NCBI GenBank assembly: GCA_020851235.1
Contig: JADZDD010000017.1
Coordinates: 124,001-188,000 of the forward strand
Length of the DNA: 64,000 bases
Direction: 5' to 3'
Source of the DNA: Burkholderiales bacterium
Lineage (GTDB): Bacteria; Pseudomonadota; Gammaproteobacteria; Burkholderiales; Casimicrobiaceae
A model generated the notes under the pieces. That model was not told where the DNA came from, did no database searches, and worked only from the letters and a program-made list of their open reading frames with translations. Numbering within the stretch: the stretch's first letter is position 1; each line of letters begins with the position of its first letter. Positions 1 to 64,000 of this stretch are shown in pieces. The position numbers were made by a program, and so were the translations under genes.

Positions 1-911
1 AGACGGTCGAAGCGGCCGACGATGCGCTCCAGGTCGGCGATCGTCTTCGCGAGCTTGGGATCGCTCACGAGCTTGCGCACGCTCACCATCGCCGCCGACG
101 CGTCCTCGGGGATCTTGCGCCAGGCGGGATTGTCGAGTTGCTCCTTGAGCGCCGCGTTGGTCTTTCGCATCTCGCTCAGGAGCGCAACCGCCTCATCGCT
201 CACCTTCCGGGTATCGAGGCCGTCGAGGGCGCGGTCGAGCTTGGCGAGCGTCGTTTCGGTCTGCGCCGCGAGCTTCCTCGTATCGATGCCGCCGATGCGA
301 TCGGTGGTGACGTCGAGGAGCTTGTCGAGGCGCGTGATCGTGGCTTCGAAGTCGATGCGATGGAGCTTCTCGAGGATGTCCTGCGCCGCATTGACGATGG
401 CGGTGACCGTCGATGGCGCGCTCGGGATGTACAGGTGCTCGGGCTCCCAGAAGATCGGCAGCGTCGGCGGCGGCGGATCGATGTAGTCCATCTCGAGGTA
501 GTTCGTGCCGGTGATCCCCTGCGGCGCGAGGCGCACCCGCAAGCCCTTCTCCACCTCGAGCTTGCCCATCTTGGGGTCGGTCATGTCGCCCGCCGCTGCG
601 CGTCCGCCGACCAGACGCGGCTGCAACTGCGCCTCGACGAGAACGTAGCGCTGGCGCTGGTTCATCGGGAGGTCGAGCTGGTAGCGCGTGTAGGTGAAGG
701 TGATCTTCGTCACCTCGCCGATGGTGACCCCGCGATACTTGAAGCGCGAGCCGACGTCGAGGCCCTGCACCGACTCCTTGAAGTACGTCTCGATGAGCAC
801 CTTGCGCTCGAACCAGCGGCCGGTGCCAATGATGACGAGGACCACGACGCCGGCGACGACCGCGCCGATCACGAACAGACCGAGCTTGAAGTAATTGGCT
901 TTCTGGCTCAT
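1..911 (-). CDS. mlaD: MlaD-like MCE-domain protein (3' part missing)
   Basis: Substrate-binding MCE subunit of an ABC phospholipid transporter, anchored in the inner membrane and facing the periplasm. The protein begins MSQKANYFKLGLFVIGA, followed by one hydrophobic anchor (about residues 8-30). The MCE core follows (VKTYF-like strand, GLDVGSRFKYRGVTIGEV) and then a long helical tail. The gene runs off the left edge, so the C-terminus is not visible. Its ATG lies 9 bp after the stop of the ATPase gene, which suggests one operon reading permease, ATPase, MCE protein. This arrangement with a STAS-fused permease resembles the MCE systems that end in a PqiC-like lipoprotein rather than E. coli mlaFEDCB; that downstream part is outside the window. 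Confidence 0.85.
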   Translation of the reverse strand, partial: MSQKANYFKLGLFVIGAVVAGVVVLVIIGTGRWFERKVLIETYFKESVQGLDVGSRFKYRGVTIGEVTKITFTYTRYQLDLPMNQRQRYVLVEAQLQPRLVGGRAAAGDMTDPKMGKLEVEKGLRVRLAPQGITGTNYLEMDYIDPPPPTLPIFWEPEHLYIPSAPSTVTAIVNAAQDILEKLHRIDFEATITRLDKLLDVTTDRIGGIDTRKLAAQTETTLAKLDRALDGLDTRKVSDEAVALLSEMRKTNAALKEQLDNPAWRKIPEDASAAMVSVRKLVSDPKLAKTIADLERIVGRFDR

Positions 912-920
912 GGAATGGGC

Positions 921-1754
921 TCACGCCGCCTGCGGGGCGAGGTCCGATTGCCGATGGAAGAACTGGCGCACGTAGGGGTCCGTGCTCTCGTCGCGCAGCT
1001 GGCGTGGATCGCCATCGGCGATGATCCCCTTCACCCGCTTGTCGAGCATGATGATCCGATCGGCGATGGCGAAGATCGACGCGAGCTCGTGCGTGACGAT
1101 CACGAAGGTCACGCCGAGGCTGTCGGCGAGGCGGCGGATGAGCGCATCGAGCTCGGCCGAGGTGATCGGATCGAGCCCCGCCGACGGCTCGTCGAGGAAG
1201 AGGATCGGCGGGTCGAGCGCCATCGCGCGGGCGATCGCCGCACGCTTTTGCATGCCCCCCGAGATCTCGCTCGGCAGGTGGCCGGTGAACTGGATGAGAC
1301 CGACGAGCGAGAGCTTCATCCGCGCGAGGAGGTCCATCTGCTCGGCGTCGAGGTCGGTGAACACCTCCATCGGCAGACGAACGTTCTCGAGCAGCGTCAT
1401 CGATCCGAAGAGCGCACCCGACTGGTACATGACGCCGATGCGACGCAGGATCGCGGTGCGCTCGTCGCCGCCCGTCGCGGTGATGTCCTGGTCCTCGATG
1501 AAGACGCGTCCGGCCATGACGTCGTACAGGCCGATCATGTGCTTCAACAGCGTGCTCTTGCCGCAACCCGAGCCGCCGAGGATCACGAACACCTCGCCGC
1601 GCTTCACGTCGAAACTGACGTTCTCGAGGATGGTGCGGCCGTCGTAGCCCGCGGTGAGGCCCTCGACGCGAATGATCGGTGCGCCGCGCGCGACGCGCGA
1701 GGCCGCGGCGCCTTCGGCCGCTGCCGGTGTCGGTGCGCGCGCGGCATCGCTCAT
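921..1754 (-). CDS. mlaF: Mla-type ABC transporter ATP-binding protein
   Basis: Cytoplasmic ATPase (277 aa) driving MCE-dependent phospholipid transport. Visible motifs are the Walker A GGSGCGKST near residue 60, the signature EISGGMQKRAAIARA (typical MlaF form) and the Walker B PILFLDEPSAGLDP with its catalytic Glu, then the H-loop VIVTHELAS. The first ~27 residues are an Ala-rich extension not needed for the fold. Its start codon overlaps the permease stop by 4 bp (ATGA), which indicates translational coupling. The length suits the family with this short extra N-terminus. Confidence 0.92.
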   Translation of the reverse strand: MSDAARAPTPAAAEGAAASRVARGAPIIRVEGLTAGYDGRTILENVSFDVKRGEVFVILGGSGCGKSTLLKHMIGLYDVMAGRVFIEDQDITATGGDERTAILRRIGVMYQSGALFGSMTLLENVRLPMEVFTDLDAEQMDLLARMKLSLVGLIQFTGHLPSEISGGMQKRAAIARAMALDPPILFLDEPSAGLDPITSAELDALIRRLADSLGVTFVIVTHELASIFAIADRIIMLDKRVKGIIADGDPRQLRDESTDPYVRQFFHRQSDLAPQAA

Positions 1755-2908
1755 ATGTCGAGGAGGAAGTACACCACGGCGAAGATGCCGTCGACGATCA
1801 CGATCAGCACGATGCCCGAGACGACGGCGCGGGTGGCCGAATCACCCACCGCCGAGGCCCCGGCCGCGGTCTGCAGGCCGCGCAGGCAGCCGATGCCGGC
1901 GATGAGCAGCGCGAAGGCGAACGATTTCACCCATCCGGCCAGGAAATCGTCGAAGCTCACGATGGCCTCGACCTCGTTGACGAAGGTCACGAAGGGAATC
2001 GAGAACGACAGCATCGTGACTGCGCCGCCCAACAGGCCCACGACGTTGGCGAACAGCGTGAGCAGCGGCGTCATGAGGAGCGCGGCGAGAACGCGGGTCG
2101 TCACGAGAAAGCGCACCGGGTCGAGGCCCATCGTGGTCAGCGCATCGATCTCCTGGTTGACCCGCATCGTCCCGATCTCGGCGGCGAAGGCGGCGCCGGT
2201 GCGGCCCGCGAGGAGGATCGCGGTCATGAGCGCGGCGAGTTCGCGCAGCATCGCAAGGCCGATGAGATCGGCGACGAAGATCTCGGCGCCGAACTGGCGC
2301 ATCGGCACCGCCGACTGGAAGGCGAGGATCGACCCCATGAGAAACGAGATGAGCGCGACGATCGGCAGCGCATCGGCGCCGACGCGCTCGCTGATCACCG
2401 CGACGTCGCGCCAGCGCACCGTCGAGGGATGCAACATCGCCCCCCACAGCGCCGAGACCGACTGCCCGAGGAATTCGACCTGCTGCCGCAGATCGCGGAA
2501 GAAGCCGTACGCGGTACGCCCGATCTCCTCGACCACTGGCGGACGCACCGCCTCCGGATCGAGGTCGTGCTCGAGCGCGTGCGGATCGTACTGCGCGAGC
2601 AGCGCCTGGAACGCGGGATCGAGCTTGGCGACTTCGACCGCCGCCGGCCGCTGCTGCCGCAGGAGGTCGACGAGGAGCGCGATGCCCGCGCCGTCGCAGT
2701 AGGTGACGCCGGACGCATCGACGACGACCGGCTGCGCCGGCTGCGCCCGCAGTGCAGCGAGCGCCTCGCGCCACACCGTGGGAATCGTCTCGGCGACGAA
2801 GCGCCCGGAAAGCACGAGCACCCGCTTGCCGTCGGCCTCGTCGCGCACCGCGAGGGTCGCGCCGTCGGTGCTGTCCGTCGCCGCGGCTTCGACCGTCACT
2901 GTCGCCAT
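1751..2908 (-). CDS. mlaE: MlaE-like permease with N-terminal STAS domain
   Basis: Inner-membrane permease of the MCE phospholipid transporter, 385 aa from the chosen ATG. Residues ~20-110 form a STAS-type fold (strand VLVLSGRF, then VVVDASGVTYCDGAGIALLVDLL), the domain supplied in E. coli by the separate protein MlaB. The rest is a MlaE permease with the characteristic GRTGAAFAAEIGTMRVNQEIDAL segment and about five or six membrane helices. The frame is open further upstream, but that part is low-complexity Arg/Ala-rich sequence, so the ATG at 2908 (MATVTVEAAATDS) is preferred. This fusion means no separate mlaB is needed. Confidence 0.88.
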   Translation of the reverse strand: MATVTVEAAATDSTDGATLAVRDEADGKRVLVLSGRFVAETIPTVWREALAALRAQPAQPVVVDASGVTYCDGAGIALLVDLLRQQRPAAVEVAKLDPAFQALLAQYDPHALEHDLDPEAVRPPVVEEIGRTAYGFFRDLRQQVEFLGQSVSALWGAMLHPSTVRWRDVAVISERVGADALPIVALISFLMGSILAFQSAVPMRQFGAEIFVADLIGLAMLRELAALMTAILLAGRTGAAFAAEIGTMRVNQEIDALTTMGLDPVRFLVTTRVLAALLMTPLLTLFANVVGLLGGAVTMLSFSIPFVTFVNEVEAIVSFDDFLAGWVKSFAFALLIAGIGCLRGLQTAAGASAVGDSATRAVVSGIVLIVIVDGIFAVVYFLLDI

Positions 2909-3218
2909 GGCACGGGCGCGATCGCGGCGGCGGCGCCTGCCGCCGCCGCGCGGACGACGGCGACGAGAATCGAGCGATGCATCGTGGGAGGCTGCACGTG
3001 TCCCGCCGCACGACGGTGCGCGGGCGCGCGGCGAGTGTAGCATGCGCATTGCACCCCGACGCGGCGCATTTCCCCGTGAGCGGGCGGCGCCGCGGCGGCT
3101 GTTGTAGAATCTCGCGCCTGACGGTGAACCGGGCATGCTCCCGTGAGCCGGAACCGACCGTTCCCGACACGCTCCTCACTCCGGGCGGGACCTCCGCCCC
3201 TACCCAGGAAGGCCCATC
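2909..3218. promoter_or_regulatory. Divergent intergenic region, mlaE / binding-protein gene
   Basis: 310 bp between divergent genes with no credible ORF. The only promoter-like element I see is a plus-strand -10-like TAGAAT at 3105-3110, about 109 bp before the binding-protein start. No good -35 lies 17 bp upstream. Most of the remainder is low-complexity GC-rich sequence. Confidence 0.35.
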
Positions 3219-4085
3219 GTGAAAAACCTCCTCGTTGCCGTCGCCGCCGCCAGTCTCATCGCCGGCGCCGTCACGCCAGCCAGCGCGCAATCGACTTCGC
3301 CCACGCTCGCCCGGATCAAGACCGCCAAGACGATCAACGTGGCGTTCTCGGGTGACTCGCCACCCTTCTCCTTCGTCGGCAGCAACAACCAGCCCGCGGG
3401 ATATTCGATCGACCTGTGCAAACGGGTCATCGCGCAGATCGAGCGGACGCTCGGCGCGGGAACGCTCAAGGTGAACTGGCTGGTGGGAGGGGTCGCCGAC
3501 CGTCTGAACATGGTGCATTCGGGCCGTGCCGATCTCGAATGCGCGAACACGACGCAGACGCTGCAGCGCCTGAACGACGTCGACTTCTCGAATCTCATCT
3601 TCGTCGACGGCGGCGGCCTTCTCGTGCGTAACGAGTCGCCGATCAACCGGGTCACCGACCTCGCCGGCAAGAAGATCGCGGTGATCCGCAACACGACGAC
3701 CGAGGAGCGGCTCAACTACGTGCTGAAGCGCGCCGCGGTCAACGCGACGATCATCCCGATCGCCAATGCCAACGAAGGCATCGCCATGCTCGAATCGGGC
3801 AGCGCCGATGCGTACGCGGGTGACAAGATCAAGCTCGTCGGCCTCGCCGCGCAAGCCAAGGACCCGGGCAAGCTCGTGCTCCTCGCCGAGGACATCTCCT
3901 TCGAGCCGTACGCGCTCGCGATTCCGCGCAACGATTCGGCGTACCGCCTCGAGGTCAACCGCGCGCTGACGCAGATCTACATGGGCGGCGACATCGACAA
4001 GATCTTTGCCGAATGGCTGGGCAAGCTCGGCCGGCCCTCGCCGCTGCTCGCCGCGATGTACCTGCTCAACTCGATCCCCGACTGA
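3219..4085 (+). CDS. ABC transporter substrate-binding protein, amino-acid type (family 3)
   Basis: Periplasmic binding protein of 288 aa starting with GTG after an AGGAA ribosome site. A Sec signal peptide (MKNLLVAVAAASLIAGAVTPASA) is cleaved after ASA. The mature part has the SBP_bac_3 pattern: ARIKTAKTINVAFSGDSPPFSF, GYSIDLCKRV, a tract VNWLVGGVADRLNMVHSGRADLEC, and DLAGKKIAVIRNTTTEERL. The family binds polar amino acids or related small ligands; the ligand cannot be told from sequence. No cognate permease or ATPase lies beside it. It is orphaned here and may use components encoded elsewhere. Confidence 0.85.
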   Translation: MKNLLVAVAAASLIAGAVTPASAQSTSPTLARIKTAKTINVAFSGDSPPFSFVGSNNQPAGYSIDLCKRVIAQIERTLGAGTLKVNWLVGGVADRLNMVHSGRADLECANTTQTLQRLNDVDFSNLIFVDGGGLLVRNESPINRVTDLAGKKIAVIRNTTTEERLNYVLKRAAVNATIIPIANANEGIAMLESGSADAYAGDKIKLVGLAAQAKDPGKLVLLAEDISFEPYALAIPRNDSAYRLEVNRALTQIYMGGDIDKIFAEWLGKLGRPSPLLAAMYLLNSIPD

Positions 4086-4149
4086 ACCAAACGGTTCGTC
4101 CCCCTCTCTTACGCACCTCCGGCGCACTCGCCGAATGGAGACAAGACCC

Positions 4150-4590
4150 ATGATGATGAGCCTCTGGCGGCGCAGCGCCGCCATCCTTGCCGCGACCGCG
4201 GCGCTCGCTCTTGCCGGCTGCAATACGCCGCCGGCGTACTCGGTACAGCAGAACGCTTACGGCCGCACCGGCACCGTCGAGTCGATCCAGACGCAGACCG
4301 TGCAAAACGTCCCCGACGCCGCCGGCGCCATCGGCGGCGCCTTGATCGGCGGGGGTCTGGGTAGCCTCATCGGCGGCGGGACCGGGCGCACGGTGGCCAC
4401 GGTCGTCGGCGCCGTCGGCGGCGGCTACGTCGGTCACGAAATCGCCCGGCGCGATCAAACGCTCGTCTGGAACATCGGTGTGCGCTACGACGACGGCAGC
4501 TGGGCGAACGTCCAGCAAACCTCGGCGCCGGGTCTACGCATCGGCGACCGGGTGCGCGTGACGCAGACGGGCATCGAGCTGCTGCGGTAA
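4150..4590 (+). CDS. Glycine-zipper 2TM lipoprotein (SlyB/Pcp-like)
   Basis: Small outer-membrane lipoprotein of 146 aa. It has a lipoprotein signal with lipobox ALAGC (Cys about residue 25), then a glycine-zipper helix pair (AIGGALIGGGLGSLIGGG and VVGAVGGGYVGHEIARR) and a short C-terminal beta region (YDDGSWANVQQ...GDRVRV). GGAG sits 9 bp before the first of three consecutive ATG codons, which supports this start. Members of the SlyB/Pcp family affect envelope integrity; the exact role here is unknown. The gene lies 64 bp after the binding-protein gene and 62 bp before the SYLF gene, so co-transcription is possible. Confidence 0.85.
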   Translation: MMMSLWRRSAAILAATAALALAGCNTPPAYSVQQNAYGRTGTVESIQTQTVQNVPDAAGAIGGALIGGGLGSLIGGGTGRTVATVVGAVGGGYVGHEIARRDQTLVWNIGVRYDDGSWANVQQTSAPGLRIGDRVRVTQTGIELLR

Positions 4591-4652
4591 TTTCAAGGCA
4601 CGCCGCGCTCGATCCGCGCGGCGCCACATCACCAGGACAAGAAGGAGTCACC

Positions 4653-5327
4653 ATGACCTCGCAACTCAAACGATGGCTCGCCGCCGCGCTCGTTGCCGGC
4701 GCGAGCGTAGGCTTCACCGCCTCGGCAGCAGCGCAAAACGAGCAGCAGGTGCTCGTCAATCAGGCCGAGACGACGCTGTCGAACTTCATGCGCGATCCCG
4801 AGATGAAGTGGCTGCAGCAGAACATCGGCCGCGCCAAGGCGGTGCTCATCGCCCCCGAGATCGTCAAGGCCGGCTTCATCATCGGCGGTTCGGGTGGGCG
4901 GGCGCTGCTCGTCGCCCGCAGCGGCGGCAAGTGGGTCGGGCCCGCCTTCTACACGCTGGCCACGGCGAGCGTGGGCTTCCAGGCCGGAATTGCGGCGAGC
5001 GAGATGGTGACGCTCGTGATGACCGAGAAGGGCATGAATTCGCTCATGGCGAGCACGTTCAAGTTCGGCGGGGAGGCGAGCGTCGCGGCCGGCCCGGTCG
5101 GTGCGGGCGCCAAGTCCGACGTCACCGCCGACCTCATCGCCTTCTCGCGCAGCAAGGGCGTGTACGGTGGCCTCAATCTCGATGGCACCGTGGTGTCGAG
5201 CAACGACGACTGGAACAAGGCGTTCTTCGGCAAGCCGGCGCTGCCCCCCGACATCCTCATCAAGGGAACCGTGAGCAACAAGGGCGCCGACAAGCTCCTG
5301 GCGGAGATCGCGCGCTTCGCGAAGTGA
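4653..5327 (+). CDS. SYLF-domain lipid-binding protein (Ysc84-like)
   Basis: Exported protein of 224 aa with a signal peptide (MTSQLKRWLAAALVAGASVG..SAAA). The rest is a SYLF domain: LSNFMRDPEMKWLQQNIGRA, VLIAPEIVKAGFIIGGSGG, a GPAFYTLATASVGFQAG stretch, then DLIAFSRSKGVYGGLNLDG near the C-terminus. SYLF domains bind phosphoinositides in eukaryotes; bacterial homologues are periplasmic and of unsettled function. AAGAAGGAG precedes the ATG. A strong rho-independent terminator follows within 30 bp, so the transcript ends here. Confidence 0.87.
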   Translation: MTSQLKRWLAAALVAGASVGFTASAAAQNEQQVLVNQAETTLSNFMRDPEMKWLQQNIGRAKAVLIAPEIVKAGFIIGGSGGRALLVARSGGKWVGPAFYTLATASVGFQAGIAASEMVTLVMTEKGMNSLMASTFKFGGEASVAAGPVGAGAKSDVTADLIAFSRSKGVYGGLNLDGTVVSSNDDWNKAFFGKPALPPDILIKGTVSNKGADKLLAEIARFAK

Positions 5328-5353
5328 CCGCGGTCGTTGCCCGCAGTCCGAGG

Positions 5354-5377
5354 AGGCCCCGCGCGGGGCCTTCTTCG
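5354..5377 (+). terminator. Rho-independent terminator after SYLF gene
   Basis: Perfect 7-bp stem AGGCCCC / GGGGCCT with a GCGC loop (5354-5371), followed by TTCTTCGTTT. It lies 27 bp after the SYLF stop codon and separates that unit from the permease genes. Confidence 0.8.
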
Positions 5378-5468
5378 TTTGTACCCGTCGCAGCATCGCT
5401 TGCCGCGCCGTCGTTTGCCGCCTTCGCGGCAGCGGCCGGGCGCAGGATCGCACGCTGACGCGCCACCG

Positions 5469-6554
5469 ATGCACCTGCGCCTCGAAGCCCGCACCGAACC
5501 CTCACGCCTTGCCCGGTGGCTGTCGCCGCTCGTGGCCACCTTCGCGGTGCTCGTCATCGGCTTCGTGCTCTTCGCGGCGATGGGCAAGGACCCGTGGTTC
5601 GCGCTGTACACGTTCTTCATCGACCCCGTCGACACCCGCTACGACGTCGGCGAACTCTTGCTCAAGGCGAGTCCGCTCATGCTGTGCGCGGTCGGCCTTG
5701 CCGCAGGGTACCGCGCCAACGTGTGGAACATCGGCGCCGAAGGACAGCTCGTGCTGGGTGCCGTCGCCGGCGGCGGCGTCGCACTGGCCTTCCACGACAG
5801 CACCTCGCCGCTCGTCCTGCCGCTCATGCTGGTGGCCGGCGTCGCCGGTGGGATGCTCTGGGCGGCGATCCCCGCGCTCCTGCGCACGCGGTTCAATGCC
5901 AACGAGATCCTCGTCTCGCTCATGCTGGTCTACGTTGCCTCGCTGGTGCTGTCGTTGCTCGTCCACGGTGCGTGGCGCGATCCCGAGGGCTTCAACTTCC
6001 CGCAATCGAAGCTCTTCAGCGACAGCGCGCTGCTGCCCAACCTCATCCCCGAAACCCGCCTCAACGTCGGCTTCCTCATCGCCCTCGTCGTGGTCGGCGT
6101 GGCGTGGCTGTTCATGCGCAGGAGCCTCACCGGCTACCAGATGCGCGTCGCCGGGCTCGCTCCCGCGGCTGCGAACTACGCGGGCGTGTCGGCCGCGCGC
6201 ACGGTGTGGCTGGGGATGCTCATCGGTGGCGCCTGCGCGGGCCTTGCGGGCGTCGGCGAAGTGGCAGGGCCGATCGGCCAGCTCATGCCCGTCGTCTCGC
6301 CGGGATACGGCTTCGCCGCGATCATCGTCGCCTTCGTCGGTCGCCTGCATCCGGTGGGCATCGTCTTCGCGAGCCTCCTCATGTCGCTCCTCTACCTCGG
6401 TGGCGAGGCGGCGCAGATGAAGCTCGCCCTGCCCTCGTCGGTGACGGGCCTCTTTCAGGGCACGCTGCTGCTCTTCCTCCTCGCCGCCGACGTCTTCATC
6501 CACTATCGGCTGCGCGTGGTGCGACGTCCCGCACCGGTCGCGCACGGCGCATAG
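5469..6554 (+). CDS. BMP-family ABC transporter permease 1
   Basis: Inner-membrane permease of 361 aa in the BPD_transp_2 family (YufP/BmpB-like). It carries the hallmark GYRANVWNIGAEGQLVLGAV near residue 78 and FNANEILVSLMLVYVA near residue 140. About eight or nine hydrophobic helices are visible. Transporters of this class import nucleosides or related purine compounds with a lipoprotein or Tat/Sec-exported BMP protein. The ATG at 5469 is chosen because translation just upstream is Arg-rich, non-membrane-like sequence. It is followed 9 bp later by a second permease gene; the normally adjacent ATPase gene is absent. Confidence 0.88.
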   Translation: MHLRLEARTEPSRLARWLSPLVATFAVLVIGFVLFAAMGKDPWFALYTFFIDPVDTRYDVGELLLKASPLMLCAVGLAAGYRANVWNIGAEGQLVLGAVAGGGVALAFHDSTSPLVLPLMLVAGVAGGMLWAAIPALLRTRFNANEILVSLMLVYVASLVLSLLVHGAWRDPEGFNFPQSKLFSDSALLPNLIPETRLNVGFLIALVVVGVAWLFMRRSLTGYQMRVAGLAPAAANYAGVSAARTVWLGMLIGGACAGLAGVGEVAGPIGQLMPVVSPGYGFAAIIVAFVGRLHPVGIVFASLLMSLLYLGGEAAQMKLALPSSVTGLFQGTLLLFLLAADVFIHYRLRVVRRPAPVAHGA

Positions 6555-6563
6555 GCTCCGCGC

Positions 6564-7484
6564 ATGGACACCGCCGTCCAGCTCGTCCTGCTCACGCTCG
6601 CGGCCGGAACGCCGCTCGTGTACGCCGCACTGGGCGAACTCGTCGCCGAGAAGACGGGCGTGCTCAACCTCGGGGTCGAAGGCATGATGCTCGTCGGCGC
6701 CGTCGTGGCGTTCATCGTCGCCGCGCGGACCGGCGCGCCCTGGCTCGGTGCTATCGCCGGCATCGCGGCAGGCGCGGCGCTGGCGCTCGTGTTCGCCGTC
6801 GTCACGCTCACGCTGCAAGCAAACCAGGTGGCGTCGGGACTCGCGCTGTCGCTCTTCGGCGTCGGCCTGTCGGCGTTCGTCGGACTCGACTACGTGAGTG
6901 TCGTGATCGAGCCGATCAAGCCGCTGCACGTCCCGGTGCTTGCGGACCTGCCGTTCGTGGGTGCCCTCCTCTTCACCTGGAATCCGCTCGTCTATCTCTC
7001 GCTCGCCCTGTTCGCCGCGGTGCAGTGGTTCCTGTTCCACACGCGCGCCGGGCTCGTCGTCCGTGCGGTTGGCGAATCCCCCGAATCGGCGCACGCGATC
7101 GGCTACCCGGTGGTGCGCATCCGCTACTTCGCCGTCGTCTTCGGCGGCGCCTGCGCGGGATTGGGGGGGGCGTACCTGTCGCTCGTCTACAACCCGTCGT
7201 GGGCCGAGGGCATCACCGCCGGTCGCGGGTGGATCGCGCTCGCCCTCGTCGTCTTCGCGACGTGGAAGCCGTCGCGCGTGGTTGCCGGCGCGTACCTCTT
7301 CGGCGGTGTCACCCTCGCCCAGTTCCAGGCGCAGGCGCTCGGAGTCGAGATCCCGTCGCAGTACCTTGCGATGCTGCCGTATCTCGCCACGATCGTGGTG
7401 CTCGCGCTCATCTCGCGCGACGTGGTGTCGATCCGCCTCAACGCGCCGGCCGCGCTCGGCCGGCCATTCCATCCCGATGCCTGA
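6564..7484 (+). CDS. BMP-family ABC transporter permease 2
   Basis: Second permease subunit (306 aa, YufQ/BmpC-like), expected to form a heterodimer with the preceding permease. The signature AEKTGVLNLGVEGMMLVGAVVAF is near residue 28, followed by QVASGLALSLFGVGLSAF and VGESPESAHAIGYPVVRIRYF near residue 170. The sequence is very hydrophobic with about eight helices. The length is normal for the family. It sits between permease 1 and the BMP binding protein, giving an unusual permease-permease-binding-protein order. Confidence 0.88.
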   Translation: MDTAVQLVLLTLAAGTPLVYAALGELVAEKTGVLNLGVEGMMLVGAVVAFIVAARTGAPWLGAIAGIAAGAALALVFAVVTLTLQANQVASGLALSLFGVGLSAFVGLDYVSVVIEPIKPLHVPVLADLPFVGALLFTWNPLVYLSLALFAAVQWFLFHTRAGLVVRAVGESPESAHAIGYPVVRIRYFAVVFGGACAGLGGAYLSLVYNPSWAEGITAGRGWIALALVVFATWKPSRVVAGAYLFGGVTLAQFQAQALGVEIPSQYLAMLPYLATIVVLALISRDVVSIRLNAPAALGRPFHPDA

Positions 7485-7527
7485 CGCCCGCAGGCACCCG
7501 GCGGCCCGTGCCGCGGCAACGATTGAG

Positions 7528-7533
7528 TAGAAT
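7528..7533 (+). promoter_or_regulatory. Possible -10 element before the BMP gene
   Basis: TAGAAT lies 36 bp before the BMP start codon, in the same GTAGAAT context as the element at 3104-3110. No convincing -35 is visible. It suggests that the binding-protein gene may have its own promoter, as is common for abundant binding proteins. Confidence 0.3.
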
Positions 7534-7569
7534 GCCGGGCTCGCCCGTAGCCCCTTCGAGGAGATCTGC

Positions 7570-8670
7570 ATGACCCGCTACACCCGCAGAAACGCGCTGG
7601 CCGCGCTTGGCGCCGGCGCGGCGACTGCCGCACTGCCTGCCCTCGCCCAGACCAAGGCCGGCGAGCCGCTTCAAATTGGCTTCGTCTACGTGAGCCCGAT
7701 CGGCGACGCCGGCTGGACGTTCCAGCACGACACCGCGCGCAAGGCGATGGAGAAGGCGCTGTCGGGCAAGGTCGTGACCAAGTACATCGAGAACGTTCCC
7801 GAAGGTGCCGATGCCGAGCGGGTGATCCGCGAGCTCGCGAGCTCCGGCAACACGCTCATCTTCACGACGTCGTTCGGCTACATGAATCCGACGATCAAGG
7901 TCGCGCAGGCGTTTCCCAAGCACAAGTTCGAGCATGCGACCGGTTACAAGACGTCGAAGAACGTCGGCATCTACAACGCCCGCTTCTACGAAGGCCGCTA
8001 CCTCGCGGGCATGGTCGCCGGCAAGATGTCGAAGTCCGGAGTCGCCGGTTACGTTGCCGCCTTCCCGATTCCCGAAGTCGTGATGGGGATCAACGCCTTC
8101 ACGCGCGGCATGCGCGTGACCAATCCGAAGGCGGAGGTGAAAGTCGTCTGGGTCAACTCGTGGTTCGATCCTGGCAAGGAAACGGAAGCGACGAACACGC
8201 TCGTCTCGCAGGGTGCCGACGTGGTGACGCACCACACCGATTCACCGGCGACGATGCAAGCCGCCGAGGCGAAGAAGATCCACGCCATCGCCTACCACTC
8301 CGACATGTCGAAGTACGGCCCGAACGCGCAACTCACCGCGGTGACGCACCACTGGACCGATTACTACACGCGCGTCGCGCAGTCGGTGCTCGACGGCAAG
8401 TGGGCCCCCGATAACGTGTGGGGCGGCTTGAAGGAGGGCATGATCAAGCTCGCCCCCTTCAACAAGGTGGTGCCGGCCGACGTGCAGGAGACGGTGAACC
8501 GCGCCGAGGCAGAGATCAAGGCCGGCAAGCTCCATCCGTTCACCGGTCCGATGAAGGACAACGCCGGGAAGGAGCGGCTTGCGGCCGGCAAGACGATCAG
8601 CGACGGTGACCTGCAGAAGATGGATTACTACGTCGAAGGCGTCGTCGGCAAGCTGCCGAGTTCGAAGTAG
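7570..8670 (+). CDS. BMP-family ABC transporter substrate-binding protein
   Basis: Periplasmic binding protein of 366 aa, family BMP (basic membrane protein, PnrA-like). The N-terminus TRYTRRNALAALGAGA has a twin-arginine-like start and an ALA cleavage region. Family features are LQIGFVYVSPIGDAGWTFQHD, the tract LIFTTSFGYMNPTIKVAQAFPKHKFEHATGY in parts, NARFYEGRYLAGMVAGKM, and VVTHHTDSPATMQAAE. BMP proteins usually bind nucleosides or purine-like compounds; in betaproteobacteria many are uncharacterised. AGGAGA precedes the ATG. The two permeases upstream are its likely partners. Confidence 0.88.
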   Translation: MTRYTRRNALAALGAGAATAALPALAQTKAGEPLQIGFVYVSPIGDAGWTFQHDTARKAMEKALSGKVVTKYIENVPEGADAERVIRELASSGNTLIFTTSFGYMNPTIKVAQAFPKHKFEHATGYKTSKNVGIYNARFYEGRYLAGMVAGKMSKSGVAGYVAAFPIPEVVMGINAFTRGMRVTNPKAEVKVVWVNSWFDPGKETEATNTLVSQGADVVTHHTDSPATMQAAEAKKIHAIAYHSDMSKYGPNAQLTAVTHHWTDYYTRVAQSVLDGKWAPDNVWGGLKEGMIKLAPFNKVVPADVQETVNRAEAEIKAGKLHPFTGPMKDNAGKERLAAGKTISDGDLQKMDYYVEGVVGKLPSSK

Positions 8671-8677
8671 GCGAAAC

Positions 8678-9802
8678 ATGGCCGCACGCAAGCACGCGAC
8701 GGACGCCTCGGACAAACGCTCCAGGGCGAAGCCCAAGAAGCGCAAAGCGAAGCCGCGCGCGGCAAGCGGGCTGCGCCGCGTCGCCGCCGGCGACATCATG
8801 ACCGCGACCACCCCCGAGGCGATCGAGCAGGCGTTCGTCGCCGACCGCATCGCGGCGCGCAACCTCGCCGAGGCCCAAGTGCGCGCGGACCCGACCAACC
8901 GCAGCGGCGCCGCGTACGCGCGCATGGGCAAGATCAAGGCCGCACCGTCCGCAGGTCCGATCGAGGCGCTGGAAGCCGAGCTCGCCGACGACTGGCGCAG
9001 CGGCGGCTACCCCTACAAGTACCTCCTCTCGCGCAAGAGCTACGAGCGCCAGAAGTATCGGCTTCAGGTCGAGCTCCTGAAGCTCCAGTCGTGGGTGAAG
9101 GAAACGGGGCAGCGCATCGTCGTGCTCTTCGAGGGTCGCGATGCCGCCGGCAAGGGGGGAACGATCAAGCGCTTCATGGAGCACCTCAATCCGCGCGGTG
9201 CGCGCGTGGTTGCCCTCGACAAGCCCTCGGAGGACGAACGCGGGCAGTGGTACTTCCAGCGCTACGTGCGTCACCTGCCGACCCGGGGCGAGATCGTGCT
9301 GTTCGACCGCTCGTGGTACAACCGCGCCGGCGTCGAGCGGGTGATGGGTTTTTGCACCGAGCAGGAGTACCGCGAGTTCATGCAGCAGGCGCCGGTGTTC
9401 GAGCAGAACCTCGTCCACAGCGGCGTGCACCTCATCAAGTTCTGGTTCTCGGTGAGCCGCGAGGAGCAGCGCCGCCGCTTCGGCGAGCGCAAGTCGCACC
9501 CGCTCAAGCAATGGAAGCTCTCGCCGATCGACGTCGCTTCCCGCGACAAGTGGGACGAGTACACCAAGGCGAAGGAGGCGATGTTCTTCCACACCGACAC
9601 CGCCGACGCGCCGTGGACGGTGATCAAGTCCGACGACAAGAAGCGCGCGCGCCTCAATGCGCTGCGCTTTCTGCTGCAGTCGTTTCCGTACACGCAACGG
9701 GATCCGGACCGCATCGGCGCCGTCGACCCGCTCATCGTCGGTCGCGCGCACATCGTCTACGAGCGCGGCGAGAAGGTCACCACGGGAGCGCCTACCGCGT
9801 GA
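8678..9802 (+). CDS. ppk2: Polyphosphate kinase 2 (PPK2)
   Basis: Cytosolic kinase that transfers phosphate between polyphosphate and nucleoside diphosphates (374 aa). Walker A is FEGRDAAGKGGTIKRF near residue 150. The Walker B region is LFDRSWYNRAGVERVMGF, and the lid helix contains RRRFGERKSHPLKQWKLSPID. These match single-domain PPK2 enzymes. The first ~90 residues are a basic Lys/Arg/Ala-rich tail plus a linker ahead of the usual core, longer than the shortest family members. The start is 7 bp after the BMP stop. The 3' end overlaps the convergent aldehyde dehydrogenase gene by 11 bp. Confidence 0.92.
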   Translation: MAARKHATDASDKRSRAKPKKRKAKPRAASGLRRVAAGDIMTATTPEAIEQAFVADRIAARNLAEAQVRADPTNRSGAAYARMGKIKAAPSAGPIEALEAELADDWRSGGYPYKYLLSRKSYERQKYRLQVELLKLQSWVKETGQRIVVLFEGRDAAGKGGTIKRFMEHLNPRGARVVALDKPSEDERGQWYFQRYVRHLPTRGEIVLFDRSWYNRAGVERVMGFCTEQEYREFMQQAPVFEQNLVHSGVHLIKFWFSVSREEQRRRFGERKSHPLKQWKLSPIDVASRDKWDEYTKAKEAMFFHTDTADAPWTVIKSDDKKRARLNALRFLLQSFPYTQRDPDRIGAVDPLIVGRAHIVYERGEKVTTGAPTA

Positions 9803-11195
9803 GCCGGCGCAAGAGCGCCAGCACGTGCTCGAAGGTCCTGCCGTACGGCGGGTAGAGGAGCTTCGCCGCCGCGAGCCGCGGCTGCACGAACACCGGCTTG
9901 CGGTGCGTGAAGGTGAGAAACGAGGCCTCGCCGTGGTACGCGCCGATCCCGGAGGCGCCGACGCCGCCGAACGGCAGGCGCGGATGCGTGAAGTGCCACA
10001 GCGTGTCGTTGACCGTGACGCCGCCGGCGAGCGTCTCGGCGAGCACGCGGCCCATGCGCTCGCCGGTGCTGCCGAACCAGTAGAAGGCGAGCGGATGCGG
10101 TCGCGCCGCAATGCGCGCCACCGCGTCGTCGAGCGTGTCGTACGTCTCGATCGGCAGGATCGGACCGAAGATCTCCTCGTGCATCAGCCGCATCGAATCG
10201 TCGACGCCGACGACGAGCACCGGCAGCATCTTGCGCGAGCCGGTGCGCGCCGCCTCGTGCGCGGGGTCGAGCGTAACGATGCGGGCGCCGCGGGCGCGGG
10301 CATCGTCGACGAGCGCGGCCAGGCGCTGCGCATGCCTCTCGTTCACGATCGCGGTGTAATCGCGGTTGTCGACGAACGACGGATACAGTTGCGTCGCCGC
10401 CGCGGCGAGCGCGGCCACCAGGGCATCCTCGCGTCCGCGCGGCACCAGCGCGTAGTCGGGTGCAATGCAGGTCTGGCCGGCGTTGAGCAGCTTGCCCGCC
10501 GCGATCCGGGGTGCCGCAAGGGCGAAGTCGGCGTCGGGTGCGATGAGCGCGGGCGACTTGCCGCCGAGCTCGAGCGTCACCGGGGTGAGATTGTCCGCGG
10601 CGGCGAGTGCAACCGCCCGACCGACCGCGGTCGACCCGGTGAAGAAGAGATGATCGAATGCAAGGCGCACGAAGGCCTGCCCCACGCTCGCGTCGCCCAG
10701 CACCACCGCGACCTCGTCCTCGGCGAAATGCGCGCCGATGAGTTCGGCGGTGAGCGCCGACGTGGCCGGTGTCAGCTCGGAGGGCTTCAGCATCACGCGA
10801 TTGCCCGCCGCGAGCGCGCCGATGACGGGGGCGAGCGCGAGCTGCACGGGATAGTTCCACGGGCTCACCACGCCGACCACGCCCACCGGCTGCCGCTCGA
10901 TGTAGGCGCGCGCGGGACGCAGGTGCAACGGTGTGCTGACGCGCTCGCGGCGCATCCAGCGCGCCAGCCCGCGCCGCGCGTCGGCGATCTCGGCGCCGAT
11001 GACGAAGAGTTCGGCAAGCCGCGTCTCGTGCGCCGAGCGGCCGCCAAAGTCGGCGTCGATGGCGTCGACGAAGCGCGCCTCGTTCGCCGTCACGAGATGC
11101 GCAAGACGCGCCAGACGCTCGCGGCGCACGGCGAGCGTGGGATAGCGCTCGCGCGCAAAGGCGGCGCGCTGCGCTGCGAAGACGCGGGAGATCAT
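9792..11195 (-). CDS. Coniferyl-aldehyde-dehydrogenase-like NAD(P) aldehyde dehydrogenase
   Basis: Cytosolic aldehyde dehydrogenase of 467 aa. The NAD-binding region has VVSPWNYPVQLALAPVIGALAAGN. The catalytic Glu lies in TLELGGKSP, and the catalytic Cys in NAGQTCIAPDY near residue 245. The GQTCIAPDY form and overall length are typical of the coniferyl aldehyde dehydrogenase (CalB-like) branch, which oxidises aromatic or medium-chain aldehydes. Substrate is inferred only from the subfamily. The gene is convergent with ppk2 and shares its last 11 bp. No regulator or pathway partner is adjacent. Confidence 0.88.
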   Translation of the reverse strand: MISRVFAAQRAAFARERYPTLAVRRERLARLAHLVTANEARFVDAIDADFGGRSAHETRLAELFVIGAEIADARRGLARWMRRERVSTPLHLRPARAYIERQPVGVVGVVSPWNYPVQLALAPVIGALAAGNRVMLKPSELTPATSALTAELIGAHFAEDEVAVVLGDASVGQAFVRLAFDHLFFTGSTAVGRAVALAAADNLTPVTLELGGKSPALIAPDADFALAAPRIAAGKLLNAGQTCIAPDYALVPRGREDALVAALAAAATQLYPSFVDNRDYTAIVNERHAQRLAALVDDARARGARIVTLDPAHEAARTGSRKMLPVLVVGVDDSMRLMHEEIFGPILPIETYDTLDDAVARIAARPHPLAFYWFGSTGERMGRVLAETLAGGVTVNDTLWHFTHPRLPFGGVGASGIGAYHGEASFLTFTHRKPVFVQPRLAAAKLLYPPYGRTFEHVLALLRRLTR

Positions 11196-11300
11196 CGCGC
11201 GGGCGGAGGAGAAAAAGGCGATCGCAAGGCGGCACGCATGAGCGGGGCATTATCGCATCGGCCCGGCACGCGTCCGCGCCGCGCGCGCTAAGATGCCGGC

Positions 11301-12455
11301 ATGGGACCGTTGACCGGCATTCGCGTCGTCGAACTCGAGGGCATCGGCCCCGGGCCGTTTTGCGGAATGCTCCTCGCCGACATGGGCGCGGACGTGATCC
11401 TCATCGACCGCGTGCAGGATGCGCAGCTGGGACTCGAGCGCGAGCGGCGCAACGACACGATGTTTCGTGGGCGTCGCTCGCTCACGCTCGACCTCAAGTC
11501 CCCCGACGGCATCGCGGCAGCGCTCGCCATCGCCGAGCGCGCCGATGCGCTCATCGAGGGCTTTCGACCCGGCGTCCTCGAGCGCCTCGGCCTCGGCCCC
11601 GACGTGCTGCTCGCGCGCAATCCGCGCCTCGTCATCGGACGCATGACGGGCTGGGGCCAGGATGGGCCGATGGCGCCGCGCGCCGGCCACGACATCGACT
11701 ACATCGCGCTCGCGGGCGTGCTGCACGCGATCGGGCGCGCCGGCGAGGCGCCCGTGCCGCCGCTGAACCTCGTCGGCGATTTCGGGGGCGGCGGCCTGCT
11801 GCTCGCCTTCGGCATCGCCTGCGCGCTCCTCGAGGCGCGCGTCTCGGGGCAGGGACAGGTCGTCGACGCCGCGATGGTCGAAGGCGCGGGCCTCCTCACG
11901 ACGATGCTGTGGGGGATGCGCGCCGCCGGACACTGGCGCGACGAGCGCGGCGTGAATGCGCTCGACACCGGCGCACCCTGGTACGACAGCTACGCGACGC
12001 GCGACGGCAAGCATTACGCGATCGGCGCGATCGAGCCCAAGTTCTACGCGGAGCTCGTCGCGGGCCTCGGCCTCGATCCGGCAACGCTCCCCGATCCGCA
12101 CGATCGTGCGCGCTGGCCGGAACTGCGCGCGCGCTTCGCCGCGGCCTTTGCCACGCGGACGCGTGACGAGTGGGACGCGCAGTTCGCGACGCGCGACGCC
12201 TGCGCGGCGCCCGTGCTCTCGTTGGCCGAGGCGGCACGGCATCCGCATGCGCGCGCGCGCAAGGCGCACATCGAAGTCGCCGGCGTCGTGCAGCCGGCAC
12301 CCGCACCGCGCCTGTCGCGCACGCCGGGCCGCGTCCGCGGCGCCCCGCCCGAGCGCGGACAAGGCGGCGGCGAGGCGCTGCGCGACTGGGGTTTCGATAC
12401 GGCAACGATCGCGCGATTGCGCAAGCTCGGAGCAGGCTGGCGCGATCCGGACTGA
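11301..12455 (+). CDS. CaiB/BaiF CoA-transferase family, alpha-methylacyl-CoA racemase-like
   Basis: Cytosolic 384-aa member of the type III CoA-transferase family. The start MGPLTGIRVVELEGIGPGPFCGM and GRMTGWGQDGPMAPRAGHDIDYIAL are typical of the AMACR/Mcr branch. There the catalytic His lies in GHDIDYIAL (near 130) and Asp in LVGDFGGGG (near 160); both are present. This branch epimerises 2-methyl-branched acyl-CoA thioesters rather than moving CoA. A role in branched-chain lipid or bile-acid-like side-chain breakdown is therefore likely. The gene is transcribed away from the aldehyde dehydrogenase across a 105-bp gap. Confidence 0.88.
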   Translation: MGPLTGIRVVELEGIGPGPFCGMLLADMGADVILIDRVQDAQLGLERERRNDTMFRGRRSLTLDLKSPDGIAAALAIAERADALIEGFRPGVLERLGLGPDVLLARNPRLVIGRMTGWGQDGPMAPRAGHDIDYIALAGVLHAIGRAGEAPVPPLNLVGDFGGGGLLLAFGIACALLEARVSGQGQVVDAAMVEGAGLLTTMLWGMRAAGHWRDERGVNALDTGAPWYDSYATRDGKHYAIGAIEPKFYAELVAGLGLDPATLPDPHDRARWPELRARFAAAFATRTRDEWDAQFATRDACAAPVLSLAEAARHPHARARKAHIEVAGVVQPAPAPRLSRTPGRVRGAPPERGQGGGEALRDWGFDTATIARLRKLGAGWRDPD

Positions 12456-12510
12456 GCCGCGCGGACCGCGCCCGTGTAGTCCGCGTCGGGGCGCTACAGA
12501 GGGGCGGCGT

Positions 12511-12577
12511 GTAGGACAAGTCTTACGTCGATCCGGGCGCGCGGCGGCTCCATTCGGACGCGGGCTCACGCTACCAT
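12511..12577 (+). promoter_or_regulatory. RcsB-like operator plus -10 upstream of the otsA fusion
   Basis: GTAGGACAAGTCTTAC at 12511-12526 is an imperfect palindrome of the LuxR/FixJ-regulator type. Read on the other strand it matches 11 of 14 bases of the RcsB box TAAGAATATTCCTA. A -10-like TACCAT lies at 12572-12577, leaving 45 nt between motif and hexamer and putting the start near 12584, 37 bp before the ATG. The same motif with the same 45-nt spacing occurs before narX (33083-33149). Confidence 0.5.
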
Positions 12578-12620
12578 CGACGTTGCTCCTCGCCGCGCCG
12601 ACACCGGCGCCCTCGTCTGC

Positions 12621-14843
12621 ATGCGCCTCACGCTGCGCTTCCTCGTCCCGCTCGTCGTGGCACTCGGCCTGTTCGCCTACGCTGCGGTGCCGCTCGTCGA
12701 CGCGCTCACCACGCGCTGGTTCGTGCGTGACCTCGACATTCGCAGCAATCTCATCGCCAACACCGTCGAGGAGCCGCTCGAGGAGATGATCCGCACCGGG
12801 CAGCCGGCGCGCATCTCGGCGTTCTTCCAGCGGCTCACCACCGACGAGCGGCTGTACGCCGTGGGCCTTTGCCTGTCCGCCGACGGCATGCCGATTGCAA
12901 CCGGCGCGTACCCGAGCGAGCTGCGCTGCGGCGCGCTGCGCGCGTATTCGACCGCCGGCGATCACCTGCTGCGCACCCCCAAGGGCGTCGTCCACGTCGC
13001 GGTGCGCAAGATCGACGGCGTCGCACCCGACAGCGCGGAACTCGTGCTGGTGCACGACATGAGCTTCATCGAGCGGCGCAGCGAAGAGACCCGACGCTAC
13101 CTCTTCTACTTCTTCGCCGCGCTCACCTTGAGCGTGGCGCTCATCACGGTGGTGATCGCGCAACTGTCGTGGCGCGGCTGGGTCGCCGGACTGCGTGCGC
13201 TGCTGCGCGGCGAAGGCATCCTGCGCCCGTCGTCCAATACCGCGCCGGAACTCAAGCCGATCGCCCGCGACGTGCAGGCGCTCCTGCGCGAGTTGGAGCA
13301 CCAGTTCCGCCCCACCGACGAGACGCAGCAGCGGTGGACGCAGGACACGCTGCGCGCGGTCCTGCGCGGCGAGATGCGCGGCAACGACATCATCATCGTG
13401 AGCAACCGCGAGCCGTACATCCACGTCAAGACGGCCGACGGCATCAAGGTGCAGCATCCGGCGAGCGGCCTCGTCACCGCGCTCGAGCCCGTCATGCGCG
13501 CCTGCTCGGGCACCTGGATCGCGCACGGGAGCGGCAGCGCCGATCGCGAGACCGTCGACAAGGCTGATCGCGTGGCGGTGCCGCCGGATGCACCGGCGTA
13601 CCGCCTGCGTCGCCTGTGGCTGTCGGAGCGCGAGATCGCCGGCTACTACGAAGGCTTCGCCAACGAGGGATTGTGGCCGCTGTGCCACATCGCGCACGTG
13701 CGCCCGACGTTTCGTGCCGACGACTGGGAGCAGTACCAGGCCGTGAACCGGAAGTTCGCCGACGCCGTCGTGCAGGAGGCCACGAGCGACGATCCGGTGG
13801 TGCTCGTGCAGGACTATCACTTCGCGCTCCTGCCGCGCCTCATCCGCGAGCGCCTGCCGAAGGCGACGATCATCACCTTCTGGCACATCCCGTGGCCCAA
13901 CGCCGAGGCCTTCGCCATCTGTCCGTGGCGCGTGGAACTGCTCGACGGGCTCCTGGGCAGCGACATCATGGGCTTCCACACGCAGTTCCACGTCAACAAC
14001 TTCCTCGAGTGCGTCGATCGCTTCCTGGAAGCGCGCATCGATCGCGAGACGTTCACCGTCGTGGCGCAGGGCTTTCGCACCGCGGTGCACCGCTACCCGA
14101 TCTCGATCGAGTGGCCACCGGCGGCACTCGCGCACGTGCGGCCGATCGACGAGGCGCGCGAGAACGCGCGCGTTCGTCACGGCTTGCCGCGCGGCCATCG
14201 CCTCGGCATCGGGGTCGACCGCCTCGACTACACCAAGGGCATCATCGAGCGCTGCAATGCCGTGGCCCGGCTCATGGAGCGCGAGCCGCAATGGGTCGGG
14301 CGCTTCACGTTCATCCAGATCGCCGCGCCGTCACGCGGCACGATCGGTGACTACCGCAACTACGCCGATCGCGTCCACGAGCGCGTCGACGAGATCAATG
14401 CCCGCTTCCCGAACGCCGCGCACCCGCCGCTCATCCTCCTGCACGAGCATCACGAGCCGGATGCGGTGTACGAATACCTGCGCGCCGCGGACGTGTGCAT
14501 GGTGAGCAGCCTCCACGACGGCATGAACCTCGTCGCCAAGGAGTTCATCGCCGCGCACGACGACGACAGCGGTGTGCTCATCCTGTCGCAGTTCGCCGGC
14601 GCCTCGCGCGAGCTTCCCGAAGCGCTCATCGTCAATCCGTACGACGCCGAACAATGCGCGCAGGCATTGGCGCTGGCGCTCGCCATGCCGGCGGAGGAGA
14701 AGCGGGCGCGCATGCGACTCATGCGCAACATCATCCGCGAATTCAACGTCTACCGATGGGCAGGCCGCATGCTGCTCGACGCCGCCGCGATGCATCAGCG
14801 CAAGCGCTTCCGCGACCGCGTCGAGACGCAGCTGCCGGGCTGA
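12621..14843 (+). CDS. otsA: Membrane-anchored trehalose-6-phosphate synthase fusion
   Basis: 740-aa fusion. Residues ~5-27 form a membrane helix, ~28-159 a predicted periplasmic domain, and ~160-182 a second helix (YLFYFFAALTLSVALITVV). A HAMP-like linker follows to ~250. From NDIIIVSNREPYIH (~254) onward it is a GT20 trehalose-6-phosphate synthase, making trehalose-6-P from UDP-glucose and glucose-6-P. Visible active-site pieces are HIPWPNAEAF, LLGSDIMGFHTQFHVNNFLEC and GVDRLDYTKGIIERC (~530), then SSLHDGMNLVAKEF. Ordinary OtsA is about 470 aa and soluble. The otsB gene follows 26 bp later. The N-terminal part may sense an envelope signal such as osmolarity; that is inference. Confidence 0.9.
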   Translation: MRLTLRFLVPLVVALGLFAYAAVPLVDALTTRWFVRDLDIRSNLIANTVEEPLEEMIRTGQPARISAFFQRLTTDERLYAVGLCLSADGMPIATGAYPSELRCGALRAYSTAGDHLLRTPKGVVHVAVRKIDGVAPDSAELVLVHDMSFIERRSEETRRYLFYFFAALTLSVALITVVIAQLSWRGWVAGLRALLRGEGILRPSSNTAPELKPIARDVQALLRELEHQFRPTDETQQRWTQDTLRAVLRGEMRGNDIIIVSNREPYIHVKTADGIKVQHPASGLVTALEPVMRACSGTWIAHGSGSADRETVDKADRVAVPPDAPAYRLRRLWLSEREIAGYYEGFANEGLWPLCHIAHVRPTFRADDWEQYQAVNRKFADAVVQEATSDDPVVLVQDYHFALLPRLIRERLPKATIITFWHIPWPNAEAFAICPWRVELLDGLLGSDIMGFHTQFHVNNFLECVDRFLEARIDRETFTVVAQGFRTAVHRYPISIEWPPAALAHVRPIDEARENARVRHGLPRGHRLGIGVDRLDYTKGIIERCNAVARLMEREPQWVGRFTFIQIAAPSRGTIGDYRNYADRVHERVDEINARFPNAAHPPLILLHEHHEPDAVYEYLRAADVCMVSSLHDGMNLVAKEFIAAHDDDSGVLILSQFAGASRELPEALIVNPYDAEQCAQALALALAMPAEEKRARMRLMRNIIREFNVYRWAGRMLLDAAAMHQRKRFRDRVETQLPG

Positions 14844-14869
14844 CGTCGTTGTCGGCCGATCCGTCCGCC

Positions 14870-15694
14870 ATGAGCATCGCCCCCGCGCCCGAACACGCCG
14901 ACCAGCCGCGCTTCGTGCGGCCCCCACCCCCGGCGCTGCGCCACGATTGCGCGCTCTTCCTCGACATCGACGGCACGCTCGCCGAGCTTGCGAGCGTGCC
15001 GGAGGCGGTGCGCGTCGACCAGGAACTCGTGCGCAGCCTGCCGCGGATCATGCGCGATCTGGGAGGTGCGCTGGCGCTCGTCACCGGACGCGCGATCACG
15101 AGCGCGGACCGGCTCTTTCCCGGGCTCACGCTGCCGATGGCGGGACAGCACGGCTGCGAGCGGCGCGACGCCGCCGGGTCGATCCACCTGCACGCTCCGC
15201 ACCGGAAGACGCAGGCGCGCTTGCGCAAGCTCCTGCGCCGACTCGCACGACGCCATCCGCAGTTGCTGCTCGAGGACAAGGGCGCCGCGCTCGCGCTGCA
15301 CTATCGGGCGTTACCCGACCTCGCGCCACAGCTGTATCGCGCGGTGCGCCGGTCGCTGCGCGAGGACGACGGCTACAGCCTGCAGCCCGGCAAGCTCCTC
15401 ATCGAAGTCAAGCCGCACGAATTCGACAAGGGCACCGCCATCAATGACTTCATGGCCGAGACACCGTTCGCGGGCCGCCTCCCGGTGTTCGTCGGCGACG
15501 ATCTCACCGACGAGGACGGCTTTGCGAGCGTCGAGCGCCTCGGTGGCTGGACCGTCAAGGTCGGGGGCGGGCGCACGCGCGCGCAATACCGCTTGCCCGA
15601 CGTCGGCGCCGTCATCCGTTGGCTGCTCGCACCCATCCACGACGCCCCGGCGCGGGGTTCGGCAACCTCGGCGACGACGCTGCCGCGGAGCTGA
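14870..15694 (+). CDS. otsB: Trehalose-6-phosphate phosphatase
   Basis: HAD-superfamily phosphatase of 274 aa that removes phosphate from trehalose-6-phosphate. Motif I is ALFLDIDGTLAELAS with the nucleophilic DxD near residue 29. Motif II is ALVTGR. Motif III is the Lys-rich EVKPHEFDKGTAI, and motif IV is VFVGDDLTDEDGF. The length equals that of typical OtsB. It begins 26 bp after the otsA-fusion stop, so the two steps of the OtsAB pathway are co-expressed. The start at 14870 is chosen since upstream sequence in this frame is Arg-rich and non-homologous. Confidence 0.93.
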   Translation: MSIAPAPEHADQPRFVRPPPPALRHDCALFLDIDGTLAELASVPEAVRVDQELVRSLPRIMRDLGGALALVTGRAITSADRLFPGLTLPMAGQHGCERRDAAGSIHLHAPHRKTQARLRKLLRRLARRHPQLLLEDKGAALALHYRALPDLAPQLYRAVRRSLREDDGYSLQPGKLLIEVKPHEFDKGTAINDFMAETPFAGRLPVFVGDDLTDEDGFASVERLGGWTVKVGGGRTRAQYRLPDVGAVIRWLLAPIHDAPARGSATSATTLPRS

Positions 15695-15716
15695 CCCCGC
15701 AGGCGCCGATCGCCGC

Positions 15717-15733
15717 AGCGCCGCGAAGGCGCT
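15717..15733. terminator. Weak bidirectional hairpin between otsB and rraA-like gene
   Basis: AGCGCC / GGCGCT stem of 6 bp with a GCGAA loop, between convergent genes and overlapping the stop of the minus-strand gene. There is no T-tract, so its role as a terminator is uncertain. Confidence 0.3.
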
Positions 15734-16394
15734 ACAGGATTCCGTGGCGGGCGAACACGTCGGCGAGCGTCGCACCCCGCTCCAGCTCGGCGCGCGTATC
15801 GTCCTCGCCGCGCACCTTCGCGAAGGCCTTCTCGAGCACCGCGGCTTCGACGGCCTGCGGCACCACGATCACGCCGTCGGCATCGCCGACCACGAGATCA
15901 CCCGGCGCGACCGCCACACCACCGCAGCGAATCGGGACATCGATCTCGGCGATCGTGCCGCGCCCCTTCGAGTCGAGCGGCGCGATGCCGCCGTGGAAGA
16001 CCGGAAAGCGCAAGCGACGAATCGCTCGCGTGTCGCGGACGTAGCCGTCGGTGAGGCAGCCCGCCGCCCCGCGCACGCGCGCCGCGGTCGACAGGAGCTC
16101 GCCCCAGGGCGCGATGCGCGTCGAGCCGCCGCAACCCAATACCGCGACGTCGCCGGCCTTGAGGTCGTCCACGAGTGCGATCTCGAGCGCATACGGATTG
16201 TCCCCGGGCACGACGCGATAGACCTCGCGGTACGCACCGGTGCGGGCCCGGCCGACCATCACGAGTGCATCGTCGAGGGGACGGATCGACGGTGGCAGCG
16301 CCTGGTCGCGGTAACCCAGCTCGTCGAGGACGTCCGAAAGGACTGCGGTATAGAGGTCCTTCGCGATCGCCGCAAGGCTCGTGGTTGCTTGCAT
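15732..16394 (-). CDS. RraA-like / HMG-aldolase family protein
   Basis: 220-aa protein of the RraA family (older name dimethylmenaquinone methyltransferase-like). Core pieces are AVLSDVLDELGYRDQALPPSIRPL, VGRARTG, DDLKAGDVAVLGCGGSTRIAPWGELLSTAA, and GCLTDGYVRDTRAIRRLRFPVFHGG. The last includes the metal-site region GxxxDGxxRD found in 4-hydroxy-4-methyl-2-oxoglutarate aldolase and oxaloacetate decarboxylase members. E. coli-type RraA inhibits RNase E and is shorter (~160 aa), so an aldolase or decarboxylase role is as likely. Its start overlaps the upstream DsbA-like stop by one base (TGATG), indicating coupled translation. Confidence 0.8.
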   Translation of the reverse strand: MQATTSLAAIAKDLYTAVLSDVLDELGYRDQALPPSIRPLDDALVMVGRARTGAYREVYRVVPGDNPYALEIALVDDLKAGDVAVLGCGGSTRIAPWGELLSTAARVRGAAGCLTDGYVRDTRAIRRLRFPVFHGGIAPLDSKGRGTIAEIDVPIRCGGVAVAPGDLVVGDADGVIVVPQAVEAAVLEKAFAKVRGEDDTRAELERGATLADVFARHGIL

Positions 16395-17068
16395 CACCGT
16401 CTCCCTGTCGTTGCGTGCTCGCGCGCCTTCGCGATCGCATCGAGCAGCGTCGCCGGCTCGTGCGCGCCCGACAGCGCGGTCGTGCCGGCAAAGATGAAGA
16501 ACGGCACGCCGGAGATGCCGCCCTCGCGAGCGCGCGTGTCGGCCGCGCGCACCTCGGCGCGCAACGCGTCGGAATCGAGGAACGCCTGCGCGGCAGCGCG
16601 CCCGTAACCCGCCGCGGCGGCGATCGTCGCGAGCACTTCGCGATCGCCCACGTAGCGACCCTCGATGAAGTACGCGCGGAAGAGCGCCTCGACCAGCGCC
16701 TGCGCATCCCCTGTCGCCTGCGCCTGCCCCCAGGCGATGAGCCGATGCGCGTCGAGCGTGTTGGGTTGACGCTCGATGGCGTCGAAGTCGAGCGCGAGGC
16801 CCACGCTGCGACCGGCGGCGCGCACGTTGTCGTAGATCTGCGCCGCACGCGCCGGGCCCCCGAACTTGGCTTCGAGATAACTCTTGCGGTCGACGCCTTC
16901 GCCCGGCAACTCCGGATTGAGCTGGAAGGGGTGCCAGCGCACCTCGACCGCGAGCGTCGGCTCGTCCTCGCGCAACCGGGCAAGCGCAGCCTCGAGGCGG
17001 CGCTTGCCGATGAAGCACCACGGACACACCACGTCCGACACCACGTCCACGGTCAACGCGCCCTGCAT
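16394..17068 (-). CDS. DsbA-family oxidoreductase (FrnE-like)
   Basis: 224-aa thioredoxin-fold protein with no signal peptide, so cytosolic. The redox motif CPWC sits in VVSDVVCPWCFIGKRRLEAAL near residue 18. The cis-Pro segment is GISGVPFFIFAGTTALSGAHEP, which is diagnostic for the FrnE/2-hydroxychromene-2-carboxylate isomerase-like branch. FrnE proteins act as cytosolic disulfide isomerases in oxidative stress. It is the first gene of a two-gene unit with the RraA-like gene and diverges from earP. Confidence 0.88.
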   Translation of the reverse strand: MQGALTVDVVSDVVCPWCFIGKRRLEAALARLREDEPTLAVEVRWHPFQLNPELPGEGVDRKSYLEAKFGGPARAAQIYDNVRAAGRSVGLALDFDAIERQPNTLDAHRLIAWGQAQATGDAQALVEALFRAYFIEGRYVGDREVLATIAAAAGYGRAAAQAFLDSDALRAEVRAADTRAREGGISGVPFFIFAGTTALSGAHEPATLLDAIAKAREHATTGRR

Positions 17069-17176
17069 GGCGACCCTCGTTGTAGCGACCGCGACCGGGT
17101 CGCGCCGCGCCTGCGATCGACCCCGGACACACGGACTTGCGATAATGCGACCCGACCGTCAAGGATGGGACGCCCG

Positions 17177-18325
17177 ATGCCGCCGACGCTGCGCTGGGAC
17201 ATCGTCTGCCGCGTCGTCGACAACTTCGGCGACGCCGGCGTGTGCTTCCGCCTCGCGCGCACGCTTGCGGCGGAACACGGCATCGTCGTCACGCTGTGGA
17301 TCGACGACGTCACGATCCTTGCGCACATCGTACCATCGCTGCGCGGCGGTCACGTCGACGCCGTCGTCGACGGCGTGCGCGTACGGGCACTGGCCACGTG
17401 TACGCCGCATGAGTCCGACCTGCCCGACGTCGTCGTCGAGGCGTTCGGTTGCGGCCTGCCCGACGCCTACCTGTGCGCGATGGCGGCAAGGCCATCGCGC
17501 CGGGTCTGGATCGTCCTCGAGTACCTCTCGGCCGAGCCGTGGATCGACGCGTCGCACGCGCTGCCCTCGCCGCATCCGCGGTTGCCACTCATGCGCTGGT
17601 TCTGGTTCCCGGGCTTCACTGCGCACTCCGGGGGATTGCTGCGCGAGGCGGACCTGCTCGCGCGGCGCGACGCCTTCCAGGGCCACGCTGGCGCGCGCGC
17701 CGCACTGTGGCGCGAGCTCGGCGTCGACGCCGGCGATGCGCTTGCGATCTCGCTCTTTTGCTATCCCAATGCCGCGCTGCCCGCCCTTCTCGACGCGTGG
17801 GCCGACGCCGACGAGCGCATCGTGTGCGCCACTCCGGTCGGCACCGCCAGCGCGCAGATCGACGCCTGGACGAAAGGTGCCGTGCCGCATCCCGGGATGC
17901 CTTTCGTGCGCGGCCGATTGACACTCGTCGCCGTGCCTTTCGTCGATCAGGACGCGTTCGACCGCCGGCTGTGGGCGAGCGATCTCAACTTCGTGCGCGG
18001 CGAGGATTCGTTCGTGCGCGCGCAATGGGCCGCCCGGCCGTTCGTGTGGCACGCCTATCCGCAGGCCGCCGACGCGCACCTCGCCAAGATGGACGCGTTC
18101 CTCTCGCGCCTGGAAGCCAGGCTCGATGCCCCGACGCGCCGCGCGGTGCGCGACTTCTGGTACGCGTGGAACACGGGCGATGCGCCGGCCAGCGCCGCGG
18201 CCTGGCCCGCTTACCGCCACGCGCTGCCGGCGCTCGAGCGCGCGGGACGGGCGTGGGCCGCCGACCTTGCCGGACGACCCGATCTCGCCTCGGCCCTGGT
18301 CGGATTCTGCGAAAGCAAGCTATAA
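17177..18325 (+). CDS. earP: EF-P arginine rhamnosyltransferase EarP
   Basis: Glycosyltransferase (GT104, formerly DUF2331) of 382 aa that moves rhamnose from dTDP-rhamnose onto Arg32 of elongation factor P. Typical family pieces are [25 protein letters not shown] at the start, [24 protein letters not shown] and [14 protein letters not shown]. The [15 protein letters not shown]-type motif appears here as [20 protein letters not shown], with its conserved catalytic-site Asp and Glu. An in-frame ATG lies 12 bp upstream (17165), but GGGA spacing favours 17177. efp follows directly, the usual pairing in betaproteobacteria. Confidence 0.93.
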
Positions 18326-18326
18326 T
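18321..18326 (+). promoter_or_regulatory. Perfect -10 box for efp inside the earP stop
   Basis: TATAAT overlaps the TAA stop of earP, 112 bp before efp. The -35 region 17 bp upstream is poor. It suggests that efp, a high-abundance factor, has a promoter of its own with a leader of roughly 100 nt in addition to read-through from earP. Confidence 0.5.
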
Positions 18327-18437
18327 TCAGGGTTCCTTATTTGCCGCTGCCGCCGCACCTTGGCGCGGCACCGGCTGCCGCTGCGGCGGGCGCCCGGCAT
18401 CGCCCACCCCGCCCGGGCCCAACCTTCAGGACTCGTC

Positions 18438-18992
18438 ATGAAACTCGCTCAGGAAGTGCGCGCCGGCAACGTCATCATGGTCGGCAAGGATCCGATGGTC
18501 GTGCAGAAGGCCGAATTCAGCAAGTCGGGCCGCAACGCCTCGGTGGTCAAGATGAAGCTCAAGAATCTCCTCTCGGGCAGTCCGGCGGAGACGATCTACC
18601 GTGCCGACGAGAAGTTCGACACGATCCAGCTCGAGAAGAAGGCCGTCACCTACTCGTACTTCGCCGATCCCATGTACGTCTTCATGGACGACGAGTTCAA
18701 CCAGTACGACGTCGAGAAGGAGAACCTGGGGGACGCGCTCAACTACCTCGAGGAAGGCATGCCGAGCGAGCTCACCTTCTACGAGGGGCGCGCGATCTCG
18801 GTCGAACTCCCCACTTCGGTCGATCGCGCGATCGCGTACACCGAGCCCGCGGTCAAGGGCGACACTTCGGGCAAGGTGATGAAGCCAGCCAAGCTCGCCA
18901 ACGGCTTCGAGGTGCAGGTGCCGCTGTTCGTGACCACGGGCGATCGCATCGAGATCGATACGCGCACCGGCGAGTACCGCCGCCGGGTGTAG
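18438..18992 (+). CDS. efp: Elongation factor P (Arg32 type)
   Basis: 184-aa translation factor that rescues ribosomes stalled at polyproline. The KOW-like N-domain carries the modification loop KSGRNAS, with Arg at position 32 by direct count. This is the residue rhamnosylated by EarP. The Lys34 type modified by EpmAB is not present. Domain III ends [20 protein letters not shown], a classic EF-P C-terminus. The adjacent earP and the Arg32 residue agree with each other. Confidence 0.97.
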
Positions 18993-19044
18993 GACCCGCG
19001 GCGACGCGACGCACGAGCCGGACCGCTGCGGCGCGCGTCGGGTG

Positions 19045-19064
19045 CGCTGCCGTGAACGGCAGCG
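19045..19064. terminator. Hairpin between convergent efp and tag
   Basis: Perfect 8-bp stem CGCTGCCG / CGGCAGCG with loop TGAA, between the 3' ends of efp and tag. There is no T-run on either side. It may terminate both genes or simply mark transcript ends. Confidence 0.45.
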
Positions 19065-19079
19065 TGCGTCCCACGAGCG

Positions 19080-19685
19080 CTACCGCGGCACGGCAAAGCG
19101 GGCACGCGCGGCCTGCACGAGCGCACGCGTGTCGCAGGTCGGCAGATGGTCGTTGACGAGTCCCATCGCCTGCATGAAGGCGTAGACGGTCGTCGGCCCC
19201 ACGAAGCGGAAGCCCCGGCGCTTCAGGTCCCGCGCGAGCGCCACCGATTCGGCGCAGACGGTTCGCGCCACCGGCGGCGACGCGGCATTCGCGGGCACTC
19301 TCGGCTCGTGACGCCACAGGTACGCGGCGAGCGAGCCGTGTTCGGCAACGACCTCGCGCGCACGCTTCGCATTGTTGATCGCTGCTTCGATCTTGCCACG
19401 ATGCCGCACGATGGCGGGATCGGCCAGCAGCCGCTCGACGTCGCGCGCGCGCATCGCCGCCACCCGATCGATCGCGAAGCCATGAAACGCCGCGCGAAAG
19501 GCGTCGCGCTTGCGCAGGATCGTGATCCACGCAAGACCCGCCTGAAAGCCTTCGAGGCAAAGCTTCTCGAAGAGCCGGGTGTCGTCGCCCACGGGAAAGC
19601 CCCATTCGCGATCGTGGTACGCGACGTAGAGCGGATCGTCACCGCACCACGGACAGCGGCGAATGATGCCTCGTGAGGCGCACAT
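19080..19685 (-). CDS. tag: DNA-3-methyladenine glycosylase I
   Basis: 201-aa base-excision repair glycosylase that removes 3-methyladenine. Zinc-binding Cys and His residues lie in RRCPWCGDDPLYVAYHDREWG near residue 12. The helix-hairpin-helix-like core is FEKLCLEGFQAGLAWITIL, with FAIDRVAAM, RHRGKIEAAINNA, and the C-terminal GFRFVGPTTVYAFMQAMGLVNDH. The length is slightly above E. coli Tag (187 aa). The gene lies 50 bp after the ppiC gene that ends the nar cluster, where moaA is found in Pseudomonas aeruginosa. Confidence 0.93.
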   Translation of the reverse strand: MCASRGIIRRCPWCGDDPLYVAYHDREWGFPVGDDTRLFEKLCLEGFQAGLAWITILRKRDAFRAAFHGFAIDRVAAMRARDVERLLADPAIVRHRGKIEAAINNAKRAREVVAEHGSLAAYLWRHEPRVPANAASPPVARTVCAESVALARDLKRRGFRFVGPTTVYAFMQAMGLVNDHLPTCDTRALVQAARARFAVPR

Positions 19686-19735
19686 CTGCCGATTGGAACA
19701 CGAATCGCGTGACGCCGCCGCGGCGACGCGCACGC

Positions 19736-20494
19736 CTATTGCACGAGCGGCGTCGCCGCACCCTCGAGATCGACGCCTTCGAGCTTCGCCGCACCGGCCT
19801 CGACCTGCAGGTACTGCCGCAGCGCAGTGACGAACGCCTGGCGTTCCAGCGCTGCCGTGACCGCGGGACGCACGGCCTCGAAGGACGGCGTCGTTCCGCC
19901 CTCGCGCGCCACGATCTCGACGATGTGGAAACCGTGACGGCTGTGGACGAGCTGCGGCAGGACGCCGAGCCCCGCGTGAGCAAAGACCTCGCGAGCGAAT
20001 TCCGGCGCACACTCGCTCGCCTCGAGGAAGCCGAGCTCGCCGCCGTCGCGGCCGCTCGGACAGTTCGACAGCGTGCGTGCCGCCTCGTCGAACGCGGCGT
20101 CGGTGCGAACCTGGACCAGCGTCGCCTCGGCGCGCTGCCGCAACGCCGCGACATTCACCCCCGGGGTGACGGCAAAGAGGATGTGCCGCAGCCGCAGGCG
20201 CTCGCCGGCGCCGAATTCGCGCGCATGCGCGGCGAAGTAACGCCGGCACGCTTCCTCGGAGGGTACCGGCACCTGCACCGCGCGCTCGATGTGCGCGTCG
20301 ATCGCCGCGGCGGCCGCCTCGCTGATCGCGCCGTCGCATGGTGCCGCATCGTCCGCGGCAAGGCCGCCGTCGCGCTGCGCCGCCTGGCGCAGGAGCTCGG
20401 TGCACGCGCGCTGCCGCAGCTCCTCCGGGGTGAGCGTCTCGTCCGGCGCGTGCAATGCGATTCCATTGACGCGGGCGACCGTGATCGTGCTCAT
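19736..20494 (-). CDS. PpiC-type (parvulin) peptidyl-prolyl isomerase of the nar cluster
   Basis: 252-aa protein with a C-terminal parvulin domain: RLRLRHILFAVTPG near residue 100, FDEAARTLSNCPSGRDGGELGFLE, and VHSRHGFHIVEIVAREGG. The N-terminal ~90 residues are helical and NifM-like. No signal peptide is visible, so it is cytosolic. It lies 11 bp after narI. A PpiC-type gene directly after narI is also present in P. aeruginosa (PA3871), so a part in maturing or folding the NarGHI complex is a fair inference. Confidence 0.88.
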   Translation of the reverse strand: MSTITVARVNGIALHAPDETLTPEELRQRACTELLRQAAQRDGGLAADDAAPCDGAISEAAAAAIDAHIERAVQVPVPSEEACRRYFAAHAREFGAGERLRLRHILFAVTPGVNVAALRQRAEATLVQVRTDAAFDEAARTLSNCPSGRDGGELGFLEASECAPEFAREVFAHAGLGVLPQLVHSRHGFHIVEIVAREGGTTPSFEAVRPAVTAALERQAFVTALRQYLQVEAGAAKLEGVDLEGAATPLVQ

Positions 20495-20505
20495 GGCGGC
20501 GCGCC

Positions 20506-21240
20506 TCAATCGACCGCCGCGCTGCGCGGCGGCTCGTTTTGCCCCGGTGGCACGTTGAGACGGCGACTGCGCACGATCTGGTAGGGGCGGAAGAGATAGA
20601 AGATCGACGCGAACCCGCTCCAGACGTGGACGAGCCGGCTGAACGGCAGGAGGAGGAAGATCGTCATGCCGAGGACCAGGTGGAACCGGTACGGCCACGG
20701 CAGCCCCGCGAGCACCTCGACGTCGACGTGACGCAGCGTCAGGATCCGCTGCGCCCAGTCGGCGAGGATGATCATCGTGCTGCCGTCCGAGTGTGCCCAC
20801 GAGTACGGCAGCGTGACGAGCCCCACCACCAGCTGGACCCACAGGATCACGAGGATCGCGAGGTCGGTGCGGTGACTCGTGTAGCGGATGCGCGGATCGA
20901 AGGCGCGGCGGTAGATGAGCATGGTGAGGCCGATGAAGCACAGCACGCCCGCGATGCCGCCGGCGTAGATCGCGAGCTTCTGCTTCACCGACGCCTCCAT
21001 GAAGTGCGCGTAGAACGCGTGCGGCGTGAGCAGCCCCAGGAGGTGGCCGAAGAACAGGAAGATGATGCCGATGTGGAAGAGGTTGCTCCCCCAACGCATC
21101 CCCCGATGGCGCAGCAACTGCGACGAGTCGCTCTTCCACGTGTACTGGTCGCGATCGAAGCGCACGAGGCTTCCGAGCAGGAACACGGTGAGGCCGATGT
21201 ACGGATAGACGCCGAAGAGAAATCCATGCAGCGTGGTCAT
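20506..21240 (-). CDS. narI: Respiratory nitrate reductase gamma subunit
   Basis: Membrane cytochrome b (244 aa) that takes electrons from quinol and passes them to NarH. Five hydrophobic helices are visible. Haem-ligand histidines are in the expected places (SNLFHIGIIFLFFGHLLGL, and RFHLVLGMTIFLLLPFSRLVHVWS). The start codon overlaps the narJ stop by 4 bp. The sequence FLFGVYPYIGLTVFLLGSLVRFDRDQYTWKS, seen in pieces at the N-terminus, is diagnostic of NarI. Confidence 0.96.
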   Translation of the reverse strand: MTTLHGFLFGVYPYIGLTVFLLGSLVRFDRDQYTWKSDSSQLLRHRGMRWGSNLFHIGIIFLFFGHLLGLLTPHAFYAHFMEASVKQKLAIYAGGIAGVLCFIGLTMLIYRRAFDPRIRYTSHRTDLAILVILWVQLVVGLVTLPYSWAHSDGSTMIILADWAQRILTLRHVDVEVLAGLPWPYRFHLVLGMTIFLLLPFSRLVHVWSGFASIFYLFRPYQIVRSRRLNVPPGQNEPPRSAAVD

Positions 21241-22031
21241 GGCGCAGCCCTCCTCACGTCCTGTGCCTGGACCGGCGCGGGCGCCGATCGCGATGCCGCG
21301 TCGACGCGGCGGATGTTGCCGGAAGCAAGCGCACCGGGCGCGGTGTCGCTCGCGGCGCGCGCGCGGTCGCGGTGCACGTGGATGGGCTGAACCGTCGCAG
21401 GGCGCGCCTGGCCCGCGCTCGCACACCCGTCGAAGGCCGGCGGCTCTGCCCACGCCGCGTCCATCGGCTCGTCGTCGACGATGGCCACGGCCTGCGCCTT
21501 CTCGCCGGCCAGCTCGAGGAGCGCGCCGAGCACGCTGGCGTAGCGGCTCTCGCGCTTGACGAGCGCGGTGAAGATCGCCTGCAGGATGTGCGCGACCTCG
21601 CTCAGCAATGCTCGCGCCTCGCGCGGCGGCTGCGTCGACGCGAACTCGAGCAGCACCGGGAGGAAGTCCGGCAGCTCGCCTCCGACGAGCTCGAGGCCGG
21701 CCTGCGCATACGTCTGCGCAAGATCGATCATCGCCGGGCCGCGATCCCGTGAATCACCGTGGACGTGCTCGAAAAGATGCAGCGACGTGGCGCGGCCGCG
21801 GTCGAAGAGCTGCACGTAGTCGGCTTCGGCGTCGAGCGGATCGGCGCGCCCGATCGCATCGAGCAGCGCGGCGATCTCCGCGGTCCGCGTCCGGCTCACC
21901 GCGCCTTCGGCAACGATGGCGTCGTGCAACTCGGGGAGCGCGTCGCGCAGCCGCGCATCGGGATAGGTGAGCAGCGCGGCCAGGGCGCGCAGCGTCATCG
22001 GGGCCGGCCGTGGGCCGTCGAATGGGGACAT
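21237..22031 (-). CDS. narJ: Nitrate reductase assembly chaperone
   Basis: Cytosolic chaperone (264 aa) required to insert molybdenum cofactor into NarG and to time membrane docking. TorD-like helical core pieces are LRALAALLTYPDARLR, YVQLFDRGRATSLHLFEHVHGDSRDRG and LGGELPDFLPVLLEF-like sequence. The last ~60 residues are a Pro/Ala-rich tail without clear structure. The gene overlaps narI by 4 bp and follows narH by 2 bp. Confidence 0.94.
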   Translation of the reverse strand: MSPFDGPRPAPMTLRALAALLTYPDARLRDALPELHDAIVAEGAVSRTRTAEIAALLDAIGRADPLDAEADYVQLFDRGRATSLHLFEHVHGDSRDRGPAMIDLAQTYAQAGLELVGGELPDFLPVLLEFASTQPPREARALLSEVAHILQAIFTALVKRESRYASVLGALLELAGEKAQAVAIVDDEPMDAAWAEPPAFDGCASAGQARPATVQPIHVHRDRARAASDTAPGALASGNIRRVDAASRSAPAPVQAQDVRRAAP

Positions 22032-22033
22032 CG

Positions 22034-23557
22034 CTAGACCTCCGCCTTGATGGGAATCGTGCGGCGGCGACCGCCGCCGAAGATGCTCACGTCGGTGCTG
22101 CCCTCGGAGCAGCCATTGCCGAACGTGAAGCCGCAGCTGCCGCGCAGGTCGAAGGCGTTCTCCGCGTACTCGCGATGCGCGGTCGGAATGACGAAGCGGT
22201 CCTCGTAGTTGGCGATCGCCATCACCTGGTACATCGCGTCGGCCTGCGCCTCGGTGAGCCCGACCTGCGCGAGCGCGGCCGTATTGCTGCGCCCTTCCAC
22301 GTGCCGGCCACGCTGGTACGCGCGCATGCCGAGCATGCGTTCGAGGGCGCGCACGACGGGGGCCGTGTCGCCGGCGGTCAGAAGGTTGGCGAGGTAGCGC
22401 ACCGGGATGCGCAACTGGTTGACGTCGGGAATCTCGCCGTTGCTGCCGAGGTCGCCCGCGTTGGCAGCCGCGGAGATCGGCGACAGCGGCGGCACGTACC
22501 ACACCATCGGCAGCGTGCGGTACTCGGGGTGCAGCGGCAGCGCCACCTTCCAGTCCATTGCCATGCGATACACGGGGCTGCGCCGCGCGGCCTCGATCCA
22601 GGCATCGGGCACGCCGTCGGCGCGCGCCTGCGCGATGACCGCCGGGTCGTTGGGGTCGAGGAAGAGACCGAGCTGCGCCTCGTACAGGTCGCGATCGTGC
22701 GGCGTGCTCGCCGCCTCGGCGATGCGATCGGCGTCGTAGAGGAGCACGCCCAGGTAGCGGATGCGCCCGACGCAGGTCTCGCTGCACACGGTGGGCAGGC
22801 CCGCCTCGATGCGCGGGTAGCAGAACGTGCACTTCTCGGCCTTGCCGCTCTTCCAGTTGTAATAGATCTTCTTGTACGGACAGCCCGACACGCACATCCG
22901 CCAGCCGCGGCACTTGTCCTGGTCGACGAGCACCACGCCGTCCTCCTCGCGCTTGTAGATCGAGCCCGACGGGCAGCTCGCCACGCACGTGGGATTGAGG
23001 CAGTGCTCGCACAGCCGCGGCAGGTACATCATGAAGGTGTTCTCGAACTGCCCGTAGATGTCGCGCTCGACATCGTCGAAATTCCTGTCGCGGCTGCGCT
23101 TGGCGAATTCACCGCCCAGGATCTCCTCCCAGTTCGGGCCCCACTCGATCTTCTCCATGCGCAACCCCGTGACGAGGCTGCGCGGCCGCGCGGTCGGCGC
23201 CGCGTGCATCTCCGGCGCCGACTGCAGGTGGTCGTAGTCGAAGGTGAACGGCTCGTAGTAATCGTCGATCTGCGGCAGGTTGGGATTGGCGAAGATGCGC
23301 ATGAGGAGCTTCCAGCGCGCGCCCTGCCGCGGCTCGAGCGCGCCGTTCGCCTTGCGCACCCAGCCGCCGTTCCAGCGACCCTGGTTCTCCCATTCCTTGG
23401 GATAGCCGATGCCGGGCTTGGTCTCGACGTTGTTGAACCACGCGTACTCCATGCCCGGGCGGCTCGTCCACACGTTCTTGCAGGTGACCGAGCAGGTGTG
23501 GCAGCCGATGCACTTGTCGAGGTTGAGCACCATTCCGATCTGCGCGCGTACCTTCAT
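22034..23557 (-). CDS. narH: Respiratory nitrate reductase beta subunit
   Basis: Iron-sulfur subunit (507 aa) on the cytosolic side that wires NarI to NarG. Four Cys groups are visible: CIGCHTCSVTCKNVW near residue 16, CEHCLNPTCVASCPSG near 184, CRGWRMCVSGCPYKK near 215 and CTFCYPRIEAGLPTVCSETC near 240. The Trp in CRGWRMC replaces a Cys, the known signature of the [3Fe-4S] cluster in NarH. The gene overlaps narG by 4 bp. Confidence 0.97.
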   Translation of the reverse strand: MKVRAQIGMVLNLDKCIGCHTCSVTCKNVWTSRPGMEYAWFNNVETKPGIGYPKEWENQGRWNGGWVRKANGALEPRQGARWKLLMRIFANPNLPQIDDYYEPFTFDYDHLQSAPEMHAAPTARPRSLVTGLRMEKIEWGPNWEEILGGEFAKRSRDRNFDDVERDIYGQFENTFMMYLPRLCEHCLNPTCVASCPSGSIYKREEDGVVLVDQDKCRGWRMCVSGCPYKKIYYNWKSGKAEKCTFCYPRIEAGLPTVCSETCVGRIRYLGVLLYDADRIAEAASTPHDRDLYEAQLGLFLDPNDPAVIAQARADGVPDAWIEAARRSPVYRMAMDWKVALPLHPEYRTLPMVWYVPPLSPISAAANAGDLGSNGEIPDVNQLRIPVRYLANLLTAGDTAPVVRALERMLGMRAYQRGRHVEGRSNTAALAQVGLTEAQADAMYQVMAIANYEDRFVIPTAHREYAENAFDLRGSCGFTFGNGCSEGSTDVSIFGGGRRRTIPIKAEV

Positions 23558-26500
23558 GCTCCTTCTCCCAGCTTCTGCACGATCGGGGCGCGCTCGTCAC
23601 CGCGCGGCGTATCGAGCCAGTCGACCTTGGCCATCTTGCGCACGATGACGAACTCGTCGCGATTGGTGCCGACGGTCCCGTAGTAGTTGAAGCCGTACGA
23701 GAGCTGCGCGTAGCCGCCGATCATGTGCGTCGGCTTGAGCACCGTGCGCGTCACCGAGTTGTGGATGCCGCCGCGCGTGCCGGTGATCTCGGCTCCCGGC
23801 GTGTTCACCGTCTTCTCCTGCGCGTGGTACATCATCACCATGCCGCGCTGCACGCGCTGGCTCACCACCGCCCGCGCCGCGATCGCACCGTTCACGTTGA
23901 AGAGCTCGACCCAGTCGTTGTCGACGACGCCGGCACGCTGCGCGTCGTCCTCGGAGATCCAGATGACCGGACCGCCGCGATTGAGCGTCAGCATGATGAG
24001 GTTGTCGGTGTACGTGGAGTGGATCCCCCACTTCTGGTGCGGCGTGATGAAGTTGAGCACGATCTCGGGATTGCCGTTCGAGCGCACGTTGTGGATGCCG
24101 GCGGTGGCCTTGAGATCGACCGGCGGGCGATAACTGCCGAAGCCCTCGCCGAACGCGCGCATCCACGCGTGATCCTGGTAGAACTGCTGGCGCCCGGTGA
24201 GCGTGCGCCAGGGGATCAGCTCGTGCACGTTGGTGTAGCCGGCGTTGTAGCTCACCGTCTCGCTCTCCACGCCGCTCCACGTCGGCGAGGTGATGATCTT
24301 GCGCGGCTGCGCCTGGATGTCGCGGAAGCGGATCTTCTCGTCCTCGCGATGCAGCGCGAGATGCGCATGGTCGCGCCCGGTGATCTTCGACAGCGCATTC
24401 CAGGCCTTGACCGCGACCTGGCCGTTGGTCTCGGGGGCGAGCATGAGGATCACTTCGGCGGCATCGATGTCGGACTCGATGCGCGGCATCCCGCGCGTCG
24501 CGCCCTCGGCCGTGACCACGCCGTTGAGCTCGGCGACGTGACGCACCTCGTCCTGCGTGTTCCAGGCGATGCCCTTGCCGCCGTTGCCGATCTTGCCCAT
24601 GAGCGGTCCCAACGCCGTGAAGCGCCGGTAGACGTTGGGATAGTCGCGCTCGACCACCGTCATCTGCGGCGCCGTCCGGCCCGCGACGAGATCGACCTCG
24701 CCGCGCTTCCATTCGGCCACGCCCAGCGACTGGCCGAGCTCGCCCGGGGTGTCGTGCATGAGCGGCGTCAGCACGAGGTCGCGCTCGACCCCCAGATGCC
24801 CGGTGCAAAGCTGCGAGAGCTTCTTCGCGAACCCCTTGTAGATCTCCCAGTCGCTGCGCGCCTGCCACGCCGGATCGACCGCCGCCGACAGGGGATGGAT
24901 GAACGGGTGCATGTCGCTCGTGTTGAGGTCGTTCTTCTCGTACCACGTCGCGGTCGGCAGCACGATGTCCGAGTACATGCACGTCGTGCTCATGCGAAAG
25001 TCGAGCGTGACGAGAAGGTCGAGCTTGCCCTCGGGTGCGGCGGCGTGCCACTTCACCTCGGTGGGCTTCGCGTCGTCGCGTCCGAGGTCCTTGCCCTGCA
25101 CGCCGTTCGACGTCCCGAGGAGGTGCTTGAGGAAATACTCGTGGCCCTTGCCGCTCGACCCCAGGAGGTTCGAGCGCCACACGAAGAGGTTGCGCGGCCA
25201 GTTCGCCGGATCGTCCGGGTCCTCGCAGCTCATGGCAAGCCGCCCGTCCCGGAGTGCGGCGACGGCGTACTCCCTGGGATCGATGCCCGCGGCCTGCGCG
25301 TCGCGCACGACCTGCAGCGGATTGGTCTTCAGCTGCGGCGCCGACGGCAGCCACCCCATGCGCTCGGCGCGCACGTTGTAGTCGATCATGCTCCCGCCGT
25401 AGAGCGTCCGGTCGGCGAGCGGCGAGAGGATCTCGTCGACCGTGAGCTTCTCGTAGCGCCACTGATCGGTATGCGCGTAGAAGAACGACGTCGCGTTCTG
25501 CTGCCGCGGCGGGCGGACCCAGTCGAGCGCGAAGGCGAGCGCGGTCCAACCCGTCTGCGGCCGCAGCTTCTCCTGGCCCACGTAGTGCGCCCAGCCACCG
25601 CCGCTTTGGCCCACGCAACCGCACAGCATCAGCATGTTGATGATGCCGCGATAGTTCATGTCGCAGTGATACCAGTGGTTCATGCCGGCGCCGATGATCA
25701 CCATCGACTTGCCGCGGGTCTTGTCGGCGTTGTCGGCGAACTGGCGCGCGACGGTGATCACCTGCGCGCGCGGCACGCCGGTGATGCGCTCCTGCCAGGC
25801 CGGCGTATACGGCACGTCGTCGTCGTACCTCGCGGCGGCGTTCTCGCCGGCAAGACCGCGCGCCACCCCGTAGTGCGCGGCGACGAGGTCGAAGACGGTG
25901 GCCACGCACGCCTGCGCGTCGCCCGCGAGCGCGATGCGCCGCACCGGCACGGTACGCACGAGCACGGCGTCGCCGGGATTGCTCGCGAAGTGTTCGCGCG
26001 CAATGCCGCCGAAGTACGGAAACGCAACACTCGCGGTCTCGACCTGGCTGCCGGCGGCCTCGAGCGCGGACAGGCGAAGCTTCACTTCCGCCCCGCGCTG
26101 CGCCTCCTTCGCTTCGAGGTTCCAGCGCCCGCCGTCGCTGCGCCCCTCGGCACCCCAGCGAAAGCCGATCGCCCCGTGCGGCAGGACGACGCCGCCGTCC
26201 TGGTCGCAGGCGACGGTCTTCCACTCGGGATGGTTGTCCTGCCCGAGTGCCCCTTCGAAGTCGCTTGCGCGCACGTAGCGACCCGGCACGCGCACGACCT
26301 TGCCGTCGGGCAGCGTCTTCTCCTCGAGCAGCACGAGCAGCGGCAGGTCCGTGTAGCGACGCGCGTAGTCGTCGAAGTACGCGCTGCGCCGATCGAAATA
26401 GAACTCCTTCAGGATGACGTGACCGAGCGCCATCGCGAGCGCGGCGTCGGTGCCCTGCTTCGGATGCAGCCACAGGTCTGCGAGCTTGGAGACCTCGGCG

Positions 26501-27351
26501 TAGTCGGGCGTGACCGCGACCGTCTTCGCCCCCTTGTAGCGGACCTCGGTGAAGAAGTGCGCGTCGGGCGTGCGCGTCTGCGGCACGTTGCTGCCCCAGG
26601 CGATGAGGTACGTGCTGTTGTACCAGTCGGCCGACTCGGGTACGTCGGTCTGCTCGCCCCAGGTCTGCGGCGACGACGGCGGCAGGTCACAGTACCAGTC
26701 GTAGAAGCTCAACGACACCCCGCCGATGAGGCTCAAGTAGCGGCTGCCCGCGGCGTAGCTCACCATCGACATCGCCGGGATCGGCGAGAAGCCCGCCACC
26801 CGATCGGGCCCGTATTTCTTGATCGTGTAGACGTTGGCCGCGGCGACGATCTCGTTGACCTCGTCCCAGCTCGACCGCACGAAACCACCCATCCCGCGCA
26901 GGCGCTGGTAGTCGCGTCGCGTCTCCTCCGACTCGACGATCGTCGCCCACGCGGCGACGGGATCGTGCGCGAGCCGTGCCCGGCGCCAATGGCGCAGCAG
27001 ACGACCGCGCACGAGCGGATACTTGAGCCGATTCGCGCTGTACAGGTACCAGCTGTACGAGGCACCGCGCGCGCAGCCGCGCGGCTCGTGGTTGGGCATG
27101 TCGAAGCGCGTGCGCGGGTAGTCGGTCTGCTGCGTCTCCCAGGTGACGATGCCGCCCTTGACGTAGATCTTCCACGAGCAACTGCCGGTGCAGTTGGTGC
27201 CGTGCGTCGAGCGCACGATCTTGTCGTGCCCCCACCGGCCGCGGTACGCGTCCTCCCACGTGCGATCCTCGCCCGTGACCATCCCGTGGCCGCCGGCGAA
27301 GGCCTCGCGCGGCTGTGAGAAATACGTGAGGCGATCCAGGAAATGGCTCAT
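23554..27351 (-). CDS. narG: Respiratory nitrate reductase alpha subunit
   Basis: Catalytic molybdenum subunit (1265 aa) that reduces nitrate to nitrite on the cytosolic face of the membrane. The N-terminal [4Fe-4S] site uses His and three Cys in STHGTNCTGSCSWKIYVKGG and EPRGCARGASYSW. The Mo-bis-MGD fold contains SYAAGSRYLSLIGG and YNSTYLIAWGSNVPQTRTPD, which holds the region of the Asp ligand. The C-terminus ends GTVGTNRDEFVIVRKM-like, as in other NarG proteins. The start at 27351 (MSHFLDRL) is the standard NarG start. The gene follows narK2 by 22 bp. Confidence 0.97.
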   Translation of the reverse strand: MSHFLDRLTYFSQPREAFAGGHGMVTGEDRTWEDAYRGRWGHDKIVRSTHGTNCTGSCSWKIYVKGGIVTWETQQTDYPRTRFDMPNHEPRGCARGASYSWYLYSANRLKYPLVRGRLLRHWRRARLAHDPVAAWATIVESEETRRDYQRLRGMGGFVRSSWDEVNEIVAAANVYTIKKYGPDRVAGFSPIPAMSMVSYAAGSRYLSLIGGVSLSFYDWYCDLPPSSPQTWGEQTDVPESADWYNSTYLIAWGSNVPQTRTPDAHFFTEVRYKGAKTVAVTPDYAEVSKLADLWLHPKQGTDAALAMALGHVILKEFYFDRRSAYFDDYARRYTDLPLLVLLEEKTLPDGKVVRVPGRYVRASDFEGALGQDNHPEWKTVACDQDGGVVLPHGAIGFRWGAEGRSDGGRWNLEAKEAQRGAEVKLRLSALEAAGSQVETASVAFPYFGGIAREHFASNPGDAVLVRTVPVRRIALAGDAQACVATVFDLVAAHYGVARGLAGENAAARYDDDVPYTPAWQERITGVPRAQVITVARQFADNADKTRGKSMVIIGAGMNHWYHCDMNYRGIINMLMLCGCVGQSGGGWAHYVGQEKLRPQTGWTALAFALDWVRPPRQQNATSFFYAHTDQWRYEKLTVDEILSPLADRTLYGGSMIDYNVRAERMGWLPSAPQLKTNPLQVVRDAQAAGIDPREYAVAALRDGRLAMSCEDPDDPANWPRNLFVWRSNLLGSSGKGHEYFLKHLLGTSNGVQGKDLGRDDAKPTEVKWHAAAPEGKLDLLVTLDFRMSTTCMYSDIVLPTATWYEKNDLNTSDMHPFIHPLSAAVDPAWQARSDWEIYKGFAKKLSQLCTGHLGVERDLVLTPLMHDTPGELGQSLGVAEWKRGEVDLVAGRTAPQMTVVERDYPNVYRRFTALGPLMGKIGNGGKGIAWNTQDEVRHVAELNGVVTAEGATRGMPRIESDIDAAEVILMLAPETNGQVAVKAWNALSKITGRDHAHLALHREDEKIRFRDIQAQPRKIITSPTWSGVESETVSYNAGYTNVHELIPWRTLTGRQQFYQDHAWMRAFGEGFGSYRPPVDLKATAGIHNVRSNGNPEIVLNFITPHQKWGIHSTYTDNLIMLTLNRGGPVIWISEDDAQRAGVVDNDWVELFNVNGAIAARAVVSQRVQRGMVMMYHAQEKTVNTPGAEITGTRGGIHNSVTRTVLKPTHMIGGYAQLSYGFNYYGTVGTNRDEFVIVRKMAKVDWLDTPRGDERAPIVQKLGEGA

Positions 27352-27373
27352 CGTGATCTTCCCGTCGATTCGA

Positions 27374-29029
27374 TCATGGATTCTTGATGTAGGCGTTGCG
27401 CCGGAGGTAGAACCACCAGTTGATGACGAGGCACAGCGCGTAGAACGCGGCAAAGCCGTACATCGCATACTGCGGCGTCCCCGCCTTGATCTGGTTGCCG
27501 ATCACGATCGGCGCGACGAAGGCGCCGTACGCGGCGACCGCCGAGGTCCAGCCCAGCACGGGACCCGCCTGCGTGCGATCGAAGATGACGCCGATGGTGC
27601 GAAACGTCGAGCCGTTGCCGATCCCGCTCGCCGCGAAGAGGACGATGAAAAGCCCCAGGAACGCGGGGAAGTACACCTCGGGCGTGGCCGAGTGGTACGC
27701 CATCATCATCACGTAGCCGACGGCGATCGACGCCACGACCATCACCGCCGAGATGACCTGCGTGACGATCGAGCCGCCGACCTTGTCGGAGATCCAGCCG
27801 CCGATCGGCCGCACCGCGGCGCCGACGAAGGGCCCGATCCAGGCGTAGGCCAATACCGGCAGCGCATTCGGATTGGGCTTCGTGTGCTGCATCACGCCGT
27901 TGGCATCGGGAACGTGGATCACGTCGAAGATCACCTTCATGGCGAGCGGCAACGCCATGGAGAAACCGATGAACGAGCCGAAGGTCACGATGTACAGCGC
28001 CGTGAGGCTCCAGGTGTGCTTGTCCTTGAAGATCGCGTACTGCTTGGTGACGGCCTCCTTCATCGGCCCGAAGGCGGCGAGCTTCATGATGGTGAGCGCG
28101 AGGACGATGTCGAGCGGAATCGACACCCACATGCTGATGAGGCCGACCCCCGTGGGCGGCGGCAGGTACAGCCACAGCCCGAGGATCGCCGGGATGAAGG
28201 CGAGCGTGTAGAGCCACGTCACCTTGGCGAACGCGGCGATCGGATTCCCCGTGGCAGGTGACACGGACTTCAGGTTGTTCATCCCGAACCAGCACAGCGC
28301 GGCGAGCGGCACCAGCGAGAACACCCAGGCGAAGCCGGCGTTCTGGATCCAGGTCGGCGTCCCGGCGGGGATCTTGCCGAAGATCCAGCCGCTCTCCTTG
28401 ACGAGCGTTTCGGAGGCGCCGCCGAGGGCGCCCAGGAGCGGCACCGTCATCACGAGCGGCACCACGATCTGCATCGTCGTCACGCCGAAGTTGCCGAGGC
28501 CGGCATTGAGGCCGAGCGCCGTGCCTTGCAGCCGCTTCGGGAAGAAGGTGCTGATGTTCGACATCGACGAGGCAAAGTTGCCGCCGCCCACGCCGCACCA
28601 CAGCGCCATCAGCTGGAAGCTCCACAGCGGCCATTCCGGGTGCTGCAGCACGATGCCGGTGCCGATTGCCGGCGCGAGCAGCATCGCGGTGGTGAGAAAG
28701 ATCGTGTTGCGCCCGCCGGCCAAACGGATGAAGAACGACGACGGGATGCGCATCGTCGCGCCGGCGATCCCGGCGATCGCCGTCAGCGTGAACAGTTGCT
28801 CCTGGGTGAAGGGAAAGCCCAGGTTCAACATCTGCACCGTGATGATCCCCCACATGCCCCAGACCGCGAAGCCGCACAGCAGCGCCGGCACCGAGATCCA
28901 CAGGTTGCGGTAGGCGACGCGTTTGCCGGTCGCCTCCCAGAACGCGGGGTCCTCCGGATGCCAGTCGGTGAGGGTTGCCCCGGTGCGCGCGGGTTTCCCT
29001 GGGAGCGGTGCTTCGAGCGTGGTCGTCAT
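27374..29029 (-). CDS. narK2: Nitrate/nitrite transporter, NarK2 type
   Basis: Major facilitator (551 aa) with twelve predicted helices and an extra ~40-residue cytosolic N-terminus (DWHPEDPAFWEATGKRVAYRNL). Nitrate signature regions are visible: GGNFASSMSNISTFFPKRLQGTALGLNAGLGNFG and, near the C-terminus, GIGNGSTFRTIGVIF. The length and N-terminal tail are those of the NarK2 nitrate/nitrite antiporter class. It sits between narK1 and narG with gaps of 10 and 22 bp. Confidence 0.93.
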   Translation of the reverse strand: MTTTLEAPLPGKPARTGATLTDWHPEDPAFWEATGKRVAYRNLWISVPALLCGFAVWGMWGIITVQMLNLGFPFTQEQLFTLTAIAGIAGATMRIPSSFFIRLAGGRNTIFLTTAMLLAPAIGTGIVLQHPEWPLWSFQLMALWCGVGGGNFASSMSNISTFFPKRLQGTALGLNAGLGNFGVTTMQIVVPLVMTVPLLGALGGASETLVKESGWIFGKIPAGTPTWIQNAGFAWVFSLVPLAALCWFGMNNLKSVSPATGNPIAAFAKVTWLYTLAFIPAILGLWLYLPPPTGVGLISMWVSIPLDIVLALTIMKLAAFGPMKEAVTKQYAIFKDKHTWSLTALYIVTFGSFIGFSMALPLAMKVIFDVIHVPDANGVMQHTKPNPNALPVLAYAWIGPFVGAAVRPIGGWISDKVGGSIVTQVISAVMVVASIAVGYVMMMAYHSATPEVYFPAFLGLFIVLFAASGIGNGSTFRTIGVIFDRTQAGPVLGWTSAVAAYGAFVAPIVIGNQIKAGTPQYAMYGFAAFYALCLVINWWFYLRRNAYIKNP

Positions 29030-29039
29030 CGCGAATCCA

Positions 29040-30344
29040 TCAGCCGCGCGTGGAGGGCGCGGACGTCGCCGTCACGGGCGCGTGCGCGCCGGCGTGCAGC
29101 GGTGAGGCCGGCGCATGCGGCCCGATCACCTCGGTGCGGCGCACCTCGGTCCAGTACATCCAGATGAGCGAGACCCAGACGACGCCGTACATGAGCATGA
29201 ATGCGGACGAGCGCACGCCGGTCAGATCCATGAGCGCGCCGAACATGATCGGGAGGATGAAGCCACCCAGGCCGCCGGCAAGACCCACCACACCGGAGAC
29301 GACGCCGATGTTTCCCGGATAGTCGTCCGAGATGTACTTGAACACCGACGCCTTGCCGAAGGCCCAGGCGATGCCGAGCACGAAGAGCAGGAACGTGAAC
29401 GCCCACACGTTGAGTCCGATGTGGAAGCTGCGCGGGCCGTTCAGCGTGTTGATCGTCAGTTCGGTCTGCGGATACGACAGGAGGAAGAGGCAGATCCAGC
29501 TCACCCACATCACCCACCAGGTGAGCGCATGCGCGCCGATCCGGTCGGAGAGCCAGCCGCCGACGGCGCGCAACACCCCGCCGGGCAGGGAGAAGCACGC
29601 GGCGAGGAGCGCCGCGGCGCGGATGTCGAGGCCGTACTCGCCGACGTAGTACTGCACCATCCACAGCGACAGCGCGACGTAGCCGCCGAACACGATCGAG
29701 TAGTACTGGCAGTACTTCCAGACCTTGGGATCCTTGAGCGCCGCGAGCTGCTCGCGCCAGGTCACCGAGGCATCGACGCGGTGTGCGGGATCGGAATGGC
29801 TGAACATCCAGAAGAGGAGCGCCGTGCCCAGCATGATCGCGGCGTAGACCTCGGGCACCATCGTCCAGCCGAAGGCGATGATGAGCGCCGGGGCGATGAA
29901 CTTGTTGACCGCCGCGCCCGAGTTGCCGGCGCCGTACACCCCCATCGCGAAGCCCTGCTGATCGCGCGGAAACCAGCGCGCGACATACGGCGTGCCGACG
30001 GAGAACGAGCCGCCGGCAAGGCCGACGAAGAGCCCGAGCACGAGGAACTGCCAGAACTGCGTCGCGTAGGCGATGAGCCAGATCGGCACCACGCAGACGA
30101 GCATCAGGACGAACATGACGATCCGCCCGCCGTACTTGTCGGTCCACATGCCGAGCGGGACACGGATGAGCGAGCCCGTCAGGACCGGGGTCGCGGTAAG
30201 GAGACCAAACTCGGTGGCGTTGAGATCGAGCGCCTTGCGGATGGGGATGCCGATGACGCCAAACATCATCCACACCATGAAGCACACGGTGAAGGCGAGC
30301 GTGCTCGCGACCAACACCGACAATGCCTTCGCCTTCTTGTCCAC
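29040..30344 (-). CDS. narK1: Nitrate transporter, NarK1 type
   Basis: Major facilitator of about 434 aa with twelve helices. NarK1-type signature regions are GLAGGSFSVGTPYVARWFPRDQQGFAMGVYGAGNSGAAV and YPGNIGVVSGVVGLAGGLGGF, seen in order. This class is usually a nitrate/H+ symporter that starts uptake before NarK2 exchange begins. The frame is open to 30455, but the GTG at 30344 with GGGGAG eight bases upstream gives MDKKAKALSVLVAS, the usual N-terminus, so that start is preferred. It is the first gene of the structural operon. Confidence 0.9.
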   Translation of the reverse strand: MDKKAKALSVLVASTLAFTVCFMVWMMFGVIGIPIRKALDLNATEFGLLTATPVLTGSLIRVPLGMWTDKYGGRIVMFVLMLVCVVPIWLIAYATQFWQFLVLGLFVGLAGGSFSVGTPYVARWFPRDQQGFAMGVYGAGNSGAAVNKFIAPALIIAFGWTMVPEVYAAIMLGTALLFWMFSHSDPAHRVDASVTWREQLAALKDPKVWKYCQYYSIVFGGYVALSLWMVQYYVGEYGLDIRAAALLAACFSLPGGVLRAVGGWLSDRIGAHALTWWVMWVSWICLFLLSYPQTELTINTLNGPRSFHIGLNVWAFTFLLFVLGIAWAFGKASVFKYISDDYPGNIGVVSGVVGLAGGLGGFILPIMFGALMDLTGVRSSAFMLMYGVVWVSLIWMYWTEVRRTEVIGPHAPASPLHAGAHAPVTATSAPSTRG

Positions 30345-30489
30345 CGCGCCGATCTCCCCTGTCGTTACGTCCAACACGAAGGATAGGAAGCGCGAGCGGG
30401 CGCGCCCATCCCCCGCTGGGGGAGTTGCCAGCCCTCCGGAAGGAGGACCCCGCACGCGGCGACCTCCTCCGAAAGAACGATGCGGGGAA
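30345..30489 (-). promoter_or_regulatory. narL-narK1 intergenic region with two inverted repeats
   Basis: 145 bp between narL and narK1. It holds two short hairpins: CCCCC / GGGGG with loop GCT (30410-30422) and CCTCC / GGAGG with loop GGAA (30433-30446). Neither has a T-run. I could not find a clear FNR box or a NarL 7-2-7 heptamer pair. The region is expected to carry the nitrate-operon promoter, as in P. aeruginosa, but the sequence does not prove it. Confidence 0.4.
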
Positions 30490-31161
<672 letters not shown>

Positions 31162-31162
31162 C

Positions 31163-33076
31163 TCAGCGACCCGCGCCAGCGCTCGCCGCGAGGCGCGCCT
31201 CGCTCACGGGGACGGTCTCGCGCGGCAGTGTCAGCACGATCGCCGTACCGCGCCCGGGCGCGGAATCGATCTCGAGCGTGGCGCCGATCTTCTCCGCACG
31301 CTCGTGCATGATGCGCAGCCCCACGTGATCTTCGCCCGCCTGCGCGGCGACGGCAAAGCCCACTCCGTCGTCGCGGACCTCGAAGCGCCAGGCGGGCGTG
31401 CGCTCGACGATGAGGCGCACGCTCTCGGCGTGCGCGTGCTTGCGCACGTTCGACAGCGCCTCCTGCACGATGTGCAGCACCTGGATCTGCACGTCGGGAG
31501 CGAGCGGCAAGCCGTGTCCGTTGAGCGCGAGGTGCGCCGCCAGACCGGACTGGTGCTCGAACTTGCGCAGCGTCGTGCGCAGCGCCGGCTCGATGTCGGC
31601 CCCCTGCGGCCGGGTGCGGAAGTGCACGAGGAGCTCGCGCACGTCGCCGTAGCACTCGCGCACGCCGGTGTCGATCTCGTGCAGAACCTTGCGCGCCTGC
31701 GGCAGGTCACCGGCAGCGACCGCGTCGCGCATGAGGCCCACCTGCAGCTTGATGAAGGCGAGCACCTGGGCGATCGAGTCGTGCAGCTCGCGGGCGATGA
31801 ACGCGCGCTCCTGCGTGACCGCCGCCTCGCGCTCGAGGCCCGCAAGGCGCAGGTTCTCCATCGCGGCAGCGAGATGCGCGGTGAGCGCTTCGAGCAGCGA
31901 GCGCTCGGCCGGGGTGGGCGTGACGTGGGCGTGATAGAAGAGATCGACCTCGCCCAGCCGCCGCTCGTGCAGCCGGATGGGCAGCGACACGATGCTCGCG
32001 TAGCCCGCGACGGCGCAGTGCTTGGTCCCCGGCGGCTCGACGTCGCGCACCGCGATCACGCGCACCGCCGGCGTGGGTGCGTGCGTGCCGCAGAAGCAGC
32101 GACCGGCGTGGACGCACTGCTCGCGCTGCGCCATCGTTTGCGGCAGCCCTTCGGTGGCGAGCAGCACGTACTCATCGCTGTCCTCGTCGACCCAACGCAC
32201 CGCCACGCCGTCGGCACGGGCCACGCGCGCCACGCGCTGCGCGAAGCCATGCGCGAGTTCGGTGAGCGTCGTCGCATCGCTTGCCAGTGCCGTCACCGCG
32301 TAGAGCGCCTCGAGTCGCTCGTGCTTCTCCTCGAGCTGCGAGGTCTTGTCGGCCACCCGCGCCTCGAGATCGCGATACAGCGATTGCAGGTGCGCGGCCA
32401 TGCCATTGAAGCATTCGGCGAGCGAGCCCAGCTCGTCGGTGGTGACACCGTGGACGCGCGCGCCGAAGTCGCCCGCGGCGATGCGCGTGGTCGCCTGCTT
32501 GAACCGCCCGACCGGATCGAGGATGAAGAGGTAGCCCGTGACGAGCAGCACCGCGCCGCCGATGACGGCGAGCGCCATCATCGTGATCTGCAACAAGTGC
32601 AGCAGCGCGGTCCAGCGTGCGACGTGGCGCTCGATCGCATCCACCAGCGCGTCGATCTCGGCAGTGAAGGCGACCGACTGCGCAAGCAGGCCGTCGGTGT
32701 CGCTGCCGTGCAGCGCGCCCCACCGTTCGCGAAACGCGCGCGCGCCCGCGGCGACCGCCGCGACATGCGCGGCGATCGTGGCATCGGCGGGCAGCGCGAG
32801 CGGCCGCTCGGGGTCGCCGGTGCGCAGCACGTCGAGGCCGCGCTCGAAGTCGGCGACGACGGTCGCGAGCTCGGCCTCGTCGCGCAGTGCCACGGCGAGC
32901 GCCCAGTGCTTGACCTGCATGCGCATGCGTCCGGCCTCGTTGACCGCGGCCGCGCCGCCGTCGAGCTGCCAGGAGATCCACAGCGTCGCGGCAAACGACG
33001 CGATGCCGAGCACGACGAATGGCGCCGCGACGAGGCTCAAGGTCGAGGCGAGCGTCCAATGGGTCCGGCCGATCAT
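31163..33076 (-). CDS. narX: Nitrate/nitrite sensor histidine kinase
   Basis: 637-aa inner-membrane kinase. A first helix (~12-35) is followed by a periplasmic domain whose start AAAVNEAGRMRMQVKHWALA is a P-box-like nitrate site. A second helix (~190-212), a HAMP segment and a GAF-like domain follow. The GAF region holds several Cys residues (CVHAGRCFCGTHAPTP and KHCAVAGYAS). The HisKA_3 dimer helix is RAFIARELHDSIAQVLAFIKL with the phosphorylated His. The ATPase domain has ALSNVRKHAHAESVRL and DDGVGF. The order fits NarX. A motif shared with the otsA promoter lies just upstream. Confidence 0.92.
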   Translation of the reverse strand: MIGRTHWTLASTLSLVAAPFVVLGIASFAATLWISWQLDGGAAAVNEAGRMRMQVKHWALAVALRDEAELATVVADFERGLDVLRTGDPERPLALPADATIAAHVAAVAAGARAFRERWGALHGSDTDGLLAQSVAFTAEIDALVDAIERHVARWTALLHLLQITMMALAVIGGAVLLVTGYLFILDPVGRFKQATTRIAAGDFGARVHGVTTDELGSLAECFNGMAAHLQSLYRDLEARVADKTSQLEEKHERLEALYAVTALASDATTLTELAHGFAQRVARVARADGVAVRWVDEDSDEYVLLATEGLPQTMAQREQCVHAGRCFCGTHAPTPAVRVIAVRDVEPPGTKHCAVAGYASIVSLPIRLHERRLGEVDLFYHAHVTPTPAERSLLEALTAHLAAAMENLRLAGLEREAAVTQERAFIARELHDSIAQVLAFIKLQVGLMRDAVAAGDLPQARKVLHEIDTGVRECYGDVRELLVHFRTRPQGADIEPALRTTLRKFEHQSGLAAHLALNGHGLPLAPDVQIQVLHIVQEALSNVRKHAHAESVRLIVERTPAWRFEVRDDGVGFAVAAQAGEDHVGLRIMHERAEKIGATLEIDSAPGRGTAIVLTLPRETVPVSEARLAASAGAGR

Positions 33077-33082
33077 CGCGCC

Positions 33083-33149
33083 ATCTTACAAAGATGCCGC
33101 GGCGCCGTGTTGCGCGACCGCAAAGCGCGAGGCGTAAGACTCGTCCGAC
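33083..33149 (-). promoter_or_regulatory. RcsB-like operator plus -10 upstream of narX
   Basis: On the minus strand GTCGGACGAGTCTTAC (33149 to 33134) matches the motif at 12511-12526 in 14 of 16 bases. A -10-like TAAGAT lies at 33088-33083, again 45 nt after the motif. The predicted start would fall at about 33076, the A of the narX ATG, implying a leaderless or nearly leaderless mRNA if the hexamer is right. Confidence 0.45.
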
Positions 33150-33352
33150 ATCACAATGGCAGTTCGACCGCTACGCGCGCGGCGGCCGGCGCGCCACGAT
33201 GGAGTCGCCCTGAATGCCCCCCACGATCGGTCCACCGGCGTCATGTAGCGGGCAACTACGTACGCCGAGCCGCTGCCCGCGGGCAGCGACACTGAAGCGA
33301 CACTCTCCCCGATCGCGGGAAGGCGACTCCCGAGCTTGGCATTCAGGACACA

Positions 33353-33381
33353 GCGGCCGCCGTCACTGGCGGCCGCTTTCT
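33353..33381 (+). terminator. Strong plus-strand terminator hairpin
   Basis: Perfect 9-bp stem GCGGCCGCC / GGCGGCCGC (33353-33361 and 33368-33376) with loop GTCACT, then TTTCTTGT. An outer A-T pair extends the stem. No plus-strand protein gene ends here, so it may terminate a small RNA. Confidence 0.65.
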
Positions 33382-33560
33382 TGTGACCCGCGAAATCGTT
33401 TCCCAGTGCATCGGGCGGAGGCGGCAACCTGTAGGCATCCGCCGACACGTCAATCGGCGTTCGTCCGACCGGCAGCCGCACCCCATTCACGCATCATGCG
33501 GGCGTTGCCTGTGCATGCCGGCTCCCGGCACGGACTACTCCCCTGGTCTGAACAGCAACG

Positions 33561-33591
33561 GAAGCGGCCGCCCCGGCGGCCGCTTCTTCTT
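33561..33591. terminator. Bidirectional terminator hairpin after lon
   Basis: Stem GAAGCGGCCGC / GCGGCCGCTTC (33561-33586) with a tight CCCG-type loop, followed on the plus strand by TTCTTGG. It shares its core with the hairpin at 33353. It lies 42 bp after the lon stop codon (minus strand) and can end lon transcripts. Confidence 0.65.
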
Positions 33592-33627
33592 GGCGCCGTC
33601 GTCGCGCGATGACCGTCGATGCGCGCG

Positions 33628-36053
<2,426 letters not shown>

Positions 36054-36057
<4 letters not shown>

Positions 36058-36449
36058 GCGTGGCGCCGCAGCGCCAGCACGAGGCAGCCGTCGGCGAGGT
36101 CGCGCGCCACGATCTCGTAGCGACCCGGGGGAAGATCGATCACGCGCTCGAAGCGCCCGTAGGGGATCTCGAGGCGATGGATGGTCGTGTCACGACCGAC
36201 GGCAAGGCGGCGCTCGCCGACGACCGACAGGCGCGCACCGTCGGTGCGCACCTCGAGGTTTTGCGCGGGCACCCCGGGGAGTGCCACGCGCACGACGAGC
36301 GCGTGCGCATCCTCGACGATGTCGACCGGGGGCTCCCAGCACGGCCCGCCGTGGCCGCGCGCCAGCGTGAAGAACTGGCGATGCATCCGATCGGCCTCGC
36401 GCAGCATTTCGAGGGCCTCGCCGAAGAGGCCGGCATGGGGGTTACGCAC
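36054..36449 (-). CDS. Small heat-shock protein (Hsp20/alpha-crystallin)
   Basis: ATP-independent holdase of about 131 aa. The alpha-crystallin domain runs from PPVDIVEDAHALVVRVALPGVPAQNLEV to RFERVIDLPPGRYEIVARDLADGCLVLALRR. The conserved GVL-like and LPPG features are visible and the N-terminal arm is short. The start is uncertain: GTG at 36449 is chosen here, while an in-frame TTG at 36482 would add 11 residues but falls at the edge of an inverted repeat. The gene overlaps lon by 4 bp. It is preceded by a heat-shock-like promoter element. Confidence 0.85.
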
Positions 36450-36481
36450 GGGCGGTCCGATCGAGCATGGGTGACAAGCCA

Positions 36482-36499
36482 AGGATTCTGCCGAATCCT
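36482..36499 (-). repeat. Inverted repeat in the hsp20 leader
   Basis: Perfect 7-bp arms AGGATTC / GAATCCT separated by four bases, 33 bp before the preferred hsp20 start. In RNA it would form a hairpin containing an AGGA stretch. It could be an RNA thermosensor part or an operator. Confidence 0.45.
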
Positions 36500-36510
36500 G
36501 TAGGTGACGG

Positions 36511-36539
36511 CGACCCTTCGCGTTTCAAGACGGAAGGCG
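36511..36539 (-). promoter_or_regulatory. Possible sigma-32 promoter for hsp20-lon
   Basis: The minus strand has TCTTGAAA, a perfect sigma-32 -35 core (36533-36539 for CTTGAAA). A weak -10-like GTCACCTA follows after about 14-16 bases. The -10 is only a partial match to CCCCATTT. Position and gene content (hsp20, lon) make heat-shock control likely. Confidence 0.5.
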
Positions 36540-36620
36540 GCGCTCATCCGCCCGCCGACATGCGGCACACCCCGGATGCCGACCCCGATGCTGCCGCCGC
36601 ATGCAGGCCGCGCGCCGCGA

Positions 36621-38936
36621 TCAGAAGCGGTACGTCAGCTCCGCGAAGGCGCTGCGCCCGGGCTGGCGGTTCGACACGAAATACGTGCGATCGGTGAGGT
36701 TGTCGAGCGTCAGGTTCACCTGCCAGTGGGCGTCGAAGCGGTACGTGACGCCCGCGCCGACGAGCGTGTAGCGATCGTACGAGCCGAAGACGCCCTGGTA
36801 GGTGTTGGTGTTCATGTCGTCGCCGGACGGGAAGACATGATCGACGTGGCGCATGCTCGCAAAGCCCGACCAGGGGCCGCGGTTGTACTCGAACCCGGCG
36901 GATCCGGTGGTTCGCGGCACGTCGGTGAGCTTCTTGCCGACGGTGGCCGGATTGGTCTCGTTGCTCTGGATGTCGTAGCGCAGGTGGTAGGTCACGTTGC
37001 CGAACGCGGTGAGCCCGGGAACGAGCGTCGGCCAGCGCACGCTCGCCTCGATGCCGTCGACGTCGGCCATGCCCACGTTCTCGGCGCGCGTGCGGGTGAC
37101 GGTCTCGGTCGACGTCGGCAGCTTGCGCCGATAGACGAGGTCCTCGAGTCGCTGCCGATACAGCGTCATGCCCACGCGCCCGCCGCGCGCGAAGATCATG
37201 TCGGCGCCGATCTCGAAGGCCTTGACGCGCTCGGGCCCGAGATTCGGCGACGGTTCGTAGATGAGCGTGGCGGCCCCGGTGCCGACCACCGTGCGCCCGT
37301 ACAGGTCGAACAGCGCGGGCGGACGAAAAGCCTCCCCGTAGGAGGTCCGCACCGACAGCCAGGGCCGCGGCTCCCAGACGAGCGCGACCTTGGGACTCAC
37401 CTGGTCGAAGCTGCGCTTGGGATACGTCTCATCGGCGATCGGGGCCACCGCCTGTCGCGCGTAGCCGTCGGTCTCGAAATAGTCGTAGCGCGCGCCGACG
37501 AAAAGACTCACGCCGTGCTCGTCGAAGTGGTGCTCGCTTTGCACGAACAGCGCCGCGTTGTCGGTGCGCCCGCCGTCGGTGTTGAGCGTGGCTCCCGTCG
37601 TGTCGGTATCGCGCCACGCCGACAGTTCGGAAACCGTGCGATCGAGCCGGCTCCAGTTGAGCGACCCGCCCGCGACCACCGCCCAGCTCGTGGTCAGCGG
37701 CGAGCGCCACGACAGGTCCGCGTCGATGCGCCGATTCGGCTGCTCGGTGAGGTTGCCCGGACCGGAATCGTACTGCGCGACCCCCGGACGGCCCTGCGCG
37801 TACCACAGGTCGTTGTGCAACACACCGACCTGCGCGCGCAGCTCGCTGCCCCCGTCGAAGCGGTGCGTCGCGCGCGCGAAGGCGCGCAGGTCGCGCTCCC
37901 CGGCGGGCGTCGCGGTGAACCAATCGGTTTGCTGCAGCGACAGCCGCCGGAGCGTGCCCTGGTCGTCGAACTGGACCAGACCCGCGTACACCGGCGCCCC
38001 GGTGGCATCGCGCAGGAAACTGTCCGGCGGACGGTATCCCACGGCGTAGTTGGCCCAACCGGCACCGGCCACCAGTGTCGTCATCGGCGTGGGCGAATAG
38101 TGCAGGCTCACGAGCGCGTTGCCCTGCCACCAGGGTCGCGCGCCCTGCGTCCCGATCCAGTAGCGCGGTGAACCGTCGGGGGCCGTGGTCGGCTGCACGC
38201 CCGTGACCGGGACGGCGTTCGAGCCGCCGCCGCGCGCCTGCGGTTTCACGACGTCGCAGCAGGCGGGGTCACCGTCGCTTTCGCGGTAGGTGGCCGACAG
38301 CACGATGCCCACCCCGCTGGCGAAGCGCTCGCGATAGCGCAGCGCCGCGCCGCGCTGCTCCAGGCTGCCCGCCCCGGCACGCAACTCGGCGATGAAATCG
38401 TCCGGACTCCCGGTCAGGAAGTTGATGACTCCGCCCATCGCCGCGCCGCCGTAGAGCGCCGAGTACGGCCCACGCACGACCTCGACCTGCTCCACGCTGT
38501 CGAGGGGAATGCCGACGACGTTGATGCCGCCGGACAGCGCGTTGTTCACCGGCTGGCCGTCGATCATGACGAGCGTGCGCGGCGTGCGCGGGATCCCGCG
38601 CAGCGACAGCACGCCCTGTCCCGTACCGGGGAACGCCGGGGCCATGGCCGCGCCGCGGATGTACAGGCCCGGGACGTCAGCGAGCGCGTCACCCAGACGC
38701 AGCGGATTGCGCACGTCGAGCTGCGCGCGATCGACCACCGTCACGCTGGCCGGTACGCCGAGTTCCGCCGCAGGCGCGCGGGTCGCGGTCACGACGACCG
38801 ATTCGAGCGTGACCGGCTCGTCGTCGTCGGCGGCTGCCGCAAATGCCGACGTCGCGGCCATCCCGAGGGCCAATATGGCGGCGGACACGCCGCGACCGGG
38901 GAACGGGGGGCTTCCCCGATGATTTTCTCGAAACAT
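36621..38936 (-). CDS. TonB-dependent outer-membrane receptor
   Basis: 771-aa receptor with a signal peptide ending near SAFAAA. The TonB box region is EPVTLESVVVTATRAPAAELG. The plug domain contains GVLSLRGIPRTPRTLVMIDGQPVNNAL and VEQVEVVRGPYSALYGGAAMGGVIN. The 22-strand barrel ends with the canonical aromatic terminus RSAFAELTYRF. A surface loop has a CC pair (DPACCDVVKP). Ligand is unknown. The gene diverges from nirS across 201 bp carrying an FNR/Dnr box, so expression under low oxygen is plausible, and a metal or cofactor ligand would fit. Confidence 0.9.
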   Translation of the reverse strand: MFRENHRGSPPFPGRGVSAAILALGMAATSAFAAAADDDEPVTLESVVVTATRAPAAELGVPASVTVVDRAQLDVRNPLRLGDALADVPGLYIRGAAMAPAFPGTGQGVLSLRGIPRTPRTLVMIDGQPVNNALSGGINVVGIPLDSVEQVEVVRGPYSALYGGAAMGGVINFLTGSPDDFIAELRAGAGSLEQRGAALRYRERFASGVGIVLSATYRESDGDPACCDVVKPQARGGGSNAVPVTGVQPTTAPDGSPRYWIGTQGARPWWQGNALVSLHYSPTPMTTLVAGAGWANYAVGYRPPDSFLRDATGAPVYAGLVQFDDQGTLRRLSLQQTDWFTATPAGERDLRAFARATHRFDGGSELRAQVGVLHNDLWYAQGRPGVAQYDSGPGNLTEQPNRRIDADLSWRSPLTTSWAVVAGGSLNWSRLDRTVSELSAWRDTDTTGATLNTDGGRTDNAALFVQSEHHFDEHGVSLFVGARYDYFETDGYARQAVAPIADETYPKRSFDQVSPKVALVWEPRPWLSVRTSYGEAFRPPALFDLYGRTVVGTGAATLIYEPSPNLGPERVKAFEIGADMIFARGGRVGMTLYRQRLEDLVYRRKLPTSTETVTRTRAENVGMADVDGIEASVRWPTLVPGLTAFGNVTYHLRYDIQSNETNPATVGKKLTDVPRTTGSAGFEYNRGPWSGFASMRHVDHVFPSGDDMNTNTYQGVFGSYDRYTLVGAGVTYRFDAHWQVNLTLDNLTDRTYFVSNRQPGRSAFAELTYRF

Positions 38937-39043
38937 GGACTGGAAAAGATGCGTTCCGGACCGGACCGCGCCCGGGAAACACCCCGGGGGTCCGTGCCGA
39001 AAACGACAGGGATGGACTCTATTGGTGCGGTGCAGCGTAACTG

Positions 39044-40955
<1,912 letters not shown>

Positions 40956-40992
40956 ATCGCGATGATCGGGCGGCCGCAAGGCCGGATGACGA

Positions 40993-41018
40993 GGGCGGCT
41001 CGACGAGCCGCCCTTTTT
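40993..41018 (+). terminator. Rho-independent terminator after nirS
   Basis: Nine-bp stem GGGCGGCTC / GAGCCGCCC with loop GAC (40993-41013), followed by TTTTT. It lies 38 bp after the nirS stop, so nirS is probably monocistronic. Confidence 0.9.
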
Positions 41019-41207
41019 CATTCCAGAGCGCCCGCAACGAGAGCGAAGGGGCCGGGATCGCATTGCGAGTGCTCAAGGTCGCCCAGCCGTTCGAAGCCGA
41101 CCTGCACCGGCTCAGGGTCCGTCTGCGCATGGTGCGAGACGACCTCGACCGAATGGGACCGGCAGAACCTGCCGGACAGGGCCGCCCCGATGCGTGATCG
41201 CCGACGC

Positions 41208-41460
41208 TCACGCGCGATAACGCAGCGCCTCCACCAGTAGCGAGAACGCCGGTGTCGGTTGGCGACGACTGGGGTAGTACCGATGAAAGCCCGCGTGCGT
41301 TTTCGCCCAGTCCCCGAGAGCCTCGACGAGATCGCCGCGCTTCAGATGCAACCTCGCGTAGTCCTCCGGGACACACGCAAGGCCCAGGCCGGCGAGCGCG
41401 GCCCGCACCTTTTGGGGCGCGTTGTTCACGAGCAGCTGACCCTTGACCTCCACGCGCAGT
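41208..41460 (-). pseudogene. Truncated LysR-family regulator (C-terminal remnant)
   Basis: Only the last ~80 residues of a LysR-type regulator remain. They include GQLLVNNAPQKVRAALAGLGL, VPEDYARLHLKRGDLVEAL and FHRYYPSRRQPTPAFSLLVEAL, the standard end of the substrate-binding domain. The DNA-binding half is missing. The adjacent plus-strand cupin gene starts where it should continue. The 150 bp between the nirS terminator and this remnant hold no gene I recognise. The intact regulator probably controlled a neighbouring oxidoreductase set like the one that follows. Confidence 0.75.
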
Positions 41461-41474
41461 GAAGGAGGCACTCC

Positions 41475-41894
41475 ATGAGTGACCTGCAACGCAACGGCTC
41501 GCAGGCGTCGATCAAGGGATCGGCCGAGAATTTCACCGGCAACGCACGCCATGAACCGCTGTTCCGATCGCCGGGACCGGCCGCGGTCTATAGTGCGAGC
41601 GTCACCTTCGAACCCGGCGCACGTTCGCACTGGCACACCCATCCGTGTGGCCAGGTCCTGATCGTCACCTCCGGTCTGGGCTGGACGCAATGCGAGGGCG
41701 AGGCCAAGATCGAGATCCGCCCCGGCGACGTCGTCACCTGCCCGCCGGGCAAGCGGCACTGGCATGGCGCAACGCCGACCACGCCCGTGACGCACATCGC
41801 GATCCAGCAAGCCGACGCGAACGGCAAGGTCGTCGACTGGATGGAAGAGGTCACCGACGTGCAGTACAACAGCCCATTGGATACGACGAGGTAA
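41475..41894 (+). CDS. Cupin-domain protein
   Basis: 139-aa single-domain cupin. Motif 1 is [22 protein letters not shown], with two His ligands and Glu replaced by Gln. Motif 2 is [17 protein letters not shown] with a further His. Such proteins belong to the YhhW/manganese-cupin-like group often found with carboxymuconolactone decarboxylases and aldo/keto reductases, some acting as hydroxynitrile lyases. Reaction unknown. A clear GAAGGAGG precedes the ATG. It is the first of three collinear genes, the third of which is broken. Confidence 0.82.
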
Positions 41895-41900
41895 GCCCCC

Positions 41901-42935
41901 ATGCGCGCAACGATGATGTACGAGGCCGGCGATGTCCGGATCGAGAACATTCCCGACGCAAACCTGCGCGATTCCACCGATGCGCTGATCCGCATCACTC
42001 GCGCCTGCATCTGCGGCAGCGACCTGTGGCCGTATCGCCTGAAGCAAGCCGATGGCCGCGGGCAGAACATGGGCCACGAGGCGATAGGCGTGGTCGAGGC
42101 CGTGGGCAAGGACGTGCGCACCGTGAAGGTGGGCGACGTGGTGGTGATGCCCTTCGCCTATTCCGACGGCAGCTGCGAGTTCTGCCATGAGGGCCTGCAG
42201 ACCGCGTGCACGCACGGCGGCTTCTTCGGCAACAGCGAGGTCGGCGGCGCGCAGGCGGAAGCACTGCGCATTCCACACGCGGACGGCACGTTGTACGCGC
42301 TTCCGGTTGGCGAAGACGATGCGCTGATGCCATCGCTGTTGACGCTCTCGGACGTGATGGGCACCGGTCATCACGCCGCCGTCGTCGCCCGGGTCGGCAG
42401 GGGCAAGAAGGCGGCGGTGATCGGCGACGGTGCGGTGGGCCTGTGCGCCGTGATCGCCGCCAGGCGTCTCGGCGCCGAGCAGATCATCATCCTGGGCCGC
42501 CATCCGGATCGCATCGAATTGGCCAAACGCTTCGGGGCCACCGACGTGGTGAGCGAGCGCGGCGAAGAAGCCATCGCGCGGGTTCGTGAACTGACTGGTG
42601 GTTTCGGCGTGCACTCGGTGCTCGAGTGCGTCGGCACCGATCAGGCAATGGCGACGTCGATGGGTCTCGCCCGCGCAGGGGGGGCGATCGGCCGCGTCGG
42701 CGTGCCGCACTACGACGCGATCCCCCAGGCCCAGCCGATGTTCTACCGCAACGTGCTCGTCGGCGGTGGCCCCGCACCGGTCCGCGCCTACATCGACGAA
42801 CTGCTGCCCGATGTGCTCGAAGGCCGCATCGAACCTGGCCGCGTGTTCGACCGCACGGTGGATCTCGATGGCGTACCCGAAGGCTACCGTGCGATGGATG
42901 CACGCGAGTCGATCAAGGTCATGGTGAAGCCATGA
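41901..42935 (+). CDS. Zinc-dependent alcohol dehydrogenase
   Basis: Medium-chain dehydrogenase (344 aa). Catalytic zinc residues are Cys in ACICGSDLW near residue 37 and GHE in [15 protein letters not shown] structural-zinc-like loop is reduced ([16 protein letters not shown]). The Rossmann motif is [17 protein letters not shown] near 175, followed by [19 protein letters not shown]. Substrate unknown. It starts 6 bp after the cupin gene and 13 bp before an aldo/keto reductase remnant, so these formed one oxidoreductase operon. Confidence 0.9.
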
Positions 42936-42948
42936 AGGAGACCGAGCC

Positions 42949-43011
42949 ATGTCGACGGTGAGCAATACGAGCGCTTCGCTCGTGCTGAACAATGGCATCG
43001 AGATGCCCGCG
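42949..43011 (+). pseudogene. Aldo/keto reductase, first 21 codons only
   Basis: An AAGGAG ribosome site and ATG open the frame STVSNTSASLVLNNGIEMPA, the typical start of an aldo/keto reductase, which would continue LGFG. Instead the sequence passes directly into an IS91-family transposase fragment at about 43012. The rest of the reductase gene is absent. Confidence 0.7.
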
Positions 43012-43265
43012 CACGTCGAGTGCGAGTTCCGCCGTTACCTCGAGTGCGGCATTCGCGCTCACGGCTTTGCCTGAGCGCGCTGCGGCCGGGGCGGGCACGA
43101 CTTCCTGATCGCGTTCTCGTGCAAGGGGCGCGGGGTGTGCCCGGCGTGCAATACCCAGCACATGGTCGAGCAAGTGATCGGCGCGATCGCCTTCAGTCAC
43201 CGCTTGTCGCGCCGCGCCCATCGCTCACCTGCACTTTCACTGCGTGATCATCGAAAGCACCGGCA
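43012..43265 (+). pseudogene. Decayed IS91-family transposase fragment
   Basis: Translation from the reductase start codon reads into HVECEFRRYLECGIRAHGFA, then a TGA stop, then a run containing HDFLIAFSCKGRGVCPACN. This is the N-terminal zinc-ribbon of IS91-family transposases. The TGA replaces an expected CGA (Arg). After ~43190 another frame gives HLHFHCVIIES, which resembles the HxH (HUH) motif of the same family. The fragment therefore has a nonsense change, an internal deletion and lost ends, and is not functional. Confidence 0.72.
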
Positions 43266-43320
43266 TATGTTGAACTCGCCCGGCGTGACGCCGGGCGAGC
43301 AGATCAGGGACAGGAGCGGA

Positions 43321-44511
43321 TCAGCGGCCAGGAACGCGGCAGCAGGTGAGATAAGCCGAGTACTCTATCCTCTGGCCGTCTCTATTGACGAAACGGCAGG
43401 TGCCCGTTGACGGTACGCCGCCGCCACTCGGCTTGATGTAGGAGTCCATGAGGCTCACGTCGTCAAAAGCTACTTTGCTCGAACAGTTGATTCCGGTCGG
43501 CGTGTACCCCGCCGGACAAGCATCGGTCGATATCGCCGCGCTCCAAGCGGACGATTCAAAAAGCTTTGCGCCGGCGTTGACGCAGTCGAGCGGCGTCGCC
43601 TTGTTATCGATGATGAAATAGCCGACCACGTCGACGATGGTATCGATGGCTGTCGGCGAATTGTTGTAGAGGCCGAAGTCCCGCTTGAAGCCGCTCCTGG
43701 GATACGCGGCGATGCTGCGGTTCATCGGGATCACCGTGGTGTTCGAGAGCACGTCGCCGGCATTCCAGCCCAGGATCCCACCGACGGTCAGTGTCGTGCC
43801 GCCGTTCCATGCGCGCAGCGCTCCGGTCGAGCTCGTGTTGACGACCACCACGGTTGCCACGACGGACACGGGTGGTGTCGCCGGGAAGACTGTCCCCGTG
43901 CAGTTACCCGACCCTGCGGTGCCGGTACCACCCTGGCTATCGCCCGTCGACCACGAGTACCCCGCAGAGTTGGAGTAGCCATAGACCTGGGTTGCCGAAA
44001 ATGCGGCAAGTGGCCCCATCCCGAAGCGGGAATCCCAGACGCGGCACGGTCCCGCGGTCGCCACGAACACGAGGTCGCCGTCGCCTCCGAGTCTCGCCGT
44101 GGGCTTTGCCTGCGACATGGTTGCAGGCGGAGCGGCGGCCTGTGCGGCCGCGAGCGCCTGCCGCGCTTCGTCGGTAACGGCGGCGTGCAGTGCAGCGGCG
44201 ACTTCGCCGGCGGCCTCATCGCCGTTGACTCGTTGCATCTGCGCCAGGATCTGTTGTTGTGCCGCTTTCGACAGGCTGTTGAACTGGATCTGCATTTGCT
44301 CGCGTGCCACCAGCGCTGCCGCCGGCGCGAGCTTCTGCGAGGTCACGAGTTGAGCCACCGCGAGGTCGATGAGCCGATCGATCGGCGTTGCCGACATCGC
44401 CTTATCCCCATCCGGTGCGGTGATGGGCGCCGCCTCCAGCATGCTGCTGCCCATGGGCAACAACAGGGCGAGCGCCGCCGCGCCAAGCGTACTCCGATAT
44501 CGCGCGTTCAT
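43321..44511 (-). CDS. Secreted protein of unknown function with VVGYF-type module
   Basis: 396-aa exported protein (signal peptide to about residue 28). Residues ~30-130 are helical and Ala/Gln-rich. From GPCRVWDSRFGMG (~155) a beta module runs to TIVDVVGYFIIDN (~310), the RxxDSR...VDVxGYF pattern seen in many secreted bacterial proteins of unknown role. The tail is Cys-rich (several Cys in the last 90 residues), suggesting disulfides. No enzyme motif is visible. Codon use matches neighbours only loosely, and the gene follows an IS91 remnant. I do not recognise a specific function. Confidence 0.7.
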   Translation of the reverse strand: MNARYRSTLGAAALALLLPMGSSMLEAAPITAPDGDKAMSATPIDRLIDLAVAQLVTSQKLAPAAALVAREQMQIQFNSLSKAAQQQILAQMQRVNGDEAAGEVAAALHAAVTDEARQALAAAQAAAPPATMSQAKPTARLGGDGDLVFVATAGPCRVWDSRFGMGPLAAFSATQVYGYSNSAGYSWSTGDSQGGTGTAGSGNCTGTVFPATPPVSVVATVVVVNTSSTGALRAWNGGTTLTVGGILGWNAGDVLSNTTVIPMNRSIAAYPRSGFKRDFGLYNNSPTAIDTIVDVVGYFIIDNKATPLDCVNAGAKLFESSAWSAAISTDACPAGYTPTGINCSSKVAFDDVSLMDSYIKPSGGGVPSTGTCRFVNRDGQRIEYSAYLTCCRVPGR

Positions 44512-44628
44512 GGTGCCTCCTCGCTGTGATCGTGTGATGGACTCCGGTTCTCGCTTCGAGCCGGAACGTTCATTGCGGTACGAAAGCTCCGCGGCGCGGC
44601 CCCGGCTGCGTCGCGCCCGACGGCCCGA

Positions 44629-44829
44629 TCACGGCGGCGCGCCGCCGCCCGCGCCGTCGGCATCCTCGGCGGTGTCGCCACCGCAGGTTTCGAGGTAGCG
44701 GGCGAGTGCGGCGCTGTCGGTGAACCACGCCGACTCGTCGGTGCCGGCGCGCTGGACCGCGGCCCGGAATCCGCGCGAGGCGGCGTCGCCGGTCCAGACA
44801 CGAACGATGAACACCTCGCGGTGTTGCAT
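44629..44829 (-). CDS. Small hypothetical protein (66 aa)
   Basis: Short protein MQHREVFIVRVWTGDAASRG followed by a tract with VQRAGTDESAWFTDSAALARYL and an acidic Gly-rich end. The alternation of strands and one helix looks like a small alpha/beta fold. Similar short proteins (FIVRIW... then a helix with AL..L) occur near large BTAD/TPR regulators in my recollection, which would fit the gene 1.7 kb away. Supported by coding-like composition only; the function is unknown. The rest of the 44512-45031 gap holds nothing else I can name. Confidence 0.5.
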   Translation of the reverse strand: MQHREVFIVRVWTGDAASRGFRAAVQRAGTDESAWFTDSAALARYLETCGGDTAEDADGAGGGAPP

Positions 44830-45031
44830 GCCGGCATTCGCTCCTCGAAGGACACGGCGCCAGCATGCAGCAAGCAGCGTTAGACGCGCGTTAGACGCTT
44901 CGAAGGCGCGAGTCCGCGCGGTCTTGACGCCGCAGCCCGGCGGCACACAATCACGAGGACCGCGCCTGGTCGCGGCCGGCGCATCGAAGCGGCGCCGCCA
45001 TACGATGTTTCAGACGAGCCGAGGTGAAGCC

Positions 45032-46297
45032 ATGATCGCAATCTTCAATCCGCTGCGCGCCGCAAGACGCGCCTGGCAGCCGATCGTCCTGCTTCCGTTG
45101 CTTGCGCTGCTCGTGGCGGGTCACGCGCCCGCCCAGCCGGCGCTCGACGTCAGCACGACATACCTCGGCTTCGGCCGGGTGAGCCTCAACACGACGAGTC
45201 CCATCCAGCCGCTGTTCGTCATGAACGTCGGCGACGCCGCGATGATGCTGCATGCGATTACCCTGGGCGGCGACTACCCCGAGCTGTTCGCCGTCGGCGG
45301 CACTTGCGCGGAGACCCAGCAGCTTGCGCCCAGAGCCCGCTGCCGGATCGACGTCGCATTTCGGCCAACCGTCGCGGGACAACGGAACGCGACGCTGTCG
45401 ATCGTGACGGACGCCGCGAGCGCCCCCCTCGTCGTGGCGCTGAGCGGCCTCGGCAACGGCAGCATCGGCATGACCGCGACGCCCAACCCGAATCCCGACT
45501 GGATCGACTTCGGCAGCGTCGCGCTCGGCGCGTCCGCCGCGCCTCGCGCCTTGACGTTCCGGAACGATTCCGGCATCGCGCTGCGCCTGACGAGCCTCGG
45601 GCTGCAGACGCGCGATAGGTACGACTTCACGCTGTCGTCGACGTGCAACGTGGGCGACGCCTTGCCGAACGGGTCGACGTGCACGTTCACCTTCGGTTTC
45701 GCACCGACCGAGGCGGGGGTGCGCGCCACCACGCTGTACGTCGGAATCAGCTACATGGAGATCACCGAAGGCGTCGTCTACATCCAGGTGTCGGGCGTCG
45801 GTGGCGTCCTCGCGCCTTCGCCGTACGTCGAGGCGGTCGAGTACTACCACGGGCCGTTCGATCACTATTTCGTCACCGCGATTGGCGAAGAGATCGACAG
45901 GCTCGACGTCGGAGACTTCGCCGGATGGGCCCGCACCGGGCGCTCGATCAACGTGTACCCCGCCGCCGCGCCGGGTCTCGTCGCCGTGTGCCGGTTTTTC
46001 AGCACCGCCTTCGGCGAGCGGAGCTCGCACTTCTATACCGCGCTCGCCAGCGAATGCGCGAAGGTCAAGGACAATCCGAGCTGGATGTTCGAGGGAGACG
46101 TGTTCCTCGTCGGGCTGCCGGTGGAGGGCAATTGCGGGGGCGCTTCGATTCCCGTGTACCGGCTGTACAACGAAGGCATGGGCGGCGCGCCCAACCACCG
46201 CTTCACCACCGATCTGCAGGTGCAGGGACAGATGCGTTCGCTGGGCTGGACCGCCGAAGGCGACGGGGTCGGCGTCGTGATGTGCGCGTTGCGCTGA
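45032..46297 (+). CDS. Secreted choice-of-anchor (ASH-like) protein with DUF5648 C-terminus
   Basis: 421-aa exported protein. A signal peptide (IVLLPLLALLVAGHAPAQ) is followed by two Ig-like ASH/choice-of-anchor-D repeats. Each begins with a LxFGxVxLxxxSxxxxxxxxN pattern (YLGFGRVSLNTTSPIQ and IDFGSVALGASAAPR) and has two Cys about 15 residues apart. From VEAVEYYHGPFDHYFVTAI (~265) it is a DUF5648 region with YYHGPFDHYF, FAGWARTGRS, SSHFYTALASECAKVK and NHRFTT. These modules are typical of surface or secreted adhesin-like proteins. GAGGTGAAG before 45032 supports this ATG; an ATG at 45004 is also in frame. Confidence 0.75.
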   Translation: MIAIFNPLRAARRAWQPIVLLPLLALLVAGHAPAQPALDVSTTYLGFGRVSLNTTSPIQPLFVMNVGDAAMMLHAITLGGDYPELFAVGGTCAETQQLAPRARCRIDVAFRPTVAGQRNATLSIVTDAASAPLVVALSGLGNGSIGMTATPNPNPDWIDFGSVALGASAAPRALTFRNDSGIALRLTSLGLQTRDRYDFTLSSTCNVGDALPNGSTCTFTFGFAPTEAGVRATTLYVGISYMEITEGVVYIQVSGVGGVLAPSPYVEAVEYYHGPFDHYFVTAIGEEIDRLDVGDFAGWARTGRSINVYPAAAPGLVAVCRFFSTAFGERSSHFYTALASECAKVKDNPSWMFEGDVFLVGLPVEGNCGGASIPVYRLYNEGMGGAPNHRFTTDLQVQGQMRSLGWTAEGDGVGVVMCALR

Positions 46298-46544
46298 CAC
46301 CGACAAGGCGTGGCGAGGCCAGGCCCTCACGCCGGGTCTCGCCGTTTCGTTGTCGCGCATGGCCGCTTGACGAGGCGAAACCGGGGTCGGCGGTGTGAAT
46401 GAGCCGGCGCCAGTCCGACGCGCAACCGGGTTTGGCGGTGCCGGTGGCCAAGCGTGGCCTTGGCGGCCATAATCCGGGCAGCGAGCAACGCCGCAGTCGG
46501 GCACCGACGCCTTGGCACGCCGGCGGGCGCGCAAGACAACGACC
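46298..46544 (+). other. Intergenic region without visible features
   Basis: 247 bp between the DUF5648 gene and the regulator gene. I see no terminator, promoter with a good -35, or small gene here. Confidence 0.4.
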
Positions 46545-49514
46545 ATGGCAGCGCCGTGCCTGCACCTGTTCGGCACCCCTGCGCTCGACACCGGCTCGGG
46601 GCGCGAGCCGTTTCCGCTCGAGCGGCCGTACCAGCTCCTCGCTTACCTCGCGTTTCGCGGCGTGTGGGTCACCCGCGAAGCCGCCTCGTCGCTGCTGTGG
46701 CCCGATCGCAACAGCAGGACGGCGCGCGCCAACCTTCGCTTCGTTCTGGTCCAGATCCGGCGGCTGCGCCACGTAGCGCAGTTCGACACCCGCGCGGACG
46801 CCTTGCGGTGGGCGGTGGACACCGATGTCGGCCGGCTCGAGGGCGCGGCCGCGGCGGGTGACTGGAGCACCGCGCTGGACTGCTACGCCGGCCCGCTGCT
46901 CGAGGGGTTCGAGGCCGAAGGGCCCGTGCCCTTCGTCGAATGGCTGTTGTTCGAGCGGGCGCGGCTCGCCACGCTCTGGCACGGCGCGTTGACCGCGCGG
47001 CTCGCGCAGTTGCGCGACGAACCGGCGGCGTGCAATGCGCTCGCTGTGCGCGCGTTGCAGTGCGACCCCCTCGACGAGACGGCGCTGGGTGCTCAACTAC
47101 AGGCGCTTTGCGCGCTCGGCCACGTCGACCAGGCGCGCCGCGCGTATCGCGATTACGCGCAAAAGCTGGCGGGCGAGCTTGGCATCGAGCCGTCCGCCGC
47201 GCTGCGCGAGCTGGGGCGGCAGCTCGACGCACGCGAGTCCGGCACGAACCCTCGCCCCGCCGTCCCCGCGAAGCGGGGTGGGGACTCCGAATTCGTGGGT
47301 CGCCGCGTCGAACTCGGAAGGATCAACGCGCTGTTGCTCGGCCCCGACTGCCGCTTGCTCACGATCAGTGGACTCGGCGGCGTCGGCAAGAGCGCCCTGG
47401 CGCGCGCGGCGCTGCCGGGACTGGCGGATCATTTTTCGGGCGGCGCGTTCTGGATTGCACTGGAGGATCTTTCGACCCCGGGGCACGTCGCCCAGCGGTG
47501 CGCTTCGGTGCTCGGCGTCGATCCGCGCGGGGCCGATTCGCCGCAACAGAGCCTGGCCCGGTATCTACGCTCCGTGCAGGCCCTACTGGTGCTCGATAAT
47601 GCCGAACATCTCGAAGGGCTCGCGTCATGGGTGGACGCGTTGCTGGCAGAATGCGATGGAATCAAGCTCGTGGTCACGTCGCGGGTGCGCTTGGGCCTCG
47701 CGCGCGAGTGGCTGCTGCCGCTGGAAGGGCTGCCGGTTCCGGATGTCGACGAAACCGAGCTCGACGCGCTGCGCGCCTACGACTCCGTGCGCCTGTTCGA
47801 AGCGCGCGCCGCTGCCCAGCATCCGGCCTACGACCCCGTCGCGGCGGCGGTCGATGCCGCCGCGATCGCGCGTGCGACGGAGGGGCTGCCGCTTGCCCTC
47901 GAACTGGCCGCCGGACGCGTGCGGATCGTTCCCGTGGCGGAGATCGGACGCGAGCTCGCGCAATCGATCGATGTGCTCGAGCCGGCGGCCGGCGACGGCG
48001 CGCGCAACGCGAGCCTGCGGGCGAGCTTCGATCATTCGTGGGGAATGTTGGCGCTCCGCGAGCGGGAAGCCCTCGCTGCCTGCACGATCTTCCCGGGCGA
48101 CTTTTCGCGAGAGGCCGCGCACGAGGTGGCGGGGGCCTCGCTGCCGCTGCTGGCCTCGCTCGTCGACAAGTCGTTGTTGCGCGCCGACGGTGGCGGCCGC
48201 TTTTCGCTGCATTCGCTGATCCGCCAATGCGCCGCGGAACACGTCGGCGACGCGCCGTGCCTGCGCCGGCGGCACGCGGAATACTACTCGCAGCTACTGG
48301 CGCGCCATGCGGACTTCAAGCACACCGACCAGCAACGCGCCATTGCCGAAGTCGAACGGGAGCTCGCGCACTGCAATGCCGCGTGGGCGGTGGCGATCGC
48401 CGAGCGCTCGAACCGGCTCATCGGGCGAATGGCGCAGGCGACGCGTCACTTCTTCGAGGCCACCGGCCGCTGGGCCGAAGGCATCGGGCTGCTGTCGGCG
48501 GCGCTGGCCGCCCTCGACCCCGCCGGCGAGACGAATTCGGCGACACGGACGGCGGTTCTCGACGCGCTCGCGGCGTTGCAGTGGCGTCGGGGCGACTTCG
48601 CGGCTGCGGAGCGGCACGCGCGCCTGGCGCTCGCCTTGGCGCGCGCCGATGGCAACGCGGGCGGGGTCAAGGCCGCCTTGAACACCATCGGCCTGTCGCT
48701 GTGGCAAGTGGGCCGCTATGCGGAGGCGAGGACGCATTACGAAGAGGCGTTGTCGCGCGCCCGCGCCGATGGCGACCGTGAAGGCATCGCCCAGCTGGCA
48801 TCGAACCTCGCCATCGTCGAGAAGGTCGAGGGCCGCTACGCACGCGCCGCGGCGCTGTACGAGGAAGCGCTGGCGATCGAAAGACTCACCGGCAATCGGC
48901 GTGGCTTGGTGACGAGGCTCAACAACCTGGGCAACCTGTATCGCGTGAAACACGACCCCGCCGCGGCGCTGCCGTGCTTCGAGGAAGGTCTTCGGCTTGC
49001 CCAGGCGTCGGGCCTCGCCGCGCCCGCGGTCTTCCTGCTCGTCAACCTGGCAATGACAACGTTCGAGCTGGGAGACCTCGACCGATGCGAGCGCTACGCG
49101 CAGCAAGGCCTCGCGCAGGCGCGCGTCCGTGGCGAGCCGCAGATCGAGGTGATGGCGTGGCTGGCGCTGGCGCGCCTCGCCGGCGCGCGCGGCGACCACG
49201 CGCGCGCCGACGAATTCACGTTCGAGGCGCTCGTTCGAGCACAGGCTACCCGCTACACGCTCTGCGAGCTGGTGGCGATCAACGTGCGCGCGCAGGCGCT
49301 GGCGGCTCGCGGCGACCGGGCGCAGGCGGCCGCGCTCTGGTGGGCCGTCGCAGGCCACCCGCTGACCAGCGCCGACGAGCAGGCCGAGGCCGAAGACGGG
49401 CTCGCGCGGCTGGCGATGACGCGCGAGGAGGACGACGCGGCGCACGCCGCTGGCCAGGCGGTGCCCTTCGAGGAGCTCGTCAACGCGGTCGTGGAGCAAT
49501 TGCGCCCGCACTGA
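46545..49514 (+). CDS. BTAD-NTPase-TPR transcriptional regulator (AfsR/SARP-like)
   Basis: 989-aa cytosolic regulator. Residues ~5-75 resemble an OmpR-type winged helix (LHLFGTPALDTGSG...ERPYQLLAYLAFRG). Residues ~95-230 form a bacterial transcriptional activation domain, ending LGHVDQARRAYRDYAQKLAGELGIEPS. A STAND/NB-ARC NTPase follows: Walker A GLGGVGKSALARAA near 275, Walker B ALLVLDNAEHLEG near 346, and VVTSRVRLGLAREWLLPLEGL. From ~600 there are TPR repeats (RYAEARTHYEEALSRARADGD, RYARAAALYEEALAIERL). The architecture is of a signal-gated activator. Its targets are unknown; adjacent secreted proteins are candidates. Confidence 0.85.
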   Translation: MAAPCLHLFGTPALDTGSGREPFPLERPYQLLAYLAFRGVWVTREAASSLLWPDRNSRTARANLRFVLVQIRRLRHVAQFDTRADALRWAVDTDVGRLEGAAAAGDWSTALDCYAGPLLEGFEAEGPVPFVEWLLFERARLATLWHGALTARLAQLRDEPAACNALAVRALQCDPLDETALGAQLQALCALGHVDQARRAYRDYAQKLAGELGIEPSAALRELGRQLDARESGTNPRPAVPAKRGGDSEFVGRRVELGRINALLLGPDCRLLTISGLGGVGKSALARAALPGLADHFSGGAFWIALEDLSTPGHVAQRCASVLGVDPRGADSPQQSLARYLRSVQALLVLDNAEHLEGLASWVDALLAECDGIKLVVTSRVRLGLAREWLLPLEGLPVPDVDETELDALRAYDSVRLFEARAAAQHPAYDPVAAAVDAAAIARATEGLPLALELAAGRVRIVPVAEIGRELAQSIDVLEPAAGDGARNASLRASFDHSWGMLALREREALAACTIFPGDFSREAAHEVAGASLPLLASLVDKSLLRADGGGRFSLHSLIRQCAAEHVGDAPCLRRRHAEYYSQLLARHADFKHTDQQRAIAEVERELAHCNAAWAVAIAERSNRLIGRMAQATRHFFEATGRWAEGIGLLSAALAALDPAGETNSATRTAVLDALAALQWRRGDFAAAERHARLALALARADGNAGGVKAALNTIGLSLWQVGRYAEARTHYEEALSRARADGDREGIAQLASNLAIVEKVEGRYARAAALYEEALAIERLTGNRRGLVTRLNNLGNLYRVKHDPAAALPCFEEGLRLAQASGLAAPAVFLLVNLAMTTFELGDLDRCERYAQQGLAQARVRGEPQIEVMAWLALARLAGARGDHARADEFTFEALVRAQATRYTLCELVAINVRAQALAARGDRAQAAALWWAVAGHPLTSADEQAEAEDGLARLAMTREEDDAAHAAGQAVPFEELVNAVVEQLRPH

Positions 49515-50101
49515 TTGCACGAGCACGGGGCGCACGCGGCGGCTGCCGTGTCCTGAACCGGCGAAGCGCGCGAGGTTCGTTCTTGCCTTCGAAGCCATCG
49601 GGTGCGAATTCAGTCCAGCAGGGCGAATGCTTCTCCGTTGGGCAGACGATAGCGCGAGAAGTCCGCCACATCGGTGGTCATGATGGAAGCCGCTTCGATC
49701 TCGATCGCCAGTCAGCAGAGCGCCGCGTCGGCAAGATCTATCTCGCGTTTGGTTTTCCTCGATAGCGAACAGCGCGATCAGCGACCCCGAATTGCGCAGG
49801 ACGCTTGTCACGCAGCCTCGCTCTCATCTGTGCTGATACCCTTCAGGAAGCTTGCGGATCACCTGTCGGTCGCCGACCCAGTACCTGCAACACGGGCTCG
49901 CGGCTCAGGCAGAGCGGAATCTGGCGGCGTGAGACCATGCCCTTGTTGGGCGAAAAACCGAGGGAAGCTCACTCGCGCGCAGGAAGGGCGATCGGCAGCG
50001 ACGGCGCGCGGTGATGCCGCAGCGCACCGCACGCCGCATCCGGGCCGTGTGCGAGGGATGCCGCCCCGACGTATGAACCGCGCGTGCACAATGCGTGCGT
50101 G
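49515..50101. other. Gene-poor region between regulator and d1-like gene
   Basis: 587 bp without an intact gene. It includes a possible toxin remnant at 49610-49860 (separate entry). The remainder is low-information sequence. Confidence 0.4.
49610..49860 (-). pseudogene. Possible PIN-domain (VapC-like) toxin remnant
   Basis: The minus strand ends MTTDVADFSRYRLPNGEAFA then LLD and stop, similar to C-termini of PIN-domain toxins. Upstream a second frame gives MRARLRDKRPAQFGVADRAV, also toxin-like. The two lie in different frames, so one or more frameshifts separate them. No intact antitoxin is seen. This is a weak call. Confidence 0.3.
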
Positions 50102-51262
50102 ATGACCTCCGCTGCACGCGCGGTGCGACACGGGCACGCGACCCCCATACGCGCCCGAGCCGCTTGGCGTGCCCTTGCCGTGCTCACCACGGCGCTGGCA
50201 ACCGCGGCGACCGCCATGGCCGTGCCGTGGGTCGCGTCGGGTCATCCGGGCACCACGGATCTCGTCGTCCACGAGTGTCTGAGCGGGCGAACCGTTGCCG
50301 CGGCACGCAGCGCGCACGCGCTCACCGCCAGACCCGTCTTCGCCGCCGATGGCCGCGCGCTCTACGCTGCAACGGACGCGGGGGAGCTCTTGCGCTATTC
50401 GCTGCCCGAGCTGCACGTGGAAGCGCAGGTGACGCTGGGCTACACCGCGACGACGCTCGCCGTGGGCCACGGCCCCGATGCCGTCGTCCTCGCCGGAGGT
50501 CGCGGCACGGCGGCGCTCTCCGCGCACGATCCGGTCACGCTCGCCGCCTTGCATCGCTACCGCCTGCCGAGCCCGTACACGGTTGCCGATATGCACGACG
50601 TGTCGGCCCGCGGCCGCTTCGTCGTCGCCTTTTCCGACCTGCGTGAAGCGTGGGAGATCGCGTACGACCGCGCTGCGCCACCGGTGCTGCAAGGCCTCGT
50701 GCACGACTACCGGTCGAACGAGGCAATCCCGCTGCCGGGTCGCTTCACGCCGCGCCGTTTCGAATTGCCGACAGCGACGCGCGCGCTGATCGCGGGGCCC
50801 GCAGCCTACGAAGTCGCCCGTATCGACGACACCGGCGCGCTCGGCATCGTGCACCTCGACGTTCGCCGCGAGATCGAGCGACCACGGCTTGCCACCGCGG
50901 CGCTCCCCGAGCGTATCGTGCCGTGGGGTCGCGGCGCCCAGCGCGGACTGCTGGCGGCGGGCTCCGGTGCGCACCGCGTCGACGTGCTCGCCGCAACCGC
51001 ATGGCAGGTGCGCGAGGCCGTCGACGTCGGCGGTGAGATCCTCGCCCTTGCCGGTTTCGGTTCGCACGTGCTGGTGGCAGCCGCCCGGGCCGACGCCGTT
51101 GCGATCCTGCGCATCGACGTCACGAACCGATCCGTCGTGTCGCCGTTGACGACGATCGCGGCAGCCCCGCTGCCGCTTCGCTTCGTAGCCGGCACCGAGG
51201 GCTGCATTGCGCTCGTCGACGGCAACGCGCGCTGGCGCGCCGGCTTCGCCGCGGCGCCGTGA
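50102..51262 (+). CDS. Divergent cytochrome-d1-type propeller protein (NirS/NirF-like)
   Basis: 386-aa protein with an N-terminal hydrophobic segment (ALAVLTTALATAATAMA) that looks like a signal or anchor. The remainder is a beta propeller. Residues ~155-225 (MHDVSARGRFVVAFSDLREA, WEIAYDRAAPPVLQGLVHDY, PLPGRFTPRRFEL) follow the order seen in cytochrome d1-domain proteins, with a VHLDVRREIE-like blade (IVHLDVRREIERPRL) next. There is no CxxCH, so no haem c. A His occurs near the d1-ligand position (SAHALTARPVFAADGR), but the alignment has a three-residue gap. It may be a d1-haem carrier like NirF, or a degenerate paralogue of nirS encoded 9 kb away. Confidence 0.6.
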   Translation: MTSAARAVRHGHATPIRARAAWRALAVLTTALATAATAMAVPWVASGHPGTTDLVVHECLSGRTVAAARSAHALTARPVFAADGRALYAATDAGELLRYSLPELHVEAQVTLGYTATTLAVGHGPDAVVLAGGRGTAALSAHDPVTLAALHRYRLPSPYTVADMHDVSARGRFVVAFSDLREAWEIAYDRAAPPVLQGLVHDYRSNEAIPLPGRFTPRRFELPTATRALIAGPAAYEVARIDDTGALGIVHLDVRREIERPRLATAALPERIVPWGRGAQRGLLAAGSGAHRVDVLAATAWQVREAVDVGGEILALAGFGSHVLVAAARADAVAILRIDVTNRSVVSPLTTIAAAPLPLRFVAGTEGCIALVDGNARWRAGFAAAP

Positions 51263-51320
51263 CGCGCGTTGCGACGTAACACGAAGGTGGCCAGCGCGCC
51301 GTGCCAACGCGGCACGTGCG

Positions 51321-52307
51321 TTACAGCAGTTCCTTGCGCAAGTCCGCGGCGCTCTTCGGCGACAGCAGGCCGGGGGGGACGTCGAAGACCGTCCGCGCGC
51401 CGCGTTCACCGCGACGATGCAGCCGGCAGGCCGCGCGCGCATACGCCACGAGGACGCTTGCCGTGAACTCCGGATTGCTGCCCAGGCTGAGCGAGGATTC
51501 CATCAACTGGTCCGTCCCCGCGCCGGTGGTCCCGCTGCGGATGACGAAACCACCGTGTGGCATCGCCGCGTGCTCGCGCTGCAACGTCTCGGCGCTGACG
51601 AAGGTCACCGTCGTGTCGTAGTCGGCGAAATAATCCGGCATGGTGACGATCGCATGCTCGACGGCCTTGGCATCGGCACCCGGCTCGAGCACGACGTAGC
51701 AATCGCGCGTGTGCTTCTCGCGCGTGGTGAGCGTCGGCCGCGCGCCACTGCGCACGCGGGCGATCGCCTCGGGTGCGGGAATCGTGTATTGCACCGCGCC
51801 GCGCACGCCGGGCACCCGGCGCAACGCGTCGGAGTGACCTTGGCTCACGCCCTTGCCCCAGAACGTGTATCCCGCCCCGTCCGGCAGCAGCGCCTCGCCG
51901 TAGACGCGATGGAGCGAGAAGAGTCCCGGGTCCCAGCCCACCGAGATCACCGCGACGTGGCCACCGCCGCTCGCCGCGGCATCCATGGCCGCAAAGTAGT
52001 CGGGAATCTTGGCGTGGGTATCGAAGCTGTCGACCGTGGTGAACAGCGCCGCGAGGGTCGGCCCCTGCTCCGGCAGGTCGCTCTTCGAGCCGCCGCAAAG
52101 GATCAAGACGTCGATCGCGTCGGCGAAGCGCGCGATCGCGTCGATCCCGTGCGCCGGCACACGGTCACCTTGCAGTCGCAGTGCGGCGGGATCGCGCCGC
52201 GTGAAGACGCCAACCAGTTCCATGTCCGGCGTGCGCGCCAGCGCCGATTCGACCCCGCGCCCCAGGTTGCCGTAGCCGGCGATACCGATCCTCATCGCTT
52301 CCGTCAT
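51321..52307 (-). CDS. ddh: meso-Diaminopimelate D-dehydrogenase
   Basis: 328-aa NADP-dependent enzyme that interconverts tetrahydrodipicolinate and meso-diaminopimelate in one step. The N-terminal Rossmann motif is IGIAGYGNLGRGVESAL, followed by ELVGVFTRRDPAAL. The substrate-binding half has the characteristic GWDPGLFSLHRVYGEALLPDG, TFWGKGVSQGHSDALRRVPG and KHTRDCYVVLEPGAD. Next come MPHGGFVIRSGTTG and SLSLGSNPEFTASVLVAYARA. These match Ddh. The enzyme offers a shortcut to peptidoglycan precursor and lysine. Neighbours do not form a lysine cluster. Confidence 0.92.
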   Translation of the reverse strand: MTEAMRIGIAGYGNLGRGVESALARTPDMELVGVFTRRDPAALRLQGDRVPAHGIDAIARFADAIDVLILCGGSKSDLPEQGPTLAALFTTVDSFDTHAKIPDYFAAMDAAASGGGHVAVISVGWDPGLFSLHRVYGEALLPDGAGYTFWGKGVSQGHSDALRRVPGVRGAVQYTIPAPEAIARVRSGARPTLTTREKHTRDCYVVLEPGADAKAVEHAIVTMPDYFADYDTTVTFVSAETLQREHAAMPHGGFVIRSGTTGAGTDQLMESSLSLGSNPEFTASVLVAYARAACRLHRRGERGARTVFDVPPGLLSPKSAADLRKELL

Positions 52308-52365
52308 GCCGCAATCCGCCTCGACCCAGGATGTGAAGGCATGCAGCGTAACCGATCAGGCGTCG

Positions 52366-53223
52366 TCAGTGCGCGGGCCGCCGCGCGCGAATGAAGGCGC
52401 TCAGGAACTTGCCGTCCATCTCGTCGGCGATCGTCGCGGTGTCCAATCCGTTGGCCGCAAGGAACACGCGCGCATCGGCGGCCGTATAGATCCGCGTGGG
52501 CTCGATGTCGATGTCGACGAAGCCCGCCGCCGCAAGCTTGTCGCGATACGCCTCCACGTCGAGTGCGCCGGCGAGGCAGCCGACCCAGGCGAGCACGCTG
52601 CGCCGGACGTCCGGCCGGATCTCGCCGCGGGTGACGACATCCGACACGGCAAAGCGCCCGCCGGGCTTCAACACGCGATACGCCTCGCGCAGGACGCGGT
52701 CCTTGTCTGCCGAAAGGTTGATCACGCAATTCGAGATGATCACGTCCACCGCGGCGTCGGGGAGCGGGACGTGCTCGATTTCGCCCTTGAGGAACTCGAC
52801 GTTCGTCGCGCCTGCCTTGTGCTTGTTGGCGATGGCGAGCGCCAGCATGTCGTCGGTCATGTCGAGCCCGTAGGCTTTTCCGGTCGGGCCGACGCGCTTG
52901 GCCGAGAGCAGGACGTCGATGCCACCCCCCGACCCGAGGTCCAGGACCACCTCGCCCGCCCGCAACTCGGCGAGTGCGGTCGGGTTGCCGCAGCCGAGCG
53001 AAGCGAGGACCGCCGCTTCCGGAAGACCGCCGGTCTCGATGGCGTCGTAGAGGTTGCGCGTGATCGGATCGCTGCCCGCAAGCGGTCCCGTCGCGCAGCA
53101 CGACGTGGTGGGCGACGCCGGCGCACCCGCGCAACACGGCGCGGCCACGCCGACGTTGATGACGCGGCGCGCCGCTTCACCGTACCTCTGCTTCACGAGC
53201 GCCTTGATGTCCCGATTGGCCAT
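52366..53223 (-). CDS. arsM: Arsenite S-adenosylmethyltransferase
   Basis: 285-aa cytosolic methyltransferase that turns As(III) into methylated, partly volatile forms. The SAM motif is [21 protein letters not shown] near residue 77. The three catalytic-site Cys positions are recognisable in [10 protein letters not shown] (~62), [15 protein letters not shown] (~157) and WVGCLAGAL (~205). Extra Cys pairs (APCC, TSCC) lie near the N-terminus. AGGGG-type purines precede the ATG at 53223. It follows arsR by 13 bp in one operon, so it should be induced by arsenite. Confidence 0.93.
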
Positions 53224-53236
53224 GATGCGTACCCCT

Positions 53237-53584
53237 TCAAAGAATCCGTTGCACGACATGTTGCGATGGCGAGGCTGCGCACGTCGCGTCGGCATCGCCG
53301 TCGGCCTGACAGCAGTTCTCGGTGAGGTAGGCGAGCAACGCGCTCATCCGCGCAAAGTCGGCGCGATAGACGAGATTGCGGCTGCGGCGTTCCTGCGTGA
53401 CGAGCCCCGCATGCGTCAACTCCCTGAGATGAAACGAAAGCGTGGCCGGCGCGATCTTCAGGTCATCCGCGATCCGGCCCGGCGTCGCCCCGGCTTGGCC
53501 CGCGACCACGAGCGCGCGGAACGCGCGCAGGCGTAGCGGTTGCGCCAGGGCGGCGAGCGCGCGGAGGGCGGCGGTCTCTTCCAT
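53237..53584 (-). CDS. arsR: ArsR-family metalloregulator
   Basis: 115-aa winged-helix repressor. The HTH is ATPGRIADDLKIAPATLSFHLRELTHAGLV, with a conserved wing ERRSRNLVYRADF. The metal site is probably C-terminal: ENCCQADGDADATC contains three Cys, unlike the CVCDLC site of plasmid R773 ArsR. This arrangement is common in regulators linked to arsM. It starts next to a palindrome (53587-53602) that is a good operator candidate, and it is the first gene of the arsR-arsM unit. Confidence 0.9.
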   Translation of the reverse strand: MEETAALRALAALAQPLRLRAFRALVVAGQAGATPGRIADDLKIAPATLSFHLRELTHAGLVTQERRSRNLVYRADFARMSALLAYLTENCCQADGDADATCAASPSQHVVQRIL

Positions 53585-53586
53585 AT

Positions 53587-53602
53587 TTCGACTTTTATCG
53601 AA
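53587..53602. promoter_or_regulatory. Candidate ArsR operator
   Basis: Perfect inverted repeat TTCGA / TCGAA with a six-base AT-rich spacer (CTTTTA), ending 3 bp before the arsR start. ArsR family sites are short AT-rich palindromes near the promoter, so autoregulation is likely. Confidence 0.55.
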
Positions 53603-53757
53603 GCGTTGTGCAATATACAGGGGCGCCGGCAGGGTTGGCAATCCTTGTCGCGGGGGCGGGACGCGCCGGACCCATGAGGGCGAAGCCAAGGTAGCATCGC
53701 CCGGGTGCCCCGGGTCTCGCGCCCCCAGCGCCCCTCCTGCCTCTGCCCCGCCCACCG

Positions 53758-54978
53758 ATGCTCATCGTCAATCCACACGCCGTCCGTACCCCCTACCCCG
53801 CTGACCTGGCGGCGATCATGAACATCGAGCGTGCCGACGAAGGCCGCCGCTGGTTGTCGCATTGGACGGGCATTGCGCGCGGTGCCACGCCGCTACGCGA
53901 CCTTCCCGATGCCGCGCGAGAACTCGGCGTCGCGCGACTCACCGTCAAGGACGAATCGGTACGCTCGCCGCTGGCGAGTTTCAAGGTGTTGGGTGCGCCG
54001 ATCGCGCTGGTGCGCGAGATCATGCGACGCCACGCCGACGTCGACCCGGTGGCGATCCTCGCCGGGCGATACGCGGACCGGCTCGCCGACCTCACCGTGA
54101 TCAGCGCGACCGACGGCAACCACGGCCGCGGCCTTGCCGCGGCGGCGCGGGACGCGGGCTGCCCCTGCGTGATCGTCCTGCACGCGCAAGTCAGTGCCGA
54201 GCGGGAACAGGCGATCGCAGTCCTCGGCGCGCGCATCGTGCGCGTGGCCGGCGACTACGACGCCTCGGTGCGTGAAGCCGCGCACCTCGCGACGACCCAC
54301 GGCTGGCAGGTGATCTCGGACACGTCCTACGAAGGCTACGAGGCGATCCCGCGCGATGTCATGCAAGGCTACGGCACGATCGCGGCCGAAGTGATCGAAG
54401 ACACCGGTGGTCGTGCCGGCGACGCCAGCGCTTTCACGCACGTGTTCGTCCAAGGCGGCGTCGGCGGATTGCCGGCCGGAGTCGCGAGCTACTTCTGGGA
54501 ATTCCACGGCGCCGGGCGACCGCGGTTTGTCGTCGTCGAGCCCACGCAGGCGGACTGCCTCATGCAAAGCGCGATCCAAGGCCGTGCGACACGTGCCAGC
54601 GGATCGGTCGACTCGGTGATGGCGGGACTTGCCTGCGGCGAGACATCGCCGCTCGCGTGGCGCTTCCTGCAACCGGCCGTGGATGCGTTCATGACGGTCG
54701 ACGACGAGGAGGCGATTGCCACCATGCGCCGGCTCGCGCGCGGCAACGCGAACGACATCCCCATCGTCGCGGGCGAATCCGGTGTCGCCGGTCTTGCCGG
54801 CGTGACCGCCCTATGCGCCGATCCGACGCTTGCAGCCCGAGTCGACATCGACCGCACGTCGCGCGTGCTCGTCGTCAACACCGAAGGCGCGACCGCGCCC
54901 GGCGTGTACGCGACCTTGGTCGGTGAATCCGCCGACGCGGTATTGCAGCGCCAGATCGCCTGGCGCGCGTCGCATTGA
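53758..54978 (+). CDS. dpaL: Diaminopropionate ammonia-lyase
   Basis: 406-aa PLP enzyme that degrades 2,3-diaminopropionate to pyruvate and ammonia. The PLP Lys lies in RSPLASFKVLGAPIAL near residue 78. The Asp-Gly-Asn-His motif is SATDGNHGRGLAAAARDAG. The phosphate loop is VQGGVGGLPAGVASYFWEF, and the C-terminal domain has VMAGLACGETSPLAWRFL and PIVAGESGVAGLAGV, all typical of YgeX/DpaL. Length is normal. It diverges from arsR over 173 bp. The physiological source of diaminopropionate here is unclear. Confidence 0.92.
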   Translation: MLIVNPHAVRTPYPADLAAIMNIERADEGRRWLSHWTGIARGATPLRDLPDAARELGVARLTVKDESVRSPLASFKVLGAPIALVREIMRRHADVDPVAILAGRYADRLADLTVISATDGNHGRGLAAAARDAGCPCVIVLHAQVSAEREQAIAVLGARIVRVAGDYDASVREAAHLATTHGWQVISDTSYEGYEAIPRDVMQGYGTIAAEVIEDTGGRAGDASAFTHVFVQGGVGGLPAGVASYFWEFHGAGRPRFVVVEPTQADCLMQSAIQGRATRASGSVDSVMAGLACGETSPLAWRFLQPAVDAFMTVDDEEAIATMRRLARGNANDIPIVAGESGVAGLAGVTALCADPTLAARVDIDRTSRVLVVNTEGATAPGVYATLVGESADAVLQRQIAWRASH

Positions 54979-55027
54979 TTCGCGCGCCACGGCAGGGGCG
55001 TCTGCGCGGCTGCACCCGCGGCGCGCG

Positions 55028-55621
55028 TCAACGCGACGCCGCCGGAAATCTCACCTGCGACAACTTCCAACCGAAAAGACCGTCGCGCCGGAAGATGAGC
55101 CGAAACTCGCCCTCCTCCACACCCTTTCGCCGCACGGGGAACGCGACGACGAATCGATTCACCCCCGCGTAACCCATCGTCGGCTTCGGCCGCTCCGCCG
55201 TGGGTTCGGGTGGCGGAGCGCCTGCCGTGTCGGCCGAAGCATTCGCCACCTCCGACCCGCCGCCACCGGGCAACCCACGGGCGCGCCCGTGCTGCACCAT
55301 CGCGGCGATCCCCGCCGGTGTCACGATCGAGTCGACCACGGGCCCCATCAGCGCGCCGGCGAGCGCCGCTCCAAGCCCGGCGTAGCGACGGTCCTTCGAC
55401 GTGTCCATCGCCCGCGCCGTGATCGCCGCATTGACCTCGGCCTTGACCGAATCGCGCAGCGCCGCAAAGTCGACGAACGTCTCCAGCCGCTCGCGATCGC
55501 CCGCTTCCGCCGCCGCGCGCAACTGCGTGACGGCGCGATAAGGACTCGCGTACAGCGCCGCGCCGATGGCGATGGCAGCGGCAACGACCACACCGCTGAT
55601 GATTTTCGTGCGCAGCGTCAT
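55028..55621 (-). CDS. DUF2939-family membrane-anchored protein
   Basis: 197-aa protein with one N-terminal helix (IISGVVVAAAIAIGAALYA) and then the DUF2939 start ASPYRAVTQLRAAAEAGDRERLETFVDFAALRDSVKAEV in parts. The middle is helical (YAGLGAALAGALMGPVVDSIVTPAG). The tail holds a beta strand region, FRLIFRRDGLFGWKLSQVRF. It is probably anchored in the inner membrane with the domain in the periplasm. No function is known for the family. It is convergent with dpaL and diverges from the toxin-antitoxin pair. Confidence 0.82.
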   Translation of the reverse strand: MTLRTKIISGVVVAAAIAIGAALYASPYRAVTQLRAAAEAGDRERLETFVDFAALRDSVKAEVNAAITARAMDTSKDRRYAGLGAALAGALMGPVVDSIVTPAGIAAMVQHGRARGLPGGGGSEVANASADTAGAPPPEPTAERPKPTMGYAGVNRFVVAFPVRRKGVEEGEFRLIFRRDGLFGWKLSQVRFPAASR

Positions 55622-55799
55622 GCGGAATCCTTGGCTCGACGGCGACACGCGCGGCCGGGTTGCGGAAGCGTGGGAGTCGCGTCGTGCGCCGACGATACGC
55701 CGGGGCGCGAGGTCGGCGCAACGTTGGGGAGGGTGGTGGCGTCGACCGATGTGGTGGGTCGCCGTCCCGGTCGCATCGGCTCGCCTCTATGAGACATAA

Positions 55800-55828
55800 T
55801 TGACATACGAGACTAATGCGACTACAGT
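55800..55828 (+). promoter_or_regulatory. Sigma-70 promoter of the toxin-antitoxin operon
   Basis: Perfect -35 TTGACA (55800-55805), a 17-bp spacer and -10 TACAGT (55823-55828). The start would be 34-36 bp before the antitoxin ATG minus spacing, near 55835. GAGACATAAT (55791) and GAGACTAATG (55809) form near direct repeats flanking the -35, a possible operator for the antitoxin. Confidence 0.72.
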
Positions 55829-55861
55829 GAGCACTTGCGCAAACCTGTCTGGGAGATCGCC

Positions 55862-56488
55862 ATGCCCACTGCTCTTGAATTCATCGCCGCCCGCCTGCCG
55901 CGCGTCACGGTCGAGGACGTGCGCCGCTTCGCGGATACCGTCGAAATCCGGGATGCCCGGGCTTTCGCGGCCGAACTGCAGGCGTTCATTCACGAGCGCG
56001 TTGGGGCAATGAAACTACCCACCAACCTCGAAGGTGAAACGCTGCAGCAGGCCCTTGCACGCAAGGCAACCGCGCTGCGCGCCGAAACGCGCTGGGCACC
56101 GAATGAAACCGACATCCAGCGGGGCCGCGCCGTGCTGCTGGAAACCTTCAACCAGCCGCACAACCTGCCGATCCCGGAGTTCGCGAAGCTCGCGAACAAG
56201 TCCCGCCAGCAGATCTACAAGGACATCCTCGCCCGTCGGTTGCTGGCGCTGAACGTCGGGCCGCGCGGTCAGAAGCTCCCCGACTGGCAACTCGACACGG
56301 TGAAGCAGCAGTTGACCCGAACCGTGCTGCAAGAGGTCGAGGGCATCGACCATTGGACGATCTATCGTGCGCTGTCCGAACCGCTCGAAAGCCTGGGAGG
56401 TCGTTCGCCAGTGGACGCGGTGACCCCTGGTTCGATCGACGACGTGGCCGAGGCCGTGTTCAACGTGCTGGGCGTGCAGGCGCATTGA
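55862..56488 (+). CDS. Xre/MbcA-ParS family antitoxin
   Basis: 208-aa antitoxin partner of the RES toxin that follows 12 bp downstream. The N-terminal half has a helical region and a short HTH-like part (IPEFAKLANKSRQQIYKDILARRL). The C-terminal ~60 residues have the toxin-binding (DUF2384-like) pattern DHWTIYRALSEPLESLGGRSPVDAV and DDVAEAVFNVL. In studied pairs this C-terminal tail fills the toxin's NAD pocket. The pair is likely self-regulated from the promoter at 55800. It is longer than the ~140-aa minimal family members. Confidence 0.8.
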   Translation: MPTALEFIAARLPRVTVEDVRRFADTVEIRDARAFAAELQAFIHERVGAMKLPTNLEGETLQQALARKATALRAETRWAPNETDIQRGRAVLLETFNQPHNLPIPEFAKLANKSRQQIYKDILARRLLALNVGPRGQKLPDWQLDTVKQQLTRTVLQEVEGIDHWTIYRALSEPLESLGGRSPVDAVTPGSIDDVAEAVFNVLGVQAH

Positions 56489-56500
56489 CGCGAGATCGCC

Positions 56501-57133
56501 GTGAGCGACGCGCTGTCTTCGTTCCTGATCGACGCTGGCGAACTCCTCCAGCACGTAAGTCGCATCGTCAATCGAGGCAGCCCGCTGCACTACGGCCGCA
56601 GCCGCACCAATCGCTACGATGATCCGGCGCGGAGGTACGGCGTGCTCTACCTCGGGCGCGACCTGCCCACGGCACTGATGGAGTCGGTATTTCACAAGCA
56701 CCGCTGGCTCGAAGACGCGACGCGCTCGATCGCCCTGAAAGACGTTCAGGGTTGGATGGTGCGCGCCGTCGGGGTGATGGCCAACGTGCTTCTGGCCGAT
56801 CTCACAGCACCGGGTGTCATGGCGAGCTATTTCGGCTTGAATCTGGAACAGATGGTTCGCCGCGACTACATGCACACGCAGCAGGTGTCCGCCCGGGTGC
56901 ATGCGATGCTCGGAGATGGCGGCCAGCCACTGTTCGACGGAGTGCTCTACCCGTCGCGCAACAACTATCCCGCCAAGAGCATCGCCTTGTTCGAACGTGC
57001 GGGAGCGAAGGTCCGCGTCGTCGAGGACATCGACCTGGTCGACCATGTGGATTGGCCGCGTTTCGTTGCCACCTACCGCATCGGCGTGGAGCCCCATCCC
57101 CGCCTGGTGGACCCCGACGGCGACGCGCCCTGA
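56501..57133 (+). CDS. RES-domain toxin (NAD-degrading)
   Basis: 210-aa toxin with the RES fold related to ADP-ribosylating enzymes; RES toxins deplete NAD. The conserved Arg is in LHYGRSRTNRYDDPARRYGVLYLG near residue 33. The conserved Glu is in TALMESVFHKHRW near 62, and the Ser lies further on in FDGVLYPSRNNYPAKSIALFE. GTG is the start codon. Codon use is slightly less biased than the core genes, which fits a mobile module. It is followed within 25 bp by an IS256 remnant. Confidence 0.82.
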   Translation: MSDALSSFLIDAGELLQHVSRIVNRGSPLHYGRSRTNRYDDPARRYGVLYLGRDLPTALMESVFHKHRWLEDATRSIALKDVQGWMVRAVGVMANVLLADLTAPGVMASYFGLNLEQMVRRDYMHTQQVSARVHAMLGDGGQPLFDGVLYPSRNNYPAKSIALFERAGAKVRVVEDIDLVDHVDWPRFVATYRIGVEPHPRLVDPDGDAP

Positions 57134-57155
57134 ACTCATCGAGCGCAACCATTGA

Positions 57156-58106
57156 AGCCCGAAGCCGAGGCAAATCGCTTTCAAGAAGGCGCTGATCGAG
57201 CGTGCGCTGGGCGCAGAGCTGTCGCACCACCTGGGCTACCCGCCCGGCGCAGTCAAGCCCGAGCAGGCGAGCAATCACCGCAACGGCGCCACCGGCAAGA
57301 CGGTGCTCACCGACGACGGTCCGGTGCGCATCGACGTTCCCCGCGACCGTGACGGCAGCTTCGAGCCGCTGCTGATCCCGAAGCACGAGCGTCGGTTCAC
57401 GGGTTTCGACGACAAGATCGTGGCGATGTACGCGCGCGGGATGACGGTGCGCGAGATTCAGGGCTTTCTGGCCGAGCAATACGGCACCGAGGTCAGTCCC
57501 GAGTTCATCAGCTCGGTCACCGACGCGGTGATGGCCGCGGTCACCGCCTGGCAGAGCCGCCCGCTCGAGCCGATGTACCCGGTGATCTTCTTCGACGCGC
57601 TGCGGGTCAAGATCCGCGAGGAGGCGGTCGTTCGCAACAAGACGATCTACCTGGCCCTGGGGGTGCTGCCCGACGGCAGCCGCGACATCCTGGGCCTGTG
57701 GATCGAGAACACCGAGGGCGCGAAGTTCTGGCTGAAGGTGTTCAACGACCTCAAGACCCGAGGCTGCAACGACATCCTGATCGCGGTCACCGACGGCCTG
57801 AAGGGCATCGGCGAGGCACTGGGCACGGTATTTCCCGCGGCGACGCTGCAGAGCTGCATCGTGCACCTGATCCGCAACAGCCTGGACTTCGCGAGCTGGA
57901 AGGACCGCAAGCAGCTCGCCGCGGCGCTGCGACCGATCTACACCGCCGCCACCGCGGAGGCGGCCGCCAAGACGCTCGAGGCGTTCGAGCGCGGACCCTG
58001 GGGCCAGCGGTTCCCCACGGTCGTGGCGTCCTGGCGCCGCGCATGGGATCGCGTGATCCCGTTCTTTGCGTTCCCGCCGGCGGTGCGGCGCGTGATCTAC
58101 ACCACG
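57156..58106 (+). pseudogene. Truncated IS256-family transposase (remnant 1)
   Basis: Open frame with IAFKKALIERALGAELSHHL, KPEQASNHRNGATGKTVLTD, VPRDRDGSFEPLLIPKHERR and FDDKIVAMYARGMTVREIQGF, all typical of IS256-type (Mutator) transposases. The catalytic Asp residues are in VIFFDALRVKI and IAVTDGLKGIGEAL. The 5' end lacks the first ~35 codons and the start. The 3' end stops at RRVIYTT (near 58106), where the third catalytic residue and last ~80 codons should follow. Beyond that the sequence belongs to the IS110 element. Not functional. Confidence 0.85.
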
Positions 58107-58198
58107 GATGAAATTGACAAGGGGGACGTGCGCGCTACGAGGCCTCCTGTACGACTGACCGGGGGCGCACCGGCTGCAAGCGCCGTCGCGCAGCCGGA

Positions 58199-59080
58199 TC
58201 ATTGAGTTCGTGTCGGCATCGCTGCGCCCGTGGCCCTGGGCTTCGGCTGGACTCGCCACCGGGCGACTTGCCGTGCGTAAGCACGCTCGGCGGCTTCGGC
58301 GAGCGCCCGTTCCTGGTCTCGGATTGCCTTGACGCTGTAAGCAGCGGCGTCCCCTTTCTGACCGCGCCGCGCAGGCCATCCCGCTTGCAGTTCCAGCGCG
58401 CGCTTCTTGGTCGCCGTCAAAGCGGGGCGATTCCACGCGTAATCTTCATGGCTGCTGAGCACGTGCCACACGATGATCGCAAGTTTGCGGGCAGTGGCGA
58501 CGGCGGCGATCTGCATGCCGCGGCGGTCGCGGATGCGCAAGAAGAAGGCACGCAGCGGTCCCGGCGCCTTCGCCGCGGCCCAAGCTGCCTCAACCAACAT
58601 CGCTCGCGCATGGGCGCGGCCGCGCTTGCTGATATGGCCATGCTTGGCAGGTTGTAGCTCGGACTGATAGACGGACGGATTCAGGCCGAAGTAGCTCACG
58701 AGCTTCTGCGGGGAGCGGAATCGGGCGATATCGCCGATCGCCGCCAACAGGCCGATCGCCACGGTGGCGTTGACGCCGGTGATGGTCAACAGCAGATGGA
58801 CGCGCGCGTCCTCGAGGATGGCTTCACCCATCCCGCGGTCGATGATCGCCAGATCCTCGCCGAGGCGGTCCAGATGGCGGAGTCGTTGTTCGACACCCAG
58901 TCGCTCATCGAGTGGGAGCGGTTGGCTGGCCAACCAGATGCGCCCCTTCTTGCCGAACAAGTCGGCCGCCGGGCACTTCGGCAACAAGTGCGCCGCAAGC
59001 ACGGCGTGGATCTCGTTCTTCAGTCGTGTACGCTGCCGCACGAGTTGGCCCCGTCGAGCCACCTGCCGCCGCAGGGCTTG
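58199..59080 (-). pseudogene. IS110-family transposase, 3' part
   Basis: C-terminal two thirds of an IS110 recombinase. The coiled region is QALRRQVARRGQLVRQRTRL. The transposase-20-type domain runs through LLLTITGVNATVAIGLLAAIG, FRSPQKLVSYFGLNPSVYQS and GHISKRGRAHARAMLVEAAW, which carries the proposed nucleophile Ser (HISKRG). It ends near PTRTQ. The frame joins the 5' part across the IS256 insertion exactly in phase. On its own it cannot act. Confidence 0.88.
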
Positions 59081-59088
59081 GGTGTCCG

Positions 59089-60490
59089 GGTGAAGTCCTA
59101 GACTTGCTGGAAATTTGAGGTGGGATGCATCCTTCGGTTTGAACGTTTCGCGGCGTTCATACCGATCAACCAAAGGAGCATCCCGAATGGCAAGGGTACC
59201 GGCGTCGGAGACGACGCGCAAACGCATTGAAGCGATGATCAGCGGTGACGGCGCCGGCGTGGACAAGAGCGAGCTGGTGCGAGCCGCGGCGCGTCTGATC
59301 GTGGAGGAGGCGCTGGAGGAGGAGGTCAGCGACGCCTTGGGGCGGGAGTTCTACGAGCGCGGGGCGAAGTCGGGCGCTGGCTATCGCAACGGATACCGGC
59401 TGGGCCGGTTGAAGAGCGCGGAGGGGGCGATCGAGTACGCGGTGCCGCAGGTGTCTGATCGTGCGGAGCCGTTTCGCTCGAAGATCCGTGAGGTGATCGG
59501 CGGGCGCTCGGAGGAGCTGGAACGGCTGGCGATCGAGATGTATGCGCGGGGGCTGTCCACGCGCGACATCGAGGCGGCATTTTGCGACGAGACGGGAGCC
59601 TCGGTGCTGTCGCGCTCGGCGGTATCGGCGGTGACGGAACGGCTGTGGGCGGACTATCAGGCGTTCGCGGCGCGCGATCTGGCTGAGTTCGAGGTGATCT
59701 ACCTGTTTGTGGACGGGATCGCCGAGCGGCTGCACTTGGGGCAGGCGCGCGAGGCGGTGCTGGCGGCGTGGGGCTTCACCGTCGAGGGCAAGAAGGTGTT
59801 GCTGGGGCTGGCGCCGGGGACCAAGGAGGACACGGCAAGCGGTCGCGACTTCCTGCGCGACCTGAAGAATCGCAACCTGTGCGATCCGCTGCTGGTCTGC
59901 AGCGACGGGGCGCCGGGTCTGATCCGCGCGCTGGAGGAGGCGTTTCCGCGCTCGCTGCGGCAACGCTGCCTCGCGCACAAGATGCGCAACCTGGAATCGA
60001 AGGTGCCGCTGGAGAAGTGGCCGGAGGCGAAATCGGCGGCCTGGAGCGCGTACACGGCGGCCAGTCCGCGACTCGCCGAGTTGCTGCGCGACGAGTTCGT
60101 GCGCAGCTATGAGCGCGAGCTGCCCACGGCCAGCGCGTGCTTCCTCGACGACTTCGCGGCGTGCGCTGCGCATCTGAAGCTGCCGCTGACGCATCGCAAG
60201 GCGACGCGGACCACCAATCTGCTCGAGCGGCTGTTCGGCGAGGAGCGCCGGCGCACGAAGGTGATCCCGCACGCGTTTGGCGAGCGCGCCGTGATGAAGT
60301 TGATGTTCGCCGCGTTGCTGCGCGCCACGCAGTCGTGGCGTGGCATTCGAATCACCGAGTTCGAGTCGCGACAACTGAGCCTGTTACGCAATGAACTGAA
60401 CGAGCAGTTTGCCGCGCTTCACGCGCCGGCTGCTCAACCGATCAACCCCGCATCCCGCTCTCGAATTTCCAGCACGCGGGGGACTTGACC
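59089..60490 (+). mobile_element. Complete IS256-family insertion sequence
   Basis: 1402-bp element with imperfect terminal inverted repeats. The left end GGTGAAGTCCTAGACTTGCT and the reverse of the right end GGTCAAGTCCCCCGCGTGCT both continue GGAAATT(T/C)GAG. About 24 of the first 31 positions agree. It encodes one intact transposase and is flanked by an 8-bp duplication. The transposase stop lies inside the right repeat. It sits in the opposite orientation to the IS110 transposase gene. Confidence 0.9.
59187..60488 (+). CDS. IS256-family transposase (intact)
   Basis: 433-aa DDE transposase. The N-terminal part reads ELVRAAARLIVEEALEEEVSDALGREFYERGAK, the IS256-type DNA-binding region. Catalytic residues are Asp in VIYLFVDGIAERLHLG near residue 178, Asp in LLVCSDGAPGLIRALEEAF near 240 and Glu in RTTNLLERLFGEERRRTKVI near 345. 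The conserved CxxH-type part is RCLAHKMRNLESKVP. AAAGGAG precedes the ATG. All three catalytic residues are present, so it may still move. It shares little sequence with the remnant at 57156-58106. Confidence 0.93.
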   Translation: MARVPASETTRKRIEAMISGDGAGVDKSELVRAAARLIVEEALEEEVSDALGREFYERGAKSGAGYRNGYRLGRLKSAEGAIEYAVPQVSDRAEPFRSKIREVIGGRSEELERLAIEMYARGLSTRDIEAAFCDETGASVLSRSAVSAVTERLWADYQAFAARDLAEFEVIYLFVDGIAERLHLGQAREAVLAAWGFTVEGKKVLLGLAPGTKEDTASGRDFLRDLKNRNLCDPLLVCSDGAPGLIRALEEAFPRSLRQRCLAHKMRNLESKVPLEKWPEAKSAAWSAYTAASPRLAELLRDEFVRSYERELPTASACFLDDFAACAAHLKLPLTHRKATRTTNLLERLFGEERRRTKVIPHAFGERAVMKLMFAALLRATQSWRGIRITEFESRQLSLLRNELNEQFAALHAPAAQPINPASRSRISSTRGT

Positions 60491-60838
60491 GGTGTCCGGA
60501 TCGGGTACCCAGACCTCTGGCAGAAAGCCGCTCGCATACAGTTGAGCCAAGATCGCGGCATCGATCTTGTCGGTCTTGACCCGGGCCTCGGCGATCAGCC
60601 GCACTTGCAGCGGATTCGCCACCACCACCTTGGCGGCGTACGGTTTCAGCGCAGCGACGATGGCAGCGGTATTGCCAGTGGCCTCCAGCACGACCTCGTC
60701 GGTGCGGCGTAAGCCCTTGGCGAAACGCTGCAACGCGGGTGACACCAGGTCAACCCGGCCGCCGGCTTGCACCGTTCCATGTTCCAGGTAGGCGATCTCG
60801 CCGACCGAGCGCGACACATCCAATCCGATGACTCGCAT
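60491..60838 (-). pseudogene. IS110-family transposase, 5' part
   Basis: N-terminal RuvC-like DEDD domain: Asp in MRVIGLDVSRSVGEIAYLEH, Glu in EVVLEATGNTAAIVAALKPYAA, and two Asp in EARVKTDKIDAAILAQLYASG. The frame then reads EVWVPDPDT, where the IS256 element is inserted. A second ATG at 60844 is in frame, but the AAGGAG spacing favours 60838. Combined with 59080-58199 it gives 409 aa, normal for the family. Confidence 0.9.
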
Positions 60839-60959
60839 GCGCATGCTCCTTCTCAGTTGAACATCACACCAAGGGAGCCAGTGGGCGACACGACAACTAC
60901 GGATTCGCGCGCGCAGCGCAACCGGGCGGGTCGCAGGGGCGGCCAACTACTAACACGAG

Positions 60960-61770
60960 CTCTCAGCTCACGCTATGTGAACGGCCTGCCCACGCTTCGT
61001 GCTCCCCGGTTCACCGGCGATGGATTGCGCCTAGGCTGCGCGCTGCACGCGCTCGGTTCGGCGCACGCCGCAGAGGGCGACCCGGAAGCGGAGGCGGCCC
61101 TGATCGAGGCGCACGCGCTGCTCGAGCCCACGGGCCCGCCGCGGCTGATCGCCATGGCCCGTGGGTCCTTCGCGCTCATGCACGTGGCCCATTGTCGGAT
61201 CGACGAGGCGATCGCCGCTGCGAAGGAGTCACTCGACTTCTGGCGCGAGACGGGGGCCGACCGCTCGGTGCTGCGAACGCGCAACTCGCTGGCGGACTTG
61301 GCGTGGGCGAAGGGCGAACTCGACGAAGCCATCGCTGCCTCGCGCGAGGTGCGTGGACTGATGTAGCGGATGCCGTTTCCCGACCGGATTACGCAGGCCT
61401 ACGCCGCCGCGAACCTGTTCGGCATGCTGGTCGAACGCGGCGACCTTGCCGAAGCTCCCGCGCTCGGCCGCACGGTCCTGGAGGAGCTGCGCGCGCTGCG
61501 CATCGTGGTCGGTTGGACCGACCACTTCTGGTCGTACCAGGCGCGCACCGGCAACGTGCCAGACGCCGTGCGCCTCGTCGCGTGGGGCGACGCCACGCGT
61601 GCCCGCAAGGAGCTCAACCGCCAGCCGAACGAGGTGCGCGCCAGGCAGTACGTGCTGACGCAGGCGCGCTCGTCGATGCGCGAGGCCGACATCGAGCGGC
61701 TGGTCGCCGAAGGCGCAGCGCGCACCGCCATGGCCGTTGCCTGCGGCGGCAACTCCGCGGGATGCATCTC
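60960..61770 (+). pseudogene. AfsR-like regulator, C-terminal TPR remnant
   Basis: The plus strand encodes TPR-like helices: LRLGCALHALGSAHAAEGDP, EAALIEAHALLEPTG, and DEAIAAAKESLDFWRETGAD. A TAG at 61364 stops this frame after EVRGLM. The same frame resumes RMPFPDRITQAYAAANLFGML and runs to IERLVAEGAARTAM. The stop fits a CAG to TAG change. The N-terminal BTAD and NTPase parts are missing, cut by the IS110 element. The 61780-62040 stretch that follows holds nothing I can identify. Confidence 0.7.
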
Positions 61771-62040
61771 TCGACCGCGCGGAGCCGCACCTACACCCAA
61801 CCGCGGTGAGGATCGGACGGTCTGCAGCTCGGCGAAGGAAACGGCGGAACGCCGGCCATCAGGCTGCCAGAGCGGACGTCTCCGCGCCACCGCGGCCCGC
61901 CAGCCACCGACACCCCGCTCCCCCGACGCGGATCGGCTCGACTACCGCGCGGGGAACTGCGGCACGGCTCCGCCATGAGTTCCGCGAGGCAACCTCGCAA
62001 GTCGGATCGCATCCCGGGCAGCGCCGCCCGAAACGCGCAG

Positions 62041-63033
62041 TTAATGCGGGCGCAGCACGATTTTCGCCGCGGCGGAGCGCCCCCGGTCAAGATCCCGGAA
62101 TGCCGCCGCGCCTTCGTCGAGCGTGCGTTCTTCGACCCAGGCGAGGTCGCCGAAGTCGCCGTGGTGGAGCGCGGCGACCGTGCCCCGCAGGTCGGCGGTC
62201 GTGTAGGTGTAGGTGCCGACGAGCGTGATCTCGGCGCGCGTGAGCTTGCGCATGTCGATCTCGCTCGCCCAATCCTGCAATCCGATGTGCAGCACGAGGC
62301 CGCCCGGCTGCACCGCCTTCAGCGCCGTGTCGCGCGTCACTTTCGCACCGACCGCATCGATCACGAACGGATACGCGTTCTCTGCCGGACCCGGACCCTC
62401 GCGGGGGTCGAGCGTGCGGCAGCCCGCGTACTTCGCCGCCGACGCGCGACGCAGCGGATTGACCTCGGCAAGCGTGACGCGCACGCCCCAGCGCCCGAGG
62501 AGCAGCGCGGACAGCAGTCCGATCGCGCCGCCGCCGATCACCAGCACTTCGCCCTCGGCCATCGGGCGGACGAGCGAGCGCGACGCGAGATGGATCGCGT
62601 GCCAGGCGGTCGCCGCCGGCTCCGCGAGCGCAGCGGCGCGCACGTGCATGTCCTGCGGAATGTCGATCAGCGACGCGACCGGGATCGCCATGTACTCGGC
62701 GAACGCGCCTGGTCGCGTCATGCCGATCATCGTGCGGCGGCTGCATAGGTTGTTGCGACCCTGGACGCAGTAGTCGCAGGTTCCGCAGGTAACCAGCGGG
62801 TTCGCGGTCACGCGGCGGCCGGCACCGGGTCCTTCGACGATGGTGCCCGCCAGTTCGTGGCCGAGGATAAGGCCCGGCTTGCGCCGCGAGTCGTGGCCAT
62901 GGAACGTGTGCATGTCGGAACCGCAGATGCCGACCGCGTCGATGCGCAGCACCACCTCGCCCTCGGCGAGCGAGGGACGCGGCGCGTCCATCAGCGTCAT
63001 CTCGTTCGGAGCCGTGTAGACCAGCGCCTTCAT
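62041..63033 (-). CDS. Zinc-dependent dehydrogenase, L-idonate 5-dehydrogenase-like
   Basis: Medium-chain dehydrogenase of 330 aa. Catalytic zinc residues are Cys in [14 protein letters not shown] near residue 38 and His-Glu in [14 protein letters not shown] structural zinc site is present ([15 protein letters not shown]). The Rossmann motif is [21 protein letters not shown]. This matches sugar or sugar-alcohol dehydrogenases such as IdnD or sorbitol dehydrogenase. A broken SDR gene 16 bp upstream and a TRAP binding-protein remnant suggest a former uptake-and-oxidation operon for a sugar acid. This gene itself looks intact. Confidence 0.88.
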
Positions 63034-63049
63034 CGTATTCCCTCCCGCG

Positions 63050-63404
63050 TCAGCCGGCGGAGAAGCCGCCGTCGACGAAGATCGTCTGCCCGGTGACGTA
63101 CGCCGACGCATCGCTGGCGAGCCAGACGGCGGTACCGGAGAGGTCGTCCAGCACGCCGTTGCGGCCGGCCATCGTGCGGTAGGCCATCACCTGCGCGCGC
63201 TGGGTCGGCGAACACCGGCGCGGTGAGCGGCGTCGAGAAGAAGCCCGACGCGATCGCGTTGCAGGTGACGCCGCGGCGCGACCAGTAGTCGGCAGTCGCG
63301 CGCGTGAGCTGCATCACGCCGCCCTTCGACGCGCCGTAGGGCGCGTTGTTCGCGAGCGCGCGCACCGACTACAGCGATGCGATGTTGACAATGCGGCCCC
63401 AGCC
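63050..63404 (-). pseudogene. Short-chain dehydrogenase (SDR) remnant
   Basis: Minus strand: WGRIVNIASL, then a TAG, then [20 protein letters not shown] with the catalytic YxxxK. It continues [21 protein letters not shown] frameshift near 63205 then leads into [20 protein letters not shown] and [14 protein letters not shown] with the normal stop at 63050. The N-terminal NAD-binding half is missing. The gene thus has a truncation, a nonsense codon and a frameshift. It was probably a gluconate or idonate-type 5-dehydrogenase paired with the downstream MDR. Confidence 0.8.
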
Positions 63405-64000
63405 GCGCCATACGTCTTGTCGCTCGCCGCGTCGAACGCCACCTGCAGGTCCTTCGGCAGCGACTGGTACCACGCGGCGTTGGCCGCGAACATCTGCGCG
63501 TCCGACACCGAGCGCACCGTCGTGACGTTGCCGAGGATGTCGTGGAAGCCGAAGGTGGCGAGCGCGGAGACCGCCGGGTCGAGGCCGTCGGCGACGCCCT
63601 GCTTGATCGCGGTCGCCGTCTCGCCCCAGGGCACGACCGTCGGGTTTGCGCCTGCCAGCCGGTAGAACTGCTGCAGGAGCTGCGACGGCGGCACGCGCAT
63701 CTTCATGCCCTGCATGTCCGCCGGCGTGCGGACCAGCTTGAAGCCCTTGCGGGTCGACACCGTGCGCGGGTCGACGGTGAAGTAGAACATCGGCTTGTGA
63801 CCCTTTGCCATCACCTTCGGCGTGATCTCGCCGTTCCACGCGGCCGAGGTCACGAGGTTGGCGAACTTCTGGTTCTCGCCGCACCAGAACGGGATGTTGA
63901 TGAGGTCGACGGACGGCGCGAACGGCGAGAAGTTGGAGAGCGACACCGCTCCGCCCTGGACGGTTCCGCCCTGGATCTTCTGCGCCAGCGCGGCACCGAC
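63405..64000 (-). pseudogene. TRAP transporter binding protein DctP, fused to SDR remnant
   Basis: Reading in from the right edge (5' end outside the window): QKIQGGTVQGGAVSLSNFSP, LINIPFWCGENQKFANLVTS, FYFTVDPRTVSTRKGFKLVR and GMKMRVPPSQLLQQFYRLAG. Then NPTVVPWGETATAIKQGVAD and SLPKDLQVAFDAASDKTYG follow. This is a DctP-type periplasmic binding protein for organic or sugar acids. After DKTYG, near 63405, the sequence turns into the SDR remnant. Thus a deletion removed the dctP end, any dctQM genes and the SDR start. Confidence 0.8.

What the first reader, a model, noticed from the sequence alone, without database searches (positions are those of the whole stretch)
12511..33149. Same RcsB-like motif with identical 45-nt spacing before the otsA fusion and narX
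GTAGGACAAGTCTTAC (12511-12526, plus) and GTCGGACGAGTCTTAC (33149-33134, minus) agree at 14 of 16 positions. Each is followed by a -10-like hexamer (TACCAT; TAAGAT) after exactly 45 nt. On the opposite strand the first is TAAGACTTGTCCTA, 11/14 to the E. coli RcsB box. The polarity is opposite to NarL heptamers, so this is probably another LuxR/FixJ-type regulator. It may tie osmoprotection and nitrate sensing to one signal. The narX start would then be leaderless, which weakens that one -10 assignment.
Basis: partly seen in the sequence, partly recalled or inferred. Interest (0 to 1): 0.72.

Follow-up and report, generated by a model that had tools for sequence, protein, structure and literature searches.

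The report
Stress regulator's box, otsA and narX
A short DNA palindrome lies exactly 45 bases before the promoter core of a trehalose gene and of a nitrate-sensing operon in an uncultured betaproteobacterium; the same box at the same spacing precedes a response-regulator gene in this genome and its relatives, so that regulator probably controls itself and both gene sets.

Summary
Both boxes are at the stated places, agree at 14 of 16, and each has a TANNAT hexamer after exactly 45 nt. In this genome the bare motif is not more frequent than its reversed control. Its location is telling: four strict sites, none inside a called gene, and three of them (otsA, narX and a LuxR-type response regulator on another contig) carry the 45-nt hexamer.

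The regulator promoter settles it: 15 of 16 testable same-genus loci have the box (at most one mismatch) exactly 45 nt before TANNAT; shuffles 2 of 400. otsA promoters carry it in 8 of 12 same-genus genomes, at 45/46 or 22/23 nt; shuffles 15 of 2400. A second half-site about 22 bp downstream is enriched.

Best reading: operator of an autoregulated UvrY/GacA-like response regulator (best such match in this genome, below the family cut-off), working as BvgA does with phased dimers. RcsB itself is unlikely. narX is a narrow target (3 of 24 upstream regions, own included). Binding, signal and transcription starts are untested.

The parts
12511..12526 (+). Box A of the otsA promoter, GTAGGACAAGTCTTAC (imperfect inverted repeat GTMGG-N6-CYKAC)
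   Evidence: box at 45/46 or 22/23 nt before TANNNT in 8 of 12 same-genus otsA promoters
12476..12482 (+). Possible weak upstream half-site GTAGTCC, 35 nt before box A (tentative)
   Evidence: a GTAGGA half-site lies 35 nt upstream of the box in 4 of 15 regulator promoters (G000, G003, G008, G009)
12572..12577 (+). -10-like hexamer TACCAT, 45 nt after the box
12621..14843 (+). otsA fusion: N-terminal extension plus glycosyltransferase family 20
   Evidence: Pfam PF00982
14870..15694 (+). otsB, trehalose-phosphatase, directly downstream
   Evidence: Pfam PF02358
33134..33149 (-). Box A of the narX promoter, GTCGGACGAGTCTTAC
   Evidence: kept in G003 and, without a hexamer at 45, in G009
33083..33088 (-). 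-10-like hexamer TAAGAT, 45 nt after the box; narX ATG 6 nt further
   Evidence: identical in G003
31163..33076 (-). narX/narQ-type nitrate sensor kinase
   Evidence: below the NCBIfam cut-offs
30490..31161 (-). NarL-type response regulator
   Evidence: below the NCBIfam cut-off
20506..30344 (-). Two MFS transporters (narK-type by position) and narG, narH, narJ, narI: nitrate respiration genes downstream of narXL
   Evidence: Pfam

Best explanation
The motif is the upstream operator ('box A', GTMGGA-N4/5-TCYKAC) of an autoregulated LuxR-type response regulator of the UvrY/GacA/BvgA kind, encoded in this genome at G000:C35:337999-338628. Shown by sequence: box A ends 45 nt before a TANNNT hexamer at otsA, narX and the regulator's own promoter, and the regulator promoter keeps this through the genus. 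Inferred: the phosphorylated regulator binds box A as a head-to-head dimer centred near -65, a second dimer two helical turns downstream reaches the poor -35 region, and together they recruit sigma-70 RNA polymerase. In some relatives the strong otsA site is moved to about that second position (22/23 nt before -10). Inferred: its signal, possibly redox, oxygen or desiccation stress (behind the regulator lie a receiver-only gene and a hemerythrin gene, with a convergent CHASE3 histidine kinase), raises trehalose synthesis (otsAB) and nitrate respiration (narXL and the genes behind it) together.
For: Spacing: TANNNT at offset 45 after 12 of 65 intergenic sites from the window's genus and genera g3-g5, 0.52 expected; 7 downstream-gene groups at 45 against a mean of 0.34 at other offsets. 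Regulator promoter: 15 of 16 testable same-genus loci, each at exactly 45; shuffles 2 of 400. otsA: 8 of 12 same-genus promoters with at most 1 mismatch, shuffles 15 of 2400; G034 of genus g3 also has it at 45 nt. Location: 25 of 29 and 40 of 44 sites intergenic, reversed control 9 of 24. In genera g3-g5 a number of sites lie beside related kinase-regulator operons. Second half-site CYKAY: offset 18 in 10 of 50 site-orientations (0.44 expected) in the genus; offsets 16-18 in 20 of 80 (2.4 expected) in g3-g5. The regulator is the best UvrY/SirA/GacA match of the genome, 175 bits; the UvrY palindrome TGTAAGNNNNNNCTTACA (PMC4682653, passages) has the same 5-6-5 geometry, matched at 10, 9 and 9 of 12. 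BvgA dimers sit 22 bp apart, the last abutting the -35 region, and poor -35 elements are typical (PMC7250471, passages).
Against: No binding or transcription data. The box-regulator link is by position and family resemblance; a paralogue (C4:38711, 45% identical) or another LuxR-type protein could bind. Own otsA and narX lack a recognisable second half-site (shuffle fractions 0.069 and 0.58). At the regulator copy tested in G007 (C90) no box with hexamer was found; its second copy (C193, 76% identical) was not tested. otsA of G009 and G017 lacks the box although the regulator is present. In g3-g5 alone the hexamer peak is small and split: 3 sites at 45 and 3 at 43 of 40. The 22/23-nt register, the K in CYKAC and the second half-site were defined after looking at these promoters, which the shuffles do not correct for. 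Matches to the UvrY palindrome are common: 12 oriented matches of 9 or more of 12 in the window, boxes included. Orthologous promoters are not independent, so the Poisson probabilities overstate certainty. Some box hits probably belong to other systems, for example beside a ParD antitoxin gene.
Confidence: 0.72

Rival explanations
1. The box is the operator of another LuxR-type regulator, such as the paralogue at C4:38711 or a protein outside this subfamily, and only sits at the C35 regulator's promoter as one more target.
For: The paralogue scores almost as high against UvrY/SirA/GacA (171 against 175 bits). In genera g3-g5 several boxes lie just downstream of the kinase-regulator paralogue operon, before a receiver-only or an FNR/CRP-type gene (one of each confirmed by Pfam).
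Against: No perfect site in the 10 kb fetched round the C4 paralogue in this genome, while the C35-type regulator promoter keeps the box in 15 of 16 testable same-genus loci. G002 and G015, which have no close C35-type regulator, have no otsA box with at most one mismatch; G002 has a two-mismatch candidate, as 109 of 2400 shuffles do.
Confidence: 0.17
2. NarL, encoded directly behind narX, uses the site (autoregulation plus otsA).
For: narL is adjacent and the site is an inverted repeat.
Against: Half-sites point the opposite way to NarL heptamers (TACYYMT, recalled). G001, G007, G008, G012, G014 and G019 have an otsA box but no close narX (best E no better than about 1e-38).
Confidence: 0.04
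3. Chance: two similar 16-mers and two AT-rich hexamers in a GC-rich window.
For: No excess of the bare motif over reversed controls in this genome.
Against: Exact 45-nt spacing at a third, unlinked promoter and in 15 of 16 testable same-genus loci, 2 of 400 shuffles; intergenic bias.
Confidence: 0.02
4. The box at otsA and at the regulator is real, but the narX box is a near-chance or recently gained copy without regulatory weight.
For: Only 3 of 24 narX-like upstream regions, own included, have a box, two of them with 45-nt spacing; no second half-site.
Against: G003 keeps box, 45 nt and TAAGAT with a diverged spacer.
Confidence: 0.15

Closest known systems
BarA-UvrY / GacS-GacA and the UvrY/GacA box (TGTAAG-N6-CTTACA)
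   Same: Inverted repeat with the same 5-6-5 geometry; regulator's best NCBIfam match is UvrY/SirA/GacA; a TGTAGGAGA half-site also occurs next to the E. coli csrB palindrome (PMC4682653, passages).
   Different: Score 174-175 bits, below the 280-bit cut-off; box near -65 instead of about -183; targets are protein genes and the regulator itself; neighbouring kinase is CHASE3-HisKA_3, not a BarA-like hybrid.
BvgA of Bordetella and its tandem operators
   Same: Inverted half-sites and a second half-site about 22 bp downstream reaching a poor -35 element (PMC7250471, passages).
   Different: For BvgA the dimers are shown by experiment; here they are inferred, and own otsA and narX lack a clear second site.
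RcsB / RcsAB box
   Same: Half-site type: 11 of 14 to TAAGAATATTCCTA (recalled) on one strand.
   Different: The RcsB model gives the regulator 72 bits, cut-off 235.
NarL/NarP heptamers
   Same: Inverted repeats bound by LuxR-type regulators; narL lies next door.
   Different: Opposite half-site polarity (consensus recalled).

Membership tests
UvrY/SirA/GacA response regulators (NF007018) | Receiver plus GerE/LuxR helix-turn-helix | tested here: met
   PF00072 and PF00196
UvrY/SirA/GacA response regulators (NF007018) | Score over the equivalog cut-off of 280 bits | tested here: not met
   174.2 and 175.3 bits
UvrY/SirA/GacA response regulators (NF007018) | BarA/GacS-type hybrid kinase partner (recalled) | tested here: inconclusive
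   The convergent neighbour is CHASE3-HisKA_3-HATPase; whether it is the true partner is unknown
UvrY/SirA/GacA response regulators (NF007018) | Palindrome TGTAAG-N6-CTTACA at targets | tested here: inconclusive
   10, 9 and 9 of 12 at otsA, narX and own promoter; such matches also occur by chance in the window
UvrY/SirA/GacA response regulators (NF007018) | Activates csrB/rsm-type small RNAs | not tested
   No search for them was made
BvgA-type tandem operator | Dimer sites spaced about 22 bp, last one abutting -35 | tested here: inconclusive
   Second half-site seen by sequence at the regulator promoters and at g3-g5 sites, not at own otsA and narX
BvgA-type tandem operator | Cooperative binding of phosphorylated dimers | not testable with these tools
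   Needs footprinting
RcsB regulon | Regulator is RcsB | tested here: not met
   NF008098 72 bits, cut-off 235, for the C35 regulator

The most novel reading that the evidence does not exclude
A lineage-wide stress regulon in uncultured Betaproteobacteria, run by an autoregulated UvrY/BvgA-like regulator. It acts directly at protein-coding promoters through an operator fixed to the base pair (45 nt from -10, or two helical turns closer), and couples trehalose synthesis, nitrate respiration and, in relatives, oxidative repair (superoxide dismutase, methionine sulfoxide reductase) and an FNR/CRP-type gene.
Probability: 0.45. Interest if true: 0.6.

Novelty: new variant of a known kind. Interest (0 to 1): 0.5.

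Why it matters
It names a concrete regulator, operator and targets in an uncultured group, and would link compatible-solute synthesis with nitrate respiration. The rigid 45-nt spacing, and the alternative 22/23-nt register at the same gene in relatives, make activator position relative to the -10 directly testable with natural variants.

Tried and rejected
Bare-motif enrichment: none over reversed controls in this genome or summed over its genus (33 against 32); present in genus g3 (46 against 19). With the looser GTMGGAN{4,5}TCYKAC the genus gives 83 against 51 strand-counted hits. otsA orthologues from the 80 named loci kept: 9 with a weak match against 18 in the reversed control, so no conservation at that distance. 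RcsB and NarL as regulators were rejected as above. A third half-site at offsets 39-41 in genera g3-g5 is not claimed, because there it may overlap the -10 region. The fourth strict site of this genome (C13:161329) has no 45-nt hexamer on either side, and the two nearest called genes scanned gave no Pfam match. Palindromes beside ParD-like genes (L276, L278; only the first was scanned) probably belong to another system. In one search locus L018 was read at the wrong place and L091-L094 were not scored; one search repeats these five, none has a hexamer at 45. Seven of the 36 hits came without a locus and were not scored. Literature: the listings showed no description of this box or regulon (one search matched 6,534 papers, 25 listed); only passages of PMC7250471 and PMC4682653 were seen.

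Full report
1. Observation. Both motif copies, the 14-of-16 agreement, the 45-nt distances, the 11-of-14 RcsAB match and the near-leaderless narX start are correct. The strict word GTNGGACNNGTCTTAC occurs twice in the 3.93-Mb genome, both in this window. As a bare word there is no excess in this genome: 36 hits against 49 reversed, 10 against 11, 4 against 5; nor in the genus (33 against 32), but there is in genus g3 of the same family (46 against 19; row sums, strand-counted).

2. From motif to box. Upstream regions of relatives showed variants with 4 or 5 central bases: narX of G003 and G009, otsA of G008. The generalised box GTMGGAN{4,5}TCYTAC was then sought in 149 related genomes. All 29 distinct sites of the window's genus and all 44 listed for genera g3, g4 and g5 were fetched or already held; sites of other genera were not followed. 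With a home-made gene caller trained on five window genes, 25 of 29 and 40 of 44 lie mostly outside called genes; of 24 reversed-control sites from g3-g5 (the listing was cut short), 9 do (Fisher p about 6e-6 for 40 of 44 against 9 of 24). The caller covers 0.89 of the window but only 0.61-0.65 of the fetched g3-g5 DNA, so the control is the fairer yardstick. Of the four strict sites of this genome none lies inside a called gene; the one at the regulator overlaps the end of a neighbouring gene by 4 nt.

3. Spacing. TANNNT begins exactly 45 nt after the box, in one orientation or the other, at 9 of the 25 intergenic same-genus sites (0.25 expected per offset) and at 12 of 65 in all (0.52 expected); in g3-g5 alone 3 of 40 at 45 and 3 of 40 at 43. 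Grouped by downstream gene, 7 groups have it at 45 against a mean of 0.34 at other offsets; two of the seven belong to the same regulator operon in different species, and two contain the discovery pair, so three are fully new (G007 sodB, G045 C20, G034 C338) besides the operon. Among 24 control sites one had TANNNT at 45. In the window's own genome, of the relaxed sites for which loci were held only otsA, narX and the C35 regulator show it.

4. The regulator. A number of boxes lie beside LuxR-type response regulators. In this genome the box GTAGGATCCGTCCGAC ends 228 bp before the regulator gene C35:337999-338628. There the order is box, regulator, receiver-only gene, hemerythrin gene, with a convergent CHASE3-HisKA_3 histidine kinase. 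Of 18 same-genus regulator loci, two were cut short; 15 of the other 16 have a box (7 without, 8 with one mismatch) exactly 45 nt before TANNAT, the exception being copy C90 of G007. Block-shuffled upstream regions of the 16 loci give 2 of 400 at 45 and 17 of 400 at any tested offset. In 9 of the 15 the box begins 1.15-1.22 kb upstream of the regulator; in G009 a sigma-54 activator gene fills that gap (Pfam), in the others this was judged by distance and by eye only. In G014 and G001 it is 433-447 bp (a 104-aa Fis-type gene between in G014), and in G000, G003, G008 and G019 140-244 bp. The spacing is thus kept while the gene behind the promoter changes. By NCBIfam the regulator is nearest to UvrY/SirA/GacA (174 bits, cut-off 280), then MctR (155) and NarL (137); EvgA 101, RcsB 72. 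It is the best such match in the genome; the C4 paralogue follows with 171 bits, the next has 117.

5. otsA. Of the 12 same-genus otsA promoters with a full-length match (G013, G020, G021 and a second copy in G017, partial or distant, were left out) 8 have the box with at most one mismatch: G000 and G008 at 45/46 nt, and G001, G006, G007, G012, G014 and G019 at 22/23 nt; G007 also has a two-mismatch box at 45, 23 bp from the other. Shuffled promoters gave 15 of 2400. The 22/23-nt register was noticed in these same sequences before the test. Of 11 otsA promoters from other genera G034 has a perfect box at 45 nt, the rest none with at most one mismatch. Missing in the genus: G009 and G017, which have the regulator, and G002 and G015, which have no close one. 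otsB follows otsA.

6. Second element. In the 15 regulator promoters ATC-G and CCGAT are conserved 7-23 nt after the box. Over all sites the half-site CYKAY is enriched at offset 18 in the genus (10 of 50 site-orientations, 0.44 expected) and at 16-18 in g3-g5 (20 of 80, 2.4 expected). This is two helical turns from box A, as for BvgA dimers (PMC7250471, passages). Scored against the regulator promoters, the shuffle fractions are 0 for G034 otsA and G045 C20, 0.001 for G034 C338, 0.051 for G007 sodB, 0.069 for own otsA, 0.32 for G003 narX, 0.58 for own narX and 0.63 for G008 otsA: the element is present in the first three, doubtful or absent in the rest.

7. narX. Box in 3 of 24 narX-like upstream regions, own included; 45 nt in G000 and G003; G009 has a TANNNT at 60 nt and none at 45. 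Behind narXL lie two MFS genes and narGHJI on the same strand, so the promoter could serve nitrate respiration as a whole; this is inference.

8. Other genes with an intergenic box nearby. Ten of the genes listed or seen were scanned: superoxide dismutase (G007, hexamer at 45), methionine sulfoxide reductase (G017, no hexamer at 45), a PP2C phosphatase (G010), a BON-domain gene (G038, hexamer at 43), a CBS-domain gene (G034), a phosphatidylethanolamine-binding-type gene (G047), an FNR/CRP-type gene (G030), a receiver-only gene (G047), a ParD-like antitoxin (G039) and one without a match (G034 C338, hexamer at 45). These are leads, not established targets.

9. Mechanism and rank. The best reading is an autoregulated UvrY/GacA-like regulator acting directly at sigma-70 promoters in BvgA style. 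Regulator identity, phosphorylation, direction of control and signal are inferred. It works like these systems; it is not filed as a UvrY/GacA member because the cut-off was not met.

Noticed in passing
L378 6046-6957; L379 7250-7564; L374 7997-8873: Between box and regulator lies a sigma-54 activator gene in G009, a 104-aa Fis-type gene in G014 and none in G000, while the box-45-(-10) promoter stays intact: apparently gene loss behind a kept promoter.
   Followed up: partly
window 33076-33088: narX appears leaderless or nearly so, with TAAGAT 6 nt before ATG, and the same arrangement in G003.
   Followed up: partly
L276 1458-1474; L278 1486-1502: GTAGGA palindromes 19-21 bp from ParD-like genes (only the first scanned); probably operators of those operons, so not every box hit is this regulon.
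   Followed up: no
window 12621-13388: The otsA fusion has an N-terminal extension of about 256 aa without a Pfam match; relatives at 53-69% identity occur in named records labelled Betaproteobacteria, Gemmatimonadetes, Acidobacteria, Nitrospira and Deltaproteobacteria, among others.
   Followed up: no
window 33430-33447: A relaxed palindrome, GTAGGCATCCGCCGACA on one strand, in the lon-narX intergenic region, about 280 bp upstream of the narX box.
   Followed up: no
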